From the NCBI RefSeq assembly GCF_000331305.1, contig NZ_KB217478.1, positions 2,260,151 through 2,324,150 of the forward strand: a stretch of 64,000 bases of DNA. Reading direction: 5' to 3'. Of this stretch, positions 1 to 64,000 are shown in pieces (the stretch's first letter is position 1; the number at the start of each line of letters is the position of its first letter). The notes beneath the pieces are model-generated. The model did not search any database, had not been told where the DNA came from, and saw only the letters and a list, made by a program, of their open reading frames with translations. Source of the stretch: Calothrix sp. PCC 7103. Lineage in GTDB: Bacteria; Cyanobacteriota; Cyanobacteriia; Cyanobacteriales; Nostocaceae. The position numbers and the translations under genes are program-made.

Positions 1-285
1 GTTGGCTTATCTGATTTTTATTTGGTAGATGAGATTCAAGGAATATATAGAGGGATGATGATTGCGATACCACCACCAAAGTGGGAAGTGTTTGGTACAT
101 ATTCTCTTGACCAAATAGCAGAACTTCTACAACGACTTGCAGATGGTGTACATTTGAAACGTTTTTTAAAAGCAACGAGAGGTAAGAAAAAAAAGCGAGA
201 ACCTTTAATAGTTAATAGTAACCATCGCCATGTTTCTACCGCACGACTTTTAGAGACCCACCAAAAAAAGAAATCACAAAGTTAG
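1..285 (+). pseudogene. C-terminal part of a DDE transposase (IS4-like), cut by the window edge
   Basis: The reading frame is open from base 1 and ends at a stop at 283-285, so this is the tail of a gene that starts outside the window. The translated end contains HLKRFLKATRG followed by a basic KKKKREP stretch and HVSTARLL. I associate this pattern with the C-termini of cyanobacterial IS4-like transposases. No catalytic residues are inside the window, so activity cannot be judged. The family assignment rests on pattern memory only. An alternative is an unrelated basic protein. Confidence 0.5.
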
Positions 286-692
286 TTATAAAAGAAAGAA
301 TATTTTTTAACTGCTTACCGCACGTAAAATATTTTCGTGCATATTTTTCATGTCAACAATTTATCAAATATGATGTTTTATCTAAGACAAAGTTATGAAT
401 AAAACCGTATTTGATAAGATGTATAAATAAGAAAACATACTTGCCACTTTGAAAGTTCGTATATTTAATATTTTATAAAAAATACCTTATTTTTAAGCAA
501 CCAATTACTTAAGCTTTTAGTACTTATGTTACTAGTGCAGCTTGACTAAAATAGTAGTACAGTTGAAAGAGTAAAAAGCGTATGTTTCATAAGGCTTTTC
601 ACTTCTGCCATCTGCCCTCTGCCATCTGCCTTGCTACACTAGTTCACTAGTTCGCGTTGAAAGGGCTGGTGGGTTATTACCCACCTTGATAT
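286..692. other. Intergenic stretch with inverted repeat and heptamer repeat
   Basis: No gene is visible. It contains a 10-bp inverted repeat (TTATCAAATA at 361-370 and its complement at 408-417), which could be an IS end or a weak terminator for the upstream transposase. A short tandem heptamer block follows at 605-632. The rest is AT-rich. Confidence 0.6.
605..632. repeat. STRR-type heptamer repeat, four units
   Basis: Four successive seven-base units (CTGCCAT, CTGCCCT, CTGCCAT, CTGCCTT) stand in tandem. Short tandemly repeated heptamers of this kind are common between genes of heterocyst-forming cyanobacteria. No function is evident. Confidence 0.7.
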
Positions 693-1736
693 TTACTGAG
701 GTTGTGTACCTGTCTCTACAGAATTTAATGCTCGTTCAACTTGTTTAAAATCTACACCTATAGCTCGTAGCGCGTGCCATAAGTGACCTTGCAAGAAGAA
801 AAACGCCAAGAAGAAGTGAGCATTTGCTAACCATGCTCTTGCTGTATGGGCGCCGTTTGCCAGTTCTACAGTATCGGCAAAGTAAGGAGATACGCCAAAT
901 TTAACTTCTAAAACCTGACCATAAAATTCGACTGGATAAGCCAAAGTATTCACTGCACAGAAATAGCTTGCAACAAACCCAGCTAATGCAATGCCACCTA
1001 AAGAATAAGAAAGAATTGCCTCACCAGAAAAAATCAATACTCTTTTTGCCCAAGGTAAAGGTTCAGTCAGAATATGCCATACACCCCCAGCAATCAAAAG
1101 TACCCCAACATAAATATGGCCACCAACTAAATCTTCTAAGTTATCAACACTAGCAAAGTGAGTTTGATAACCAAAGATAACAAGTGGATTTAAAGTTGGA
1201 CTCGTTACAACTCGCACGTCATGTATAGCAGAATCATACAACCCACCCAAGAACATTGCTTTCGCAACTAGCAGTAAAGCACCTGCTCCCAAGAAAAGTA
1301 GATGATGTCCCAATATAAAACCAAGTTTCTTTGGGTCATTCCACTCAAAGTGAAACTCGCCCGCACGACCTGATACACCCTTTAAATTCCTAGGTGCTTT
1401 AAAAGTGTGGAACAAGGCGCCTGCACCTAAAACGGCTGAAGAAATCAGGTGTATGACTCCCACTACAAAATAGGGATAAGTATCTATCACCTTTCCACCT
1501 GCTCCAACACCAAGACCCAAAGTTGCTAAATGTGGCAGCAAAATTAATCCTTGCTCTCCCATTGGTATTTCTGGGTTGTAGCGAGATAGTTCAAACAAAG
1601 TAAAGGCGCCTGCCCATAGAGTTGTTAATGCTGCTTGAGCAACATGGGCGCCGATAAATAAACCTGACATATTGGCAAAGCGCGCGTTTCCAGCCCACCA
1701 ACCGTACTTAACATTGGGATTATCGTATGTTTGCAT
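693..1736 (-). CDS. isiA: Iron-stress-induced chlorophyll a-binding protein IsiA (CP43')
   Basis: The 347-residue product is a six-helix thylakoid antenna protein of the CP43/Pcb family. In cyanobacteria IsiA accumulates under iron starvation, forms rings around photosystem I and binds chlorophyll a. Visible family features are [24 protein letters not shown] near residues 12-35 (helix 1 with histidine ligand), [15 protein letters not shown] (residues about 64-78), [20 protein letters not shown] and the final helix around [11 protein letters not shown]. The length fits the family, and the large CP43 lumenal loop is missing, as expected for IsiA. A CAAGGAG Shine-Dalgarno sequence lies at 1751-1757 (complement). 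There is no flavodoxin gene (isiB) downstream. A Fur-box-like site lies about 155 bases upstream. A second, truncated paralogue is at 4812-5333. Confidence 0.96.
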
Positions 1737-2529
1737 CGTTTTTCGTCTAGCTCCTTGTTGAATATTTCAATCAACTAACTCACGCAAGTGTTTAAGCCAA
1801 AGACATCTAAACTCACTCTTGTAAGCAATATCATATTCAAGCTTATCGAAAAATAAACTCTTTTATTTATCTAACACGAATATTTTTATTGATAATATAT
1901 TTCAATAGTTTTGTAACATAACTTTACATTATGCAAGCGTAAAGAATCAGGCGCCTAATTTTTATTGCCCAACGACGATGCTATCGTTGGTGAGAGGGGT
2001 AGTCTTTTATCCGGTAGACAAAGAGAACGAGTGCTGTTGCTCTGCTGAATGACTTAAAAAACCAAGGCGCCGGAAATTTATTCTCGTTTGGTAAAATAAT
2101 GTAGGTCTAGGAACTCTAAATTTTCCTAGATTTTTGGAAGCGGTAACAATAGGAAACCAATGTGCTGTAAAATTCTCTAAAGAAGAGCTAAATAACAATC
2201 CACCTAACGCAAGTTTAATAAGTTAGAAATGTGTAACATTAAAGTTATATCTGAATTCTCTAAAATTTTACTTCTCTTCAGGCGCCGATATCCATCATAA
2301 CTCTTCAGGAAGGCGCCAACAAAGTCATATCATGCTTGAGAGCAGAAGCGTGCAAAAAAAAATACATTGAGGTATAAACTTGAAAATTTGACTAGATAAC
2401 CTTAAAAAATAGAAACCTCTGTACCGAATTAAAGTACAGAGGTAACAATTATATCGTTTTCTTACTTAAATGTCCTAGCAAAGGCTGCACTTCACAAATG
2501 TCAATGCAGCCATAATAAAATTTATCGAA
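1737..2529. other. Long isiA upstream region
   Basis: About 790 bases without a convincing gene. A 63-codon frame at 2007-2198 (minus) has no recognisable features and is probably chance. The stretch includes a Fur-box-like site (1890-1904) and a 7-bp stem hairpin at 1969-1990 (CCAACGA ... TCGTTGG). It also has several GGCGCC palindromes. IsiA genes are often preceded by long regulated leaders, which would fit. Confidence 0.5.
1890..1904 (-). promoter_or_regulatory. Candidate Fur box upstream of isiA
   Basis: The sequence TGATAATATATTTCA reads as a 7-1-7 Fur-type inverted repeat. The left half matches TGATAAT perfectly and the right half matches ATTATCA at four of seven positions. It sits inside a wider imperfect palindrome (1888-1906). 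Fur repression of isiA is well established in cyanobacteria, but the site itself is inferred by eye. Confidence 0.4.
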
Positions 2530-2709
2530 TTACAGAATACCCCAGAAGTGGAGAAAACCTTTTCCTGAATACAATTCAATCAGAGCAACTGCTAAAAAAC
2601 CTAACATTGCTAGGCGCCCGTTCCAAATTTCCGCTCCAGGCGTAAAACCCCAACTCCAAGCGTTGTAACTCTCTGGTACGGTTACTTTTCCTTTTGATGT
2701 ATCTTGCAT
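2530..2709 (-). CDS. High-light-inducible protein (HLIP, one-helix CAB-like)
   Basis: This 59-residue frame begins with [18 protein letters not shown] and carries the chlorophyll-binding signature [13 protein letters not shown] at about residues 24-36. The single helix then runs through [14 protein letters not shown], and the protein ends HFWGIL. HLIPs bind chlorophyll and carotenoid in the thylakoid membrane, associate with photosystem assembly intermediates and protect against excess light. Some are induced by iron or nutrient stress, which fits the position just upstream of isiA. The gene is codirectional with isiA but 790 bases away, so probably separately transcribed. Start and length are typical. 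Confidence 0.93.
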
Positions 2710-2882
2710 AATCAGTACTCCAGGTTTAAAGTGGTTAAATGTTAATTTATGTAAATAACTATAACAACATTTCTCAACTATGTAAAGTTATTTATATTTT
2801 TGTTAACTATGATTGACATAGAGATTGATTTACTATTCTTATGCTCCTATTCACAAGCTTGATGGTACGATTTGGCGCCTAA

Positions 2883-3560
2883 CTAATGTTGCTCTAAGAT
2901 AATGAGCGTTTGTTCTGGTGATAATCCGATGGTGGCAGCAAGTTCCTCTAATGCTAGTCTTTCGCGTGAGTTAGTATTGAGCATTTCGGTTGTCACAGTG
3001 ATATATTCTGAATTCGAGAGAAGCTTTTTGGTGGCAGGAGCATTTTTGGCAGTCGCGTTGGCGCCGTTATTGAATTCTTGCATTTTATGGGCTGCGATTA
3101 TACTCAGTTGTTGTGCTTGCAGATAAGCAATGTAGCGCTGCACGACTTCAAGACGCTTTTGCCGCATCGTTTCATGATACCGAGTATCTAATACAGATAT
3201 TTTATCAAATACAGTAATAAGTTTAATTGGGTCGAGTGTTACAGAGATTGAAAAACTTTGCTCTTGTTCAGAAGATGAACCATCAGACCCCTTATAATTT
3301 ATGAGTCCGCGCGAAGGTGATAATTCAACACTGACAACATCCTCAAACGCGCGGATTCCAGTAGCTTTTCTTGCTTCTCTGACAGCAGAGGAGTTTTTGC
3401 AAGCGATAGCAAATAGAATATCAATCAGCTTTAAATCTCGCTTTCTCAACTCTGATTGTAAGGGTTGTGAGTTTTCTACTTCTGCTAGTTTTGACGCGGC
3501 AACTCTTGGGCAGAATAGCAACAAAACTACGAGTACATTGGTTACAAATAAAGACTTCAA
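2883..3560 (-). CDS. Secreted protein of unknown function
   Basis: The 225-residue product begins with a clear signal peptide (MKSLFVTNVLVVLLLFCP, cleavage probably after VAA-S). The mature part is mostly predicted helix. It has a stretch resembling the helical arms of TolC-type outer-membrane proteins (ILFAIACKNSSAVREARKA, then a helix around RYIAYLQAQQLSIIAA), but it is far too short for a full TolC (about 450 residues or more). It may be a small periplasmic relative or a standalone helical protein. There are two cysteines, one in the signal peptide. No operon partner is evident: neighbours are an HLIP gene and a repeat-rich gap. Confidence 0.6.
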   Translation of the reverse strand: MKSLFVTNVLVVLLLFCPRVAASKLAEVENSQPLQSELRKRDLKLIDILFAIACKNSSAVREARKATGIRAFEDVVSVELSPSRGLINYKGSDGSSSEQEQSFSISVTLDPIKLITVFDKISVLDTRYHETMRQKRLEVVQRYIAYLQAQQLSIIAAHKMQEFNNGANATAKNAPATKKLLSNSEYITVTTEMLNTNSRERLALEELAATIGLSPEQTLIILEQH

Positions 3561-3881
3561 ACCAACTCCTTGACTGGTTTTATTTTTTAGAATACCATCA
3601 AGTTAGTATTGAAGCTATTAAAACGAAGAGAGTAATTGTAGCAAAGCTGCAGCACTATTCTAATCATCTAATTGAAATTTTTACTAGTGGTTAGTTTACA
3701 AAATTATCATCTTAATATTATTATGTTATCATCGAAACAATAATTAAGCAGTTATATATAGCAGTCCTAAATCATTTGTAAAATTAATACACTGTAGAGA
3801 CGCGATTAATCGCGTCTCTACGCGGATATAATTTTTCACATTCATGTAGAATTGATATAATTTATTGTTCATAATTTATAT
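3561..3881. other. Intergenic stretch with a perfect palindrome
   Basis: AT-rich and without a credible gene. Its main feature is the 28-base palindrome at 3794-3821. A 75-codon plus-strand frame at 3467-3694 overlaps the secreted-protein gene and is likely chance. Confidence 0.55.
3794..3821. repeat. 28-base perfect palindrome (dispersed cyanobacterial repeat)
   Basis: GTAGAGACGCGATT is followed immediately by its exact reverse complement. TAGAGACGCGATTxATCGCGTCTCTA hairpins are scattered in large numbers through filamentous cyanobacterial genomes. It could fold as a stem in RNA or act as a mobile palindromic unit. No T-run follows, so it is not a standard terminator. Confidence 0.8.
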
Positions 3882-4060
3882 ATGGCAGCAAAAGAACCAA
3901 AGTACAGCAACAAAGAAGAATTTGCGCGTTTAGGTGAGCAAATTTACGAACGTGATATTTATCCAGCACTTCAACCGGATAGTAAAGGTAAAATAGTAGT
4001 GATTGACATCATAACAGGCGCCTGGGAAATAGATACGTCAGAAATTGCTGCTTGTCGGCG
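3882..4060 (+). pseudogene. 5' fragment of a small conserved cyanobacterial hypothetical gene
   Basis: The frame starts MAAKEPKYSNKEEFARLG and continues through YERDIYPALQP and KIVVIDIITGAWEID to SEIAACRR, where the natural protein, as I recall it, would continue. At about 4058-4062 (a GGCGCC) the sequence switches to the reverse strand of a truncated AraC gene. The frame then reads 11 foreign residues before a stop at 4092-4094. The N-terminal part resembles a short cyanobacterial family of unknown function, often found near toxin-antitoxin-like genes. The 3' end is lost. Confidence 0.55.
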
Positions 4061-4608
4061 CCACCGATTTCTATTTCGTGGGCAATTAACATAGCCATTA
4101 GTTCTAACGCTTTAGCTTCTAAGTAAAATCTTTTTGTAACTCCTTGGTAAGGACACTCAAGAATTTGTTTAGATATCGTCTGCATTGCTGGTGTAGCTGT
4201 AGCAACGCGATTGTAACATGGATGACCAGGTGGTTGGAGCCAAGATTGTAATTCTTTTGGTAATTCTCCATTTTGATTACTGGCTATACTGTACAAAGTA
4301 TGGGGAAACATCTCAATTATTACTTCTAGATAAGGATATTTCCCAGAATAATCACAAGGTTGCCTCCTTTCTAAACCAGTACCGTAGACACCATACTGTC
4401 CATTACCAACAAAACTATCTCGATTCTGATGCTCCCCAGAAATATGAAAGTGGTACTCAATTCCTGGTGTATCTAATTCTATATCTTCCGTTATTATGCG
4501 GTCACGCATTTGTAAATTTACAATAGTCAACTCCACTCCATCCCGCAGTTTTATTTCTCGCCAATACCCCTGTCCTAAAACTTGTTCCGCACTCGCACTC
4601 CACCCAAC
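4061..4608 (-). pseudogene. AraC/PchR-type regulator fragment without DNA-binding domain
   Basis: The frame encodes the N-terminal sensor region of a PchR-like AraC regulator. This includes GQGYWREI at the start and the conserved MQTISKQILECPYQG..KRFYLEAKALELMA segment, which aligns with the intact regulators at 6202 and 15771. It stops about 25 residues after that segment, where the two helix-turn-helix motifs should begin. At the 5' side the frame is closed by a stop at about 4609-4611, with no start codon, and it lies in a repeat-like GTAGGTTGGGTGG stretch. Both ends are therefore missing. It is a relic of a third siderophore regulator. Confidence 0.7.
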
Positions 4609-4648
4609 CTACAAGAATTAGTTAGGCGCCGTTATTGGTATCATAGTA

Positions 4649-4813
4649 TTAAGCTTTTCTAGCCATTGCTCCGTGGGTTTTACTCCAAAAAATTACAAAT
4701 CCGGTGATAAATAAAATGACAGGCGCCAGTCCTAAAATTATATACATAAATCGCATTGGCGCCGCCAAAAACTCACCAGTATGAATTGGATACATCCAAG
4801 CTAAAAATTTTTC
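4649..4813 (-). pseudogene. C-terminal relic of a PepSY-associated membrane protein
   Basis: Reading the minus strand from 4813 gives [19 protein letters not shown], then a hydrophobic helix (YIILGLAPVILFITGFVIFW) and a stop at 4649-4651. This is the last transmembrane segment of PepSY-TM proteins, which commonly accompany siderophore receptors and are implicated in iron release or reduction. Everything upstream has been replaced by the IsiA-like fragment, which joins in another frame at about 4811-4816. It is non-functional as it stands. Confidence 0.7.
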
Positions 4814-5333
4814 CACCCCAGAACATTGCTTTTGCCACTAATAACCAGGCGCCGATACCTAGAAGAATCAAGTGAATACCAAGAATGGTAGTCATCTTAC
4901 GCTTGTCTTTCCAGTCATAGCCAAAGAAACCGGAAAAAGTAGAGTTCTGCGGTAACACTTCTTTACCCATCAGTGAATGAAACAGACCTCCGGCGCCTAA
5001 CACTGCAGAGGAAATTAAATGCATTACCCCAATTACAAAATATGGATAGGTATCTACTATTGCACCACCACCTCCAACTCCGATACCAAGAGTCGCTAAA
5101 TGTGGTAGTAGTATCAACCCCTGTTCGTACATTGGTTGATTTGGGTTCAAGTGCGATAGTTCAAACAGCGTCATTCCACCTGCCCATAAAACGATTAAAC
5201 CAGCATGAGCAACGTGGGCACCGAGCAGTTTTCCTGATAAATTAACCAAACGCGCGTTACCAGACCACCATCCAGTTTCTGGTACTAATGTGCTGTCCAT
5301 AGATGTTGTTGTCATATCAACCTTTACAGGCAA
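4812..5333 (-). pseudogene. Truncated IsiA-like chlorophyll-binding protein gene
   Basis: The frame starts [34 protein letters not shown] and follows IsiA/Pcb closely for about 170 residues: helix 1, [38 protein letters not shown] and [11 protein letters not shown]. Right after AKAMFWGG, at the loop before helix 4, it runs into a PepSY gene tail and terminates 12 residues later. Three of six helices remain, so it cannot form a normal antenna. It is diverged from the intact isiA at 693-1736, suggesting an old paralogue (isiA2-like) later cut by a deletion. Confidence 0.85.
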
Positions 5334-5530
5334 TCAGAATTTATTGCAAATAATAATCAACTAGTTTTGAGATTACACCAAAAATGAAATTATTGCAAAA
5401 AACTTGCATTTTCTTGTGAAAAATTTTTACTACCCAACGGCGATGGCTTCTTTAAGTACACAAGTTCTATTTTAAGATGCTACCCTACGGGAAAAGCTGC
5501 GCTTTACGTTACGCTTACGCTAAACTCAGC

Positions 5531-5737
5531 ATGACAACATTGGATCAATTATTCTGTGGGCTTCTCTTAGTTATTGGTATACTAGCTTGGAACGCATCAT
5601 TAATGGCGCCTTTAGATAAATCGAGTTTGGTTTTAGTACTACTGTTTTCGGCAATCTTTCTTAAAGAACAGCTAACGCTACAAGTGATACTAGGAACAGG
5701 ATTAATTGTTGTCGGCACATTAGTTTTAATTCGTTAA
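5531..5737 (+). pseudogene. C-terminal fragment of an EamA/DMT-family transporter
   Basis: About 69 codons end in DKSSLVLVLLFSAIFLKEQLTLQVILGTGLIVVGTLVLIR. This is the typical final helix pair of EamA (drug/metabolite transporter) proteins, with the APLDKSS...FLKEQLT pattern. The region upstream (5477-5530) is a dispersed repeat (CTACGGG...ACTCAGCATGACA), so the gene has lost at least eight of its ten helices. A GGAGG/CCTCC hairpin at 5757-5777 may be its old terminator. Confidence 0.65.
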
Positions 5738-5786
5738 TACCTCAATTTATACTTCGGGAGGACTTTTAAAAACCTCCTGCGTTTTA

Positions 5787-5974
5787 GAGGTTGTTTGAAA
5801 AGTATCTGTCAATGTCATGCTGAGGCACGTTAACGCAGTTTTCCCGAAGGGTAGCATCTCAGTATATAGTTTGAAACCCTAGATTCTAGCCTGCGGCAAA
5901 TGCTCCGCATTACGTTACGTTGCACTCCACTCAGAATGACAATTTATACTTTATCTGACTTTTCAAACATCCTC
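5787..5974. mobile_element. 188-bp MITE with TTA target duplication
   Basis: The outer arms are 17-base inverted repeats differing at one position (GAGGTTGTTTGAAAAGT at 5787-5803 and the complement of GAGGATGTTTGAAAAGT at 5958-5974). The trinucleotide TTA flanks both sides (5784-5786 and 5975-5977), consistent with a target-site duplication. Termini of the form GAGGxTGTTTGAAAAGT belong, to my knowledge, to IS5-group elements of cyanobacteria, so this is a non-autonomous derivative. The interior contains the common TGTCATGCTGAGG...CTCAGAATGACA repeat. Confidence 0.7.
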
Positions 5975-6201
5975 TTAGCAATATATTCAAATACTGCACT
6001 ATCAGAATCATATTGCTTATCTAATAGGTAAAATTCATTTTCAAAAAAGTTAGTAAGATTTTGAATAATAAATCACCGACTTTTAAAGCGCTGGATGATT
6101 TTGCTTCCGTATGTATGTGTAACTCTTGACACTGATTTCTATCCAGATTAATGATATTATTTGTCATCTACCTTTTAATAACATCTCAAATCCAAAGTTT
6201 T

Positions 6202-7197
6202 ATGACCCTTGTTTTACAAGAATCAGTAGATTGTTACCATTTATTGCCTGCGAACTCACTAGATAATAACAGCAATTTTCAAGCAAAAACTTACGAGCTT
6301 CAACTAGATGACCCTAAAGGAATTAGTCATGGTTATAGACGTTGGTTTCATTTGCGTCCGGGTATTTCTCTTTTGATAGAAGACTATAATCTACAAGAAA
6401 ACTTAATTGTAGAAACTTGTCATACTCAACCTTATATGTTTTTAGAATTAGGTTTTAGTCTTTTTGGTCATAACCCTGGTGTAAATTTAAGAACAGGGCA
6501 AAACTTTGTATCTTTGGAAATAGATAGTGGTGAAAGTGATTATAAAGAATGGCAAGCTCAGAAAAGAATATTAAAATTAGATATTCATATTGAATATTCT
6601 TTATTTAAAAGTTTGATACTTTCTCATTTAGATAAGTTGCCTGTTAATTTACGTAACATCATAGAAAAAGCGAATGATGAAATAAATTATCTTCATGTTG
6701 GTAGTACAACAGTGCAAATGCAAACTATTTTGCGACAAATTTTAAATTGTCCATATCAAGCTTTAACAAGGCAACTTTATTTAGAAGCAAAAGTATTAGA
6801 ATTAATGGCACTACGTTTGGAAGATTTGCAAGATTCCCCACTATTACATTCAACCACTACTCTCAAACCGGAACAAATTGAGAGTATTTATGAGGCAAGA
6901 GATATTCTCATTAGTAATTTTACTAATCCACCAACATTACTAGTGTTAGCACGGCAAGTGAACCTTAACGACTGCACCCTTAAAAAGGGTTTTCAGCAAA
7001 TATTTGGTACAACTGTTTTTGGTTATTTACACAATTATCGCATGGAACGCGCGAAAGAATTACTTTTGGACGCAAAGTTAACGGTAAATCAAGTGGCTCA
7101 AACTGTAGGCTATGCTAGTCGCAGCGCGTTTATGATTGCTTTTCGTAAAAAGTTTGGCGCCAGTCCCAGTGTTTATTCTAGAGAAAATTCCGTCTAG
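6202..7197 (+). CDS. PchR-type AraC family transcriptional regulator
   Basis: The product (about 331 residues) has an N-terminal ligand-sensing half and two C-terminal helix-turn-helix motifs. These are PTLLVLARQVNLNDCTLKKGFQQIFG and LTVNQVAQTVGYASRSAFMIAFRKKFGASPS. PchR-like regulators bind ferric siderophore and activate the adjacent receptor gene, and a TonB receptor gene follows 133 bases downstream. I prefer the ATG at 6202 (MTLVLQESVDCY) over the in-frame ATG at 6151. The 17 extra residues are hydrophobic and unlike the paralogue at 15771, and a TTGACA element at 6126-6131 may place transcription start near 6155-6165. Confidence 0.9.
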   Translation: MTLVLQESVDCYHLLPANSLDNNSNFQAKTYELQLDDPKGISHGYRRWFHLRPGISLLIEDYNLQENLIVETCHTQPYMFLELGFSLFGHNPGVNLRTGQNFVSLEIDSGESDYKEWQAQKRILKLDIHIEYSLFKSLILSHLDKLPVNLRNIIEKANDEINYLHVGSTTVQMQTILRQILNCPYQALTRQLYLEAKVLELMALRLEDLQDSPLLHSTTTLKPEQIESIYEARDILISNFTNPPTLLVLARQVNLNDCTLKKGFQQIFGTTVFGYLHNYRMERAKELLLDAKLTVNQVAQTVGYASRSAFMIAFRKKFGASPSVYSRENSV

Positions 7198-7265
7198 AGA
7201 ACCGAAAAATTCCGTCTATAGAACATACCGGGCTTCAGCTTTTCCCCTACTATCCCTAAAATTAC

Positions 7266-7280
7266 TGAGAATAGTTACTA
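7266..7280 (+). promoter_or_regulatory. Weak candidate Fur box upstream of the siderophore receptor
   Basis: TGAGAATAGTTACTA matches the 7-1-7 Fur pattern at 10 of 14 positions and lies 50 bases before the receptor start. The match is by eye and modest. A PchR-type binding site could equally be here. Confidence 0.25.
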
Positions 7281-7330
7281 ATAAAACTGTTGTTACGAGC
7301 AAGTAATATTATTTTAATGTGGGGAGATAA

Positions 7331-9880
7331 ATGAAGTTAGATAAATTGTTTCCAAGTCTGCTGCTGGCAAGTACGTTCGCTTTTTCGATTGGAACTTCCG
7401 CGCGAGCCGACATTGAGGTTCCTGTAACGAGCGCTCAAACTTTGGCACAAACACCAACCCCTGTTGTTGCCCCTGTTGTTGCCCCTGTTGTTGTAATCAC
7501 GGGAGTAAGGGCAAATCCTACCAATAAAGGGGTAGAGATAATTTTAGAAACAACCCAAGGGGATCAACTACAAATCGCAAATCGTAGTACTGGTAATAAT
7601 TTTATTGCCGATATTACTGGTGGGCAGTTGCAATTAGCTTCAGGCGATGCTTTCACATATCGTTCGGAAAAGCCTATAAGCGGAATTACGGAGATAACAG
7701 TTACAAATGTTGACGCGAATACTGTGCGGGTGACGGTAGTAGGTGAGAAATCTTTACCCGCAGTTGAGTTATTTGATGATAATGCAGGGTTGATTTTTGC
7801 AATTGCATCTACAACAGATGCAACACAAGCACCAGAAACACCAGAAACACCACAAGCCCAAGAAAAGCCAACAAGCGAGACACCTCAACAGGATGAAGCA
7901 ATTGAATTAGTGGTGACTGGGGAGCTTTCAACGGGGTATAGCGTACCTAATGCATCAACTGCAACCAAAACTGACACGCCTTTGCGAGATATTCCTGGTT
8001 CGATTCAAGTTATTCCGCGCCAAATATTAGAAGAACAAAATACGACGCGGATACAAGATGCGTTGCAGAACGTTAGTGGTGTTAACAGACAAGGGAATTA
8101 TGGAGGGACAGATGCGGGTGGATATACCATTCGTGGCTTTGCTCAAGAAGGAAATTTTCGCAACGGGCTGGCTGACAATGACTTCTACTCATCGGTAGAT
8201 ACTGCTAATATTGAGCGCATCGAGGTTCTCAAAGGACCAGCTTCTGTTCTATTTGGTCAAGTTGAACCGGGAGGAATTATCAATGTTATCACGAAACAAC
8301 CTCTTAGCACTCCCTATTATTCCGCTGACTTTAGTGTTGGCAATTATGCGTTTTACCGACCCAGTTTTGATTTTTCTGGACCCCTCACAGCCGATGGTTC
8401 GGTGTTATATCGGCTGAATCTCGCTTATCAAAATGCTGGGAGTTTTCGAGATTTTAATTTTACCGAACGTGTGTTTGTGGCGCCTGTAATTACTTGGAAT
8501 ATTAGTGATAGGACTTCATTAACCTTTGACCTGGAATATCAAAACAATAATTACCTCTTTGACCGTGGACTTCCTTCCCTTGGCAATAAACCCGCTCCCA
8601 TTCCCATTAGTCGCTTAATTGGTTTGCCAGAAAGTATTTATGACGATAGCACTTTTCGCGCGGGTTATAAACTTGAACATAAATTTAGCAAAGATTGGCA
8701 ACTTCGTAATGCCTTTTCTTTTGTCTCTGGCCAATCAGGTGGTACTTATGCCATTGGTGGCTATGAGCTAGTTGATAATCAATTGGCGCCAATATATGTA
8801 GGTCGTGACGATTTCTCGCGAGAAATCTATACACTACAAACGGAATTAGTCGGACGGTTCAAGACGGGAGCGGTTGTCCATCAACCATTGCTTGGGGTAG
8901 AGTTAAGAAGAAATGTGTGGGATTATACCTCATTCGATGTACCAGACCCCATACTACTAGACATTTTTAATCCTAATTATGATGTTGAGTTACCTACCAT
9001 ACCTGATGAAAAAACTTCCTCTTATACAACTCGTAGAGATACCATAGGAATTTACCTTCAAGATCAAATTACTTTTGCAGAGAATCTGAAGCTCTTAGTT
9101 GGTGGTCGCTTTGATGCATTTTACCGCGAAGATGACTTCGGAACACCAGAAGAAGAATCTTTAACTGCCTTTAGTCCTCGTCTTGGTATTGTTTATCAGC
9201 CAATTAAACCGATTTCTCTTTACGCTAGCTACACTCAATCGTTTCAACCTGATCGATTTCTCGGTCGCTCTGCAACAAATACCCCTTTTAAACCAACAAC
9301 AGGAACACAGTATGAAGTTGGCATTAAAGCAGACATTAGCGAACGACTTTCAGCAACCCTAGCAGCCTTCGAGATTACCAAAACAAATGTTATTACATCC
9401 GACCCCAACGATCCAGATTTATCTATACAGGTAGGGGAACAGAGAAGCAGAGGTATTGAATTAGACATTAGCGGCGAAATTCTTCCCGGTTGGAATATCA
9501 TCGCATCTTACGCCTACATTGACGCAATTACCTCAGAAGACAATAACATTCCCGTGGGCAATCGATTGATTAATGTTCCCGAACATGCTGCAAGTTTATG
9601 GACAAGCTATGAACTTCAAAGCGGTGATTTTAAAGGTTTAGGTTTTGGTTTGGGACTTTACTATGTGGGAGATAGAAGTGCCGACCTGGAAAATACAAGC
9701 ATTCTGCCTAGTTATTTTAGAACAGATTCAGCCATTTATTACAAACGGGATAACTGGAAGTTAGCTTTAAATTTCCGCAATCTTTTTAACGAAACTTACT
9801 ATGAAACTTCTCAAGGCAGAAGTATAATTTATCCCGGCGCCCCTTTCACTGTCATCGGTTCGTTTTCGATTCAATTCTGA
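7331..9880 (+). CDS. AMIN-domain TonB-dependent siderophore receptor
   Basis: The 849-residue outer-membrane protein should import a ferric siderophore. It has a signal peptide (residues 1-27), then an AMIN domain (about 48-150; ITGVRANPTNKGVEIILETTQGDQLQ ... VRVTVVGE) and a linker rich in P, E and T. A TonB-box-like IELVVTG lies near residue 196. The plug follows (TPLRDIPGSIQVIPRQILEEQ ... RIQDALQNVSGV ... RGF ... RIEVLKGPASVLFGQVEPGGIINV), then a 22-strand barrel ending in the terminal phenylalanine (FTVIGSFSIQF). An N-terminal AMIN domain is a cyanobacterial trait of these receptors. It follows its AraC regulator and precedes the binding lipoprotein by 19 bases. GGGGAG precedes the ATG. 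Confidence 0.95.
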   Translation: MKLDKLFPSLLLASTFAFSIGTSARADIEVPVTSAQTLAQTPTPVVAPVVAPVVVITGVRANPTNKGVEIILETTQGDQLQIANRSTGNNFIADITGGQLQLASGDAFTYRSEKPISGITEITVTNVDANTVRVTVVGEKSLPAVELFDDNAGLIFAIASTTDATQAPETPETPQAQEKPTSETPQQDEAIELVVTGELSTGYSVPNASTATKTDTPLRDIPGSIQVIPRQILEEQNTTRIQDALQNVSGVNRQGNYGGTDAGGYTIRGFAQEGNFRNGLADNDFYSSVDTANIERIEVLKGPASVLFGQVEPGGIINVITKQPLSTPYYSADFSVGNYAFYRPSFDFSGPLTADGSVLYRLNLAYQNAGSFRDFNFTERVFVAPVITWNISDRTSLTFDLEYQNNNYLFDRGLPSLGNKPAPIPISRLIGLPESIYDDSTFRAGYKLEHKFSKDWQLRNAFSFVSGQSGGTYAIGGYELVDNQLAPIYVGRDDFSREIYTLQTELVGRFKTGAVVHQPLLGVELRRNVWDYTSFDVPDPILLDIFNPNYDVELPTIPDEKTSSYTTRRDTIGIYLQDQITFAENLKLLVGGRFDAFYREDDFGTPEEESLTAFSPRLGIVYQPIKPISLYASYTQSFQPDRFLGRSATNTPFKPTTGTQYEVGIKADISERLSATLAAFEITKTNVITSDPNDPDLSIQVGEQRSRGIELDISGEILPGWNIIASYAYIDAITSEDNNIPVGNRLINVPEHAASLWTSYELQSGDFKGLGFGLGLYYVGDRSADLENTSILPSYFRTDSAIYYKRDNWKLALNFRNLFNETYYETSQGRSIIYPGAPFTVIGSFSIQF

Positions 9881-9899
9881 GATACTATGACCTTGATTT

Positions 9900-10931
9900 A
9901 TGTTTAGCGCCTTCTTATATAGATACATTGGCTGGGTTCTGGTAGCAGCTATCTTAATTACAGCTTGTCAAGATGGTATGTCCCAGAACCCCAATGCAAA
10001 AAGTGGCTCACCCCTATCTACTAATTGTCGAGTCGTGGAACACGCGGTTGGGAAAACCAAGATTTGCGGCAAACCCCATAAAATAGCAGTTCTCGAACCA
10101 AAAATTTTGAGTATGATTTTAGCCCTAGATGTGCAACCTGCTGCTTACGCCGATGCTTATTTATTGCGCTGGCGCCAATTCGACAACCCTAGCAAACAAA
10201 TTCCCTACCTAGGTAAATTTGTCACCAGTCAACCAATTAATTTAGGAGATCGTTCTCATCCCTCCCTGGAAACTTTGACTGCAATTAAACCAGATTTGAT
10301 TCTAGGGTTCAATTCTCAAGAAAATAAATTATTCTCTGCCATTGCACCAACTGTATTAATCGATGATGATAAAAATTGGCAGAACAATATTAAAATTGTA
10401 GCCAAAGCACTTGATAGTCAGAAAAACATACAATCAATCATAACCTCACAACAGGAACAACTAAATAAAGTTCGCGCTCAATTAGCACCTCTCGTCAACA
10501 CTCATCCACGAGTGCTAAATGTTGCTTGCAGCCAATCAATGAACTACATAGAGGTTATATACAATGGAGATGCAATTGAAATTCTAGAAAAAATAGGTTT
10601 TCAACCAGTATTGCTAGCAGATGTAGAACGAAAACTAGGAGTAAGACCACAAATTAATCTAGAAACTCTTTCTCAACTTGATGCCGACATTGTAATTATC
10701 AATACTTGGCTAGATAATTGGCATGGAAAATCTAATTACACAGTCCCCCTTAAACAACTCAAGCAAAAATGGGCTAAAAATCCCCTTTTGCACAATTCAA
10801 GAGCATGGAAAGAGGGACGAGTTTACTTTGTTGACTACACATTATGGGGTAGTGTAATTGGCGCCCCTATTGCAAATTCTCTCATATTAGAGCAACTGCC
10901 CTCACTTTTACTTTCACACACCTCAAACTAG
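9900..10931 (+). CDS. Iron-siderophore ABC transporter substrate-binding lipoprotein (FecB/FhuD-like)
   Basis: The 343-residue protein begins with a lipoprotein signal ending in ILITAC (cysteine at about residue 23). The fold is the class III periplasmic binding type, with KIAVLEPKILSMILALDVQPAAYAD in the first lobe, TAIKPDLILG, a long connecting helix (about residues 165-200) and the second lobe with LSQLDADIVIIN. It would receive ferric siderophore from the receptor encoded 19 bases upstream and pass it to an inner-membrane permease. No permease or ATPase genes are in the window, so these are elsewhere. Confidence 0.9.
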   Translation: MFSAFLYRYIGWVLVAAILITACQDGMSQNPNAKSGSPLSTNCRVVEHAVGKTKICGKPHKIAVLEPKILSMILALDVQPAAYADAYLLRWRQFDNPSKQIPYLGKFVTSQPINLGDRSHPSLETLTAIKPDLILGFNSQENKLFSAIAPTVLIDDDKNWQNNIKIVAKALDSQKNIQSIITSQQEQLNKVRAQLAPLVNTHPRVLNVACSQSMNYIEVIYNGDAIEILEKIGFQPVLLADVERKLGVRPQINLETLSQLDADIVIINTWLDNWHGKSNYTVPLKQLKQKWAKNPLLHNSRAWKEGRVYFVDYTLWGSVIGAPIANSLILEQLPSLLLSHTSN

Positions 10932-10970
10932 TACTCCATGTCAAAAGTTTTGGAAAGTTCTCTCTTCTTA

Positions 10971-11001
10971 CCTCTTTCTTTGCGTCCTTTGCGGTTCGTT
11001 T
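10971..11001. repeat. Dispersed repeat (TTTGCGTCCTTTGCGGTTCGTTT type), copy 1
   Basis: The sequence CTTTGCGTCCTTTGCGGTTCGTTT recurs with few changes at 19091-19120, inside another intergenic gap. Such fragments are widespread in cyanobacterial intergenic DNA. It has no coding potential. Confidence 0.55.
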
Positions 11002-11070
11002 ATCCAACACACCAAAATTAATGACACAAACCAGTAGTACCAATTTTAAGCTGCTTATTTAGTAATTTCA

Positions 11071-12408
11071 ATGTCACAACCACCAATTTCCAGCAGTCTG
11101 CGTAATTTCTTAATTATCTGGGTAGGTCAACTAGTTTCCACCATCGGTAGTAGAATGAGTCACTTTGCAATTGCAATTTGGGCTTGGGAAATTACAGGTA
11201 AAGCAACAACTCTAACTCTAGTAGGATTTTTTAGTTTACTACCAAGTATTGTGATTGCTGCTATCAGTGGTAGTATTGTAGACCGTTTCAATCGCAAATT
11301 ACTGATGATGCTGGGTGACACAGTTGCAGTATTGACGACAATAATCATGATGCTGCTGTATCTAACGAATAATTTACAAATTTGGCATCTTTATCTAACA
11401 GGCGCCATAGTTGGAACATTCAATCAATTTCAGTCTCTAGCATACTCAGCATCAGTATCTGTTTTAGTTCCCAAACAACACTACACCCGTGCTAGCAGTC
11501 TAGAATTTTTGTCTAGTTATGGAAGTGGTATTGTGGCGCCAGCTTTAGCAGGATATCTTTATAAAGTAATTGGTTTATTGGGAATTTGGCTAATTGATAT
11601 TTCTACATTTGCAATAGCCATTAGTAGTTTATTATTTATCCGCATTCCCAAACCACCACAAACCGACAAACATGAAAATTCAACCCATATTTGGCAAGGT
11701 TTGGAATTTGGTATTCGCTACATTGTTGCACGCAAAAGCTTATTAGCTCTTCTAATCATCACATTGTTGTTTTGGTTTGCCCATGACGTTGGAGATTCTC
11801 TCTATTCACCGATGATTTTATCTCGAACCGGGAATGAGACTTTAGTATTGGGTAGTTTAGCTGCTGCGGCAGGTTTTGGTGGTGTTACCGGAGCAACAAT
11901 TATTAGTACCTGGGGCGGTTTTAGAAAGAAAATCAACGGTGTTTTATTAGGGATAATTGGCGCCGGATTAAGTAAAATAGTATTTGGTTTAGGTCGAACA
12001 CCTTGGGTTTGGATACCCGCACAATTTTGTTCTTCGTTCAATTTTCCTTTAAATGGTAGTTCAGACAACGCAATTTGGTTTGCAAAGGTTGCTCCCAATA
12101 TCCAGGGACGTGTATTTGCAGCTCATTCATTAGCTTTGCAATTTGTATCAGCATCTGCTTACTTAATTGCCGGACTTTTAGCAGATAATATATTTACCCC
12201 TGCATTAGCTGAGGGTGGCAGTCTTGTTAGAATTTTTGGGGGAATATTTGGAATTGGTGCAGGTGCAGGAATTGCACTGTTATATGTGATATGCGCGGTA
12301 TGTATGATATTGGTGGGAATAATTGGGTTTTACATTCCATCATTGCGGAATTTAGAAAAGATTTTACCCGACCACGATTCTGAATATACAGAGTCAATGC
12401 TCCCGTAA
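11071..12408 (+). CDS. MFS transporter, EntS-like putative siderophore exporter
   Basis: The 445-residue integral membrane protein belongs to the MFS_3 (EntS/enterobactin exporter) branch. Its N-terminus is FLIIWVGQLVSTIGSRMSHFAIAIWAW, the loop 2-3 motif is GSIVDRFNRKLLMMLGD (GxxxDRxxRR-like), and about 12 hydrophobic helices follow. The gene is the fourth in a regulator-receptor-binding protein-exporter series. This placement suggests export of the siderophore that the upstream receptor takes back, although the large NRPS operon is 15 kb away. The stop is followed by a degraded AMIN gene. Confidence 0.88.
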   Translation: MSQPPISSSLRNFLIIWVGQLVSTIGSRMSHFAIAIWAWEITGKATTLTLVGFFSLLPSIVIAAISGSIVDRFNRKLLMMLGDTVAVLTTIIMMLLYLTNNLQIWHLYLTGAIVGTFNQFQSLAYSASVSVLVPKQHYTRASSLEFLSSYGSGIVAPALAGYLYKVIGLLGIWLIDISTFAIAISSLLFIRIPKPPQTDKHENSTHIWQGLEFGIRYIVARKSLLALLIITLLFWFAHDVGDSLYSPMILSRTGNETLVLGSLAAAAGFGGVTGATIISTWGGFRKKINGVLLGIIGAGLSKIVFGLGRTPWVWIPAQFCSSFNFPLNGSSDNAIWFAKVAPNIQGRVFAAHSLALQFVSASAYLIAGLLADNIFTPALAEGGSLVRIFGGIFGIGAGAGIALLYVICAVCMILVGIIGFYIPSLRNLEKILPDHDSEYTESMLP

Positions 12409-12463
12409 ATAATAATATAGCATTTTTCAACCAAGTGAGGTACAAATTTATTTAGTAAAACTC

Positions 12464-12721
12464 TTGTGTAGCGCCAAGAGTACGGAAGTCGCAAATAAAC
12501 CATTGCAAGAAATATCACAAGTACCAGTAAAGAATGAAGTAATCAAAATTACAAACGTTAAAGTTAACTCCACTGTCAAAGGATTAGAAGTAGTCTTGGA
12601 GACTTCTCAAGGGCAAAAGTTGCAAGTTGTACCTAAGAGTGATGGTAACAAGTTTAAAAACACTTTTCTTGACCGAAATGTAAGTCAGTTTTCCCAATAC
12701 GCTGCACGCGCGCGCGATTAA
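12464..12721 (+). pseudogene. AMIN-domain fragment fused to methyltransferase start
   Basis: The frame contains the front half of an AMIN domain (VIKITNVKVNSTVKGLEVVLETSQGQKLQVVPKSDGNKF). It is clearly homologous to those at 7331 and 16933 but has no signal peptide. After about codon 65 it switches to FLDRNVSQFSQYAARAR, which looks like the helix preceding the first motif of a small O-methyltransferase. It then stops at 12719-12721, just after a (CG)n tract. It is a chimera made by deletion and then frameshifted. Confidence 0.65.
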
Positions 12722-13166
12722 TGCCAAAACAATAGTTGAATTTGGAACATCGTTTGGCATCTCAACAATTTACCTAGGCGCCGCAGTCAGAGATAATGGT
12801 GGAGGAAAAGTTATTGGTACGGAACTTGTTGCTCAAAAAGTCATTCAAGCAAGAAACAATATTATTGAAGCTGGACTAGAAAATTACGTAGAAATTCGTG
12901 AAGGAGATGCTTTAGGAACACTCCAAAATCTCAATCAAACAGTTGATATGCTGCTAATTGATGGATGGGTTCATTTAGCATTAGATGTTCTAAAGCTAGT
13001 AGACCCTTTTATTAGAAAAGGAGGAATAGTTATCTCTGACAATGTTGGTACATTCAAAGATGACCTAAAACCATATGTAGAATATTTACAAAACCCTGAT
13101 AATGATTATCAATCATCAACATTGAGTTTGAAAGCAGGAACAGAATTCTCCGTCAAAGTTAAATAG
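12684..13166 (+). pseudogene. Class I SAM-dependent O-methyltransferase fragment, frameshifted
   Basis: From the stop at 12681-12683 the frame runs ARAINAKTIVEFGTSFGISTIYLGAAVRDNGGG, then VIGTELVAQKVIQARNNI, VEIREGDALGTL, VDMLLIDGW and GGIVISDNVG. These are motifs I to post-II of the family 3 O-methyltransferase type. The N-terminal 50-60 residues are missing from this frame, and their remnants lie in the other frame just upstream. Removing two CG units from the tract at 12706-12716 would join the frames as QYAARAINAKTIVEFG. The C-terminus overlaps the convergent hydrolase gene by eight bases. Confidence 0.75.
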
Positions 13167-13908
13167 ATACTTTCATTGATGATAGCTGTGCAAACTCTGA
13201 TTTTGATTGCTGTAAAGAACCCCAAAAATTAAGCACCTGTGTTCCTACTAACTCAGGGTGGAAGAAGTGAAAAAAGTGTTTACCTTGGCTACATAACCAC
13301 AAGCGGTCTTCAGGTTTCAAATACGGTTGCCATGCTCGCAGTGCATCACCATCGACTATCATATCATCGAAACTACCGCAAACCATCAACGGCGCCGCAA
13401 TTCGAGCCGGACGAAGCGAGAGTCTTTTATATATAGAGTGAGGACAAAGCGAATACTCCAACTCTTGCTCTAAAATGCGTTCCAACATTGGAATAGTACG
13501 ATTATCTTGATAGCCAAACAAATTATAAACCATCGCATTCAGAATTTCTGCACGACTCTTATACATTCGATGCTCATAATAATGATATTGCCAACTGACA
13601 GCAGCATCGGCGCCGACAGATAACAAAGTTAAAGATTCAACAGTTTCAGGATACCGACAACTATAAAGTAACCCAATTAATCCTGCCGTACCGTGACCAA
13701 CCAAATGAAACTTGCGATTTTTAGACTTAATGTGGTGATAAAGAGCTAAAACTGCCCTATCCAAACAACTTCCCTCATCTTGATATTGGCAAAATGAGTA
13801 CGAATGCATTTTAACACTTTGCAAAAAATAATCAATTAGCGGTTGATGAAAACACTGCAAACCAGAGCTAGTACTCAACCACATAACATTCGCTAGCTTA
13901 GACATCAA
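13159..13908 (-). CDS. Alpha/beta-hydrolase-fold protein with atypical nucleophile elbow
   Basis: The 249-residue product has the alpha/beta hydrolase layout: early strand-loop MWLSTSSGLQCFHQPLIDY, elbow HLVGHGTAGLIGLLY at about residues 88-102, a cap region, an acid-containing strand APLMVCGSFDDMIVDG, and a late histidine (KHFFHFFHPE). The elbow reads G-H-G-T-A-G, where active enzymes have G-x-S-x-G, so the usual serine position is glycine. As I recall, the cyanobacterial family shares this GHGT pattern, so it may be non-catalytic or use another residue. It lies 38 bases after a small unknown gene, probably in one operon. The role is unknown, but it sits among siderophore genes. Confidence 0.75.
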   Translation of the reverse strand: MMSKLANVMWLSTSSGLQCFHQPLIDYFLQSVKMHSYSFCQYQDEGSCLDRAVLALYHHIKSKNRKFHLVGHGTAGLIGLLYSCRYPETVESLTLLSVGADAAVSWQYHYYEHRMYKSRAEILNAMVYNLFGYQDNRTIPMLERILEQELEYSLCPHSIYKRLSLRPARIAAPLMVCGSFDDMIVDGDALRAWQPYLKPEDRLWLCSQGKHFFHFFHPELVGTQVLNFWGSLQQSKSEFAQLSSMKVSI

Positions 13909-13946
13909 AATCTCCTAAAAACACTACATGTGTAAAGTGCGTGTAA

Positions 13947-14144
13947 TCATTCCGTCACAGAAACACTCACATCATTTTTATCTGAAACTACCTTCCAAAG
14001 CTCATCCCAGCGTTCACGAATCAAACTCCGAAGTCTTTCAGTGTATTCTTCAGAAAAACTAGCAGATTCGTCATGCTTAAACCTTTTTGGTCTTTTCGCT
14101 GCAAACGCAGTAGAAAGACCCAGATTAAGTTCCATCATCATCAT
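13947..14144 (-). CDS. Small hypothetical protein
   Basis: A 65-codon frame begins with four methionine codons in series, followed by ELNLGLSTAFAAKRPKRFKHDESASFSEEYTERLRSLIRERWDELW. It is charged and probably helical at the C-terminal half. It is codirectional with the hydrolase gene and 38 bases upstream of it, which supports a real first gene of a two-gene operon. I do not recognise a family. The exact start among the four ATGs is undecided. Confidence 0.5.
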   Translation of the reverse strand: MMMMELNLGLSTAFAAKRPKRFKHDESASFSEEYTERLRSLIRERWDELWKVVSDKNDVSVSVTE

Positions 14145-14352
14145 CGTTAAATATAGACTTGCTTATCTTATAAGCTATTGAAACTTTTTGTCAACTAATT
14201 GAGACTGTTAAAACTTTGGCGCCGATAACAATACTGTTGATGCTATTAATTAGTATGCACGATATAATATTAAAATACTAAACACTGCCTAAATTTAAGT
14301 GTGTACACCTGTTATAATTTGAGTTATATTGCGTGCTAAGGTCAGGTTTTAG

Positions 14353-14754
14353 ATGGTTATACCTACAGAAATTCGTCAAAGGGCAATTGCGCTACTAGAA
14401 CAACTGCCAGGAGAATCTTTAGTAAAAGCAGTAGAATTTTTGGAAGTGCTTACGAGTGAAGCATTAGAATTAAAAGAAGCGCCAAAGCCTCTTGCCAATG
14501 AAGCAGCTTTACTTCAAATTATTCAAAAGCGTCTGTCTTCTTCTGAACAAGATAGACTAGATTATTTGCGCTCTTTAAATGAGAGTGGAAAGATTACAGA
14601 GGTAGAACATCAAGAGTTATTGATGTACATTGAGCGTGTCGAGCAACAAGATGCTGAACGCGCGGAAGCATTAATTAAACTGTCTCAACTTCGCTCATGT
14701 GAGTTAAAAACATTGATTAATGAGTATTTGCCCTCCCACAATAATTTAGCCTAA
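14353..14754 (+). CDS. Hypothetical partner of HNH endonuclease
   Basis: The 133-residue acidic, mostly helical protein starts MVIPTEIRQRAIALLEQLPGESLVKAVEFLEVLT. This resembles the start of short antitoxin-like DUF2281 proteins. It continues with a helical region (LLQIIQKRLSSSEQDRLDYLRSLNESGKITEVEHQELL) often seen in cyanobacterial small proteins next to nucleases. Its TAA overlaps the ATG of the HNH gene by one base (TAATG), indicating translational coupling. A role as antitoxin or helper is inference from arrangement only. Confidence 0.75.
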   Translation: MVIPTEIRQRAIALLEQLPGESLVKAVEFLEVLTSEALELKEAPKPLANEAALLQIIQKRLSSSEQDRLDYLRSLNESGKITEVEHQELLMYIERVEQQDAERAEALIKLSQLRSCELKTLINEYLPSHNNLA

Positions 14755-15188
14755 TGTCACGAACCCCAGAATCAATTAGGCGTATTGTTGCGGTTCGTGC
14801 GCGCGGTTACTGCGAGTATTGTCGTTGTTCTGAACAATTTGCGACAGAAAGCTTTACGGTTGAGCATGTAAAACCTCGGCACGCAGGAGGTGAAACAATC
14901 ATAGAAAATCTTGCTTGGAGTTGTTTTGGCTGTAATGGTTATAAACACGCTAAAACAAAGGCAATCGATCTAGAAACCGGAAAAAAAGTACCACTGTATA
15001 ACCCTCGACAGGAAAATTGGAGCGACCATTTTGATTGGAGTGATGATTTTACACAGGTGGTTGGTAAAACACCTTCTGGTCGAGCAACAGTTGAAGCTTT
15101 ACGTTTGAATCGCACTGGTGTTGTCAATCTACGCCGTTTGTTGAGCAGTGTAAATCTACACCCACCAGAGGATGTAAAAGATGGTTAG
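14754..15188 (+). CDS. HNH endonuclease family protein
   Basis: The 144-residue protein has the zinc-binding HNH layout: a first C-x2-C pair (GYCEYC), then FTVEHVKPRHAGGE (His of HNH), ENLAWSC (Asn) and a second pair CFGCNGYKHAKT (C-x2-C with the final His). HNH domains cut DNA in many contexts, including toxins, restriction and mobile elements. The coupled upstream gene suggests a two-gene unit. The C-terminal 60 residues are less conserved and include RATVEALRLNRTGVVNLR, which resembles the common tail of cyanobacterial HNH proteins. Confidence 0.88.
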   Translation: MSRTPESIRRIVAVRARGYCEYCRCSEQFATESFTVEHVKPRHAGGETIIENLAWSCFGCNGYKHAKTKAIDLETGKKVPLYNPRQENWSDHFDWSDDFTQVVGKTPSGRATVEALRLNRTGVVNLRRLLSSVNLHPPEDVKDG

Positions 15189-15770
15189 TAACAATCATAG
15201 TTAGACCAATTTAGTCGCTATTTCCTAAACGAAAACACAGAGGATCTGACCTAATAATTGAGCAACTACACAATAAATTTTTGTGAAGTTTCTTTTTCTG
15301 CTCTTAAATCAACAAACAGAATAGCTTCCCAAATATTCACCATTATTAAGTCTTTCTATTTCTTCCTTCCAATAAACTCTTATATACATTAAACCCCAAT
15401 CTACAATTGTTCGCTTTGCCTTTAAGCTTTCATGTAGAAGATTTGCTAGCATTGCAGTTTTGCAAAAAGCGCCAGCACTACATAATCATCCGTTACATCC
15501 CTTCGGGAACGCGGCATTTGCCGCGCACGGAAACCGAGACGCGGCAACTGGACTCACCGCTTTCATCCGTTGCCAGTATTCCCACCCAATGAATCAAACG
15601 CGCGTTAATAACTTCCTAAATATCCACTAAAGTCGCACGACTAGTTCATTTGCTTTAACAAACAGGCGCCAAAATTACTCCGACACACACCTGTTTATCT
15701 TAAATATTGCAATGGTTCGACTTCATGATATTATTGCTATTAATTATCAATAATACAATAATCTTTAGCG
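15189..15770. other. Intergenic stretch before the second siderophore-uptake locus
   Basis: No convincing gene is present. A 61-codon frame at 15407-15592 overlaps a dispersed repeat (CCCTTCGGGAACGCGGCATTTGCCGCGC at about 15499-15526) and is likely chance. A Fur-box-like site lies at the right end. Confidence 0.5.
15735..15749 (+). promoter_or_regulatory. Candidate Fur box before the second AraC regulator
   Basis: TGCTATTAATTATCA fits the 7-1-7 Fur pattern at 12 of 14 positions, with a perfect right half ATTATCA. It ends 21 bases before the regulator start, where it would block a promoter. It is inferred by eye. Regulation of PchR-type genes by Fur is well known in other bacteria. Confidence 0.45.
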
Positions 15771-16766
15771 ATGACAATAAGTATAACCGAAAAAGACCGC
15801 AGTAAATTGTTTGAAGAAAATGAACAAAATAGTGAGTCTAATCCAGCCTTGGAACCATTTGAATATCTTTCCCAAGTACCCAAAGAGCTTGGCATAGGCT
15901 ACCATCGAGTAATTGAAGTGTACCCTGAACTTTGCTTATCTATTATTGATGAAGAATGTCATCATGATCTGTTGATTCAAATCCCTGTTAATCAACATCC
16001 CTTAGAGTTTTTTGCCTTAGCAATAGGAATGTTTACAGATACATATGGGCAGGTAGGGGGAGGACATACTGTTATCTCTGGTGGTGGGGTTCAACGCAAA
16101 ATTGATGTATTTTATCGCCAGTCCCAAAGGATGGTAGGTGTCTGTGTAAGAATGCCGCCGCAGTTGCTAGCTAATTTTTTCCCTGGAAGTGATGGAGAAA
16201 TGGCGCCGGAATTAAGATTTCTAGCTCATGTAAATGACTGGCAGGCTTCTATTTACCGCCCAACAACTCCAATGATACAAGGAGTTGTACAGCAAATTAT
16301 TAACTGCGCCTACAAAGGAATAACCAAACGTATGTACATGCAGGCTAAGGTGTTAGAACTGATTACTCTACAGTTAGCTCCCTTTTTAGCAGAACAAGCA
16401 ACTCTACAACCATCACCTCGACTCAAAGCAGTAACGATTGCCCGAATTCAACATGCTAGAGAAATTTTAGTTTCACGTATAGAAAATCCCCCATCATTAT
16501 TAGAGTTAGCACAGCTAGTAGGAGTAGGACAAACTACTCTCAATCGTGGCTTTCAAACACTTTTCGGCACATCGGTGTTTGGGTATCTCACAGATAAGCG
16601 CATGATATGGGCAGAACAGTTGTTACGACAAAATAATAAAAGTGTTGCGGAAGTTGCTAACTTAGTAGGTTATTCTCACTTAGGACACTTTGGCGCCGCT
16701 TTCAAAAAAAGGTATGGAATTACACCAAGTCAATGCTTGTTTGGTCAAAAAGTTATTTCGGGATAG
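15771..16766 (+). CDS. PchR-type AraC family transcriptional regulator
   Basis: The 331-residue protein is a paralogue of the regulator at 6202. The sensor half contains MIQGVVQQIINCAYKGITKRMYMQAKVLELI. The DNA-binding half has PSLLELAQLVGVGQTTLNRGFQTLFG and KSVAEVANLVGYSHLGHFGAAFKKRYGITPSQ, the two helix-turn-helix motifs with the AraC signature. The start at 15771 (MTISITEKDR) matches the family. It precedes a receptor gene that has lost its barrel, so its normal target is damaged, but the regulator itself looks intact. Confidence 0.92.
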   Translation: MTISITEKDRSKLFEENEQNSESNPALEPFEYLSQVPKELGIGYHRVIEVYPELCLSIIDEECHHDLLIQIPVNQHPLEFFALAIGMFTDTYGQVGGGHTVISGGGVQRKIDVFYRQSQRMVGVCVRMPPQLLANFFPGSDGEMAPELRFLAHVNDWQASIYRPTTPMIQGVVQQIINCAYKGITKRMYMQAKVLELITLQLAPFLAEQATLQPSPRLKAVTIARIQHAREILVSRIENPPSLLELAQLVGVGQTTLNRGFQTLFGTSVFGYLTDKRMIWAEQLLRQNNKSVAEVANLVGYSHLGHFGAAFKKRYGITPSQCLFGQKVISG

Positions 16767-16932
16767 TAAAAGTTTTTTTTGGATAGACTCAACTGCTGGC
16801 TTTTCCTTATACTTAACCCTACGAAAGCTAATAATCTTTCGCAATAATTGCTTGCCTACAAATGGATTTATTCCAGACTAGGCAAATTTCACGCTTGTTG
16901 GTGTGTGCGAGGAGTATATACAAGGAGCTATT

Positions 16933-17661
16933 ATGAAGCGTTGGTGTTTAGGAGCTAGTGTTCGTCTGTGGTTTTTAATCAGCCTTTCGGGATGTTTGAG
17001 TATTACTACGCTTCAACCAGGATGGGCAGAAGAAAAATCTAACCTCAAAGATGTAGAAACGCGAACCCAAGCGTCTACACCTACGCAACAGCAAAGAGGT
17101 TCTAAAATTCCTCAATTAAGTGAAATCGAACTTCCCATACAGAGCGCGACTACACTGGTACAAGCGCCGACACCAACTAATACCCCAAATGCAGAACAAA
17201 GAAGTGGGGATCAAGTTGTACCAATAACGTCCGTAAAAGCAAATCCTACCGATAAAGGTGTGGAGGTAATTTTAGAGACAACTCAAGGGAATACACTACA
17301 AGTTACAAATAGTAGTACAGGTAATAATTTTATTGCTGACATAACAGGCGGGCAGCTACGATTATCTAACGGTGACGCTTTTACATTTAAATCAGAAAAA
17401 CCCCTTGCAGGAATTACTGAGATAACAGTTGTTAATATTGACGCGACTACTGTGCGAGTAACGGTAGTAGGTGAGAAGACTTTGCCTATGGTTGAGTTAT
17501 TTGACGATGATAATGATCGTCGTAATGGATTTAATACGGCGATAAACATCCGTAATCTCTTTAATATAGATTATGCAAACTCAGCAGCTTTCGGTGATAA
17601 ACAGAGTATTGAAAGAGGAGAACCGTTTACTATTATCGGCTCTGTTAGTTGGGAGTTGTAG
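16933..17661 (+). pseudogene. TonB-dependent siderophore receptor with plug and barrel deleted
   Basis: An AAGGAG Shine-Dalgarno seven bases away marks the ATG at 16933 (MKRWCLGASVRLWF), and a signal peptide follows. The AMIN domain (VPITSVKANPTDKGVEVILETTQGNTLQ to VRVTVVGEKTLPMVELFDD) is intact and nearly identical in layout to the receptor at 7331. Then, after DDDNDR, the sequence jumps to NGFNTAINIRNLFNIDY ... GEPFTIIGSVSWEL, which is the last two strands of the 22-strand barrel. About 600 residues are absent, yet the frame stays open. It could still be made as a secreted AMIN protein, but it cannot be a receptor. Confidence 0.85.
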
Positions 17662-17691
17662 TTTGTAGCTATAGTAGAATGTTGATGAGTG

Positions 17692-17785
17692 ATATAGATT
17701 TAATCATCTGTAATTTTCGTGAGATGCAGATTTTATTAAACGGTACATTTTGCATCTTAACTTTTGTAATTGATTAAATCTATAT
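17692..17785. repeat. 94-bp element with 15-bp perfect inverted ends
   Basis: ATATAGATTTAATCA at 17692-17706 is repeated as its exact reverse complement at 17771-17785. Inside are GATGCA/TGCATC and GTAATTTT/TTTTGTAAT, so the unit can fold into a long hairpin. It lies between the gutted receptor and the binding-protein gene. It could be a MITE or a long stem in the leader of the next gene. Confidence 0.65.
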
Positions 17786-17828
17786 TTATAAAAACTAAAA
17801 CCTTAGCTAGGAGGAAACACCCTTTGCA

Positions 17829-18842
17829 ATGAGAAAAAAAGCAACCCATAAAATTACTTTATTTCTCCTCTTCCTAACAGCTATTATCGTCTTCACAATC
17901 ACCACTTGCAACAGTAAGACCCTGTGGCTTAAGCAAGGGGAAATAAATTCAACGATTGTGCAAACTGCTCCGTTAAGCTTGGAACGAAAACCAGTAGCAA
18001 CAAAAATGGTCAGCCATGCTCTTGGTCAAGTTGAAATTCCACTTCATCCCCAGCGCATTGTTGTGTTGGACGGTGAAGGCTTTCTTCTTGATGCATTATT
18101 AACATTAGGGATAAAGCCAGTGGGTTTAACTCGCTGTTCTAACTGTATAAATTCGGATATTTATAGTGAATTTGTTGGTGATATTCCAACTGTGGGTAAC
18201 GAAAAACCTTCTTTAGAAAAAATTCTCAGTCTCAAGCCCGATCTAATTTTGGGGTATGATTGGCAGAAAAATTTATATCCGCTACTGTCTGCCATCGCAC
18301 CTACAGTGATAATAGATATATACTCTGGTGGAATCGATTTTAAGAGAGATTTCAAATATCTAGCTTCTATCCTAGATAAGAGCGACAAAGTTGAGGAAAT
18401 TTTGAGCCAGTACAATGAGCGAATTCAACAATTTCGGCAACATTTAGGAGAAAAACTGAAAACTAAGACAGTATCTCTACTTGCCTTTTGGGGTTCAACA
18501 GTTCATGTTTATGGACCAGAGCTTTTTCTTCACGCTCAGGTCATGAGTGATGCAGGTATACAATTTATCCCTGCTTATAAAAAGATAAAAAATGGTTACT
18601 TAAGACTAAACATTGAGGCTGTTTCTGATTGGGATGCTGATTTTTTGTTTATACAGTTTTATTATGATGAAGACTTTGAAAAACTCAAATCATTATCGTT
18701 TTTGAAAGAACCGATATGGTCAACATTAAAGGCTGTTAAAAATAAACAAGTATATATAATGACTTGGCCTGGTAGCGGAGGTCTAATGCTGGCTAATCAA
18801 GTGATTGATGAACTTTATGCATATTTCAATAATAAGCTATAA
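17829..18842 (+). CDS. Iron-siderophore ABC transporter substrate-binding lipoprotein
   Basis: The 337-residue protein has a lipoprotein signal ending FTITTC. The binding fold is seen in VSHALGQVEIPLHPQRIVVLDGEGFLLDALLTLGIKPVGLTR, then GNEKPSLEKILSLKPDLILGYD, a linking helix around residues 180-215, and SDWDADFLFIQFYYD in lobe two. AGGAGG lies 14 bases before the ATG. It is a FecB/BtuF-like paralogue of the gene at 9900 but clearly diverged, so it may serve a different siderophore. Its cognate receptor upstream is destroyed, while the gene itself looks intact. Confidence 0.9.
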   Translation: MRKKATHKITLFLLFLTAIIVFTITTCNSKTLWLKQGEINSTIVQTAPLSLERKPVATKMVSHALGQVEIPLHPQRIVVLDGEGFLLDALLTLGIKPVGLTRCSNCINSDIYSEFVGDIPTVGNEKPSLEKILSLKPDLILGYDWQKNLYPLLSAIAPTVIIDIYSGGIDFKRDFKYLASILDKSDKVEEILSQYNERIQQFRQHLGEKLKTKTVSLLAFWGSTVHVYGPELFLHAQVMSDAGIQFIPAYKKIKNGYLRLNIEAVSDWDADFLFIQFYYDEDFEKLKSLSFLKEPIWSTLKAVKNKQVYIMTWPGSGGLMLANQVIDELYAYFNNKL

Positions 18843-19090
18843 ATTTATTAACATGCATACAATTTTTGAGTAGTTGTTAAAAGTCACATAATTTTTTTGA
18901 TTATAAGTTAATGTCAAGTATAGAATTACCTAATATTGGCGCTTTTTAGTTATTGAAAATTGTTTGTTGAGGTTGGTGCCTTAAGTTGTTTACAGATGTT
19001 CATTAATAGGCTGTATATTTTCCACGTCGGTTCGTTAGCTCCAAAAGCGCTAGTATTAAATGGCATTAATTATAATAGCTTATTAAAAGC

Positions 19091-19120
19091 CCCTTTCTTC
19101 GCGTTCTTTGCGGTTCGTTT
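19091..19120. repeat. Dispersed repeat (TTTGCGGTTCGTTT type), copy 2
   Basis: It matches the segment at 10971-11001 with few differences. Both copies lie in intergenic DNA next to siderophore transport genes. Confidence 0.5.
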
Positions 19121-19266
19121 TTTTAGCCCTAAAATTAATATTACATAGATACAAAGTACACAAACTCATATTTTGCATCACTACATAAAAACCTACACTT
19201 TATCTAATAAAAATTAGTAAAAGTAACGTTTATTTTAGTCCTCTATAAGAAGAATGAGCGCTATTA

Positions 19267-19289
19267 GCATAGGACTTGCAGTCCTATGC
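19267..19289. repeat. Hairpin with 10-bp perfect stem
   Basis: GCATAGGACT and AGTCCTATGC are separated by TGC. A dispersed palindromic unit is likely. No T-run follows, so terminator function is doubtful. Confidence 0.6.
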
Positions 19290-19422
19290 GGGTAGGAACG
19301 TAATAAATCACAAGACTTTTGAGATTCTTCGCTACGCTCAGAATGACAAATTGTAATTGCGCTTACAATGACAAATTACATTTTGCTTATATTACAATAC
19401 TCTCATTACATTTACTTTGACT

Positions 19423-19444
19423 GCACAGGCTTTCCGGCCTGTGC
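19423..19444. repeat. Hairpin with 8-bp perfect stem downstream of the PKS relic
   Basis: GCACAGGC and GCCTGTGC flank TTTCCG. It lies 30 bases past the stop of the minus-strand PKS remnant. A terminator role is possible but the minus-strand sequence after it has no U-run. Confidence 0.5.
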
Positions 19445-19473
19445 TACATTTTTAACAACCACATTTTTAACAG

Positions 19474-20246
19474 CTACATTTTTAACAACGCCTCTAAAGC
19501 CTCAAGTTCTCCCATAATAGAATCATCAACATCCAAATCTGGCGCCACTTCCAACTCCTCTTCTACCACATTAACTGCTATAATCTCAGCAAGATATTTA
19601 GCCAAAGCATCAATAGTAGGATATTCAAACAAAACAGTAGAACTAACTTGTTTATTCAAACTTTTTTCAAGCCGACTTCGTAATTCTACCATCATCAGCG
19701 AATCCATCCCCATATCGAAAAATCCTATTTGCGTATCTGGTAACTGCGAAGCAGCTAAACCTAATACCTTACTTATTTCCGTTTGCAAGTAATTACTTAA
19801 TAAACTAACTCGCTGACTTTCTCCCAATGCTGTTAACTGCTACATCAACGGAGAATTTTCTATTACAGCAGAAGAATATTGATTTTGGAAATTAGCAAAG
19901 AAGCTCGAAGAACTAGTTTGACTAAACACTGACCAATCAATCGGCGCCACTCCAACTTGACTTACCGATTGTGTCAACAAATACTCTAAAATATCTATAC
20001 CAGCAGCAGGTGTTATTGTTCCAACTCCCCGCTCCTTCATTCTACCAGCAACTTGACGCTTGGCTGCGGCGCCTATATCAGACCACACACCCCAATTAAT
20101 CGACAGTCCTGGTAAACCTTCGCTACGTCTATATTCAGCAAAAGCATCAAGAAAAGTATTTGCTGCAACGTGATTTGCTTGTCCTGGAGAACCAAATAAA
20201 GAAGCAGCCGAAGAAAACATGATAAAATAATCCAACGGAGTATTCT
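19474..20246 (-). pseudogene. PKS relic: end of ketoreductase plus acyl carrier protein
   Basis: From about 20246 the minus strand reads NTPLDYFIMFSSAASLFGSPGQANHVAANTFLDAFAEYRR and GLSINWGVWSDIGAA, the C-terminal part of a type I PKS ketoreductase including the catalytic serine region. A single TAG at 19840-19842 interrupts it. The same frame then continues into a carrier protein with GFFDMGMDSLMMVELRSRLE (phosphopantetheine serine) and ends at 19474. The nonsense codon and the missing N-terminal half make it non-functional. It belongs with the fragments at 20247-20695 and 21460-21759. Confidence 0.85.
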
Positions 20247-20695
20247 TTGTTAACTACATCCACACCTTCCCCATTAGTAACTTCCAAAATTTGGGAACTA
20301 AAATCTAAACTACGCGAATTAAAAATATGTTCCACACCCAAAGCGCGTAATTTTTCCCATTTTCCAGGACTTGCAGTTGCAAACACCTCCAAACCTGCAC
20401 TTTGAGCAATTTGTAAAGCTGCCATACCCGTACCACTTGCAGCAGCATGAATAAGAATACGTTCCCCAGCTTTTATCTGTCCAATTTCACAAAGTGCATA
20501 TTCAGCCGTGATAAAATTAGCTGGAATCGTGGCGCCTTCTATAAAACTCAACACTTCAGGTTTGGCAACAACTAAATTCGCATCGACTATGACATATTGA
20601 CTAAAACTATCAGGTGCCAATGCCACAACTGCATCACCAACGGTAAAATGTTCTATATCATCAGCAACAGCAACAATTTCGGCTCTTCCGTAGTT
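20247..20695 (-). pseudogene. PKS relic: partial enoylreductase
   Basis: The minus strand shows ANYGRAEIVAVADDIEHFTVGDAVVALAPDSF, ERILIHAAASGTGMAALQIAQSAGLEVFATAS and LRALGVEHIFNSRSLDFSSQI, then TNGEGVDVV. This is the NADPH-binding core of a PKS enoylreductase. At about 20247-20252 it joins the ketoreductase fragment in another frame, so the rest of the enoylreductase and the front of the ketoreductase are deleted. At its 5' side it is cut by an inverted-repeat element. Confidence 0.8.
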
Positions 20696-20860
20696 AGCGT
20701 GCTAAATATGTTGGAAAATTACCTTATAATCCTTACTATGCCTATCTTACAGCCATTATTCCATTTATAAAAATAAAATTACTGAAATTTCAACTATAAG
20801 AGGCTGTAAGCTTTGAAAATAAAGGATAATTATCGATTTTAATTAAAATTTAGCACGCTA
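20695..20860. mobile_element. 166-bp unit with 13-bp perfect terminal inverted repeats
   Basis: TAGCGTGCTAAAT at 20695-20707 is matched by its exact reverse complement at 20848-20860. The unit truncates both the enoylreductase fragment on one side and a TnpB-like frame on the other. It may be a MITE, or the right end of the IS remnant at 20850-21459. Confidence 0.55.
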
Positions 20861-21260
20861 TATACGAAAGAACCAGTTTATTAGTGGCATTATATTTGGC
20901 GACAGCTTTTAAATATTCAACATGCTTTTTTACTTTCTTTTCAAGCGCATCCACTGATGATTTCAATGTTTTTATTTTTGATTCTAATGTCTTTATATGT
21001 CTAGCACGCGACTCGGTAGCACTTTTTATTTCACCTTCTATAAACGCAACAATGCTTGACGCTTGGCGCCTATTAATTGCAAATTCATTTTGGAGCGATG
21101 TTTTCAACTTTGATTGTTTTTGATTCTCAAGTAAGCCTTTGAGACTAAATATTGATGCGCCTTGAGAAATAGCTGCATAGTCTGCCAAAAACAAACCTGA
21201 GTCAGTATTTATATATAACTGTTTAACATAGGTTTGCTTTCGTGAAGGCATAAAATGCAC
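20850..21260 (-). pseudogene. N-terminal fragment of an IS200/IS605-type TnpB-like protein
   Basis: The 136-codon frame starts MHFMPSRKQTYVKQLYI. It includes QNEFAINRRQASSIVAFIEGEIKSATESRARHIKTLESKIKTLKSSVDALEKKVKKH, a pattern I associate with the N-terminal part of a cyanobacterial TnpB-related family. The nuclease motifs of the C-terminal two thirds are absent, because the frame ends within the inverted repeat at 20848-20860. A hairpin at 21432-21455 (AAATCCTA/TAGGATTT) in the 200 bases upstream could be the left end of the original element. It lies inside the PKS relic, so the insertion postdates the PKS. Confidence 0.6.
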
Positions 21261-21459
21261 CGTTAGTTACTAATTTTATAATTACAATTATCACACAATT
21301 TTTGCTAGTTTGTCACTTAATTATATGAAAAATTATCACAAAGCGGGTTATTTTATACATGATTTTTCCGTATAGTCACTAAGAATACTCGCTTTGTGTG
21401 GCTTTCTAAATCTTGAAATCAAAAATCTCAGAAATCCTATGAAATACTAGGATTTTTAG

Positions 21460-21759
21460 TTACTGCTGATAACCCCATACAGGTGACTGTACCAAAGTAT
21501 TCATAACTCTGGCGCCTGCCGAATTTTGGTACAATTGGGTAAGCAGCGTCATATCCCCATTTGGAAACAATACCTGTAAAGGTTGGCATTGTCCCTGTAA
21601 TACTTCAACCAAATGAGAACCACAACGTTCTAACAGCGTTAATTCAGTTTTTGCCAATAATTGCTAACGCTTCAGTTTTCGCATCATTGATTTCTTTGAG
21701 CTTGCCTCGTAACTCTCGTAACTGTTCGAGGCATTTTGCATTAACGCACGATTATCCAT
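21460..21759 (-). pseudogene. PKS relic: docking start fused to post-AT fragment
   Basis: The ATG at 21759 begins MDNRALMQNA. After a frameshift the sequence reads CLEQLRELRGKLKEINDAKTEALAIIG, which is the N-terminal docking helix plus first strand of a PKS ketosynthase (normally followed by MACRFPG). It then jumps to KTELTLLERCGSHLVEVLQGQCQPLQVLFPNGDMTLLTQLYQNSAGARVMNTLVQ. This is the segment preceding a C-methyltransferase in cyanobacterial PKS modules. Almost all of KS and AT are deleted. It is transcribed toward the ER-KR-ACP fragments and was probably one gene with them. Confidence 0.75.
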
Positions 21760-21785
21760 AATTATTTTAATATAAAGTGTAATAG

Positions 21786-22310
21786 CTAAGGTTTTATATT
21801 ACTGGCGCCATGCATCATCTTGGCAGCAGTTGCACGGGAACATACCCATGTACTCGGTAACATTGCAGGCCATCCCCGTCGTTTTGCCTCTGGACAAATA
21901 GCATAAATTGTCAATTGACAATCAATCAACTCTAATCCAGCTTTGTCAAGTTGTTTCAATGCATGTTTGACAATAGAACTATTCTCAAACTCCATAGTCA
22001 TACCACATTGCGCGCATACAGCATGATGGTGATAATTTTGAGCATTTGTATTGAGTTCATAATACTTGTGACTTTCCGCTAACTCTAACTCTCGTAAAAT
22101 ACCCATCCGAGTCATTAACTTCAGAGTACGGTAAATTGTAGATAGACTAATTCTTTCTCGCTGCTTAGAAAGCAAACCATAAACATCTTCCGCACTTAAA
22201 TGATTACCTTGCTCCAGGTTTTGAAACAGATGTAAAATCATTTCGCGCTCTCGTGTAAAACGCAATCCTTTTATATTGAGTTCCGACTTCAGAGAATCTG
22301 ATGAATACAT
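21786..22310 (-). CDS. Fur-family ferric uptake regulator
   Basis: The 174-residue protein has the Fur winged helix (LRFTREREMILHLFQ ... HLSAEDVYGLLSK ... ISLSTIYRTLKLMTRMGILRELEL). The metal-binding half is YYELNTNAQNYHHHAVCAQCGMTMEFENSSI. It resembles cyanobacterial FurA in the helix region. The first structural zinc pair (C-A-Q-C) is present. The usual second C-x2-C is replaced by ICPEAKRRGWPAMLPSTWVCSRAT, a longer tail with isolated cysteines. It is likely a metal- or peroxide-responsive repressor. Its location beside siderophore genes suggests local control, but the actual metal is undetermined. Confidence 0.88.
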   Translation of the reverse strand: MYSSDSLKSELNIKGLRFTREREMILHLFQNLEQGNHLSAEDVYGLLSKQRERISLSTIYRTLKLMTRMGILRELELAESHKYYELNTNAQNYHHHAVCAQCGMTMEFENSSIVKHALKQLDKAGLELIDCQLTIYAICPEAKRRGWPAMLPSTWVCSRATAAKMMHGASNIKP

Positions 22311-22566
22311 AGGCGATAAGCTGTAAAGCGGATGTAAGGTTTACAGTAGATAAACCATTTGTTCGCATCCTTTGTCAGAGGAGCGTAGTAGATAAATGAA
22401 TTTTATGCTTATTGCAACTAAATAGCAATACTTCTATAGAAAACAAAGTTTTAGAATTCAGGCGTCCTAATTTATCTCCGAGTACGTTAGCGAAAGATTA
22501 TAAGCGAGTTGGGCGCTGTATAAATTTGCACTTACCAAGCAAGTCCATAACATATTTTGAGTTCGT

Positions 22567-24396
22567 TCACTGTGTTTGATGGTTCGAGAGAACATCTAAT
22601 AACCCTGATTGTACGCTCCATAAATTTGTGTAAATTCCATTTTTATGTAACAATTCTTCATGGGTTCCTGACTCAACTAATTGCCCCTGTTCCATAACAT
22701 ATATACAGTCGGCGCCACGAATAGTAGAGAGGCGATGGGCAATAGCGATTGTTGTACGATTTATAGTGATAAGTTCTAGAGAGCGTTGAATAGCTGCTTC
22801 AGTTTCATTATCAATTGCAGATGTAGCTTCGTCTAAAATTAAAATCGGTGGGTTTTTAAGTACTGCCCTAGCTATTGCAATACGTTGCCGCTGTCCACCA
22901 GATAGTTTTTGCCCACGTTCTCCAACAATGGTTTCATACTTTTGGGGAAGTCGCATTATAAAGTCATGTGCTTCTGCAATTTTAGCTGCTTTGATGATTT
23001 TGTCTTCTTTTGCATCAAAACTACCATAAGCAATGTTTTCAGCTACGGTTCCATGAAATAAGAAAACGTCCTGACTGACTAAGCCTATACTGCGACGTAA
23101 ATCATATAAATCTAATTCTTTAATATTAATTCCATCAATAGTTATTGTTCCTGATGTAATATCATATAATCGCAGTAATAATTTTACTAAAGTACTTTTA
23201 CCTGAACCTGTAGTGCCGACTATGGCAATAGTTTTGCCAGCGGGTATATGTAAAGATAAATCATGAATTATTACCTGACTTCTGCTCATCTCTTCGTCAA
23301 AAAGAGGTGTAGAATGGTAGCTGAAGGTTACGTGTTCTAGATTAATTTCGCCGCGTACTTTTTCGATAGGTAGGCGAATCTGTCCTGTGATAATGTTAAT
23401 AGGAGTATCTAGTAAGTTCATAACTCGATTCGTTGAAGCCATCGCTCGCTGATAATTGTCAAAGATTTCTCCTAGTGAGACGAGAGGCCATAATAAACGT
23501 TGAACTAAGACAAGTAATACGCTGTAATTACCTATAGATATTCTACCTGCATATGTGGCGACCCCTCCCATGAATAATAAAGCTGTAAATCCAGCTAAAA
23601 CTAGCATTCTAATTACGGGAATAAATGCAGCAGAAAGTTTAATGGCTTTTGTATTACTTTTTCGATACGCTTCACTTTCTGCCCGCAGTCTACTATTTTC
23701 ATAATCTTCTGCAGTAAAACTTTTAATTGTAGTAATGCCGCTAATGTTATTCGCTAAACGTGCGCTAAGTAAACTTACTTTGTCACGTACATCAGCATAA
23801 CGTGATTCCAGACGATTTTGATAAATAAATGAACCCCATAAAATAAACGGCATTGGCAACATTGCTGCTAGAGTAATGCTGGGAGGCAAAATAAAGAAGG
23901 CACCGCCGATTAGAATAATTAGTGAAGTGGTAATTTGAATAATCTCATTAGCGCCACCATTCAGAAAATTCTCCAGTTGGTTGATATCATCATTGAGAAT
24001 TGTCATTAAGCCGCCTGTACTATTATTCTCAAAATAAGCTAGCTCTAACTCTTGCAAGTGATTATAAGCTGATAATCGCAAATTATGTTGGATATTTTGT
24101 GCTAAATTACGCCACAGCCTATCATATATATATTGAGAAATTGATTCAAATACCCAAATAATCACTGTTACAACCGAGAGTACTAAAAACTGTTGAACAA
24201 CATCTTTAACACCAAACCTAGCTATAGTAGAATTTTGTTGCTGCACTAAAATATCAACAGCAATACCAACTAACCAAGGCGGTGCCAAGTCTAAAATAGT
24301 ATTGATGATAGAAAAAGCACTTGCTTGCCACATGCTTGGACGGTATTGGTGCCCGTAATTAAGTAAGCGTTGTAGTGGATGAGGTTTTGTTGTCAT
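22567..24396 (-). CDS. ABC transporter, fused permease and ATPase (exporter type)
   Basis: The 609-residue half-transporter has six N-terminal transmembrane helices (about residues 20-315) and a C-terminal nucleotide-binding domain. The Walker A is GTTGSGKSTL, the Q-loop region is SIGLVSQDVF, the signature is LSGGQRQRIAIARA, Walker B is ILILDEATSAID and the H-loop is IAHRLSTI. All catalytic residues are present, so it should work as a homodimer. Export of a peptide or siderophore is plausible because it lies between Fur and the NRPS operon. No direct specificity evidence is visible. Its divergence from MsbA-like lipid flippases cannot be judged here. Confidence 0.92.
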   Translation of the reverse strand: MTTKPHPLQRLLNYGHQYRPSMWQASAFSIINTILDLAPPWLVGIAVDILVQQQNSTIARFGVKDVVQQFLVLSVVTVIIWVFESISQYIYDRLWRNLAQNIQHNLRLSAYNHLQELELAYFENNSTGGLMTILNDDINQLENFLNGGANEIIQITTSLIILIGGAFFILPPSITLAAMLPMPFILWGSFIYQNRLESRYADVRDKVSLLSARLANNISGITTIKSFTAEDYENSRLRAESEAYRKSNTKAIKLSAAFIPVIRMLVLAGFTALLFMGGVATYAGRISIGNYSVLLVLVQRLLWPLVSLGEIFDNYQRAMASTNRVMNLLDTPINIITGQIRLPIEKVRGEINLEHVTFSYHSTPLFDEEMSRSQVIIHDLSLHIPAGKTIAIVGTTGSGKSTLVKLLLRLYDITSGTITIDGINIKELDLYDLRRSIGLVSQDVFLFHGTVAENIAYGSFDAKEDKIIKAAKIAEAHDFIMRLPQKYETIVGERGQKLSGGQRQRIAIARAVLKNPPILILDEATSAIDNETEAAIQRSLELITINRTTIAIAHRLSTIRGADCIYVMEQGQLVESGTHEELLHKNGIYTNLWSVQSGLLDVLSNHQTQ

Positions 24397-25529
24397 TTAG
24401 TAAAAGAGTTTTATTTTAACAAAAGAAAAAATAATTTTTCTATTTTGTGCCTGATATGCCTATTGAGAGACAAACCAAAAATTTAGATTTGCACTCCAAA
24501 TATATTAAGCATAGTACTTTTCAGGTGTAGTCGTCTATCCAAAACGGCACTTTTTTTCTCAAAAGCCTAATTTGATTAGAAATTTCCTTTATTGTAGAAT
24601 GAAAATTGTGTTAAGATGAATGCCATGCTTGGGATTAAACTCATATAAGTATTTCTTATAAAGAATAAACTAGGTTGACACTATCATTTGAGCTATAACC
24701 ATAATAAAAATCCAAACCCTGGTAAAGGATTTGGCAATAATATAAATATTAATCATAAGGAACTAGAGAAGAATTGGATTTACGACAGGTAGGTTAAAGG
24801 AATTATCAAACCAGCGCTCTAGAGAGAAAGATATTCCAGAACGCTGACGACAATTTACTTGTTGAAACTATTTTTATATAAATGAGAGTTTTTGTCAAGA
24901 AATTCAGGTATAGGTTATCTTTCTTCCATTGACGAAGAACATCTCAGACAAGCCCGCAAGTGGAAGTAAAAGCCATCCGAATTGGGTAGACAGTGAGTAA
25001 ATATTGCTACTGAGTATGCAATATCAGGGTCACGACGTTATCGTGATGTTCTATCGTTAAACCAGCATCGAAACAAGTAGAGAATGCAGGATTAGAATTG
25101 ATTGATTGTCAGTGTTCCTTGTTTCTAGAGTACAAGATTTTTAGTTGATATATTTTTTCAACATAAATCTTAAAATCTTACTTTAAATTATAAAATATAT
25201 TAAGTATTATTTTTAACTAAATAAATAGAATGCCCATATGGTATTTACTGGATAATTCCCGAATTTTCCGTAGAAAAACAAATAAATGATACCTATTTCA
25301 ATACTTATCGTATAATCCTATCCACTTAATTAGTAAATAGTAATTGTTAAGAGGGGTTAAAACCAATTGACAAAATTTATAATTGTTTTTATCCTATCAG
25401 AGGAGTAAATAAGAGCGAGACTCAAGGCAAAATCTTGAAATAAAAAAAATTATAATGCCTAAAATGTCTGCTCTCATTGAATACATAAGTATTGCTTTAG
25501 TTTTGTAATATATTCCGTTCTTTACCATA
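24397..25529. other. Long stretch without a recognisable gene
   Basis: About 1.1 kb, very AT-rich. Broken coding-like pieces are visible on the plus strand near 24700-24790 (NPNPGKGFGNN and NHKELEKNWIYDR) and near 24905-24970 (YLSSIDEEHLRQARKWK followed by a stop). They suggest decayed genes, but I cannot name them. A candidate promoter for the acylase gene is at 25367-25395. Confidence 0.5.
25367..25395 (+). promoter_or_regulatory. Candidate sigma-70 promoter for the acylase gene
   Basis: A perfect TTGACA at 25367-25372 is followed after 17 bases by TATCCT at 25390-25395, which matches four of six -10 positions. The leader to the ATG at 25530 would be about 130 bases. Inferred by eye. Confidence 0.3.
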
Positions 25530-27686
25530 ATGTTTATCACTGGGGTACATTTAATTCCTCTGAGAATAATTCTGCTCTGTTTTAATAGACGCTATATACT
25601 CAGGGTGTTTAGACGAAAATCATTTAAGATTTTACCTTTTATCGTTGTTGTCATTTTTGTTTTGGTAATGGGATGCCAAAGCATAGGCGCCGCACCAAGA
25701 AGTACTGAAATACTTTGGGATACTTACGGGGTACCGCATATTTACGGTAAAGATGTCCGAAGTGCATTCTATGCTTTTGGATGGGCACAGATGCAGAGTC
25801 ACGGGAACTTGCTATTACGTCTTTACGGTCAAGCAAGAGGACGTGGCGCCGAATACTGGGGAGAAGAATATTTAGAATCTGACAAATGGACTACTACAAT
25901 GGGAGTCCCAAGTCGCGCCCGCTCTTGGTACGAGGCACAAAATCCGACTTTCAAGAGCTACCTAGATGGCTTTGCAGAAGGCATAAATGCTTATGTAAAA
26001 GAGAATCCAAATTTGATTGATGATTCTGTTGAAGTTGTATTGCCAGTAAAAGGAGAAGATTTACTAGCTCACCTGCAACGAGTGTTACATTTCACGTTCA
26101 TGGTTAACCCAGAAGAAGTTTTAGGTATAAGTAAAGAGAAATCAAAAGCTGGGTCTAATGGTTGGTCAATTGCCCCAAAACGTTCTGCGAGTGGCAATGC
26201 AATGCTCTTAGCTAACCCACACCTACCTTGGTCAGATTTATTTCTATGGTATGAAGCACAAATAACGGCGCCAGGTATTGATGCTTACGGAGCTAGTTTA
26301 GTAGGAATCCCTGTTTTAAATATTGCCTTCAACGATAATTTAGGCTGGACTCATACCGTAAATACTCACGATGGGTGGGATGCATATGAACTTAAGCTTA
26401 ATGGTGATGGTTATATGTTTGACGGTAAAGTTCGTTCTTTTGAAACAAAAACTATCGAGTTGAAGGTGAAGCTTCCCGATGGGACGTTGCGTTCGGAACC
26501 ATTAGAAATCAAAAGTTCTATTCACGGTCCTGTTGTTACTCAAAAAGATGGTAAACCAATAGCACTGCGGGTCGTTGGGCTTGACCGTCCTGGAGGGTTA
26601 GAACAGTGGTGGGATATGGGACGCGCGCAGAATTTCTCACAGTTTCAAGAAGTACTTAGGCGCCTACAATTACCAATGTTTACGGTGATGTACGCGGATC
26701 GAAAGGGTCACATCATGCACTTGTTTAACGGACAAGTTCCAGTACACTCCAATGGTGATTTTAAATACTGGCAAGGTATTATCAGGGGCGATACATCGAA
26801 AACCTTATGGACAAAAATTCACCCTTACGAAGATTTACCGCGCATCATTGACCCTCCAAGTGGTTGGTTACAGAATGCCAATGACCCACCTTGGACTACT
26901 ACCTTTCCACTCGCTATTAAACCAGATGATTATCCAGCTTATATGGCGCCGCGTTCTATGGATTTTCGCGCGCAGCGTTCTGCAAGAATGTTAGACGAAG
27001 ATGAAAAAATTTCTTTTGATGAAATGATTGAGTATAAACATTCGACGCGCATGGAATTAGCTGACCGGATTTTAGATGACTTGATTGCTGCTACCCGAAA
27101 GTATGGCAATGAAATAGCACAACGCGCGGCTACTGTTTTAGAGGCATGGGATAGACAAACAAATGCAGATAGCAAAGGAGCGGTGCTTTTTGCAAACTGG
27201 GCTGTTGAGCTAGATTTTGATAAAGCTTTTAGTAAACCTTGGACTGAACGCTTACCCCGTACTACACCTAATGGTTTAGCAGATCCAAAGGGCGCCGTGG
27301 CATTACTAGAAACAGCAGCAACAAAGGTAGAAAAAGCTTATGGGAAGTTAAATGTTGCTTGGGGAGAAGTTTTCCGTTTAAAGTATGGCAATGTAGATTT
27401 ACCAGGGAATGGTGGCGATGGAGACCTGGGTATTTTCCGTGTAATTAATTTCGCTCCCGACTCTGAAGCTAAGTTTCAACCAGTTGCAGGTGATTCTTAT
27501 GTTGCTGCAATTGAGTTTTCTAAGCCAGCCAGGGCTATGGCACTTACGAGTTATGGTAATTCGTCTCAACCGGGTTCACCCCATACTGTAGACCAGTTAC
27601 CGCTTTTTGCACGTAAACAGTTACGTCCAGTTTGGCGAAAAAAACAGGAAATTACAGCACATTTGGAAGAACGTAAAGTATTTTAA
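25530..27686 (+). CDS. Penicillin acylase family Ntn-hydrolase, lipoprotein (PvdQ-like)
   Basis: The 718-residue protein belongs to the penicillin/AHL acylase family. The N-terminal helix ends in a lipobox (LVMGC), so it is probably membrane-anchored and faces the periplasm. The alpha-chain start is ILWDTYGVPHIYGKD. The self-cleavage and catalytic site is KAGSNGWSIAPKRSASGNAMLLANPHLPW, with Ser (of SNGW) becoming the N-terminal nucleophile of the beta chain near residue 210. Family members such as PvdQ remove a fatty acid from a siderophore precursor in the periplasm. Facing the NRPS operon at its 3' end, this enzyme is a candidate for deacylating the peptide. Start choice is uncertain: a GTG at about 25608 would shorten the leader. 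Confidence 0.88.
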   Translation: MFITGVHLIPLRIILLCFNRRYILRVFRRKSFKILPFIVVVIFVLVMGCQSIGAAPRSTEILWDTYGVPHIYGKDVRSAFYAFGWAQMQSHGNLLLRLYGQARGRGAEYWGEEYLESDKWTTTMGVPSRARSWYEAQNPTFKSYLDGFAEGINAYVKENPNLIDDSVEVVLPVKGEDLLAHLQRVLHFTFMVNPEEVLGISKEKSKAGSNGWSIAPKRSASGNAMLLANPHLPWSDLFLWYEAQITAPGIDAYGASLVGIPVLNIAFNDNLGWTHTVNTHDGWDAYELKLNGDGYMFDGKVRSFETKTIELKVKLPDGTLRSEPLEIKSSIHGPVVTQKDGKPIALRVVGLDRPGGLEQWWDMGRAQNFSQFQEVLRRLQLPMFTVMYADRKGHIMHLFNGQVPVHSNGDFKYWQGIIRGDTSKTLWTKIHPYEDLPRIIDPPSGWLQNANDPPWTTTFPLAIKPDDYPAYMAPRSMDFRAQRSARMLDEDEKISFDEMIEYKHSTRMELADRILDDLIAATRKYGNEIAQRAATVLEAWDRQTNADSKGAVLFANWAVELDFDKAFSKPWTERLPRTTPNGLADPKGAVALLETAATKVEKAYGKLNVAWGEVFRLKYGNVDLPGNGGDGDLGIFRVINFAPDSEAKFQPVAGDSYVAAIEFSKPARAMALTSYGNSSQPGSPHTVDQLPLFARKQLRPVWRKKQEITAHLEERKVF

Positions 27687-27817
27687 GCATTTATTAATCC
27701 CAGTCCCTTTGTTACCAAAAGATCAAGACCCTTGTTTTGGTTCTAATAAAACTCGCGAGGATATTAGTTCCAAAATATGCTTTTCTCGTATTTACTCTTT
27801 GGTTTGTAGAGCTTGAT

Positions 27818-27853
27818 CTGACTGCTTTCCATATAAATCTGTCAGGCAGTCAG
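27818..27853. terminator. Hairpin between convergent acylase and NRPS operons
   Basis: CTGACTGC at 27818-27825 pairs with GCAGTCAG at 27846-27853 across a 20-base loop. It sits between two convergent transcripts, followed on the plus strand by GTTTAAAAGTCTT. A bidirectional terminator is plausible but weak. Confidence 0.35.
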
Positions 27854-27884
27854 GTTTAAAAGTCTTACTGTCTATCCATATTCA

Positions 27885-28631
27885 TTATTTGCGACATACA
27901 AAGTAGACTGCACCAGTTTGTTCAGGCTCTATCAAATCACATTTAATATTGTAATAATTCACTTCGGTGAAACCCACTTTCTTGAGTGCAAATATCACTT
28001 CTTCTCTTAAATAACCTTTTACTAACCAAGCATTATCTAAACGTTGCCAATTGTTATTGAACAATTGGAATGTAGTAATGTTGATTGTACCTATTTTTTC
28101 TTCTGAGTTGTAATGACGTTTTAATGCCCAAGCATAATCTTCTTTAACATCACCTTCCATCGAATTGTTCCAACTTCCCCGATAATATTCATCTAACCTT
28201 AAATCAAACATGAACAAGCCTTTTGGTAAAAGTGCAGTATAGGAGTTTTTAAAAACACATATTAAATCTTCTAAATTGGTGACATGATTGAGACTATAGT
28301 CTGTTGAAACAACTCCATGAAATGTAGATGGCAACTGAAAGTAGCGTGCATCATCAAGAATAAATTTACCATCAGGAGCATTTTCATGGGCATAGCGTAA
28401 AAGTTCTACTGAGCTATCAAGTCCAGTTACTTGATAACTCTTTTGAAGAAACTTTTTTGCAAGATGTCCTGCACCACAACAAAGGTCAAGAATATGTGCT
28501 TTTTCAGGAATATTTTTTAGTAGCAATTCTTCGACATCAGGAAACAATAGCTGACTAACTTGCGGTCCCCAGTATTCATTCACTATTCGTGCAAATGTAT
28601 TATATTCTGAATAGTAATTTGCTATAGACAT
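27885..28631 (-). CDS. Class I SAM-dependent methyltransferase, last gene of the NRPS operon
   Basis: The 248-residue protein shows the Rossmann SAM motif ILDLCCGAGHLAKKF (about residues 46-60), the acidic loop VTGLDSSVELLRYA, ILDDARYF and the post-motif FHGVVSTDYSLNHV. The C-terminal half (WNNSMEGDVKEDYAWALKRHY, and a beta-sheet region) matches Mtf-like small-molecule N- or O-methyltransferases. It begins 41 bases after the aminotransferase gene on the same strand. It may methylate the newly formed terminal amine or a Dab amine, but target and position cannot be deduced from sequence. Confidence 0.85.
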   Translation of the reverse strand: MSIANYYSEYNTFARIVNEYWGPQVSQLLFPDVEELLLKNIPEKAHILDLCCGAGHLAKKFLQKSYQVTGLDSSVELLRYAHENAPDGKFILDDARYFQLPSTFHGVVSTDYSLNHVTNLEDLICVFKNSYTALLPKGLFMFDLRLDEYYRGSWNNSMEGDVKEDYAWALKRHYNSEEKIGTINITTFQLFNNNWQRLDNAWLVKGYLREEVIFALKKVGFTEVNYYNIKCDLIEPEQTGAVYFVCRK

Positions 28632-28672
28632 AATGTATTTTCTCCTAGTTTAAATATTTTAAAAAAATTTAC

Positions 28673-30076
28673 TTAATAACTTGCTAACAAGCCAGCTTCT
28701 TTAAGTTCTTCTATGCTATCTTGAACAGCAAAAATTATTCGTTCAATATCTTTATCTGTATGAGCAGTAGATAAAAAACCACCATTACCTCGTAACATAA
28801 TTCCTCTGTAAAGTAGATGATAATATAACAAATCAAAAACTATTACAGAAGATTCTCCTTCTGTAAAATTATTCCCCATCGAAGTCGAACCAAATATAGA
28901 GCCAAAATGCGCCATTTCAATGGGCAATTTTTCTTTTTTAAAATAAAAATTTAGGGTTTTTACAAACTGTAATGTTTGTTGATTTAGCTGCTCTTGCAAA
29001 GTATTACCTTGAGCTTTTAAATACTGAAGAACAGCTTTGGCAGAAGCGATAGCTAACGGATGTTTACAAAACGTCCCCGCAAAAAATGTTTTTTTCTCTT
29101 GAGCATAGGATGCATCTCCATAATTCCAAAGTCCACCATCGATTGCATTCATATACTTAGCTTTACCAGCAATCACACCAATCGGCATACCACCTCCAAC
29201 TATCTTTCCATAGGTTGCAATGTCAGCCTCAATGCCAAACCAAGCTTGTGCGCCACCCGGATGAATTCTAAAACCAGTAACCATTTCATCAAAGATTAAT
29301 GTAATTCCTGATTCTATGGTTAATTGCCTTAATTCCTGAAGAAAAAGTTGAGGTTGCAAATCAAGTCTTCTGCTTTGCACTGGTTCCACTAAAACAGCTG
29401 CTAATTCTTGAGCATAGTATTTTATCAACTCTAAAGATTCAGGATTCCCATAATCTAAAACTAAAACATCTTTCACAACATCTTGTGTTATTCCTGGTGC
29501 AATCGCTACTGTTTGTAAATTTCCATTTATCATTACTGTTGTAGCTAATGTGCCGTCGTAATGCCCATGATATGAACCAGAAAATAAAGCTATTTTGTGA
29601 CGTTTTGTAGCTGTTCTGGCCAAACGAATCGCTGCCATTACTGCTTCTGTGCCTGTATTGCTAAAGGCTACCCGTTCCATGCCTGTAAATTCACAAATTA
29701 ACTCGGCAACCTCACCTACAAATTCCGCTTGGGGACCAATTTGTATACCTTGCTCAAGTTGGGCTGCTAAAGCTTCTTTCAGAAACGACGGATTATGACC
29801 GAATAAATTCACGCCATATCCCATCGTAACATCTATGTATTCGTTGCCATCGACATCCCATATTTTGGAGCCAAGAGAACTTGTCGCAACAATAGGATAA
29901 AACATCTCCTTAAGGGTAATATTAAAATCAACAAAGGATTTGTTATCAGCTAGGAATGGGCGGTTAGTTTGGGCAAGTTTCTTTGATTTTTTTGTTCGCT
30001 GGTTGTAACGTTGAATAAATGATTGTAAATGCTGCTGGTATGAAATTAAGTGTTTTGTGCTTGGGTTCGTTTGCAT
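28673..30076 (-). CDS. Class III PLP-dependent aminotransferase (aldehyde to amine)
   Basis: The 467-residue enzyme resembles glutamate-1-semialdehyde aminotransferases and the myxochelin enzyme MxcL. Visible signatures are WDVDGNEYIDVTMGYGVNLFGHNP, AFSNTGTEAVMAAIRLAR (phosphate cup), SGSYHGHYDG, LIFDEMVTGFRIHPGG (cofactor-binding Asp) and the Schiff-base lysine in ATYGKIVGGGMPIG. The start at 30076 (MQTNPSTKHLIS) avoids overlap with the upstream NRPS, whereas the frame could extend to 30169. The preceding gene ends in a thioester reductase, so the natural substrate is the peptide aldehyde, giving a primary amine at the C-terminus. Confidence 0.9.
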   Translation of the reverse strand: MQTNPSTKHLISYQQHLQSFIQRYNQRTKKSKKLAQTNRPFLADNKSFVDFNITLKEMFYPIVATSSLGSKIWDVDGNEYIDVTMGYGVNLFGHNPSFLKEALAAQLEQGIQIGPQAEFVGEVAELICEFTGMERVAFSNTGTEAVMAAIRLARTATKRHKIALFSGSYHGHYDGTLATTVMINGNLQTVAIAPGITQDVVKDVLVLDYGNPESLELIKYYAQELAAVLVEPVQSRRLDLQPQLFLQELRQLTIESGITLIFDEMVTGFRIHPGGAQAWFGIEADIATYGKIVGGGMPIGVIAGKAKYMNAIDGGLWNYGDASYAQEKKTFFAGTFCKHPLAIASAKAVLQYLKAQGNTLQEQLNQQTLQFVKTLNFYFKKEKLPIEMAHFGSIFGSTSMGNNFTEGESSVIVFDLLYYHLLYRGIMLRGNGGFLSTAHTDKDIERIIFAVQDSIEELKEAGLLASY

Positions 30077-30125
30077 TGGATGAAATAATTGGATTAAATA
30101 ATTGGATAAAATCAATTGTGAAAAA

Positions 30126-33100
30126 TTAATAATACATCTCATTTTGTTGTGGTTTTGGTAAAAAACCACTGCGAATTAAGTATGAGAAGTAAGTACTTAA
30201 TAATTTACTATCAACTGCTGGGCAGGTAATAGCAGTTCCTGCTAATGCAGAAAGGGTATTTTGACAGTCAATTTGGTACGTTGCCGAAGATTCATTATTA
30301 GCTTGATTGGATTCGCTACTAGAAAAAATTCCTACTAATGGATACAAGGCATTGTCAGGCGAACTCTCCGCAGAATCAAGTAGTTCTGCACGCCACTGTT
30401 GGTAAGAAATTTGACGTAAATGATAGCCAAAAGAGCAAATCGAACTGACAAGTTTGTTCCAGTGCATGGGCTGAGGGTTGGCAATGTGGAAAACTTTACC
30501 TAACGATGCTTTTTGCTGCGATAAATACACTATGGCTTGACTGGCATAGTCTACAGGTGTTAGATTCACCATTGCGTTATCGTTGGGGACACTTCCAAGC
30601 TGGATGCAACCGCGAATCATTCTAAAAGTATGGTCATCGGTATTACAGACACCTGTAATACTATGTCCTGAGATACGTCCTGGTCGATAAATAGATATGG
30701 GAACGCCACGATCACCTGCAATTGTCACTAACTTTTCGGCAACCCATTTACTTTGGGTGTAACCACCAGTAATTCCTTCTCCACTTTGAAGACTATCTAC
30801 TTCCTCAACTACCTGTAATCCAGAAACCGCAGCAACGCCAATGGTAGAAATAAAGTTTAAATACTTGAGCTTAATCTGTGTCGCTAGTCGCAGTACTTCT
30901 TGAGTCCCTAATACATTTGCTGCTTTAAGCGCAGAATAAGGATAAGTAAAATTAACTACTGCTCCATTGTGATAGATGACATCTATTTGACTAGCTAAGG
31001 AACGAAATTGGTGTTCTGACAATCCCAATAGTGGTTGAGATAAATCTCCGACTATTGGAATAATGCGTTGGCTGAAACTTTCATTCCAAAGTAAGTAAGA
31101 TTTTAAGCTGTTTTGCAACCTCTGTTTAGCATCGGCAATTGTTTTAGTACGTACTAAACAGTAAATATTTGCTGGCGTTTGTTGTAGTAGTTCGTGAAGT
31201 AAAAAGACTCCCAAAAACCCAGTTGCACCAGTCAAGAAAATAGAATTAGCTTGGCTCTGTCCTTCTATAAACACATTAGTTGTAGGACTAATTGCCGAAT
31301 CTAAGACAGCTTCTGCATTAAGATCGAGAAGATTTACTGCATTAGTTACCCTAGTATTTGCACTCTGTTTGCTCTCAATGCTTTTAGCCAGGTCGGCAAT
31401 GGTTGGAGTATCAAAAAATTCCCGCAAGGGCAGTTCTACTTGGAAAGTTTTTCGTACTTTGGCAAGTAGCTGAGTAATAAGTAGGGAATGTCCACCTAAT
31501 TCAAAAAAGTTATCGTGGATACCCACTTGTCCTAAAGCTAAGAGGTTTGTCCAAATTTCAGCTAACTGTTTTTCTAATGGGGTGCGTGGTGCTATGTAGG
31601 TTTGTTTTAACTCAGAGCGGGTGTGTTCGAGCGCTAGCAAGGCTTGACAATCTATTTTCCCGTTGGGTGTCAATGGCAACGTTTTTAATAACACAAAAGC
31701 TGAGGGCAGCATATACTCAGGTAGCTTTTGTAAACAGATACTGCGTAGTTCGCTGATAAGTGCGGAGTGAAGATTTTGGTTAGTGACTTGGAATTTAGAG
31801 TTGGTAACTACATATGCTACCAAGCGCTTATTACCAAGTGCTTCCTCTGTTGCCAAGACTACAACATCCTGCAAGGTTGGATGTTTCCGCAGGGTAGCTT
31901 CAATTTCTCCCAATTCGATCCGGAAGCCACGAATTTTGACTTGGTTGTCTACTCTCCCTATAAATTCGAGGTTTCCGTCTGGTAAGTAGCGAGCTAAATC
32001 CCCAGTTTTGTATAGTCGTGCTTCAGGTGTAAAAGGGTTTTGAATAAACCGCTCAGATGTAAGTTCAGGCCGATTGAGATAGCCCCTGCTTAAGGGCGCC
32101 CCACCTATGTAAAGTTCACCTGGTAAGCCTACGGGAACGGGACGTAGCTGCTTATCTAGTACGTAAACCTGGGTATTAGCTAAGGGTTTTCCTAAAGGTA
32201 CTATGTGTGAATTACTGCTAGGTTTTTGCAGAGGAACTTGGTAAGTTAGCACGCCTACAGTTGTTTCAGTTGGACCATAGTGGTTAAAAATCTGACACTT
32301 CGGCGCCTGTAGCTGAATTTTCTCGATCAAATCCCAACTGCTAGCTTCCCCACCCAAAATTAAGCATTGGCGAGGCAGGATAGATTGGGGTGGTGAAGAT
32401 GCGATTAGAGCAGCAAGGTGAGAGGGAACTATTTTTAAGCAGTCAATGGGATGTTGTCCAAAGTAATTTGCTAGTGCTTGCGGATCGGATGCTTGTTCTT
32501 GAGATAAGATATGTAGGCATCCACCGTTACACAAAGCAGAAAATATGACTGTGTTACCCAAGTCTGCTGCAAAGGTGGAAACTATGGCAAAGTTACTGCC
32601 TGCTGGCAAGTTTATTACATCTAAAATTCCATATAAATAATTCAGGAGTTGCTGATGCTCAACGGCTACTGCTTTGGGTTTACCTGTAGAACCAGAGGTA
32701 AAAATTGCATAAACCAAGTTTTCAGGTTTCACCAAGGTTTGAGGATTTGTCTGATTTTCCTGGGCAATAACTTCCCAATCTGTGTCTAAGCAGACTATTT
32801 GCACAGTAGTTTCAGGAAGTTGTTTGATTAGTGACTGTTGTGTTAATAGGATAGATACTTGGGCATCTTGCAACCGAAAGTCTAATCCCTGTGGGGGTAA
32901 CGCTGAATCTAATGGTAGGTAAGCTGCACCAGCTTTGAGAATAGCAAGAATAGCAATAATGCTTAGGTGCGAGCGCTCTAAATAAATACCTACTAATGTT
33001 TCTGTTCTAACTCCTAATTTTTGCAGGTAGTGAGCTAATTGATTAGCCTGAGTGTTAATCTGGGTGTAGGTTAATTGTTGTCCAAATACAACAGCGATGT

Positions 33101-34532
33101 TGTACGGTGTCTTTTCTACCTGCGCCTCAAACAGGTGATGGATACACTTGTCTTTTGGGTAATTGCTATGAGTATTGTTATATTCAACTAATAATTGTTG
33201 AAGTTGGCGCTCGCTAGTAATTTCTAACTCACTGACTGTCAATTCAGGGTTTTCGACAGCACTTTTGAGCAAAGTTTGAAATTGTTCTGCCAGACACTTA
33301 ATAGCTTCCTTAGCGATTAGTTCTGGAATGTAGCGAAACTCAACTGCAAGCGATTCTTGTTTTTGCACGCACGTAAGCTTGACTTTAAATGGCTCAAGGC
33401 AGACATCTAACTTATCAATTGCAAACGAAACTTCACCAGCTTGATACTTGTCAGGTATTTCCTCAAACTCAAAATTAATAGGTAATTTGGCAGCAGCACC
33501 TACAGTTTTAATATTTTCTTCCCCAAGGAAATATTCTTGCCATGTTTCATGTTTAGATAAAGTCTCAATAATCTGCAATAAAACTTCAGTAAATCTTAAA
33601 CTATCATGAAAAATACAGCGGACTGGGAGCCATTGTGCCAACACTCCCAGCACTTCATGTAGTTCTTCATATTTCCTACCGCTTAAGACTGTGTTAACAA
33701 TAATTTCCGATTGCCCTGTAATTTTCCAAAGTAGAGTTTGCCAACAGGTAAGCAAAAAATTGGCAATTGTAGTGTTACATTGAACAGCTTTAACTTTTAG
33801 TTCATTAAATATTGGTGTTTCCAGTTCAAAAGCATGTACATTGTCAATAAATTTTATTTCTTCACTTATTTCTCTACTTATTTCTTCACTAACTTTACAT
33901 TCAAATGGCAGCGTTATTAATGATGCTTTGTGTAAGTTTTGCTGTTGCCAGTAACCTTTTCCACTGTTGGCATTTTTATCCTCTAATATTTCATTTTGCC
34001 ATTCTGAAAACTGAATATACTGTACTGGTTCTTCATGATTTAAAGATTTTGCATATGCATTTTTTAGTTCTTGGATAAGATTTTTCAAAGACCAGCTATC
34101 TGCCCATAGTGATGGCACGTTCAAAAATATAATATATTCATTTTCTGCTAAATTTACTAATGACGCACGTAAATATAGCTTTTGTTCAAAATCAAAAATA
34201 AAGTTTTTTTCTGTTTGGATTATTTCATTAAGTTTTTTGGTTTTATTTTGAGGTTTTATATTATTTAAATCAAAACAATACCATCTAATATTGCCGTTTA
34301 TAGATATTGATTGAATAGGAATTTTTATCCCCAGTTGTCTCAAAAAGTTAGTGCGAAGAACTTCGTGTCTATTGACGACTTGCCACAAAGCCGCTTCAAG
34401 AATTTTTACATTGAGTTTACCTTCAATTAAAACAGCACATTGACTTTTAGAAACAAAACCACTTTTTTGTAACAACCAAAGACGCTTTTGTTGCGGAGAT
34501 AGTCGAAAACCCTCTATAGTTTGATTTAACAT
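30126..34532 (-). CDS. NRPS: interface (C-like)-A(Asp)-PCP-thioester reductase, terminal module
   Basis: The 1468-residue protein starts with a condensation-like domain (residues about 5-430) whose active-site motif is VPSLWADSW instead of HHxxxDG. This is the type called an interface domain in beta-hydroxyaspartate siderophore synthetases. The adenylation domain (about 455-945) has FTSGSTGKPK, NHYGPTETT and YKTGDLARYLPDG. The specificity positions read D-L-T-K-I-G-H-V-G, the aspartate code. The carrier serine is in FFELGGHSLL. The C-terminal reductase (about 1075-1460) has GATGFLGVFLLHEL and the YxxxK pair GGYTQSK. Release is therefore reductive, giving an aldehyde. There is no thioesterase. 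Confidence 0.93.
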   Translation of the reverse strand: MLNQTIEGFRLSPQQKRLWLLQKSGFVSKSQCAVLIEGKLNVKILEAALWQVVNRHEVLRTNFLRQLGIKIPIQSISINGNIRWYCFDLNNIKPQNKTKKLNEIIQTEKNFIFDFEQKLYLRASLVNLAENEYIIFLNVPSLWADSWSLKNLIQELKNAYAKSLNHEEPVQYIQFSEWQNEILEDKNANSGKGYWQQQNLHKASLITLPFECKVSEEISREISEEIKFIDNVHAFELETPIFNELKVKAVQCNTTIANFLLTCWQTLLWKITGQSEIIVNTVLSGRKYEELHEVLGVLAQWLPVRCIFHDSLRFTEVLLQIIETLSKHETWQEYFLGEENIKTVGAAAKLPINFEFEEIPDKYQAGEVSFAIDKLDVCLEPFKVKLTCVQKQESLAVEFRYIPELIAKEAIKCLAEQFQTLLKSAVENPELTVSELEITSERQLQQLLVEYNNTHSNYPKDKCIHHLFEAQVEKTPYNIAVVFGQQLTYTQINTQANQLAHYLQKLGVRTETLVGIYLERSHLSIIAILAILKAGAAYLPLDSALPPQGLDFRLQDAQVSILLTQQSLIKQLPETTVQIVCLDTDWEVIAQENQTNPQTLVKPENLVYAIFTSGSTGKPKAVAVEHQQLLNYLYGILDVINLPAGSNFAIVSTFAADLGNTVIFSALCNGGCLHILSQEQASDPQALANYFGQHPIDCLKIVPSHLAALIASSPPQSILPRQCLILGGEASSWDLIEKIQLQAPKCQIFNHYGPTETTVGVLTYQVPLQKPSSNSHIVPLGKPLANTQVYVLDKQLRPVPVGLPGELYIGGAPLSRGYLNRPELTSERFIQNPFTPEARLYKTGDLARYLPDGNLEFIGRVDNQVKIRGFRIELGEIEATLRKHPTLQDVVVLATEEALGNKRLVAYVVTNSKFQVTNQNLHSALISELRSICLQKLPEYMLPSAFVLLKTLPLTPNGKIDCQALLALEHTRSELKQTYIAPRTPLEKQLAEIWTNLLALGQVGIHDNFFELGGHSLLITQLLAKVRKTFQVELPLREFFDTPTIADLAKSIESKQSANTRVTNAVNLLDLNAEAVLDSAISPTTNVFIEGQSQANSIFLTGATGFLGVFLLHELLQQTPANIYCLVRTKTIADAKQRLQNSLKSYLLWNESFSQRIIPIVGDLSQPLLGLSEHQFRSLASQIDVIYHNGAVVNFTYPYSALKAANVLGTQEVLRLATQIKLKYLNFISTIGVAAVSGLQVVEEVDSLQSGEGITGGYTQSKWVAEKLVTIAGDRGVPISIYRPGRISGHSITGVCNTDDHTFRMIRGCIQLGSVPNDNAMVNLTPVDYASQAIVYLSQQKASLGKVFHIANPQPMHWNKLVSSICSFGYHLRQISYQQWRAELLDSAESSPDNALYPLVGIFSSSESNQANNESSATYQIDCQNTLSALAGTAITCPAVDSKLLSTYFSYLIRSGFLPKPQQNEMYY

Positions 34533-34569
34533 AATATATAACCCATTCTACCAAGATTTCATTCAAAAG

Positions 34570-37500
34570 TTATTGCATCTGAATCATTTCACCCATTGCC
34601 ACTACAATCTTACGCGATCCTAAATAAGGATTACGTCCATGAGCAGTCAACATATTGTCGAGCATTAATATATCTCCCTGTTGCCAAGGGAAACTGATTG
34701 TAGCTTTTTGATAAACTGCTGTAATTTCTTCAATTGCTGAGTCTTCAATCGGAGAGCCATCACCATAATAAACATGACGCGGCAGATTTTCTTCGCCAAA
34801 CATTGATAAAAGTGATGCTCTAACAGTAGGCGCCAAGCATAAAATATGATGCAGTTGTAGTTGATTAAAAAATACTGTTTCTCCAGTTCGTGGATGCTTG
34901 GTCACTGCTGAACGGACTAAGCGGGTCTTCAAGCCATTATTTTCTAGCCATTCATATTCAATAGCAGCCTGACGGCAATAATTCTCAACAACTTTTTTGT
35001 CAGTAGTGCGGAAAAATTCTTGCCAGTTTACATCTAAACCTTCAATATAATTACGAACATACATTAATTGTTTTTGCTCAAATTTTTCTTGCAATTTAGG
35101 GTTGAGCATCTGATATACCTTCCGGCAGTCAACAATTGGAGTTTCTCCACCTTGCTGTGCTGGTTGGACGCAAAAGAACCAAATTTTTAGGGGCCACTGA
35201 TGCAAGTGAGAACTTTCATTGTGGAAGAGAATAGCTTGGTCGGAAGGATAAGGAGTAGAACTATAAACTTTACCACTGATTCCTTCTCTAGGTAAATCCC
35301 CATATTCGCCAAATAATTTTGGGCACATCGTTTGAGCGAAGTTTTCAAATTCAGCGACTAAGTTGATGTTAAAACCTCGAAATAGAATTGCACCATGTTT
35401 GAGAAGTTTTGCTTCAATAAATTCCCGGTTATTTTTTGCCCATTCGACAAGCTCTAACTCATCAACATTCGGTTGTATGACTAAGGGTATTGTATCTGCA
35501 TGTAAATAATCTGTTTTAATTAACTGCCCTTGTGGCAGAATCACTGCTTTAGGCTTAATAGATTTAAACTTTTTAAAGTTAGATGTTTCGCGTTGTTTTT
35601 GGGCAATCATTTGCTCTCTTTTTTCAACTTCAGTGAGTATTTCTAAAGAATTTATTCTGGTATCAGGCTGCGCGACAACACTGCTAGCCAAGGTTTGAAA
35701 ATGGCTAGAGATGCAGTTGATGGTTGTAGGATGGAAAAGTTCTGTATTGTACTTCCAAACACCAATAATTCCCTGCTCTGTTTCTTCCATAAATAAAGCC
35801 AAATTAAACTTTGACTTTTCGATGTTAACTTCCAAAGGAGTAAGAGTAAGGTCTGAAAATTCTAATGCCGACATTGGAGCATTTTGGAGGACAAACAACA
35901 CCTGGAATAGGGGTGTGTAGCTTGAAGTGCGATCAGGCTGTAAAACTTCTACTAACTTGGCAAAAGGTAAGTCTTGGTGTGCATAAGCCCCTAGAGTGAC
36001 TTCACGCACTCGTCCTAACAATTCTTGAAAAGTGGGGTTGCCAGATAAATCAGTACGTAAAACCAGTAGGTTGACAAAAAAGCCAATTAATGGTTCGATT
36101 TCGGCTCGATTGCGGTTGGCGACATCGGTGCCAACTACAATGTCATCCTGATTTGTATATCGGTATAAGAGTGTTTGAAAAATAGCCAGTAGGGTCATAA
36201 ACAATGTGACTCCCTCCTGACGACTGAGTTTTTTGAGATGTTCAGATAAATTAGGGGAGAGTACGAAGGATTGATGTGTTGTCTCTGTTTTGGCAGTACA
36301 TGAGGAGTTGATTGCTATCTTATGTAAATCCAAACTCGTGGGAGCGTTTGTTAGTTGTTTTTGCCAGTAAGACAGTTGGGTTTCTAGTGTTTTCCCTTCT
36401 AGCCATTGTCGCTGCCAGTAAGCAAAATCAGTATATTGGATAGAAAGTTCTGGTAAGGGTGAAGGTTTTTCTTGCGAAAAAGCTTCGTAGAGCATAACTA
36501 TTTCTTTTGTGAGTATCCCACCAGACCAGCCATCAAAAATAATATGGTGTATTGTCAGGAGTAAAATATGCTCTGTTGCGCTTAATTTCAACAGCTTTAC
36601 TCGTAACAAAAATCCTTTTGCCAAGTTAAAAGGTTGCTCGACTTCCTGATCTAAAAGCCGCAACACTTCCGCTTCTCGCTCATTTTCTGGAAATGCTTGC
36701 AAATCTAGCACAGGTAGCTCTAAGGTTAAAGCTGGGCAAATCTCACAACTTGGTTGCCCGTCTTTGGCTGGAAAGTTGGTTCGCAATACTTCGTGACGCT
36801 TGATGATTTCGTTGAGACTCTGCTTTAATGCCACAATGTTAAGCAAACCTGTAATTCTTACAGCGTGGAAATGATTATAAGCAGTGTTGTTTGGTTCCAA
36901 CTGGTCAATGAACCATAACCGTTGTTGAGCAAAGGACAACGGCTCCTTTCCATTCCGTGGAATAGGTACTATAGGCAGTGACTGTAAATTCTCCTGTGAC
37001 TGTTTTAGCGTTTCCACAGATTTTGCTAAGGTTGCCACAGTGGGAAAGTCAAAAATATTACGCAAAGGTAGTTCTATATGGAATACATTCCGCAGTTTGG
37101 AAATAACCAAAGTTGCCAATAAAGAATGTCCTCCAAGGTCAAAAAAGTTGTCATTAATACCTACTTGCTCAACACCAAGCACCTGCGACCAAATACCAGC
37201 AATCATTTCCTCAATAGGTGTGCGAGGTGAGACATAGTTAGACTGGGGATTTTGTTGTGACCAGTCTGGTACTGGCAACGCGCGACGGTTGACTTTGCCA
37301 TTGGGTAATAGGGGTAGTGCCTCCAACTGTACAAAAGCTGAAGGTATCATGTGTTCGGGTAGCCCGGTTTGCAGTAAATTTCGCAATTCTTTTGCTAATT
37401 CGCTGCTATTTTCACTATTCGCTGTTGATAAAACTACATAACCTACCAAGCGCTTATCACCAGAACTATCCTCTTTAACTACCACTATAGTTTCCCGTAC

Positions 37501-39681
37501 CTGCGGATGCTGGCTTATTAGCGCCTCAATTTCTCCTAGTTCTATCCGGAAGCCACGAATTTTGACTTGGTGGTCAAGGCGCCCTAAAAATTCGATATTT
37601 CCATCCGGCAACCACCTACCTAAATCTCCTGTCTTGTACAAATAACTCTCTTCTAACTTCTGGAATGGGTTCGCAACAAAACTTAAGTGTGTAAGTTTTT
37701 CATTTTTCCAATACCCCTGACCAACCCCAATTCCTGATACACAAATTTCTCCAGGAACTCCTATTGGTGACAATTGCATATCTTGGTCAAAAATATAGAG
37801 GTTTAAGTTGGCTAAGGGTTTGCCAATAGGAACTGTACGTAGGTTTTGTGGTAAAGGCTTTTCAATAATCAACTCAGTAATGTCATCAGCAGCCTCAGTT
37901 GGTCCATAAGCATTAACCACCTTAATTGAGGGGTACATACTTAGCCATCGATTTACCAAATCTACTGGCACAGATTCTCCAGTTACCATCATCCATTGAA
38001 GATCGGGTAACAATCTTTGATAGTTAGATAAGCCAGAGATATAATCTAGTAAGCTTTTGAGGACAACAGGAACAAGTTCGACTATAACCAGCTTTTGTGA
38101 TTTAATTACCTGAAATAAATTTTCCGGATTACAAACAGTTTCCGTATTAACTATAACTGTTTTTCCTCCAATTAAAATTGGTGCTAAAAATTGCCAAACA
38201 GAAATGTCTGATGAAACTGGAGCGCTTTGCAGGAAGCTAAAACCTTTATTTAAATTGAGAGCATCAAATTGTGCCCAAATATGATTAATAGCCCCATTAT
38301 GTCTAATAATTGCACCTTTGGGTAATCCGGTAGAACCAGAGGTATACATCATGTAAGCTGGAGCAGTTGCGGCATTACTCAAGCCAAGATTTTCTTGAGG
38401 TAAGTTATCAAAATCACTTTGGTCGTATATATTTATTTCAGCTATTTCTGCTGATTTAGCAGCGATATTTTTCGGCTTGATATCTAAACAAACTATGTCT
38501 TGCAAGTTAGAAGAACTATTTAACAGGTTGAGTAATGTATTTAAGTATGAAGGGTCTGTTAAGACAATTCTTACTTCGCTATTAGATAGCATATATTTGA
38601 TTCTATCTGGTGGATAGGTACTATCAATGGGCACATAAACTCCGCCAGCCTTTAGAATAGCAAGTATTCCTAATAGAAAATTTGTATCTCGCTCTTTTAA
38701 AATTCCGATAAAATCTCCTGGCTTAACTCCTAACCTTTGTAACAATTGTGCGAGTTGATTGGCTTTCTGATTAAGCTCTTGGTAAGTTGTATCAGTATTT
38801 GCAAAAATAGCGGCAATATTATTAGGTGTTTGTTTTACCTGCTTTTCAAATAGCTGATCAATTCTTTGACTCAATGGATATTCTTTCCGACAATTAGAAT
38901 TAAATTCTGCTAATATTTGATGCCTATCTGCCTCTTTAAGCAAAGAAATATCACCAAGTGCAATATCAAATTTATTTATGGCTACTTCCAAAATATTGAC
39001 ATAATATTTAATAATTGATTTAAGACTATGTTCTTGAAACAGTTCTGTTTTATAATTGATTTCTCCTTTAATTAAATTGTCATTGACTCGAAAAGAAAAA
39101 GTCAAATCGTTATTAACATCTTTGAGATTATTTTTATTATGAATATTTTCCAATAAAATGACTATATCAAAAACCGGACATCGGTTTGGATTTTGAGGTA
39201 GTTTTAGCAACTGTACTAATTGAGTAAAAGAATAATCTGGATTACTATATGCACCAATTACATTTTTTTTAACATCAAGGAGAAAATCTTGGAATTTTTG
39301 TTGATTATTTAGATAAATACGTACAGGTACGATTTGAGACAAAGTATTTCCAATACCTAAGTTATGAATAGGTGTACCAACAATAATATCATTGCTGACA
39401 TTATATTTTTGTAAAAGTATACTTAACACGGATAACAGTAATAAATAAATGGAAAACTCAGAACCATTAGTGAACTTTAAAATTGTTCTAGATAAAGTTT
39501 CTGGCAATTCAACATTTATTGATTTATATTCCCCTTTACTAATTGGAGGTCTGATATAATCTGGAATAAAATTTGTTTCTGGGAGTTCTCCAGATAATTG
39601 ATTTAACCAATAAATCTTTTGAGATAACAAATCTTCAGGCAGAAGTAAATCTCTAGATTGCTTAATAGTCATCATTGTCAC
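34570..39681 (-). CDS. NRPS: half C-A(Dab)-PCP-C-TauD hydroxylase
   Basis: The 1703-residue protein begins with only the second lobe of a condensation domain (about residues 15-245, no HHxxxDG). An adenylation domain (about 265-775) follows, with YTSGSTGLPKG, SSDISVWQF and NAYGPTEAADD. Its specificity positions read D-I-W-E-M-T-A-D-D, which I recognise as the 2,4-diaminobutyrate code. The carrier is FFDLGGHSLLATLV. A full condensation domain (about 880-1310) has HHIIFDGW. A SyrP-like Fe(II)/2-oxoglutarate hydroxylase (about 1350-1703) has LFHNESSH (H-x-E), distal TAHGR and an arginine in GSRK. The C domain should join Dab to the next aspartate, which the fused oxygenase hydroxylates. Confidence 0.93.
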   Translation of the reverse strand: MTMMTIKQSRDLLLPEDLLSQKIYWLNQLSGELPETNFIPDYIRPPISKGEYKSINVELPETLSRTILKFTNGSEFSIYLLLLSVLSILLQKYNVSNDIIVGTPIHNLGIGNTLSQIVPVRIYLNNQQKFQDFLLDVKKNVIGAYSNPDYSFTQLVQLLKLPQNPNRCPVFDIVILLENIHNKNNLKDVNNDLTFSFRVNDNLIKGEINYKTELFQEHSLKSIIKYYVNILEVAINKFDIALGDISLLKEADRHQILAEFNSNCRKEYPLSQRIDQLFEKQVKQTPNNIAAIFANTDTTYQELNQKANQLAQLLQRLGVKPGDFIGILKERDTNFLLGILAILKAGGVYVPIDSTYPPDRIKYMLSNSEVRIVLTDPSYLNTLLNLLNSSSNLQDIVCLDIKPKNIAAKSAEIAEINIYDQSDFDNLPQENLGLSNAATAPAYMMYTSGSTGLPKGAIIRHNGAINHIWAQFDALNLNKGFSFLQSAPVSSDISVWQFLAPILIGGKTVIVNTETVCNPENLFQVIKSQKLVIVELVPVVLKSLLDYISGLSNYQRLLPDLQWMMVTGESVPVDLVNRWLSMYPSIKVVNAYGPTEAADDITELIIEKPLPQNLRTVPIGKPLANLNLYIFDQDMQLSPIGVPGEICVSGIGVGQGYWKNEKLTHLSFVANPFQKLEESYLYKTGDLGRWLPDGNIEFLGRLDHQVKIRGFRIELGEIEALISQHPQVRETIVVVKEDSSGDKRLVGYVVLSTANSENSSELAKELRNLLQTGLPEHMIPSAFVQLEALPLLPNGKVNRRALPVPDWSQQNPQSNYVSPRTPIEEMIAGIWSQVLGVEQVGINDNFFDLGGHSLLATLVISKLRNVFHIELPLRNIFDFPTVATLAKSVETLKQSQENLQSLPIVPIPRNGKEPLSFAQQRLWFIDQLEPNNTAYNHFHAVRITGLLNIVALKQSLNEIIKRHEVLRTNFPAKDGQPSCEICPALTLELPVLDLQAFPENEREAEVLRLLDQEVEQPFNLAKGFLLRVKLLKLSATEHILLLTIHHIIFDGWSGGILTKEIVMLYEAFSQEKPSPLPELSIQYTDFAYWQRQWLEGKTLETQLSYWQKQLTNAPTSLDLHKIAINSSCTAKTETTHQSFVLSPNLSEHLKKLSRQEGVTLFMTLLAIFQTLLYRYTNQDDIVVGTDVANRNRAEIEPLIGFFVNLLVLRTDLSGNPTFQELLGRVREVTLGAYAHQDLPFAKLVEVLQPDRTSSYTPLFQVLFVLQNAPMSALEFSDLTLTPLEVNIEKSKFNLALFMEETEQGIIGVWKYNTELFHPTTINCISSHFQTLASSVVAQPDTRINSLEILTEVEKREQMIAQKQRETSNFKKFKSIKPKAVILPQGQLIKTDYLHADTIPLVIQPNVDELELVEWAKNNREFIEAKLLKHGAILFRGFNINLVAEFENFAQTMCPKLFGEYGDLPREGISGKVYSSTPYPSDQAILFHNESSHLHQWPLKIWFFCVQPAQQGGETPIVDCRKVYQMLNPKLQEKFEQKQLMYVRNYIEGLDVNWQEFFRTTDKKVVENYCRQAAIEYEWLENNGLKTRLVRSAVTKHPRTGETVFFNQLQLHHILCLAPTVRASLLSMFGEENLPRHVYYGDGSPIEDSAIEEITAVYQKATISFPWQQGDILMLDNMLTAHGRNPYLGSRKIVVAMGEMIQMQ

Positions 39682-39707
39682 CTAATCAAAATTAATCAAA
39701 AATAAGT

Positions 39708-41138
39708 TCATTGACACACAACTAAATCAAAATTAAAAATTACTTCTTTCTCCAACATAGAAGTAAGGTGTTTTTGCCTCTCTGTCAATAGTGATACTAA
39801 CAAATCTTGAAGACAGATATGCGGATTAATAACCATGCTTTCTAACAAAGTCTGAAAATCTAACAATATTCTATTAATTGTAGCAACATCAAAACGGTAA
39901 AAATCATAATTGATTGCGAGCGTAAAATCTTCTGAGCTAGGATACACAGCAATAGTCAGAGGATAATTTGTCTTGTAAAGAGTAGCTGATTCCGAAATAA
40001 TACTCGAATTGGAAACCTCAATATCTGACTGCCACTCCTGTAAAATTTTATCCACTGGTGCGTTCTCATAGACTAAAATGCTTTCAAACAAAGGTAAGCT
40101 GTGTGGCACTTCACTCCAACCTTGAATATCTACTAGTGGTGTCCATTCATACTGACGCATTTCTACCAGTTGAATTTGAAGTTGTTTTAGCCATACCAGC
40201 AGAGGTTTTTCTGCATCTACACTCACCCACACAGGTAAACTATTGACAAATAGCCCTATAAGTGGATTGTCTGTCAAAAGTTCAATTGGACGACCTGCAA
40301 CAGTACACCCATAAAGTACTTTTTTTTCGCAACTGTAACGACTTAGAAGAATAGCCCATGCTCCCTGAAACAGCGTACTTAGTGTTAGTTGATGTTGCCG
40401 TGCTAAAGAATGTAAGGCTGCTGTAGTTTTCGCCGATAAAGTTATACGTTGTTCTTCATATATTTCTTCCTGGTTAGTCAAATTTTCGACATCTAAGTTT
40501 TTTAAGGAAGTAGGTGCTTTTAATCCACTCAGTGCTTGGCGCCAGAATTCCTTAGCTTCAGATATATCCTGCTTTTGCAACCAGTCGATGTAATTTCGAT
40601 AAGGAATGCTGGGTACTAACGATATTTCGTTACCGTGACAAACTTCTTCATAAATTTGAATTACTTCCTTTAACACTATAGGTACTGACCACCCATCTAA
40701 AATAACGAAGTGTCGGCTCCAAACAAATTGATAAACATCCTCTGCAAGGCAAAATAAACTTAGACGCATCAAGCATTCTTGGGACATATCAAAGCCACGT
40801 TTGCGATCGCTCTCTAGAAATGACTTTAATTTCTGTTGCTGTTCTGTTGAATCTATTTCCCGCCAATCATGCTTCTTTAAAGGTATCTGTACTTCTCGAT
40901 ACACAACTTGTAATGGTTTATTAATGTCTTCCCAGTAAAAACCAGTACGTAAGATTGTGTGTCTAGCTATAACTTGCTGCCAAGCACATTCAAAAGCTTC
41001 AAGGTTGAGATGACCGCGCAAAATAAAGGGCATCTGAAAAAAATACAGTCCAAATTCTGGAGCAAATAAACTGTGAAAAAGAATACCTTTTTGTATTGGT
41101 GAAAGTTCGTAAATATCTTCAATGTTTTCTGTTTTCAT
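39708..41138 (-). CDS. Stand-alone NRPS condensation domain with altered active site
   Basis: The 476-residue protein is a single condensation domain. It starts MKTENIEDIYELSPIQKGILFHSLF, a form typical of C domains that follow epimerization modules, and contains LYGCTVAGRP and LIGLFVNSLPV in the second lobe. The active-site motif reads RHFVILDGW, so the first histidine is kept but the second, catalytic histidine is phenylalanine. Its start overlaps the end of the upstream gene by 20 bases. The next gene begins with half a C domain and a Dab adenylation domain. Together they look like a split Dab module. Whether this domain still condenses is open. Confidence 0.88.
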   Translation of the reverse strand: MKTENIEDIYELSPIQKGILFHSLFAPEFGLYFFQMPFILRGHLNLEAFECAWQQVIARHTILRTGFYWEDINKPLQVVYREVQIPLKKHDWREIDSTEQQQKLKSFLESDRKRGFDMSQECLMRLSLFCLAEDVYQFVWSRHFVILDGWSVPIVLKEVIQIYEEVCHGNEISLVPSIPYRNYIDWLQKQDISEAKEFWRQALSGLKAPTSLKNLDVENLTNQEEIYEEQRITLSAKTTAALHSLARQHQLTLSTLFQGAWAILLSRYSCEKKVLYGCTVAGRPIELLTDNPLIGLFVNSLPVWVSVDAEKPLLVWLKQLQIQLVEMRQYEWTPLVDIQGWSEVPHSLPLFESILVYENAPVDKILQEWQSDIEVSNSSIISESATLYKTNYPLTIAVYPSSEDFTLAINYDFYRFDVATINRILLDFQTLLESMVINPHICLQDLLVSLLTERQKHLTSMLEKEVIFNFDLVVCQ

Positions 41139-44100
41139 TTTTTTGATTAAGTTTTGTAAGGAACATATCTAAGTCTTTCTGGCTTAAATTTGCTTGGGGA
41201 AAGTCGTTAGATGTGTAATTCTCAGCTTTGGTGAGCTGATGTTGAACGGGCATCTGAGGGATTTGCGCTGTAACTCGATCTTCTTGGTTGACTTGTACCA
41301 CTGCTGCTAGTTCAGCAATTGTCTGGTGCTCAAACATTTGCTTAGGGGTAAGCTGTAAACCTGCTTGGTTAGCTTTAGCAACGATGCGGATACTCAGGAT
41401 TGAATCTCCACCTACTTCAAAGAAGTTATCATAGATACCAACTTGCGGAAGTTCCAGAATTTCAGCCCAAATACTAACTAATGTTTCCTCAACTTGGGTA
41501 CGGGGAGCGACAAAAGTCTCTGCCAGTTCTGAGTTCAAGTCAGGTATTGGTAAAGCTTGACGATTTATTTTGCCATTGGGCAAGAACGGCCAAGCTTTTA
41601 AATGTATGAAGACTGACGGCACCATATACTTAGGCAACTTCTGCTGCAAAAATTCGCGCAGTTCGCTATTACTGGGGGCAGATTGTTTTTCGGGCACTAC
41701 GTAGGCAACCAGGCGCTTGTTACCTGTTTGCTCGGTATGGGACATCACTACAGTTTCTCGGACTGCTGGGTGTTGTTGTAGTGCTACCTCTATCTCTCCC
41801 AGTTCAATACGGAAACCACGAATTTTTACTTGCTGATCAATTCTGCCAAGAAACTCAATGTTTCCATCTGGTAAGTAGCGAGCTAAATCTCCGGTTTTGT
41901 ACAGCCGTCCTGTTTTTGTAAAAGGATTGGAAATAAACTTTTCATTTGTTAAGTCGAGCTGATTGAGGTAGCCCCTTGCAACACCTGCACCGCTAATGTA
42001 TAGCTCACCAGGCACTCCTATTGGCACTGGTTGCAAGTAACAGTCTAGTAAATAAATTTGGGTATTAGAAATTGGGCGCCCAATTGGAACTGTATCAGAG
42101 TTTTTGGTTTGCCCTGGCTCAATGGGATAAGTTAGCACGCCAACAGTGGTTTCTGTCGGTCCATAGTGGTTAAAAATTCGGCACTCAGTAGTTAACTGCT
42201 GAATCTGCTCTATTAACTTCCAACTACAAGTCTCACCACCAAGAATTAGCCGCAACCGAGGTAATATTTGTTCTGGGTGAGCAGCTGTAAGTAAAGCTGA
42301 AAGGTGAGAAGGAACTATCTTGAGACAATCGATAGGATGACGTTCAAAATAGTCTGCAAGTGCTTCTGGATTGGAAATTCGCTCTTGGGAGATTATATGC
42401 AGGCATCCACCTGTACACAAAGAAGGAAAGATTATAGTGTTACCTAAGTCAGCCGCGAAAGTGGAAATGTGAGCAAAGCTGGTACATACAGAAATATCTA
42501 TTGCTTGCGCGATCGCCTTGAGGTAGTTACAAAGTTGTCTATGCTCAACTGCGACTCCTTTGGGTTTGCCTGTAGAGCCAGAGGTAAACAGTATATAAGC
42601 CAAATTCTTAGGACTGACGCTGCTGTCAGGATTTTCTTGGCAGTGACGGGCAATCACATCCCCGTTGGTGTCCAAACATATTACTTGTGTTGTGTGTTCG
42701 GGGAGGGTGTTAACTAGCTGCTGTTGAGTTAACAGTACTGGCACTTTCGCATCTGCTAGTATCAAAGCTAAACGCTCTTTGGGATAAGCTGTATCTAACG
42801 GAATATAAGCTCCGCCAGCTTTGAGAATACCTAATAACCCAATAACTAATTCCAGCGATCGCTCGATATAAAGTGCAACCACTACCTCAGAACCCACTCC
42901 TTGCTGACGCAGATGGTGAGCAAGTTGATTAGCTCGTGCATTCAAATCTGTATAAGTCAGTTCCTGCTGCTCAAATACAACGGCGATTTGATTTGGGGTG
43001 CGTTCTACCTGTTCCTCAAATAGCTGGTGAATGCATTTATCTTGGGAATAATCAACCAATGTATTGTTGAATTCGACAAGAAGCTTTTGTAGTTCGCGCT
43101 CGTTGAGAATATTTAGCTGACCGATAGCAGCTTCTGGATGATTAATTGCATCTTCTACTAAAATTTGAAATTGTTCTGATAATGTTTTGATATCTTGAAT
43201 ATTATATAAATTTGAATCAAAATGAAACTCGAACATTAAAGCCTTATTTTCATGATGAAGGCAAGTTAATTTAATTTTAAATTTATCAATACAAGAATAA
43301 TGCTTGTATAAAGAAAACGATAGGTCTGCAACAGAGGTTGTTTCTAAATATTCTTCAAATTCAAAAAGAATTGGGCAAGTTTCGGATTTTTCTATTTCTT
43401 CCCAGGTAAAATATTCTTGCCATTCGTAAGCATTGTTTCCTAATTCATTTACTTGTTTTAATATTTCGCTAAATTTCAACCCTGCTTGTAAATTGAAAAA
43501 AATTGGTAGATATTTTGATAACGCTCCTAATGCTTGCTCTAACTCTTCATACTTTCTACCATCACCAGAAATACCAATACATATGTCTGATTGTCTAGTA
43601 ATTTTCCAAAGCAGTATCAGCCAACAAACCAGTAGAAAATCAGATTTATTAACCTGATATGTTTGAGTTAATAATTCTATTTTATTGAATAAATTATCAT
43701 TAAGATTTGAAGAAATATATTGAGGTTCAAATTCCGAAGTTTCTAATTGTTTCTTTTCAAACCAAAAATTAAAATTATTAATTAAACTTACATTTTGCTG
43801 GCGCCAATATTCTTTTCCTAACTCTGATTGTGATAAAATTTCATTTTGCCATTCAGCAATATCTGCATATTGCATTGGTTCATCACTAAGGTCTTGACCT
43901 TCTAAGCAAGCTGAGTAGGAGCTACTAATTTTATTTAGTAAAAGTTTCAAAGTAAAGCTATCTGCGATTAGTGCGGACAAATTTAATATTAATATGTATT
44001 TTTCTGGAGATAAAGTGATGACGTATGCTTGTATTGGTGGGTGGCTGTCTAGATGGAAAGATGTTTTTCTTAGTTCAGTAAATAATAATTCGATGCGAGT

Positions 44101-44412
44101 TTGTTGCTCTTGCCCAGCCAAGTCACTCAAATTAAATTCAGTAATAGAAATTTCAGAAGTATCAGCTATTACTTGTAATGGTAATGTCATTCCAGGAAAA
44201 CAACAAAAAGTAGTACGAAGAATCTCGTACTGATTGATAATGTTTTGTAATGCTGTTTTTAAAACCTCAATTTTCAGTTTTCCTAAGATTAAAACTGCAC
44301 TTTGAACATGATAAGGTGATATATTTGGACGAAGAAATGTGTTCTGTTGTAACAGCCATATGTGTTTTTGTTGGGGAGATAATGTAAATCCTTCAATTTT
44401 TTCTTTTTGCAT
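41119..44412 (-). CDS. NRPS: interface (C-like)-A(Asp)-PCP with E-domain scar
   Basis: The 1097-residue protein parallels the terminal synthetase. The first domain (about residues 5-425) has NLSALIADSF in place of HHxxxDG, so it is an interface-type domain expected to recruit the beta-hydroxylase encoded just upstream. The adenylation domain (about 450-945) has FTSGSTGKPKG and FNHYGPTETTVGV, with specificity code D-L-T-K-I-G-H-V-G for aspartate. The carrier is FFEVGGDSILSIRI, the LGGDS form that normally precedes an epimerization domain. Instead only a scar of such a domain remains (PQMPVQHQL), followed by a C-terminal docking tail DFPQANLSQKDLDMFLTKLN. Confidence 0.93.
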   Translation of the reverse strand: MQKEKIEGFTLSPQQKHIWLLQQNTFLRPNISPYHVQSAVLILGKLKIEVLKTALQNIINQYEILRTTFCCFPGMTLPLQVIADTSEISITEFNLSDLAGQEQQTRIELLFTELRKTSFHLDSHPPIQAYVITLSPEKYILILNLSALIADSFTLKLLLNKISSSYSACLEGQDLSDEPMQYADIAEWQNEILSQSELGKEYWRQQNVSLINNFNFWFEKKQLETSEFEPQYISSNLNDNLFNKIELLTQTYQVNKSDFLLVCWLILLWKITRQSDICIGISGDGRKYEELEQALGALSKYLPIFFNLQAGLKFSEILKQVNELGNNAYEWQEYFTWEEIEKSETCPILFEFEEYLETTSVADLSFSLYKHYSCIDKFKIKLTCLHHENKALMFEFHFDSNLYNIQDIKTLSEQFQILVEDAINHPEAAIGQLNILNERELQKLLVEFNNTLVDYSQDKCIHQLFEEQVERTPNQIAVVFEQQELTYTDLNARANQLAHHLRQQGVGSEVVVALYIERSLELVIGLLGILKAGGAYIPLDTAYPKERLALILADAKVPVLLTQQQLVNTLPEHTTQVICLDTNGDVIARHCQENPDSSVSPKNLAYILFTSGSTGKPKGVAVEHRQLCNYLKAIAQAIDISVCTSFAHISTFAADLGNTIIFPSLCTGGCLHIISQERISNPEALADYFERHPIDCLKIVPSHLSALLTAAHPEQILPRLRLILGGETCSWKLIEQIQQLTTECRIFNHYGPTETTVGVLTYPIEPGQTKNSDTVPIGRPISNTQIYLLDCYLQPVPIGVPGELYISGAGVARGYLNQLDLTNEKFISNPFTKTGRLYKTGDLARYLPDGNIEFLGRIDQQVKIRGFRIELGEIEVALQQHPAVRETVVMSHTEQTGNKRLVAYVVPEKQSAPSNSELREFLQQKLPKYMVPSVFIHLKAWPFLPNGKINRQALPIPDLNSELAETFVAPRTQVEETLVSIWAEILELPQVGIYDNFFEVGGDSILSIRIVAKANQAGLQLTPKQMFEHQTIAELAAVVQVNQEDRVTAQIPQMPVQHQLTKAENYTSNDFPQANLSQKDLDMFLTKLNQKNENRKH

Positions 44413-44442
44413 ATCGAGTACAACCTTATTTTTTCATTAAAA

Positions 44443-45495
44443 TTATTGTAAACTATATTCTTCAGCCATTCCAACTAAAACTCTACGCGAGCCTTGAAAT
44501 GGCATCCTTCCATGTGCAGACAGCATATTGTCTAGTAATAATATATCTCCTTCTTGCCAAGAAAAAATAATTGTTTCTTTTTGATAAACTTTACGAATCT
44601 CCTCTAATATAAAACTCTCAATGCTAGAACCATCACCGTAATAACTATTGCGTGGTAAATCTTCTTCTTTTAAATTAGCTAAAAGCTGCGCGCGGACAGT
44701 CGGTTCTAGATTTGAAATATGGAATAAGTGAGCTTGATTAAACCAAACAAATTCGGATGTTTGGGGATGCTTGGCGACAGCTTGACAAATTTGACGAGTT
44801 TTTAAGCTAAGACCAGAGATATTGCTATCTTTCCATTCTAATTCAATTCCCACTTGATGACAATATTTTTCTACTTCCGATTTATTATTAGTATTAAAGA
44901 CATTTTGCCAGGTTAAATCTAATCCTACTCCATAGTTTCGCACATACATTACCTGTTTTTGCATAAACTTTTCTTTAATTTTTGTGTCTATGCGGGCAAA
45001 AACTTTGCGACTATCAGCAATTGGTGTTTCTCCTCCTTGGGACGCTTTCTTGATACAAAAAAACGCAATTTTCAAAGGCCAAGTACGAGAGTAAGACATT
45101 TCATTATGTAAAGGAATGAAATGAGTTGCAGGATACTCAGTAGAAGTGTAAATATTGCCAGTAACATGACTCCGTGGTGTGGAACGGTAAGAATATTTCA
45201 GCAAGTTTTCAGAAAGAGCTTGCATAAATTCTTCAAAATCAGTTACATTTTTTACCTGAAAACCTCGAAAAAGTATGCCTCCATGCTTTAATAACTGATT
45301 TTCGATCCAAATCCGATTATGTTGAGTCCAAACTGTTAGATTTAAAGCATCTATATTTGGTTGAATAACTAAAGGAAGCGAATTTTCTGGTTGCAAATAC
45401 GAAGTTTTTATTAACTCATCTTGGGACACACTGATAGATTTACGACTGATAGTCTCCATTTTTTTGAGGTTTTTCTTAAAGCCTGCATTTGTCAT
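44443..45495 (-). CDS. Free-standing SyrP-like Fe(II)/2-oxoglutarate aspartyl beta-hydroxylase
   Basis: The 350-residue protein belongs to the TauD/TfdA superfamily, in the SyrP branch that hydroxylates carrier-bound aspartate. The iron ligands appear as PLHNEMSYSRTWP (H-x-E) and the distal His in LLDNMLSAHGRMPF, and the 2-oxoglutarate arginine in GSRRVLVG. It has GGETPIADSRKVF as in the family. It is closely similar to the oxygenase fused in the gene at 34570. It lies between the upstream NRPS (16-base gap) and the interface-Asp module (30-base gap), so it should hydroxylate aspartate on that carrier, giving a bidentate hydroxy-carboxylate iron ligand. Confidence 0.93.
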   Translation of the reverse strand: MTNAGFKKNLKKMETISRKSISVSQDELIKTSYLQPENSLPLVIQPNIDALNLTVWTQHNRIWIENQLLKHGGILFRGFQVKNVTDFEEFMQALSENLLKYSYRSTPRSHVTGNIYTSTEYPATHFIPLHNEMSYSRTWPLKIAFFCIKKASQGGETPIADSRKVFARIDTKIKEKFMQKQVMYVRNYGVGLDLTWQNVFNTNNKSEVEKYCHQVGIELEWKDSNISGLSLKTRQICQAVAKHPQTSEFVWFNQAHLFHISNLEPTVRAQLLANLKEEDLPRNSYYGDGSSIESFILEEIRKVYQKETIIFSWQEGDILLLDNMLSAHGRMPFQGSRRVLVGMAEEYSLQ

Positions 45496-45511
45496 TATTA
45501 ACTTTCCTCAA

Positions 45512-48500
45512 TTAGTTCCGAATTGTTTTTCGCTTGGTCATCTTCAATTTTTGACGTTCTGCGGCTTGAAATTCTTGTTTTTGCATCCTTTGTTGTTCTG
45601 TATCAGTTTGAGTAAGCATTGCCGCTATTTGATGTAATGTTGTATCTGGCTCTGATAAAACATGATATAGAAGTTTTTCAAAATGTCCGCTCAACCGAGA
45701 AATAATAGCTTTGTCAAACAAGTCAGTTTTATACTCAAACGTACCATTAAGACCTTCTGGACTTTCCCAAATTGCCAGTAGCAAATCATGCCGTGCTGTT
45801 CCAGTTTCAATCTCAAAGGGAGTTTGGGTTAGACCTGGTAATTCTAATGGTATTGGAGTATTTTGGAGGACAAACCAGGCTTGGTATAATGAATTACGAT
45901 GTAAATTTCTTTCTGGTTGTAGTTCTTCTACTAGTTTATCAAAAGGCAAGTCTTGATGAGCGTAAGCTTCCAAAGTGACTTGACGAGATCGCACTAATAA
46001 TTCCCGAAAGGTAGGATTTGCAGATAAGTCAATCCGTAGCACTAAAGTATTGACAAATAGACCAATTAGTGGTTCAACTTCAAGACGATGACGATTAGCT
46101 ACAGGTGAACCAACTCGAATGTCTTCCATGCCAGTGAAACAATACAGCAATGTTTGGAATGCTGCCAGTAGGGTCATAAAGAGGGTGACTCCCTCTTGGT
46201 GACTCATCCGAGTGATTCCTGTACTTAACTCTTGGGAAAGCGCAAATGACTGGCTTGCACCCTGCTTATTAGATGTATTTGAGTGCTTGGGTGTGGCAAG
46301 TGCCAAAGGAGAAAATCTGTTATCTAGCTGCTGTTTCCAATAATTTAGCTGTGTTTGTAGCACCTCTTTTTGTAGCCATTGACGCTGCCAAATAGCAAAA
46401 TCTGCATATTGAATATTTAATTCTTCTAGTGGTGAAGGTTTTCCTTTATGGAAAGCTGCATATAGTTCTGTAACTTCTTTAACTAATACTCCCATTGACC
46501 AAGCATCGGAGATAATGTGGTGCATTGTCAGCAGTATAATATGTTCTTCGGTATCCAATCGTAGGAGAGTTACCCGAAGTAAGGGGCATTGGGTCAAATT
46601 GAAAGGTTGTAGTGCCTCTTGCTGTGCTAATTGGCGCCCTTGAGTCTCGCGTTCTGGGGAAGAAAATTTGCTCAAATCAATAATTGGCAAGGAAATAGTG
46701 ACGCTGGGAGCAATCTCAGTAATTGGTTGACCGTCTACAGAAACAAAGCTCGTTCGCAAAGCTTCGTGGCGCCTAATAATTTCGTTGAGGCTTTGCTTTA
46801 GTGCTTCCACATTCAACGAACCCACTAGTCTGACAGCCACTGGTACATTATAAGCAGGGTTTCCAGGTTCTAATTGATCAAGAAACCATAGCCGTTGTTG
46901 AGCGAAAGACAGAGGTATTTTTTGATCCCGTGAAACTGGCAGTAGGGGAGGAACCTTCAGACCTTTTATAGAAAAAGCATTTATATACTCTGCCATACTG
47001 GCAATGGTGGGTGATTCAAACAGAGAGCGTAAGGGTAACTCCACTTGAAAAGCTTCACAGAGACGCGAAATTACCTGTGTTCCCAGCAATGAATGTCCCC
47101 CTAACTCAAAAAAATTATCGTAGATGCCTACTTGCTGTTGATTTAGCTGTTGATTTAAAACATGAGTCCAAACATTGGCAATAAGTTCCTCTACAGGAGT
47201 ACGAGGAGGCACAAAGGTACTTGCCAGATCAAGTCTAGTATTTGTAGGTACTGGTAATGCCCGACGATCTATTTTACCGTTATGTGTTAAAGGCAGTGCT
47301 TCTAGTTGCATAAAGACAGCTGGAAGCATATAAATGGGTAGCTTTTGTTTCAGAAATTCGCGCAATCTCGCAAACAGACTTTGTTTGTTGCCTGAGAAAG
47401 ATACTGATACTATATAAGCTACTAAATAATGGTTATCGGAATTAGCGTTGGCAACAACTACAGCCTGCTGCACATCTGGATGTTGGCTTAGTAACGCTTC
47501 AATCTCACCTAATTCGATACGGAAACCGCGAATTTTGACTTGATGGTCAATTCTTCCGAGAAACTCTATATTTCCATCTGGTAAATAGCGAGCTAAATCT
47601 CCAGTCTTGTACAACTTCCTGCTTTTTGCCTGATCAAAGGGGTTGGCAATAAATTTTTCTGCAGTCAGTTCTGGAAGATTGAGATAGCCTCGAGATAAGC
47701 CAGCTCCACCGATATATAATTCACCAATCACACCTATTGGGACTGGTTGGAGGTGTGGGTCTAAAATGTAAACCTGAGTGTTGCCAAGCGGACGACCAAT
47801 AGGAACGAACTCCTGACTGCTGTCAACCGGAAAAATACAAGACCAAATTGTCGTTTCCGTCGGTCCATAAAGGTTCCATACGCTTACTCCTTGTGCTAGT
47901 AATTGATTGGCTAGTTGTCGTGGTAAAGCTTCTCCACCGCAAAGAATTTTAAATTGATTGCTAGCTTGCCATTTTGCTGCCAAAAGCATTCGCCAGGTAG
48001 TTGGAGTCGCTTGCATGACCGTAGCGTGAGATTTTTTCAATATCTCTAACAACTGCTCTCCATCAGATGCGACTTCACGACTAACTATAACAACACGCCC
48101 GCCAATGATAAGTGGCAAGAAAAGTTCTAGCACTGCAATGTCAAACGTGATAGTTGTAACTGCTAATAATGTGTCAGTATCTGTTAGTTTTAGTTGCTGG
48201 TGCATCGAATTTAAGAAATTAACTATGCCAGCGTGCTGTATTTGCACCCCTTTCGGTTTACCTGTTGAACCGGAAGTGTAAATGACGTAGGCTAATTGCT
48301 CGGTAGCTGCGTTACTTGGAAGGTTATGTTGACTTTCTTGAGCAATTGTTTGCCAGTCGCTATCTAAACAAACTAATGGCGCCATATGTGCTGGCAACAT
48401 CTCCTGTAAATGCTGCTGTAAATGCTGCTGTGTTAGCAAAACAGAGACTTGAGCATCCTGTAACATCGAAGCTAGACGTTCTGGTGGAAAAGCGGGGTCG

Positions 48501-50359
48501 AGCGGTAAATACGCACCACCAGCTTTGAGAATGCCTAACAATCCTACCAACATTTCTAAGGAACGCTCTACACAAATTCCGACTATAACTTCTGATTTTA
48601 CACCTAAGTTTTGCAGGTAATGTGCTAATTGATTTGCCTTGGTGTTTAGTTCCTGGTAAGTCAAATATTGGTCTTGGAATTGATCTTGGAACTGGTCTTG
48701 GAAAAAAACGGCAATCGCATCGCGGGTTCTCTCCACTTGAGCCTCAAACAACTCGTGGATACACTTGCGAGGATAGTTAATTTCCGTATGATTCCATTCC
48801 ACTAACAACTGCTGCTCTTGTGCTTTTGTTAGTAAGGGTAACTCCAAAATTCGCTGTTGTGGATTAGTAACAATACCCTCTAGCAAAGTGCAGAAATTCT
48901 CTACCATTTGCTGTATCGTGCTAACATCAAATAAGTCTGTGTTGTATTCAAATTCTCCTGTCAGACCCGAAGGAGTTTCGTGCATATCCAGGCTTAAATC
49001 GAACCTGGCTGTTTTGCTTTCTAGCTTGAGGAAACTAATAGTTAAGCCTGCTAATTCTAGTTCGCTATGTATCCGGTCATCGTGAAATCCAAAGGATACT
49101 TGAAATATTGGATTACGACTCAAATCACGTTCGGGTTGCAGCTTTTCTACTAAATATTCAAACGGCAAATCTTGATGGGCATAAGCTGATAAAGTACACT
49201 CACGTACCCGTCTCAGCAGTTCCCGAAAACTTGGATTGCCTGCCATGTCAGTTCGCAAAACTAGGGTATTGACAAAACAACCAATTAACCCTTCCAGTTC
49301 CGCACGGTTACGGTTGGCAATCGGGGCGCCTACCAAAATATGATCAATTTCGGTGTAGCGGTAAAGCAATGTCTTAAACCCTGCTAGCAGAGTCATAAAC
49401 ATAGTCACCCCCTGATTATTGCTCAGTACCTTGAGTGCCTCACTCAGGTGAGGAGATAGGCAAAACGAATAAGTAGCACCGTGGAAGGTGGTAAATTTAC
49501 TACGTGGGCGTGTGGGTAATTGAAGTACGGGAATATTGCCACCTAGATGCTTTTGCCAGTAGGCTAGTTGAGTATCGAGTCTTACTCCTGTTAACCATTC
49601 TCGCTGCCAAACAGCAAAGTCTGCATATTGGATAGGCAACTTTGCAAGTGGTGAAGTTTGCTGGTTGCAGAAAGCTTGGTAGAGAATTGTTACTTCTTTA
49701 ATCAGTACCCCCATTGACCAACCATCAGATACGATGTGGTGCATTGTGAATATCAATATATGTTCTACCTGGCTTAAACGCAGTAAGGTTGCACGCAGTA
49801 AGGGAATTTTGGTTAAGTTAAAAGGTTGTTGTGCTTCGTTAGTAATCAGCTTTTGAATCTCGGCTTCCCTTTCCACCTCTGGTAATTGTTCTAGGTTAAC
49901 TACAGGTAAAGTAACGCTCAAGCTAGGAGCAATTACTTGAATAGGTTGCCCCTCCACTGATACAAATGAAGTTCGTAGTATTTCATGACGGCACAGGATT
50001 TCGTTAAGGGTTTGCGAGAGTGCTGCGATATTTAGCGTTCCTTTTAAACGTAATGCTGTAGGTAAATTATACAGAGAACTGTTAACTTCAAACTGGTCGA
50101 TAAACCATAAACGTTGTTGAGCAAAGGATAGGGGGAGGTTTTCTTGCCGTGGAACGGGTCGAATCGATGTTTGATTGTAATTTAATATACTTCCATCGTT
50201 AAGAAATGCGAGAATTTCTGCTTTACGTTCAGCTAATTCAGTTTTAATGGTTTGTGTAAGTACATTCTTGGGGGCACTACAGCGCAGGTTACTATTTTCA
50301 ACCCAGATTTTGATGTCTAGACTACAAAGATAAGATAAAAATTCTTCAATATTTTTCAT
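45512..50359 (-). CDS. NRPS: TubC docking-C-A(Gly)-PCP-C
   Basis: The 1615-residue protein begins with a TubC-type docking domain (about residues 1-60; LDIKIWVENSNLRCSAP, ELAERKAEILAFL). A condensation domain (about 70-500) with TMHHIVSDGWSMG is followed by an adenylation domain (about 520-1030) with YTSGSTGKPKG, FDIAVLELF, TVMQATPTTW and NLYGPTETTIWS. Specificity positions read D-I-L-Q-L-G-L-I-W, the glycine code. The carrier is FFELGGHSLLGTQV. A second condensation domain (about 1135-1580) with TMHHIISDAWSMG has no adenylation domain in cis. It should pass the chain to the aspartate module encoded two genes downstream. ATGA overlap joins it to the upstream gene. Confidence 0.93.
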   Translation of the reverse strand: MKNIEEFLSYLCSLDIKIWVENSNLRCSAPKNVLTQTIKTELAERKAEILAFLNDGSILNYNQTSIRPVPRQENLPLSFAQQRLWFIDQFEVNSSLYNLPTALRLKGTLNIAALSQTLNEILCRHEILRTSFVSVEGQPIQVIAPSLSVTLPVVNLEQLPEVEREAEIQKLITNEAQQPFNLTKIPLLRATLLRLSQVEHILIFTMHHIVSDGWSMGVLIKEVTILYQAFCNQQTSPLAKLPIQYADFAVWQREWLTGVRLDTQLAYWQKHLGGNIPVLQLPTRPRSKFTTFHGATYSFCLSPHLSEALKVLSNNQGVTMFMTLLAGFKTLLYRYTEIDHILVGAPIANRNRAELEGLIGCFVNTLVLRTDMAGNPSFRELLRRVRECTLSAYAHQDLPFEYLVEKLQPERDLSRNPIFQVSFGFHDDRIHSELELAGLTISFLKLESKTARFDLSLDMHETPSGLTGEFEYNTDLFDVSTIQQMVENFCTLLEGIVTNPQQRILELPLLTKAQEQQLLVEWNHTEINYPRKCIHELFEAQVERTRDAIAVFFQDQFQDQFQDQYLTYQELNTKANQLAHYLQNLGVKSEVIVGICVERSLEMLVGLLGILKAGGAYLPLDPAFPPERLASMLQDAQVSVLLTQQHLQQHLQEMLPAHMAPLVCLDSDWQTIAQESQHNLPSNAATEQLAYVIYTSGSTGKPKGVQIQHAGIVNFLNSMHQQLKLTDTDTLLAVTTITFDIAVLELFLPLIIGGRVVIVSREVASDGEQLLEILKKSHATVMQATPTTWRMLLAAKWQASNQFKILCGGEALPRQLANQLLAQGVSVWNLYGPTETTIWSCIFPVDSSQEFVPIGRPLGNTQVYILDPHLQPVPIGVIGELYIGGAGLSRGYLNLPELTAEKFIANPFDQAKSRKLYKTGDLARYLPDGNIEFLGRIDHQVKIRGFRIELGEIEALLSQHPDVQQAVVVANANSDNHYLVAYIVSVSFSGNKQSLFARLREFLKQKLPIYMLPAVFMQLEALPLTHNGKIDRRALPVPTNTRLDLASTFVPPRTPVEELIANVWTHVLNQQLNQQQVGIYDNFFELGGHSLLGTQVISRLCEAFQVELPLRSLFESPTIASMAEYINAFSIKGLKVPPLLPVSRDQKIPLSFAQQRLWFLDQLEPGNPAYNVPVAVRLVGSLNVEALKQSLNEIIRRHEALRTSFVSVDGQPITEIAPSVTISLPIIDLSKFSSPERETQGRQLAQQEALQPFNLTQCPLLRVTLLRLDTEEHIILLTMHHIISDAWSMGVLVKEVTELYAAFHKGKPSPLEELNIQYADFAIWQRQWLQKEVLQTQLNYWKQQLDNRFSPLALATPKHSNTSNKQGASQSFALSQELSTGITRMSHQEGVTLFMTLLAAFQTLLYCFTGMEDIRVGSPVANRHRLEVEPLIGLFVNTLVLRIDLSANPTFRELLVRSRQVTLEAYAHQDLPFDKLVEELQPERNLHRNSLYQAWFVLQNTPIPLELPGLTQTPFEIETGTARHDLLLAIWESPEGLNGTFEYKTDLFDKAIISRLSGHFEKLLYHVLSEPDTTLHQIAAMLTQTDTEQQRMQKQEFQAAERQKLKMTKRKTIRN

Positions 50360-53088
50360 AGTTCTATTTCCTCGCGATCGCCCGTCATATCCATAGAAGG
50401 AGCTTGTAGCTCTTGGTGTACGCGAATTTTTTCTATGTACTTAACCAACCGACCTACCGTAGGTTCTTCAAACAGACTACGCAAAGGAAGTTCTAACTTC
50501 AACTCTTCGCGCAACCTAGAAATGACTTGGGTTGCTAGCAGAGAATGTCCACCCAAATCAAAAAAGTTGTCGTTAATACCTACCTGCTTAACTTTTAAAA
50601 TTTGAGTCCAGATGTCAGCTACTAACACCTCTGTTGGGGTGCGGGGTGGAACAAAGCTTACTTCCAGTTTACTTTTAAATGTATCTAGTACAGGTAAGGC
50701 TTGACGATCTACTTTGCCATTAGGAGTCAGTGGAAGCGAAACGATTGACACCACATCTGTTGGTATCATATACTCCGGCAACTTTCCTTTCAAAAACTGG
50801 CGTAGTTGTAATACCTGCTCGTTATTGATTGGATCGGATGGTACCACATAAGCTACTAAGCGCTTGTCACCAGGGTTATCTTCCCTCACTACAACTACAA
50901 TCTCTTGCACTGCTGGATGTTGATTTATTAGCGCTTCAATTTCACCCAATTCAATACGAAACCCGCGAATTTTTACCTGATTGTCGAGGCGCCCTAAAAA
51001 TTCGATATTTCCATCAGGTAACCATCTTCCTAAATCCCCAGTTTTGTAAATTAAATCAATGTTAGTTCCTGGTAAAGGTTTTGCTGTACTAAGAAATGGA
51101 TTGGGAACAAAGCTTGAGTTCGTTTTTTGTTCGTTTTTCCAATACCCTAAACCGACTCCAAATCCTGAGACACAAATTTCCCCAGGAAAACCAATTGGTA
51201 ATAATTGCATTTGTGAGTCAAGAACATACAGATTTAAGTTTGCTAAAGGTTTACCAATTGGAACTGTACGTTGATTTTCTGGTAAAGGCTTGTCAATAAT
51301 TAATTGGGTAATATCATCAGCAGCTTCGCTAGGACCATAAGCATTAACTACTTTGATCAAAGGATATAATTCCAACCATCGATTTACAAGTGCGACTGTT
51401 ACGACTTCCCCTGTCACCATCATCCATTTCAGATGTGGTAGTAACCTTTCCTCAGCCGATAATTTGTAGATATAATTTATTAAACTTGTGAGTACAATTG
51501 GAACTAATTCAACAAGAGTAATTTTTTCTTTTTGAATAATTTTTAATAATTTTTCAGGATTACAAACTGTTTCTGTATCAACGATAATAGTAGTACCGCC
51601 AATAAGAATAGGTGCTAAAAATTGCCATACAGAAATATCTGAAGAAGCAGGAGCGCTTTGTAAAAAAATCAATTCTTCAGTTAATTCTAAAGCATCAAAC
51701 TGAGCATATATATGATTAATGGCGCCACCATGTCTAATGATTGTTCCCTTTGGTAAACCAGTTGAACCGGATGTATAAATCATATAAGCAGCGTCAACTC
51801 CTGTATTAATTACCTCTAGATTTTCTTTTGGTAACTTCACAGAATCTAATTGCTCGTAGATATTGATGTCAGTTATTGCAGAGAGTGCTTGCAGAGAGTA
51901 ATTAATATCTAAATATATTAAAGCTTTTAATTGTGGAGATTTCACTAAGTCAGTACATTCGTAAGAAGAATCTGTTAAAATAAACCTGACTCCACTGTTA
52001 GATACCATATATCTAATTCTATCTTGCGGATAGGTACTATCAATGGGAACATAAACTCCACCTATTTTCAAAATAGCAAGTATAGCTATCAAAAAATTTA
52101 TATCTCTTTGTTTGATAATGCCTATAAACTCCCCTTTTTGGGCGCCTTCTTTTTGTAATATCCTTGATAGTTGGTTAGCTTTTTCGTTAAGTTCTTGATA
52201 AGTCAAAGAATCATTTTTATAAACTGCTGCTATTCGATCTGGCGTTTGTTTCACTTGTTGCTCGAATAATTGATGCAGCGATTTATCTACAGGGTAGTCT
52301 CTAATATTATTGTTAATATCAAATAATCTTTCTTGACCCGCTACAGTTAAACATGAAATATCTGATATCTTAGCCTGACAATTTTTAGCAATATTTGTCA
52401 AGATTGTAATATATGATTTAATTATTAACTTAATATTTTCATCATGAAATAGTATATTTTTATATTCTACTTTACCTTTGATAACATTTCCAGTAATTAG
52501 AAAGGAAAATGCCAAATCATTTTGAATATTAGTTAAATCATAACTATGAATATTTTCTAGTAAAATGACAATATCAAAAATAGAATGACGGTTTTGACTT
52601 TGTGATATGTTGAGTAATTCTAATATTTCTTCTAAATTAGAATCAGGAGAACTGTATGCATTTGCTACTGTTTCTCTAATTTGCAGTATAAAATCACTGA
52701 ATTTATCTTGGTTATTTATATATGAACGTATAGGAACTACTTTATTAACTAAATTTTCACTATCTTTTTGCTTATAAATGGGTGAGCCAACAATAAGATC
52801 ATGATTGCCAGTATATTTATATAATAGAACATTTAAGGCTCCTAGAAGTAGTAAGTATATTGATAAGTAAGAATTTTTAGCAAGTTTAATAATATATTGA
52901 GATAAATCTTGTGATAATTCAAAATCAATATATTGATTTGTGCCAGTCGATACAGTTGGTCGAACATAATCTGTGATCAAATTAGTTTCGAGTCTTTCTC
53001 CAGATAATTCATTTAACCAATATATTTTTTGAGAGAATAACTCTTCTGGAGTTGCTGTGCTTGGTAGCCTAACTTGATTTTGCATCAT
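50356..53088 (-). CDS. NRPS: half C-A(Dab)-PCP
   Basis: The 910-residue protein repeats the front of the synthetase at 34570. It has the second lobe of a condensation domain only (about residues 15-245; DLIVGSPIYKQ, SIFDIVILLENI). Then comes an adenylation domain (about 270-790) with YTSGSTGLPKG, SSDISVWQF, ITLVELVPIVL and NAYGPSEAADD, and a carrier FFDLGGHSLLATQV. Specificity positions D-I-W-E-M-T-A-D-D indicate 2,4-diaminobutyrate. The missing first lobe with HHxxxDG would have to be supplied by the stand-alone condensation protein encoded at 54499. The dedicated Dab-forming aminotransferase gene lies immediately upstream. Confidence 0.93.
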   Translation of the reverse strand: MMQNQVRLPSTATPEELFSQKIYWLNELSGERLETNLITDYVRPTVSTGTNQYIDFELSQDLSQYIIKLAKNSYLSIYLLLLGALNVLLYKYTGNHDLIVGSPIYKQKDSENLVNKVVPIRSYINNQDKFSDFILQIRETVANAYSSPDSNLEEILELLNISQSQNRHSIFDIVILLENIHSYDLTNIQNDLAFSFLITGNVIKGKVEYKNILFHDENIKLIIKSYITILTNIAKNCQAKISDISCLTVAGQERLFDINNNIRDYPVDKSLHQLFEQQVKQTPDRIAAVYKNDSLTYQELNEKANQLSRILQKEGAQKGEFIGIIKQRDINFLIAILAILKIGGVYVPIDSTYPQDRIRYMVSNSGVRFILTDSSYECTDLVKSPQLKALIYLDINYSLQALSAITDINIYEQLDSVKLPKENLEVINTGVDAAYMIYTSGSTGLPKGTIIRHGGAINHIYAQFDALELTEELIFLQSAPASSDISVWQFLAPILIGGTTIIVDTETVCNPEKLLKIIQKEKITLVELVPIVLTSLINYIYKLSAEERLLPHLKWMMVTGEVVTVALVNRWLELYPLIKVVNAYGPSEAADDITQLIIDKPLPENQRTVPIGKPLANLNLYVLDSQMQLLPIGFPGEICVSGFGVGLGYWKNEQKTNSSFVPNPFLSTAKPLPGTNIDLIYKTGDLGRWLPDGNIEFLGRLDNQVKIRGFRIELGEIEALINQHPAVQEIVVVVREDNPGDKRLVAYVVPSDPINNEQVLQLRQFLKGKLPEYMIPTDVVSIVSLPLTPNGKVDRQALPVLDTFKSKLEVSFVPPRTPTEVLVADIWTQILKVKQVGINDNFFDLGGHSLLATQVISRLREELKLELPLRSLFEEPTVGRLVKYIEKIRVHQELQAPSMDMTGDREEIEL

Positions 53089-53178
53089 TACTTCACATCC
53101 TCATAATTAATTCAATGGATTTGCAATTTATCTATATCAGGTGACTTAATGTTGTATATTCCCCAAAAATGCTTAATT

Positions 53179-54432
53179 CTATAATTTCAATTCATCAAAA
53201 GCTTGTTTGATAATTGCACATCCTTGCTCTAATGTACACATATCAATATTTAAAGGAGGTAAAATCTTAATTACTGTATCATTCCTGCCCACTCTTTCCA
53301 CTATTAATCCTAATTCAAAACAACGAGAACTTATTTTTTTAGCATAATCCTTTCCTCCAAACTTAGCAACGTCAATTCCCCAAATTAAGCCAATTCCACG
53401 TACATTAATTTTTTCACTAATTGTTGCTATTTCTTCCAATAAAAACTCACGCAAAAAAGACTCTTTAGATTTTACTTCCTGTTCAAGATTATTAATTTCT
53501 CTATATTCTAAGGCAGCTGCTCCACCCACAAATGCTAATTGATTTCCTCTAAAAGTACCAGTATGTTCGCCAGGTTCCCAAATATCTAATTCTGGCTTAA
53601 TCAACAACAGAGACATTGGAAACCCATATCCACTAATAGATTTTGAAAGAATAACCATATCGGGGAGAATACCTGCTCTTTCAAAAGAAAAGAAATTTCC
53701 TGTTCGTCCGCATCCAACTTGAATATCATCACAAATCAATAAAATTTCATGCTTGTCGCACAGTTTTCTAAGTCTTTGTATCCATTCAATTGGCGCCACA
53801 ATAATTCCTCCCTCAGCTTGTACTGTTTCAAAGATTATTGCTGCGGGTTTTTCAATACCAGAATTTACGTCAGTAAGAACTGACTCCATATAGTCTATAG
53901 TATCAAAATGCTCCATAAATCCATAGGGATAAGGCATGAATGTAACATTATTTGATGTACCTAAAGCCCCGGCACGAATGTCAATATTGCTAGTCACAGA
54001 TAAACTGCCTAATGTCATACCATGATATGCTCCCATAAATGAAAAAATACCTGGTCTTTTTTTGATTTTTCTAGCTAACTTTAAAGAAGACTCTACAGCA
54101 TTCGTTCCAGTTGGTCCGCAAAATTGTATGCGGTAATCGAAATTATTAGGAATCAATACCGTTTCAGAAAACTTTGATAGAAACTGCTCTTTAGCTAAAG
54201 TATGAAAATCCAAGCCATGTGATATAGCATCAGCATCTAAATAAGAAATAATCTTTTGCTTGATATAGTCATTGTTATGTCCATAGTTTAAAGCACCGGC
54301 GCCAGCTAAAAAATCAATATAAGCTTGTCCTGATTCTGAATAGACTATTGAATCTTTGGCTCGATGAAATAAGACTGGAAAATTTCTGCAATAATTTCTA
54401 ACATTTGACTCGCGTAATTCAAAGATATTCAT
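53179..54432 (-). CDS. Diaminobutyrate--2-oxoglutarate aminotransferase (EctB/Dat type)
   Basis: The 417-residue class III PLP enzyme starts MNIFELRESNVRNYCRNFPVLFHRAKDS, as in EctB/DABA aminotransferases. It shows DFLAGAGALNYGHN, QFCGPTGTNAVESSLKLAR, SFMGAYHGMTLGSLSVT, LICDDIQVGCGRTG and the PLP lysine in LSKSISGYGFPMSLLL. The reaction transfers an amino group from glutamate to aspartate semialdehyde, giving L-2,4-diaminobutyrate. Two adenylation domains in the operon have a Dab code, so this is the supply enzyme. No decarboxylase or ectoine genes are nearby, which argues against an ectoine pathway. Confidence 0.92.
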   Translation of the reverse strand: MNIFELRESNVRNYCRNFPVLFHRAKDSIVYSESGQAYIDFLAGAGALNYGHNNDYIKQKIISYLDADAISHGLDFHTLAKEQFLSKFSETVLIPNNFDYRIQFCGPTGTNAVESSLKLARKIKKRPGIFSFMGAYHGMTLGSLSVTSNIDIRAGALGTSNNVTFMPYPYGFMEHFDTIDYMESVLTDVNSGIEKPAAIIFETVQAEGGIIVAPIEWIQRLRKLCDKHEILLICDDIQVGCGRTGNFFSFERAGILPDMVILSKSISGYGFPMSLLLIKPELDIWEPGEHTGTFRGNQLAFVGGAAALEYREINNLEQEVKSKESFLREFLLEEIATISEKINVRGIGLIWGIDVAKFGGKDYAKKISSRCFELGLIVERVGRNDTVIKILPPLNIDMCTLEQGCAIIKQAFDELKL

Positions 54433-54498
54433 ATTATTCCTCTACACTTTGTATTGATATTAAGTATACTCCTCACCTGCCCAGCGTGGGTGGGGTAA

Positions 54499-55899
54499 TT
54501 AATGAAAAACTAAATTAAAATCAAAATCTGTTTCTGTTGTCAAAGTAGAATATAGTTGTTGTTGTTTTGGCGTTCGTAATTGCAAATTTTTAAGACGTAC
54601 ATAAGGATTATTCTGGATATTTTGGAGTAATATTTCAAAATCTTGAAGTATTCCAGTAATTGTACTTGTATCAAAGCTACTAGAATCGTAAGAAATAGCT
54701 ATTATTAACTCTGTATCTGGATATACAACTATTGTCAGAGGATAATTAGTTTTGTAATATGTTCCAGTATGTTGAAATTTTATATTTCCTTTCCAATTTC
54801 TTAAAAATTGACTAATGGGGTGGTTTTCAACTACAACAATACTTTTAAATAAAGGTAAGTTTCGTGGTACTTCGCTCCATTCTTGAATTTGTGTTAGCGG
54901 AGTGTACTCATAGTGACGCGCGTCAGCTAGTTGAGTTTGAAAATCTTGTAGCCATGATAACAAAAGCTGCTCAGTATCTAACTTGATATAAATAGGCAAG
55001 GTATTAATAAATACACCTACCATTGATTCCGTTCCAGCTAAGTCTACTGGGCGCCCAGTAACGGTACAGCCATAAACAATATTGTTGCAACAAGTATAAC
55101 GACTTAGAAGAATAACCCAGACTGCATGTACTAGTGTAGCGAGCGTGAGATGATGTTGTGTTACTAAAGACTGTAATGCCCTTGTGCTTGCTGTTGATAA
55201 TGTAATTCTCTCTTCATCATACTTTTCTTCTTGGCTAGGTAGTTGGTTAATTTCTATGTAAGTTAGAGGACTAGGTGCTTTGAATCCTTTTAGCGTCTCT
55301 CGCCAAAAAAATTCAGCTTTTGAGATATCCTGTTCTTGCAACCAATCAATGTAATCGCGAAAAGGACGGTTGGGTGCTAAAGACACTTCTTGATTTTCAC
55401 AAAGTGCTATGTAGATTTGTGCAGATTCCTGTAATACGATTGGGATTGTCCAACCATCAATAATAATGTGGTGATGGCTCCAAACAAATTGGTAACAGTC
55501 ATCAGCAAAGCGAATCAAATTTAGGCGCATCAAGCATGGTTGAGAAAAGTCAAAACCTATTTTGCGATCGTTTACAAGAAATGATTCTAATCGTCTTTCT
55601 TGTTCGTTTGGCTCTAAATGGCGCCAATCGTACTGGTTTAAGGGTACTTTAGCTTGCTTGTATACAACTTGCAGGGGATTGTCAATGTCTTCCCAGTAAA
55701 ATCCAGTACGTAAAATCGTGTGTCGATCTACTACTCGTTGCCAAGCTCTTTCAAAAGCATCTACATTAAGATTACCACGTAAAGTAAAGGTATGGTGAAA
55801 AAAGTATAGTGACAATTCAGTAGCGTACAAACTGTGAAAGAGAAGCCCTTTTTGTAAGGGTGTCAGTTCGTATATATCTTCAATATTTTCTGTTTTCAT
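54499..55899 (-). CDS. Stand-alone NRPS condensation domain, active site intact
   Basis: The 466-residue protein is one condensation domain starting MKTENIEDIYELTPLQKGLLFHSLY, with the catalytic motif in WSHHHIIIDGW. The second lobe has YGCTVTGRPVDL and MVGVFINTLPIYIKLD. It overlaps the upstream synthetase gene by four bases (ATGA) and precedes the Dab aminotransferase and the half C-A(Dab)-PCP gene. Its N-terminal form is like C domains that accept a D-configured donor. It is the partner of the incomplete condensation region at 50356. The closely related protein at 39708 has lost the catalytic histidine. Confidence 0.92.
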   Translation of the reverse strand: MKTENIEDIYELTPLQKGLLFHSLYATELSLYFFHHTFTLRGNLNVDAFERAWQRVVDRHTILRTGFYWEDIDNPLQVVYKQAKVPLNQYDWRHLEPNEQERRLESFLVNDRKIGFDFSQPCLMRLNLIRFADDCYQFVWSHHHIIIDGWTIPIVLQESAQIYIALCENQEVSLAPNRPFRDYIDWLQEQDISKAEFFWRETLKGFKAPSPLTYIEINQLPSQEEKYDEERITLSTASTRALQSLVTQHHLTLATLVHAVWVILLSRYTCCNNIVYGCTVTGRPVDLAGTESMVGVFINTLPIYIKLDTEQLLLSWLQDFQTQLADARHYEYTPLTQIQEWSEVPRNLPLFKSIVVVENHPISQFLRNWKGNIKFQHTGTYYKTNYPLTIVVYPDTELIIAISYDSSSFDTSTITGILQDFEILLQNIQNNPYVRLKNLQLRTPKQQQLYSTLTTETDFDFNLVFH

Positions 55900-58800
55900 T
55901 TGCTTTTATTATCACTTGTTAGATTCATTTTGGTGAGAAACTTATCTAATTTTTGTTGACTCAAATTAGCTTTAGGAAAGTCGGAAGGCGTATATTTTTG
56001 TGTTTCGAGAGATAGACAATGAGCAATCAGAGCTTGTAGTGCTGCAATAAAATTACCAGCTAAAGTTTCAATTGTTTCTCGGCGGTGAATACCCTGACTG
56101 TATGTCCAATTAAATTGAAATTGCTCGTTAACAACAATTACATTGACTTCTAGCAAGTAAATTCGGCTTGTATGCTGATTATCCGAAGAATCACTCACCT
56201 CTCGCTCTAAATGAAATAGAGATGGTTCCGAAATCTTTTGCTCAAAAAGACTAAAGTAATTAAAGCTCACTTCCGGCTGAAATTTCGATTGTGCTTCTTG
56301 ATTAGTGCTAGAATCACGCAGCATACCATAGCTAATACTCTTATTTGCAATCTGACGAAGTTTCTCTTTTACTGCTATTAAAGCATTTTCTGAATGAGCA
56401 GCACCTGTTATGTCTAAGTGTAGTGGGACGCGAGTTGTAAACCCACCCACTGTGTGGGAAAGGTTAACATCTTTGAAAATTTTTTCTCGGACATTACCTT
56501 TCATATCTACCCATAGTGTTTGTTCTCCTGTCCACTTTGCAAAAGCTTGCACTAATGCTGTGAGTAAAAGATGATTTATCTGAGTATTATAAGCTTTGTG
56601 TACATCCTTGAGTAGGGCTTGCGTTTCTTTTTTATCTAGATAAAATGATACGACATCAGCATCTATGACTCTGTTTTCTCCTCTCAAATAATCGACTGGC
56701 AAACTCTGGAACGGTTTTTGTATTTCAGCTAACCAGTATTCATATTCTTTTTGAGCCTCGGCAGATTGCGAATAAGCTTGTAAATATTGTAACCATGTTT
56801 GAAATGAAGTAGTTTTATCTGGTAAATGTATTGCTTTGCCCTGACTGATTTGCTGATAAGCTGTTTGCAAGTCTTCGAGCAAAATTCGCCAAGAGATATC
56901 ATCAACTACCAGTGTCACAGTAATTAAGAGGTAGCTTGTTTTTTGCGCTCCCAAATCAAAGAAAGTAACCTGTACAAGTGGTTCTTGAGATAAATGTAAA
57001 CTTGTTTGTTGTTGTACAATCGCTGACTCAATAGCTAATTTTTGCGCTTGTTCCGGTAGCTCCGACAAATCCACTCGTTTAAATACCATTATATCATTGG
57101 CAGTAGCCTGAGTTGGTTGCCAGCTAGATTCCTGCTGAATAAAACGCAGTTGAAATACATCATGGTACTCAAGCAAATGCTGTATAACCTGCTCCAACAA
57201 ATTAGGATTATATATTTGCCGCATTTCCAGTAGTAAAGACTGGTTTGAGTTATTCTGTGCCAAAAACCAATCCTTAATAGGTGTTTGGATAGTTTGAGGT
57301 ACGTATGCAGCTGTTGCCAATTCGGCAATTGTTTTATGTTGAAACAACTGTCGAGGTGTCAAATTAAGACCAGCTTGGTTCGCTTTAGCAATAACCTGAA
57401 TGGCAATAATGGAATCTCCTCCTAACTCAAAGAAATTGTCGTGAACACCGACTTTATCAATGCCAAGCACTTCTACCCATGTTCGAGCTAAAATTTCTTC
57501 TACTGGGGTGGAAGGAGGCACAAAACTTGATTCTATTAGCTGTATCCGGTCGGGAACTGGCAATGCTTGACGGTCTAGCTTCCCATTCGGTGTCAAGGGT
57601 AGAGTCTCTAAAATTACAAAAGCCGTTGGCGCCATATAGTTCGGCAACTTTGACTTTAAAAAGCGGCGTAGTTCGGAAATAGTAAGTGTTTGTTCTGGAT
57701 GGAAAGTTATGTATGCTACTAAATTTTTCTTTTCTGCTACATCCTCTCGAACAATAACCACACTTGCAAATATTGCTGGGTGTTGGTTTAGTACCGCTTC
57801 AATCTCACCAATTTCAATACGGAAACCTCGTACTTTTACTTGGTCATCAATTCTTCCAAGATATTCTATATTTCCATCTGGTAAATAACGTGCTAAGTCG
57901 CCAGTTTTATATAAACGCTCGCCAGAGATGTTGGTAAAGGGGTTAGGAATAAATTTTTTAGCAGTTAAATCAGGACGATTAAGATACTCCCTGGCTATAC
58001 CAGCACCTCCTATATACATTTCTCCACAAACCCCAATACTTACTGGTTGCATTTGAGCATCTAGCAAAAAACACTGTGTGTTTGCGATTGGGCGACCAAT
58101 GGTTACAATACTGTCCCCTTTGTTAATCAGGGCGTAGGTTGAATAAGTTGTGCTTTCAGAAGGACCATATAAATTATAAATTTGCTGAATAGTACTATGC
58201 TGATAAATTTGCTGCACAAGACTATTTTGGAGTGCTTCACCTGCTAAGTTAATTGTGCTGACTGAGGCTGGTATTGCTTTTATTCTCAGTAACTCAGCGA
58301 TGACTGAGGGAACCGTATTAATTAAGGTGACTTCATTTGCCGCAAGCAAATTAGGTAATGAGAGTGCATTCTCCACTAAAATTACCTTGCCACCCCAGCT
58401 TAGAGTTCCAAAAAGTTCAAAGACCGATAAATCAAAACAAATAGAAGTTGATGCCAAAACACCAGCAAGTTGTTCTGTGCTAAAGATTGTTTTTACCCAA
58501 TACAAGAAAGCAACTGTGTTACGGTGTTCTACGACAACTGCTTTCGGTTTTCCTGTAGAACCAGATGTGTAAAGAATGTAACTAGCATTTTTTGGTAAAA
58601 CCTGACTACTGAGATTTTCCTTGTTTTCGTGATTAATAATTTCCCAATCGTCGTCTAAACAGACAACTTTGGCTTTTAGCTCTGGCAGTTGAGTGAGTAA
58701 TGCAGTTTGGCTAAGTAATATTGGCGTTTGGGCATCTTGCACCATAAAAGCCAAGCGCTCTTGGGGATAATTGGGGTCTAAAGGTACGTAAGCTCCGCCA

Positions 58801-60434
58801 GCTTTGAGAATTGCTAGTAACCCTATTATCATCTCTAAAGAGCGCTCAACACAAATCCCCACTAGTTTCTCTGGTTCTACTCCCAGCTTTTGTAAGTAGT
58901 GGGCTAGTTGATTCGCTTTTTGGTTGAGTTCTCGATAAGTTAATTGCTGGTCTTTTAGCTGGTCTTTTAATATTACCGCCACAGCATCAGGTGTTTTTTC
59001 TACCTGAGCCTCAAATAGTTGATGAATGCACTGCCCTTGAGGATACGCAATTTTTGTATTATTCCACTCCACTAATAGTTGGTGTTTTTCAGCTTCTGTT
59101 AAAAGCGACAACTCCTTGAGGCATTGTTGAGGATTTGCAATCATTGCTTTGAGCAAGGTTTCAAGATGTCCCAATATTCGACAAATGGAAGCACTATCAA
59201 ACCGCTCACCTTCATTGTAGGCAATATCAAGCAACAATTCTTTACCCGGCATAACAGTCAACGTCAGAGGATAGTTAGTCCTTTCAAAGCGATGAACAAC
59301 ACTGATTTCTAGGTTTAAATCTGATTCTAGTGAGGAAATTGCTTCTATGGGGTAGTTCTCAAAAACCACAATACTCTCAAATAGAGGTTGGTCTTTGGCA
59401 ACCTCACTCCATTTTTGGATTTCTAGTAGGGGGCTATACTCGTACTGACGCGCTTCAACTTGCTGATTTTGCAGTTGCTGAAGCCAAGGTAAAAGCAACT
59501 CATCAAATGATACCTGTACTCGCGTTGGCAATGTATTAATAAACAGCCCTACCATTGAGTCAGCGCCAGTTAAGTCAAGGGGACGACCGGAAACAGTTGT
59601 TCCAAAAATTACATCATGCTGACCACTATAACGACTCAGTAGCAAAGCCCAAGCTCCTTGCACCAATGTATTCAGCGTCAGTGAATGCTGTTGAGCAAAA
59701 GACTTTAGTGCGTTTGTAGTTGCAATCGATAACCGAATTTGTTGCTGATTATAGCTTTCTTCTTGGTCGGGTAATTTGGATACCCCCAAAATTGATGTGG
59801 GAGCTTGCACATTACGTAGTTGTTCTTGCCAAAAAGCTTGTGCTGCTGACAAGTTCTGCTGTTGTAGCCAAGCAATGTAATTCCGATAGGGGTGGGGTTG
59901 TGCCAGAGAAAGGTTGTCACCCTGAGATAATTTTTTATAAGAAGCAATAACTTCTTTAAAGATTATAGATACAGACCAACCGTCTAAAAGTAGATGGTGA
60001 TGGCTCCAAATAAAGTAATAACTTGTCTTTTTTAATTTGATTAAGGTGAAGCGCATCAGTGGTGCGCGCGTAAGTTCAAAGCCTTGCTGGCGATCACTTT
60101 GCAGTAAAGTCTGGAGTTTTTCCTGTTGTTTTTCTGGAGGTATTGTTTCCCAGGAATCCTCTACCCACGGGAGTGTTATTTGGCGCCCCACCACTTGCAA
60201 TGGCTTTTCCAAATTATCCCACACAAAGGCGGTACGTAAAACTGGATGACGAGAAATTACCCATTCCCAAGCTTGGCGAAATGCTTGAGCGTTGAGTTGA
60301 CCGTGGAGTTCAAAACTTATTTGTTGGACATATACACCCGATGTTGGTGCATACAGGCTATGGAATAGTATCCCCTGCTGCATAGGGGACAAAGGATAGG
60401 CATCTTCAATATTTTTGAAGTTCATGGTGTTCAT
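55896..60434 (-). CDS. NRPS: C-A(Ala)-PCP-E (E domain active site degenerate)
   Basis: The 1512-residue protein has a condensation domain (about residues 5-440; PLSPMQQGILFHSLY, SHHHLLLDGWS) and an adenylation domain (about 460-960) with YTSGSTGKPKA, FDLSVFELF, TLINTVPSVI, NLAGEAL and NLYGPSESTTYS. The specificity positions D-L-F-N-N-A-L-T-Y match the alanine code known from microcystin synthetase. The carrier is FFELGGDSIIAIQV. An epimerization domain (about 1055-1490) follows, but its motif reads VTLVVDDISW where active domains have HHLVVDGVSW. It ends in a docking tail DFPKANLSQQKLDKFLTKMN. Alanine may therefore stay L. Confidence 0.92.
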   Translation of the reverse strand: MNTMNFKNIEDAYPLSPMQQGILFHSLYAPTSGVYVQQISFELHGQLNAQAFRQAWEWVISRHPVLRTAFVWDNLEKPLQVVGRQITLPWVEDSWETIPPEKQQEKLQTLLQSDRQQGFELTRAPLMRFTLIKLKKTSYYFIWSHHHLLLDGWSVSIIFKEVIASYKKLSQGDNLSLAQPHPYRNYIAWLQQQNLSAAQAFWQEQLRNVQAPTSILGVSKLPDQEESYNQQQIRLSIATTNALKSFAQQHSLTLNTLVQGAWALLLSRYSGQHDVIFGTTVSGRPLDLTGADSMVGLFINTLPTRVQVSFDELLLPWLQQLQNQQVEARQYEYSPLLEIQKWSEVAKDQPLFESIVVFENYPIEAISSLESDLNLEISVVHRFERTNYPLTLTVMPGKELLLDIAYNEGERFDSASICRILGHLETLLKAMIANPQQCLKELSLLTEAEKHQLLVEWNNTKIAYPQGQCIHQLFEAQVEKTPDAVAVILKDQLKDQQLTYRELNQKANQLAHYLQKLGVEPEKLVGICVERSLEMIIGLLAILKAGGAYVPLDPNYPQERLAFMVQDAQTPILLSQTALLTQLPELKAKVVCLDDDWEIINHENKENLSSQVLPKNASYILYTSGSTGKPKAVVVEHRNTVAFLYWVKTIFSTEQLAGVLASTSICFDLSVFELFGTLSWGGKVILVENALSLPNLLAANEVTLINTVPSVIAELLRIKAIPASVSTINLAGEALQNSLVQQIYQHSTIQQIYNLYGPSESTTYSTYALINKGDSIVTIGRPIANTQCFLLDAQMQPVSIGVCGEMYIGGAGIAREYLNRPDLTAKKFIPNPFTNISGERLYKTGDLARYLPDGNIEYLGRIDDQVKVRGFRIEIGEIEAVLNQHPAIFASVVIVREDVAEKKNLVAYITFHPEQTLTISELRRFLKSKLPNYMAPTAFVILETLPLTPNGKLDRQALPVPDRIQLIESSFVPPSTPVEEILARTWVEVLGIDKVGVHDNFFELGGDSIIAIQVIAKANQAGLNLTPRQLFQHKTIAELATAAYVPQTIQTPIKDWFLAQNNSNQSLLLEMRQIYNPNLLEQVIQHLLEYHDVFQLRFIQQESSWQPTQATANDIMVFKRVDLSELPEQAQKLAIESAIVQQQTSLHLSQEPLVQVTFFDLGAQKTSYLLITVTLVVDDISWRILLEDLQTAYQQISQGKAIHLPDKTTSFQTWLQYLQAYSQSAEAQKEYEYWLAEIQKPFQSLPVDYLRGENRVIDADVVSFYLDKKETQALLKDVHKAYNTQINHLLLTALVQAFAKWTGEQTLWVDMKGNVREKIFKDVNLSHTVGGFTTRVPLHLDITGAAHSENALIAVKEKLRQIANKSISYGMLRDSSTNQEAQSKFQPEVSFNYFSLFEQKISEPSLFHLEREVSDSSDNQHTSRIYLLEVNVIVVNEQFQFNWTYSQGIHRRETIETLAGNFIAALQALIAHCLSLETQKYTPSDFPKANLSQQKLDKFLTKMNLTSDNKSK

Positions 60435-60439
60435 CCCCC

Positions 60440-63400
60440 TTAAAAAGAAATTTTGCCCAAAGCTTGATTAAGTGTGTCTTGGCTCAGTTGCACCAATGGG
60501 AAATCTGAAGGGCTAACAGCACCTACATTAGGTGATTGACAGTGGTTAATAATTGCACGCAGCATTTTCACAAATTCTTCAGCCAACGCTTCAATTGTGG
60601 TACGTCGATATAAATTTTTACTGTAAGTCCAGTTTACTTGCAGATGTTTTTGGGAAATACCTGCGTTTATCTCCAACACGTGAGTCCTCAAGTTCGTCGG
60701 ATTCCGTTCCATACCCTTATACCCCGGATATAATCTAAATAAAGAAGGCTCAGGTAGAACTTGGTCGAACTGCCCTAAATAGTTGAAAATTACTTCAGGT
60801 TTGAGGTCAGGTTGTGTTTTATCAGTAATTTCACGGCTATTCTTTAAATAAAGTAATATACCGTATCCGATACCTCGTTGAGGAATATTTCGTAGTTGTT
60901 CTTTAATTGCCAGCAGGAATTCTCCACAGTCAGTCGTTTTTTCTGAATTTAATAAAACTGGAAATATCGATGTGAACCAACCCACTGTCCGCGATAAATC
61001 TAAATCGTCAAACAGTTCTTCTCGTCCATGACCTTCTAAGTCAATTAGCAGTGAGGATTGTCCTGTCCACTGGGCAAATGTTTGTACTAAAGCCGCAAGC
61101 AAAACATCATTAATCTGAGTTCGATAAGCAGCTGGTACGTCTTGTAACAAAGCTTGAGTCTCTTTCATGTCAAGGCTTACCGAAACAGTGCGAGCTTTCG
61201 CTTCGGTATTTTCTCCCCCTGGATAATCGACTGGTAGGGGTGCAACTGGTTGGTTAAGAACTTTTTGCCAGTAATCAAACTCTGAATGCAAAATTGGAGA
61301 TTGAGAATACTCTAATAGTTTTTGCGACCACTGCTTGTAGGAAGTGGTTTTAGCTGGTAACTGAATTGTTTGGCGCCGACTTAGTTGCTGATAAGCTGTT
61401 TGCAAATCTTCAACCAAGAGGCGCCAAGAAACACCATCGACAACTAAATGATGAATTACCAAAAGCAAACGACTGTAACGTTCCGCTCCTAGATCGAAGT
61501 ACGCAACCCGTAGTAAAGGAGCTTTGGATAAATTAAAACTTGCTTGAATGTCGTTTGCTGCGGTAATGATGGCAGCTTCTTGCTCTGGGTATGACAGGTT
61601 TGATAAATCTAAGCTTGTCACTGGTATATAATCATCTGGAAGAGAAATAACTGCCTTCCAGTCCATTTCATCTTGTGTAAAACTTAATCGTAGTACATCA
61701 TGATGTTGGATGAGAGAACGTACTACTTCTGCAAGTAACACAGGATCGAGCGGCTGACGCACTTCCAACAACAATGACTGGTTCCAATGATGGACATCGA
61801 GCAAATTTTGAGCAAACAACCAGTGCTGAATGGGTGTTAGCGGAACTAAGCCTGTTACTAATCCTTGTTCAGCTGCTATTTGCTTGCTCACACCAGCTAC
61901 TGCTGCTAATTGGGCAATAGTTTGGTATTGAAACATTTGCTTAGGAGTTAAATACAACCCCGCTTGCTTGGCTTTGGATATTACTTGAAGACTGAGAATA
62001 GAGTCTCCACCTAATTCAAAGAAGTTATCGTTTATACCTACTTTTTCTAATCCTAATACTTGTGTCCAAATAGCAGATAACTGTTTTTCAATGCTAGTTT
62101 CAGGGGCGGTAAAAACTGATTCTATTGGTGTTTCGCCATCTAATGTTGGTAAAGCCTGACGATTTAGCTTTCCGCTAGGGGTTAAAGGCATCGTCTCCAA
62201 AAATTTGAATACAGTAGGAACCATGTATTCTGGTAACTTCTCTTTTACAAAGCGGCGTAGATCATGACTAATACTTAAGTTCTGATTAGTATTATTAATT
62301 TCATTGTTGATATTATTATCTTCCTGCCTAGTAACTATATAAGCTACCAAGCGTTTATTTCCAGCTTTTTCTTCTCGTGCTAATACCGCAGCTTCTCGCA
62401 CAAATGGATGTTGATTTAGCGCCGCTTCTATTTCTCCAAGCTCAATACGGAATCCCCGCACCTTCACTTGGTCATCCATCCGTCCCAAAAATTCAATGGT
62501 TCCATCTGACAGATAACGAGCTAAGTCTCCTGTTTTATACAAACGCTCTGATTGTGAATTATTAGGTTTGTGATTAAATTCAATATCCTCACATTCAAAA
62601 TTAGTGAAAGGGTTGGGAATAAATTTCTCGGCTGTGAGTTCAAAATTGTGCAAATACCCTCTACCAACTCCTACACCACCAATGTACAGTTCACCTGTAA
62701 CTCCAATAGGAACGGGGTTAAAATTCCGATCCAGCAAATAAATTTGAGTATTGGCAATCGGACGACCAATGGGGACTGTCTGACGGTAAGTATTATTGGG
62801 CGAACATTTCCAGTGGGTAACATCAACCGCAGTTTCCGTTGGTCCGTATAGGTTGTATAGTTCGGCTTCTAAATGAGTAAAGAAACGTTGTTGCAGTTCT
62901 ACTGATAGCGCTTCGCCACTGCAAATCACCCGTTTGATAGATTTACAATTTTCCAAACCTTCTACTTCTAAAAATGCTTGCAGCATGGAAGGAACGAAAT
63001 GTAAGGTGGTGATTTGCTGTTGTGCAATCAAGTTGATTAAATAATTGGGGTCTTGATGTCCACCTGGTTGAGCTATTACTAAACGCGCGCCTGCCAGCAA
63101 AGTCCAGAAAAACTCCCAAACTGACACATCAAAGCTAAAAGGTGTCTTTTGCAACACACAATCTGTTGTTGTTAATTGATATGTATCTTGCATCCACAGT
63201 AAGCGATTGCAAATACCTCGGTGGGTATTCATTGCTCCCTTCGGTTTTCCCGTAGAGCCAGATGTATAAATTACATAAGCAAGGTTTTCTGGGGTGATAT
63301 TGCAAACTGGGTTTTCTAAGCTTTCGTGGGCGATTTGCTCTAAATTGGTATCCAGGCAAATTACTTCAGTGATAACAGGAAACTTCTCAACTAAGTGCTG

Positions 63401-64000
63401 TTGGGATATCAAAATTGAGATTTGAGAGTTTTGGATCATGAAAGCTAATCGCTCTTGGGGGTAGCTTGGGTCAAGAGGTAAATAGGCGCCACCAGCTTTA
63501 AGAATACCCAGAAGTGCAATTACCATATCGAGCGATCGCTCAATACAAATCCCCACTAATTTCTCTGGTTCTACTCCTCGATGTTGCAAATAGTGCGCTA
63601 ATTGATTAGCTTTTTGGTTGAGTTGTTGATAAGTTAACTGTTCGTTTTCAAACACCACAGCAACTGCATCCGGTGTTCTTTCTACTTGGGCTGCAAATAA
63701 TTGATGAATGCACTGGTCTTGAAAAAAATCTTTTCCTGTACAGTTCCAACCAACAATCAGCTGTTTTTGCTCAACATTTGTCAGCAAAGGTAATTTTGAT
63801 ATGTTTGTATCTGGGTTAGAAACAATACCTTCGAGCAAAATTTGAAAATGCCCTATCATTCGCCTAATGGTATCAGCTTTAAACAAATCGGTGTTGTACT
63901 CTATAGCACCGATTAACTCTTGTTTTGTATCCTCTAAGAACAAGGTCAAGTCAAACTTGGCAATTCCACTGTCTGTAATTAAGGGCGCCAGTTTCAAACC
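60440..64000 (-). CDS. NRPS (partial): C end-A(Ser)-PCP-E, gene continues past window
   Basis: The frame is still open at base 64000. The visible part starts inside a condensation domain (ITDSGIAKFDLTLFLEDT...YNTDLF). The adenylation domain has YTSGSTGKPKG, FSFDVSVWEFF, TTLHFVPSML, VICSGEAL and NLYGPTETAVDV. Specificity positions D-V-W-H-I-S-L-V-D give the serine code. The carrier is FFELGGDSILSLQV. The epimerization domain has an intact IHHLVVDGVSW and VIFNYLGQFDQ, so D-serine is expected. The C-terminal tail DFPLVQLSQDTLNQALGKI is a donor docking peptide for the next protein, whose gene starts 5 bases downstream. Confidence 0.92.
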   Translation of the reverse strand, partial: GLKLAPLITDSGIAKFDLTLFLEDTKQELIGAIEYNTDLFKADTIRRMIGHFQILLEGIVSNPDTNISKLPLLTNVEQKQLIVGWNCTGKDFFQDQCIHQLFAAQVERTPDAVAVVFENEQLTYQQLNQKANQLAHYLQHRGVEPEKLVGICIERSLDMVIALLGILKAGGAYLPLDPSYPQERLAFMIQNSQISILISQQHLVEKFPVITEVICLDTNLEQIAHESLENPVCNITPENLAYVIYTSGSTGKPKGAMNTHRGICNRLLWMQDTYQLTTTDCVLQKTPFSFDVSVWEFFWTLLAGARLVIAQPGGHQDPNYLINLIAQQQITTLHFVPSMLQAFLEVEGLENCKSIKRVICSGEALSVELQQRFFTHLEAELYNLYGPTETAVDVTHWKCSPNNTYRQTVPIGRPIANTQIYLLDRNFNPVPIGVTGELYIGGVGVGRGYLHNFELTAEKFIPNPFTNFECEDIEFNHKPNNSQSERLYKTGDLARYLSDGTIEFLGRMDDQVKVRGFRIELGEIEAALNQHPFVREAAVLAREEKAGNKRLVAYIVTRQEDNNINNEINNTNQNLSISHDLRRFVKEKLPEYMVPTVFKFLETMPLTPSGKLNRQALPTLDGETPIESVFTAPETSIEKQLSAIWTQVLGLEKVGINDNFFELGGDSILSLQVISKAKQAGLYLTPKQMFQYQTIAQLAAVAGVSKQIAAEQGLVTGLVPLTPIQHWLFAQNLLDVHHWNQSLLLEVRQPLDPVLLAEVVRSLIQHHDVLRLSFTQDEMDWKAVISLPDDYIPVTSLDLSNLSYPEQEAAIITAANDIQASFNLSKAPLLRVAYFDLGAERYSRLLLVIHHLVVDGVSWRLLVEDLQTAYQQLSRRQTIQLPAKTTSYKQWSQKLLEYSQSPILHSEFDYWQKVLNQPVAPLPVDYPGGENTEAKARTVSVSLDMKETQALLQDVPAAYRTQINDVLLAALVQTFAQWTGQSSLLIDLEGHGREELFDDLDLSRTVGWFTSIFPVLLNSEKTTDCGEFLLAIKEQLRNIPQRGIGYGILLYLKNSREITDKTQPDLKPEVIFNYLGQFDQVLPEPSLFRLYPGYKGMERNPTNLRTHVLEINAGISQKHLQVNWTYSKNLYRRTTIEALAEEFVKMLRAIINHCQSPNVGAVSPSDFPLVQLSQDTLNQALGKISF

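What the first reader, a model, noticed from the sequence alone, without database searches (positions are those of the whole stretch)
27885..64000. NRPS operon predicted to make a beta-hydroxyaspartate siderophore with the order (X)-D-Ser-Ala-Dab-Gly-OHAsp-Dab-OHAsp-amine
Seven adenylation domains were read at the ten-residue code positions: DVWHISLVD (Ser), DLFNNALTY (Ala), DIWEMTADD (Dab), DILQLGLIW (Gly), DLTKIGHVG (Asp), DIWEMTADD (Dab), DLTKIGHVG (Asp). The two Asp domains use an insertion (FAADLGNT), so the frame of the code had to be shifted by two residues. Two aspartyl hydroxylases fit the two Asp modules. Cyanobacterial lipopeptide siderophores with beta-hydroxyaspartate (cyanochelins) are known and are photoreactive, but I do not know one with two Dab residues and a terminal amine. 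The line starts outside the window, so a third iron ligand and any lipid cap are unseen.
Basis: partly seen in the sequence, partly recalled or inferred. Interest (0 to 1): 0.93.

Follow-up and report, generated by a model that had tools for sequence, protein, structure and literature searches.

The report
Calothrix siderophore assembly line, split Dab modules
This stretch of a cyanobacterial genome encodes an enzyme assembly line that very probably makes an iron-scavenging peptide of a recently described light-sensitive family, and two of its stations have an unusual, conserved split design worth testing.

Summary
All seven adenylation codes came out as stated, with two Asp-hydroxylase-type TauD enzymes, one intact epimerase (Ser), and a terminal reductase followed by an aminotransferase. 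Outside the window the line starts with FAAL-ACP-C-A(Ala)-PCP, then malonyl KS-AT-KR and a MupA-type monooxygenase. Predicted backbone: acyl-Ala-[C2 unit with alpha- and beta-OH]-D-Ser-L-Ala-Dab-Gly-OHAsp-Dab-OHAsp-CH2NH2; the dihydroxy acid is the candidate third iron ligand. The same procedure returns seven of seven published residues of cyanochelin B. Cyanobacterium UBA11370 has the same Dab-Gly-OHAsp-Dab-OHAsp-reductase order.

Two features were missed. (1) Both Dab modules keep only the C-terminal half of their condensation domain; a separate DCL-type condensation domain lies upstream. This holds for 16 of 16 such modules read in 13 genomes, and the His pair of that domain is intact in only 5 of 16. 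(2) A penicillin-amidase-type acylase lies on the same contig as the FAAL-ACP-C starter in 16 of 17 genomes read, so the fatty acid may be removed after export, as in pyoverdine.

Structure and mechanism are inferred. New variant of a known kind.

The parts
25530..27686 (+). Ntn-hydrolase acylase (penicillin-amidase family); proposed to remove the fatty acid after export
   Evidence: Pfam PF01804 461.8 bits; NCBIfam PvdQ model matched at 257 bits but below its 950-bit cut-off; nearest solved structures are glutaryl-7-ACA / cephalosporin acylases (680 bits), PvdQ 230 bits, with the beta-chain Ser aligned at residue 209; on the cluster's contig in 16 of 17 genomes whose FAAL-ACP-C starter was read
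27885..28631 (-). SAM methyltransferase, proposed to act on the C-terminal amine or a hydroxyl
   Evidence: PF13649 above cut-off; homologue beside the terminal module in 4 other clusters (G393, G003, G001, G084)
28673..30169 (-). class-III aminotransferase, proposed to turn the released aldehyde into an amine
   Evidence: PF00202; best NCBIfam hits HemL-like but below cut-off; homologue in 8 of 12 reductase-ended clusters read, this one included
30126..34532 (-). interface-like C domain (no HHxxxDG) - A(Asp, DLTKIGHVG) - PCP - thioester reductase
   Evidence: TIGR01746 394 bits, above its 213-bit cut-off
34570..39681 (-). half condensation domain - A(Dab, DIWEMTADD) - PCP - C (LCL) - TauD Asp hydroxylase
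   Evidence: TauD part 64% identical to the NRPS-fused hydroxylase of the cyanochelin B cluster
39708..41138 (-). free-standing DCL-type C domain preceding Dab module 2; HHxxxDG reads HFVILDG
41119..44412 (-). interface-like C domain - A(Asp, DLTKIGHVG) - PCP
44443..45495 (-). free-standing TauD-type Asp beta-hydroxylase
   Evidence: PF02668 160 bits; 59% identical over 201 residues to the free-standing hydroxylase of the cyanochelin B cluster
45512..50359 (-). TubC_N docking domain - C - A(Gly, DILQLGLIW) - PCP - C
50356..53088 (-). half condensation domain - A(Dab, DIWEMTADD) - PCP
   Evidence: PF00668 positions 191-455 of 456 only
53179..54432 (-). Dat/EctB diaminobutyrate transaminase, supplies Dab
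   Evidence: TIGR02407 564 bits and TIGR00709 448 bits, both above cut-off
54499..55899 (-). free-standing DCL-type C domain preceding Dab module 1; HHIIIDG intact
55896..60434 (-). C (DCL) - A(Ala, DLFNNALTY) - PCP - degenerate E domain
60440..64000 (-). C - A(Ser, DVWHISLVD) - PCP - E; the gene continues to 65233 outside the window

Best explanation
A FAAL/NRPS/PKS assembly line for a mixed-ligand siderophore of the cyanochelin kind. FAAL loads a fatty acid that becomes amide-linked to Ala; one malonyl PKS module with ketoreductase extends Ala, and a MupA-type flavin monooxygenase is proposed to add the alpha-OH. Then follow D-Ser, L-Ala, Dab, Gly, Asp, Dab, Asp. Two TauD enzymes, held at HH-less interface-like C domains, hydroxylate the two Asp residues. 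The thioester reductase releases an aldehyde, which the aminotransferase converts to an amine; a methyltransferase may methylate it. Dab is supplied by the cluster's own Dat. Each Dab module works with a split condensation apparatus: the A-linked C-lobe remnant as platform, the upstream DCL-type domain as condensing partner. After export an Ntn-hydrolase may cut off the acyl chain. The two OHAsp and the dihydroxy acid bind Fe(III); uptake is through the neighbouring TonB-type receptor and binding protein. Shown: genes, domains, codes, conservation. Inferred: chemistry, roles, iron binding.
For: Codes 7 of 7. Calibration on cyanochelin B: 7 of 7 published residues in place, both OHAsp with interface-like domain plus TauD, and a MupA-type oxygenase beside its ketoreductase. 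FAAL-ACP-C-A(Ala)-PCP, KS-AT-KR with GHSIG and HAFH, LLM TIGR04020 502 bits. Dat above cut-off. Transport genes alongside. Same Dab-Gly-OHAsp-Dab-OHAsp-reductase-MT-AT set in UBA11370. Interface-like domains lack HH in 24 of 24 read.
Against: No product is known. Ala and Dab codes are assigned from recalled signature tables and are not in the cyanochelin B calibration. Dab-2's C domain lacks the second His and its half-C has no active-site lobe, so that bond has no textbook catalyst. Glycosyltransferase and second methyltransferase (71065-73377 extended) have no assigned place. AT is below every NCBIfam cut-off, MxcG match 687 of 2300 bits. The acylase is closer to cephalosporin acylases than to PvdQ. 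The Fur-like site is weak.
Confidence: 0.8

Rival explanations
1. The cluster makes a beta-OH-Asp lipopeptide that is not mainly a siderophore (for example a membrane-active lipopeptide).
For: PMC12971057 (section 20, read) names turnercyclamycin as a beta-OHAsp lipopeptide that is not a metallophore and was caught by hydroxylase models; two Dab give a cationic lipopeptide.
Against: TonB-type receptor, Fe-type binding protein and MFS divergent from the line, each with a relative beside the cyanochelin B cluster; both OHAsp present as in cyanochelin B.
Confidence: 0.1
2. The fatty acid stays on: the acylase is a neighbour with another job (quorum-signal or foreign amide hydrolysis).
For: AHL acylases of this family are known in Nostoc-type cyanobacteria (recalled); the match to the PvdQ model is below its cut-off; unlinked in G084, G393, G394, G404, G405.
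Against: Same contig as the FAAL-ACP-C starter in 16 of 17 genomes read, including G006 where no close OHAsp hydroxylase was found; absent from G002, whose starter is FAAL-KS and whose acyl chain would be C-C linked.
Confidence: 0.45
3. Dab modules are simply decaying or misread: half-C is a remnant without a role and the upstream C domain alone does ordinary condensation.
For: A conventional full C precedes the first Dab A domain in G340; 5 of 16 upstream domains have an intact HHxxxDG.
Against: Half-C is kept at 44-50% identity in 9 other genomes of the 386 searched and forms one clade of 12 (support 1.0); truncation point the same each time.
Confidence: 0.3

Closest known systems
Cyanochelin B cluster, Leptolyngbya sp. 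NIES-3755 plasmid 2 (AP017310.1; PMC12628792)
   Same: FAAL start, PKS with ketoreductase and MupA-type oxygenase, interface-like C domain plus TauD at two Asp(DLTKIGHVG) modules separated by one residue, terminal reductase, TonB receptor/binding protein/MFS alongside
   Different: There: FAAL-KS (C-C linked tail), Cys-thiazoline, Phe, Ser, Gly-derived ethanolamine end. Here: amide-linked Ala start, two split Dab modules with Dat, aminotransferase end, linked acylase, glycosyltransferase. No Dab or half-C seen in the cyanochelin B cluster
UBA11370 cluster (DNGI01000047.1, L026 / G393)
   Same: Dab-Gly-OHAsp-Dab-OHAsp-reductase, both Dab split, Dat, MT, AT
   Different: E domain after the first OHAsp, Gly before the first Dab, different start with a Cys-like code (DLYNIGVLW), acylase on another contig
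Pyoverdine / PvdL-PvdQ
   Same: Acylated precursor, Dab, Ntn-hydrolase; the Dab 4-amino group condenses with the preceding carbonyl in ferribactin (passages of PMC6206403)
   Different: No chromophore genes looked for or seen; acylase not above the PvdQ cut-off
Myxochelin MxcG/MxcL (recalled)
   Same: C-A-PCP-reductase with a class-III aminotransferase giving an amine end
   Different: NCBIfam MxcG match is below cut-off; product class unrelated

Membership tests
Cyanochelin-type beta-OH-Asp siderophores | Asp A domains paired with TauD-type beta-hydroxylases | tested here: met
   Two of two Asp modules; hydroxylases 64% and 59% identical to those of the cyanochelin B cluster
Cyanochelin-type beta-OH-Asp siderophores | FAAL-initiated PKS/NRPS line with reductive release | tested here: met
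   FAAL NF004509 and AMP-binding x2; reductase TIGR01746 above cut-off
Cyanochelin-type beta-OH-Asp siderophores | Siderophore transport genes in the neighbourhood | tested here: met
   PF00593/PF07715, PF01497, MFS
Cyanochelin-type beta-OH-Asp siderophores | Iron-starvation-induced, iron-binding, photolabile product | not testable with these tools
   Needs culture and LC-MS
Cyanochelin B itself | FAAL-KS start with Cys-derived thiazoline | tested here: not met
   FAAL-ACP-C-A(Ala); no Cys code in this line
PvdQ equivalog | NCBIfam NF051460 cut-off 950 bits | tested here: not met
   257 bits
EctB/Dat diaminobutyrate transaminase | TIGR02407 cut-off 552 bits | tested here: met
   564 bits
MxcG equivalog | NF038078 cut-off 2300 bits | tested here: not met
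   687 bits
Canonical C domain at Dab modules | One complete C domain with HHxxxDG in the module | tested here: not met
   C-terminal half only in both modules; partner domain has HH intact at Dab-1, HF at Dab-2

The most novel reading that the evidence does not exclude
The Dab cassette is a distinct NRPS module type. Peptide-bond formation is split between a C-lobe-only remnant fused to A(Dab) and a separate DCL-type domain whose catalytic His pair is dispensable. The free 4-amino group of Dab takes part in the chemistry: it may attack first, or close a cyclic amidine with the preceding residue as in ferribactin. The finished chelator leaves the cell deacylated.
Probability: 0.2. Interest if true: 0.8.

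Novelty: new variant of a known kind. Interest (0 to 1): 0.62.

Why it matters
Photolabile siderophores made by phototrophs bear on how iron is shared in mats and biofilms. This locus gives a full, testable structure prediction with masses. It suggests that many cyanobacterial OHAsp clusters use a removable fatty acid, which would change what to look for in extracts (a polar peptide instead of a lipopeptide). The split Dab module, kept across cyanobacterial genera, asks whether a condensation domain can work in two pieces and without its second His, which matters for NRPS mechanism and engineering.

Tried and rejected
Galica 2021 and Reitz 2019 are not held, so cyanochelin A and the interface-domain concept rest on recall and on passages in other papers. 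A search for hydroxyaspartate + siderophore + 'interface domain' returned nothing. An ABC-transporter scan of the own genome gave 137 matches and no help. A rule linking the HH state of the Dab-associated C domain to its upstream residue was looked for and not found: OHAsp-Dab has HF here but HH in UBA11370 and G257, and the Gly-Dab of UBA11370 has HF. Fur-like sites: one 15-mer (79618-79632 extended, 2 mismatches) is reached by 1 of 100 shuffles, but it is the best of 12 tests (4 regions, 3 patterns), so it is weak. The Fe-adduct mass printed subtracts one hydrogen too many and is not used.

Considered and rejected: chance or misread frames (18 genes without a stop; relatives keep the order); the second NRPS cluster at 96497-112757 extended as part of the same line (it has its own FkbH-type start and reductase end).
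Full report
WHAT IS THERE. The window is G000:C7:2260151-2324150 of an 11.58 Mb genome. Two genomes of the same genus have contigs with the same lengths as records titled Calothrix sp. FI2-JRJ7 (224567) and Calothrix sp. HK-06 (43815), so the organism is probably a Calothrix (inference). The region was extended to the right with fetched stretches; coordinates above 64000 continue window numbering.

ASSEMBLY LINE, in order of action. 73390-78735 FAAL-ACP-C-A(DLFNNALTY, Ala)-PCP; 72076-73377 glycosyltransferase; 71065-72039 methyltransferase; 66320-71020 KS-AT-KR-ACP (KS TACSTS, AT GHSIG and HAFH); 65226-66311 MupA/Atu3671-family monooxygenase, TIGR04020 502 bits; 60440-65233 C-A(Ser)-PCP-E with HHLVVD and EGHGRE; 55896-60434 C(DCL)-A(Ala)-PCP-E with both E motifs lost; 54499-55899 free DCL-type C; 53179-54432 Dat/EctB; 50356-53088 half-C-A(Dab)-PCP; 45512-50359 TubC_N-C-A(Gly)-PCP-C; 44443-45495 TauD; 41119-44412 interface-like C-A(Asp)-PCP; 39708-41138 free DCL-type C; 34570-39681 half-C-A(Dab)-PCP-C-TauD; 30126-34532 interface-like C-A(Asp)-PCP-reductase; 28673-30169 class-III aminotransferase; 27885-28631 methyltransferase. 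Divergent on the right: TonB-type receptor, binding protein, sucrase/ferredoxin-like protein, MFS, thioesterase, PPTase. On the left, plus strand: acylase 25530-27686.

CALIBRATION. The published cyanochelin B cluster was fetched. My code extraction gives DLYNLSLIW, DAWTIAAVC, DILQLGLIW, DLTKIGHVG, DVWHFSLID, DLTKIGHVG, DILQLGLIW, which fit the published Cys-thiazoline, Phe, Gly, OHAsp, Ser, OHAsp, Gly-derived ethanolamine, seven of seven. Both OHAsp modules start with an interface-like domain and have a TauD partner. Its PKS protein carries a relative (44%) of our monooxygenase, where the paper's figure legend lists a flavin monooxygenase 'Ox' and the structure has hydroxyls at C-30 and C-32. 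This supports an alpha,beta-dihydroxy unit here. Ala and Dab codes are not covered by this calibration; Dab is supported by Dat, which is above its NCBIfam cut-off.

THE OHAsp UNIT. 24 of 24 interface-like domains aligned lack HHxxxDG. Relatives keep C - TauD - interface-A(Asp)-PCP - one residue - C-TauD - interface-A(Asp) in Microcoleus, Gloeocapsa, Cylindrospermum and others. By the rule quoted in PMC12628792 (free hydroxylase 3R, fused hydroxylase 3S), the first OHAsp here, without an E domain, would be L-erythro and the second L-threo. This is an inference; L-erythro is reported in potashchelins (start of abstract seen in the listing).

RELEASE. Of 12 reductase-ended clusters read (this one, L025, G393, G394, G395, G001, G003, G005, G084, G257, G340, NIES-3755), 8 carry the aminotransferase nearby; it was not seen in G394 (contig end), G395, G257 and NIES-3755. 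The methyltransferase is in 5 of 12.

SPLIT DAB MODULES. The N-terminal 260 residues of 50356-53088 were searched in 386 cyanobacterial genomes: 10, the own genome included, match at E 8e-60 or better (44-50% identity outside the own genome), and the next hits, at 3e-30 and weaker, look like ordinary C domains (only up to 6 candidates per genome were scored, so misses are possible). Three of 16 further genomes reached through loci also match. In all, 16 half-C modules were read in 13 genomes: 16 of 16 have code DIWEM[T/V/S]ADD; 16 of 16 are preceded by a DCL-type C of the g8/g14 type, 12 free and 4 fused to the previous module; 14 of 14 loci carry Dat. State of HHxxxDG in the 16 upstream domains: HH 5, second His lost 8 (7 Phe, 1 Met), first His Asn 3; G393 and G394 are close relatives, so these are not independent events. 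One Dab module, the first in G340, has a full ordinary C domain instead. The half-C aligns only to the C-terminal part of solved C domains (TycC residues 270-520; Pfam positions 191-455). In a C-lobe tree of 101 domains the 12 half-C included form one clade (support 1.0). The Dab-associated C domains group with ordinary DCL domains; the clade that holds them also holds two other C domains (L080 4657 and L076 15900) and has support 0.74. My reading: the module's own C domain lost its catalytic lobe and a DCL-type domain took over in trans.

ACYLASE. The acylase was sought in 27 genomes, 26 distinct because G402 repeats G005. It is on the same contig as a FAAL starter or cluster in 18, elsewhere in 5 (G084, G393, G394, G404, G405), and not found at E 1e-60 in 3 (G002, G004, G407). 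The starter was read in 17 genomes as FAAL-ACP-C: acylase present in 17 of 17, same contig in 16 of 17. The only FAAL-KS genome read, G002, has none, and none was seen on the cyanochelin B plasmid stretches (the NIES-3755 chromosome was not searched). In G340 both the acylase and FAAL are split between two frames. Most of these genomes were chosen because they carry related clusters, so this is no background rate; chance linkage in genomes of 5-12 Mb would be rare. G006 has the acylase beside a FAAL-ACP-C starter although no close OHAsp hydroxylase was found there, so the acylase goes with the starter.

THIRD LIGAND. Other clusters have other oxidising or loading enzymes beside the PKS: FkbH-type in G173 and G257, a second TauD-like protein in G005 and G084. 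That they all serve a hydroxylated C2 unit is speculation.

LITERATURE. Seen: PMC12628792 abstract, sections 5 and 10 (part 1), passages; PMC12971057 passages and section 20; PMC9569983, PMC6206403 and PMC12184294 passages. Searches listed no paper whose title or abstract start describes a half-C Dab module or an acylase in a cyanobacterial siderophore cluster; listings were capped and the library holds only open-licence papers.

VERDICT. It is a new variant of a known siderophore kind, with two conserved features that deserve bench work.

Noticed in passing
96497-112757 in extended coordinates (L013): A second NRPS line (MFS, three NRPS proteins, reductase end) whose 2233-aa protein begins with an FkbH domain not hit by Pfam at 1e-3.
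   Followed up: partly
91231-92148 extended (L015:18382-19299): PD-(D/E)XK family transposase between the siderophore transport genes and the second NRPS line.
   Followed up: no
G000:C7:4652185-4653204 and 4666581-4667659: Condensation-domain fragments in short frames, some with internal stops, that look like a decayed NRPS.
   Followed up: no
L033:6926-11017, L039:6878-11053, G005:C68:34263-38354, G084:C11:24899-28996: C-PCP-C-TauD proteins with no adenylation domain matched between C and PCP, just before an OHAsp module.
   Followed up: no
L041: A Pyrinomonadaceae MAG contig (16965 bases) carries the OHAsp hydroxylase/interface architecture; transfer or a binning error.
   Followed up: no
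G006:C1:3251698-3271999: FAAL-ACP-C-A-PCP plus PKS beside the acylase in a genome without a close OHAsp hydroxylase.
   Followed up: partly
79618-79632 extended: Weak Fur-like palindrome about 45 bases upstream of the TonB-type receptor.
   Followed up: partly
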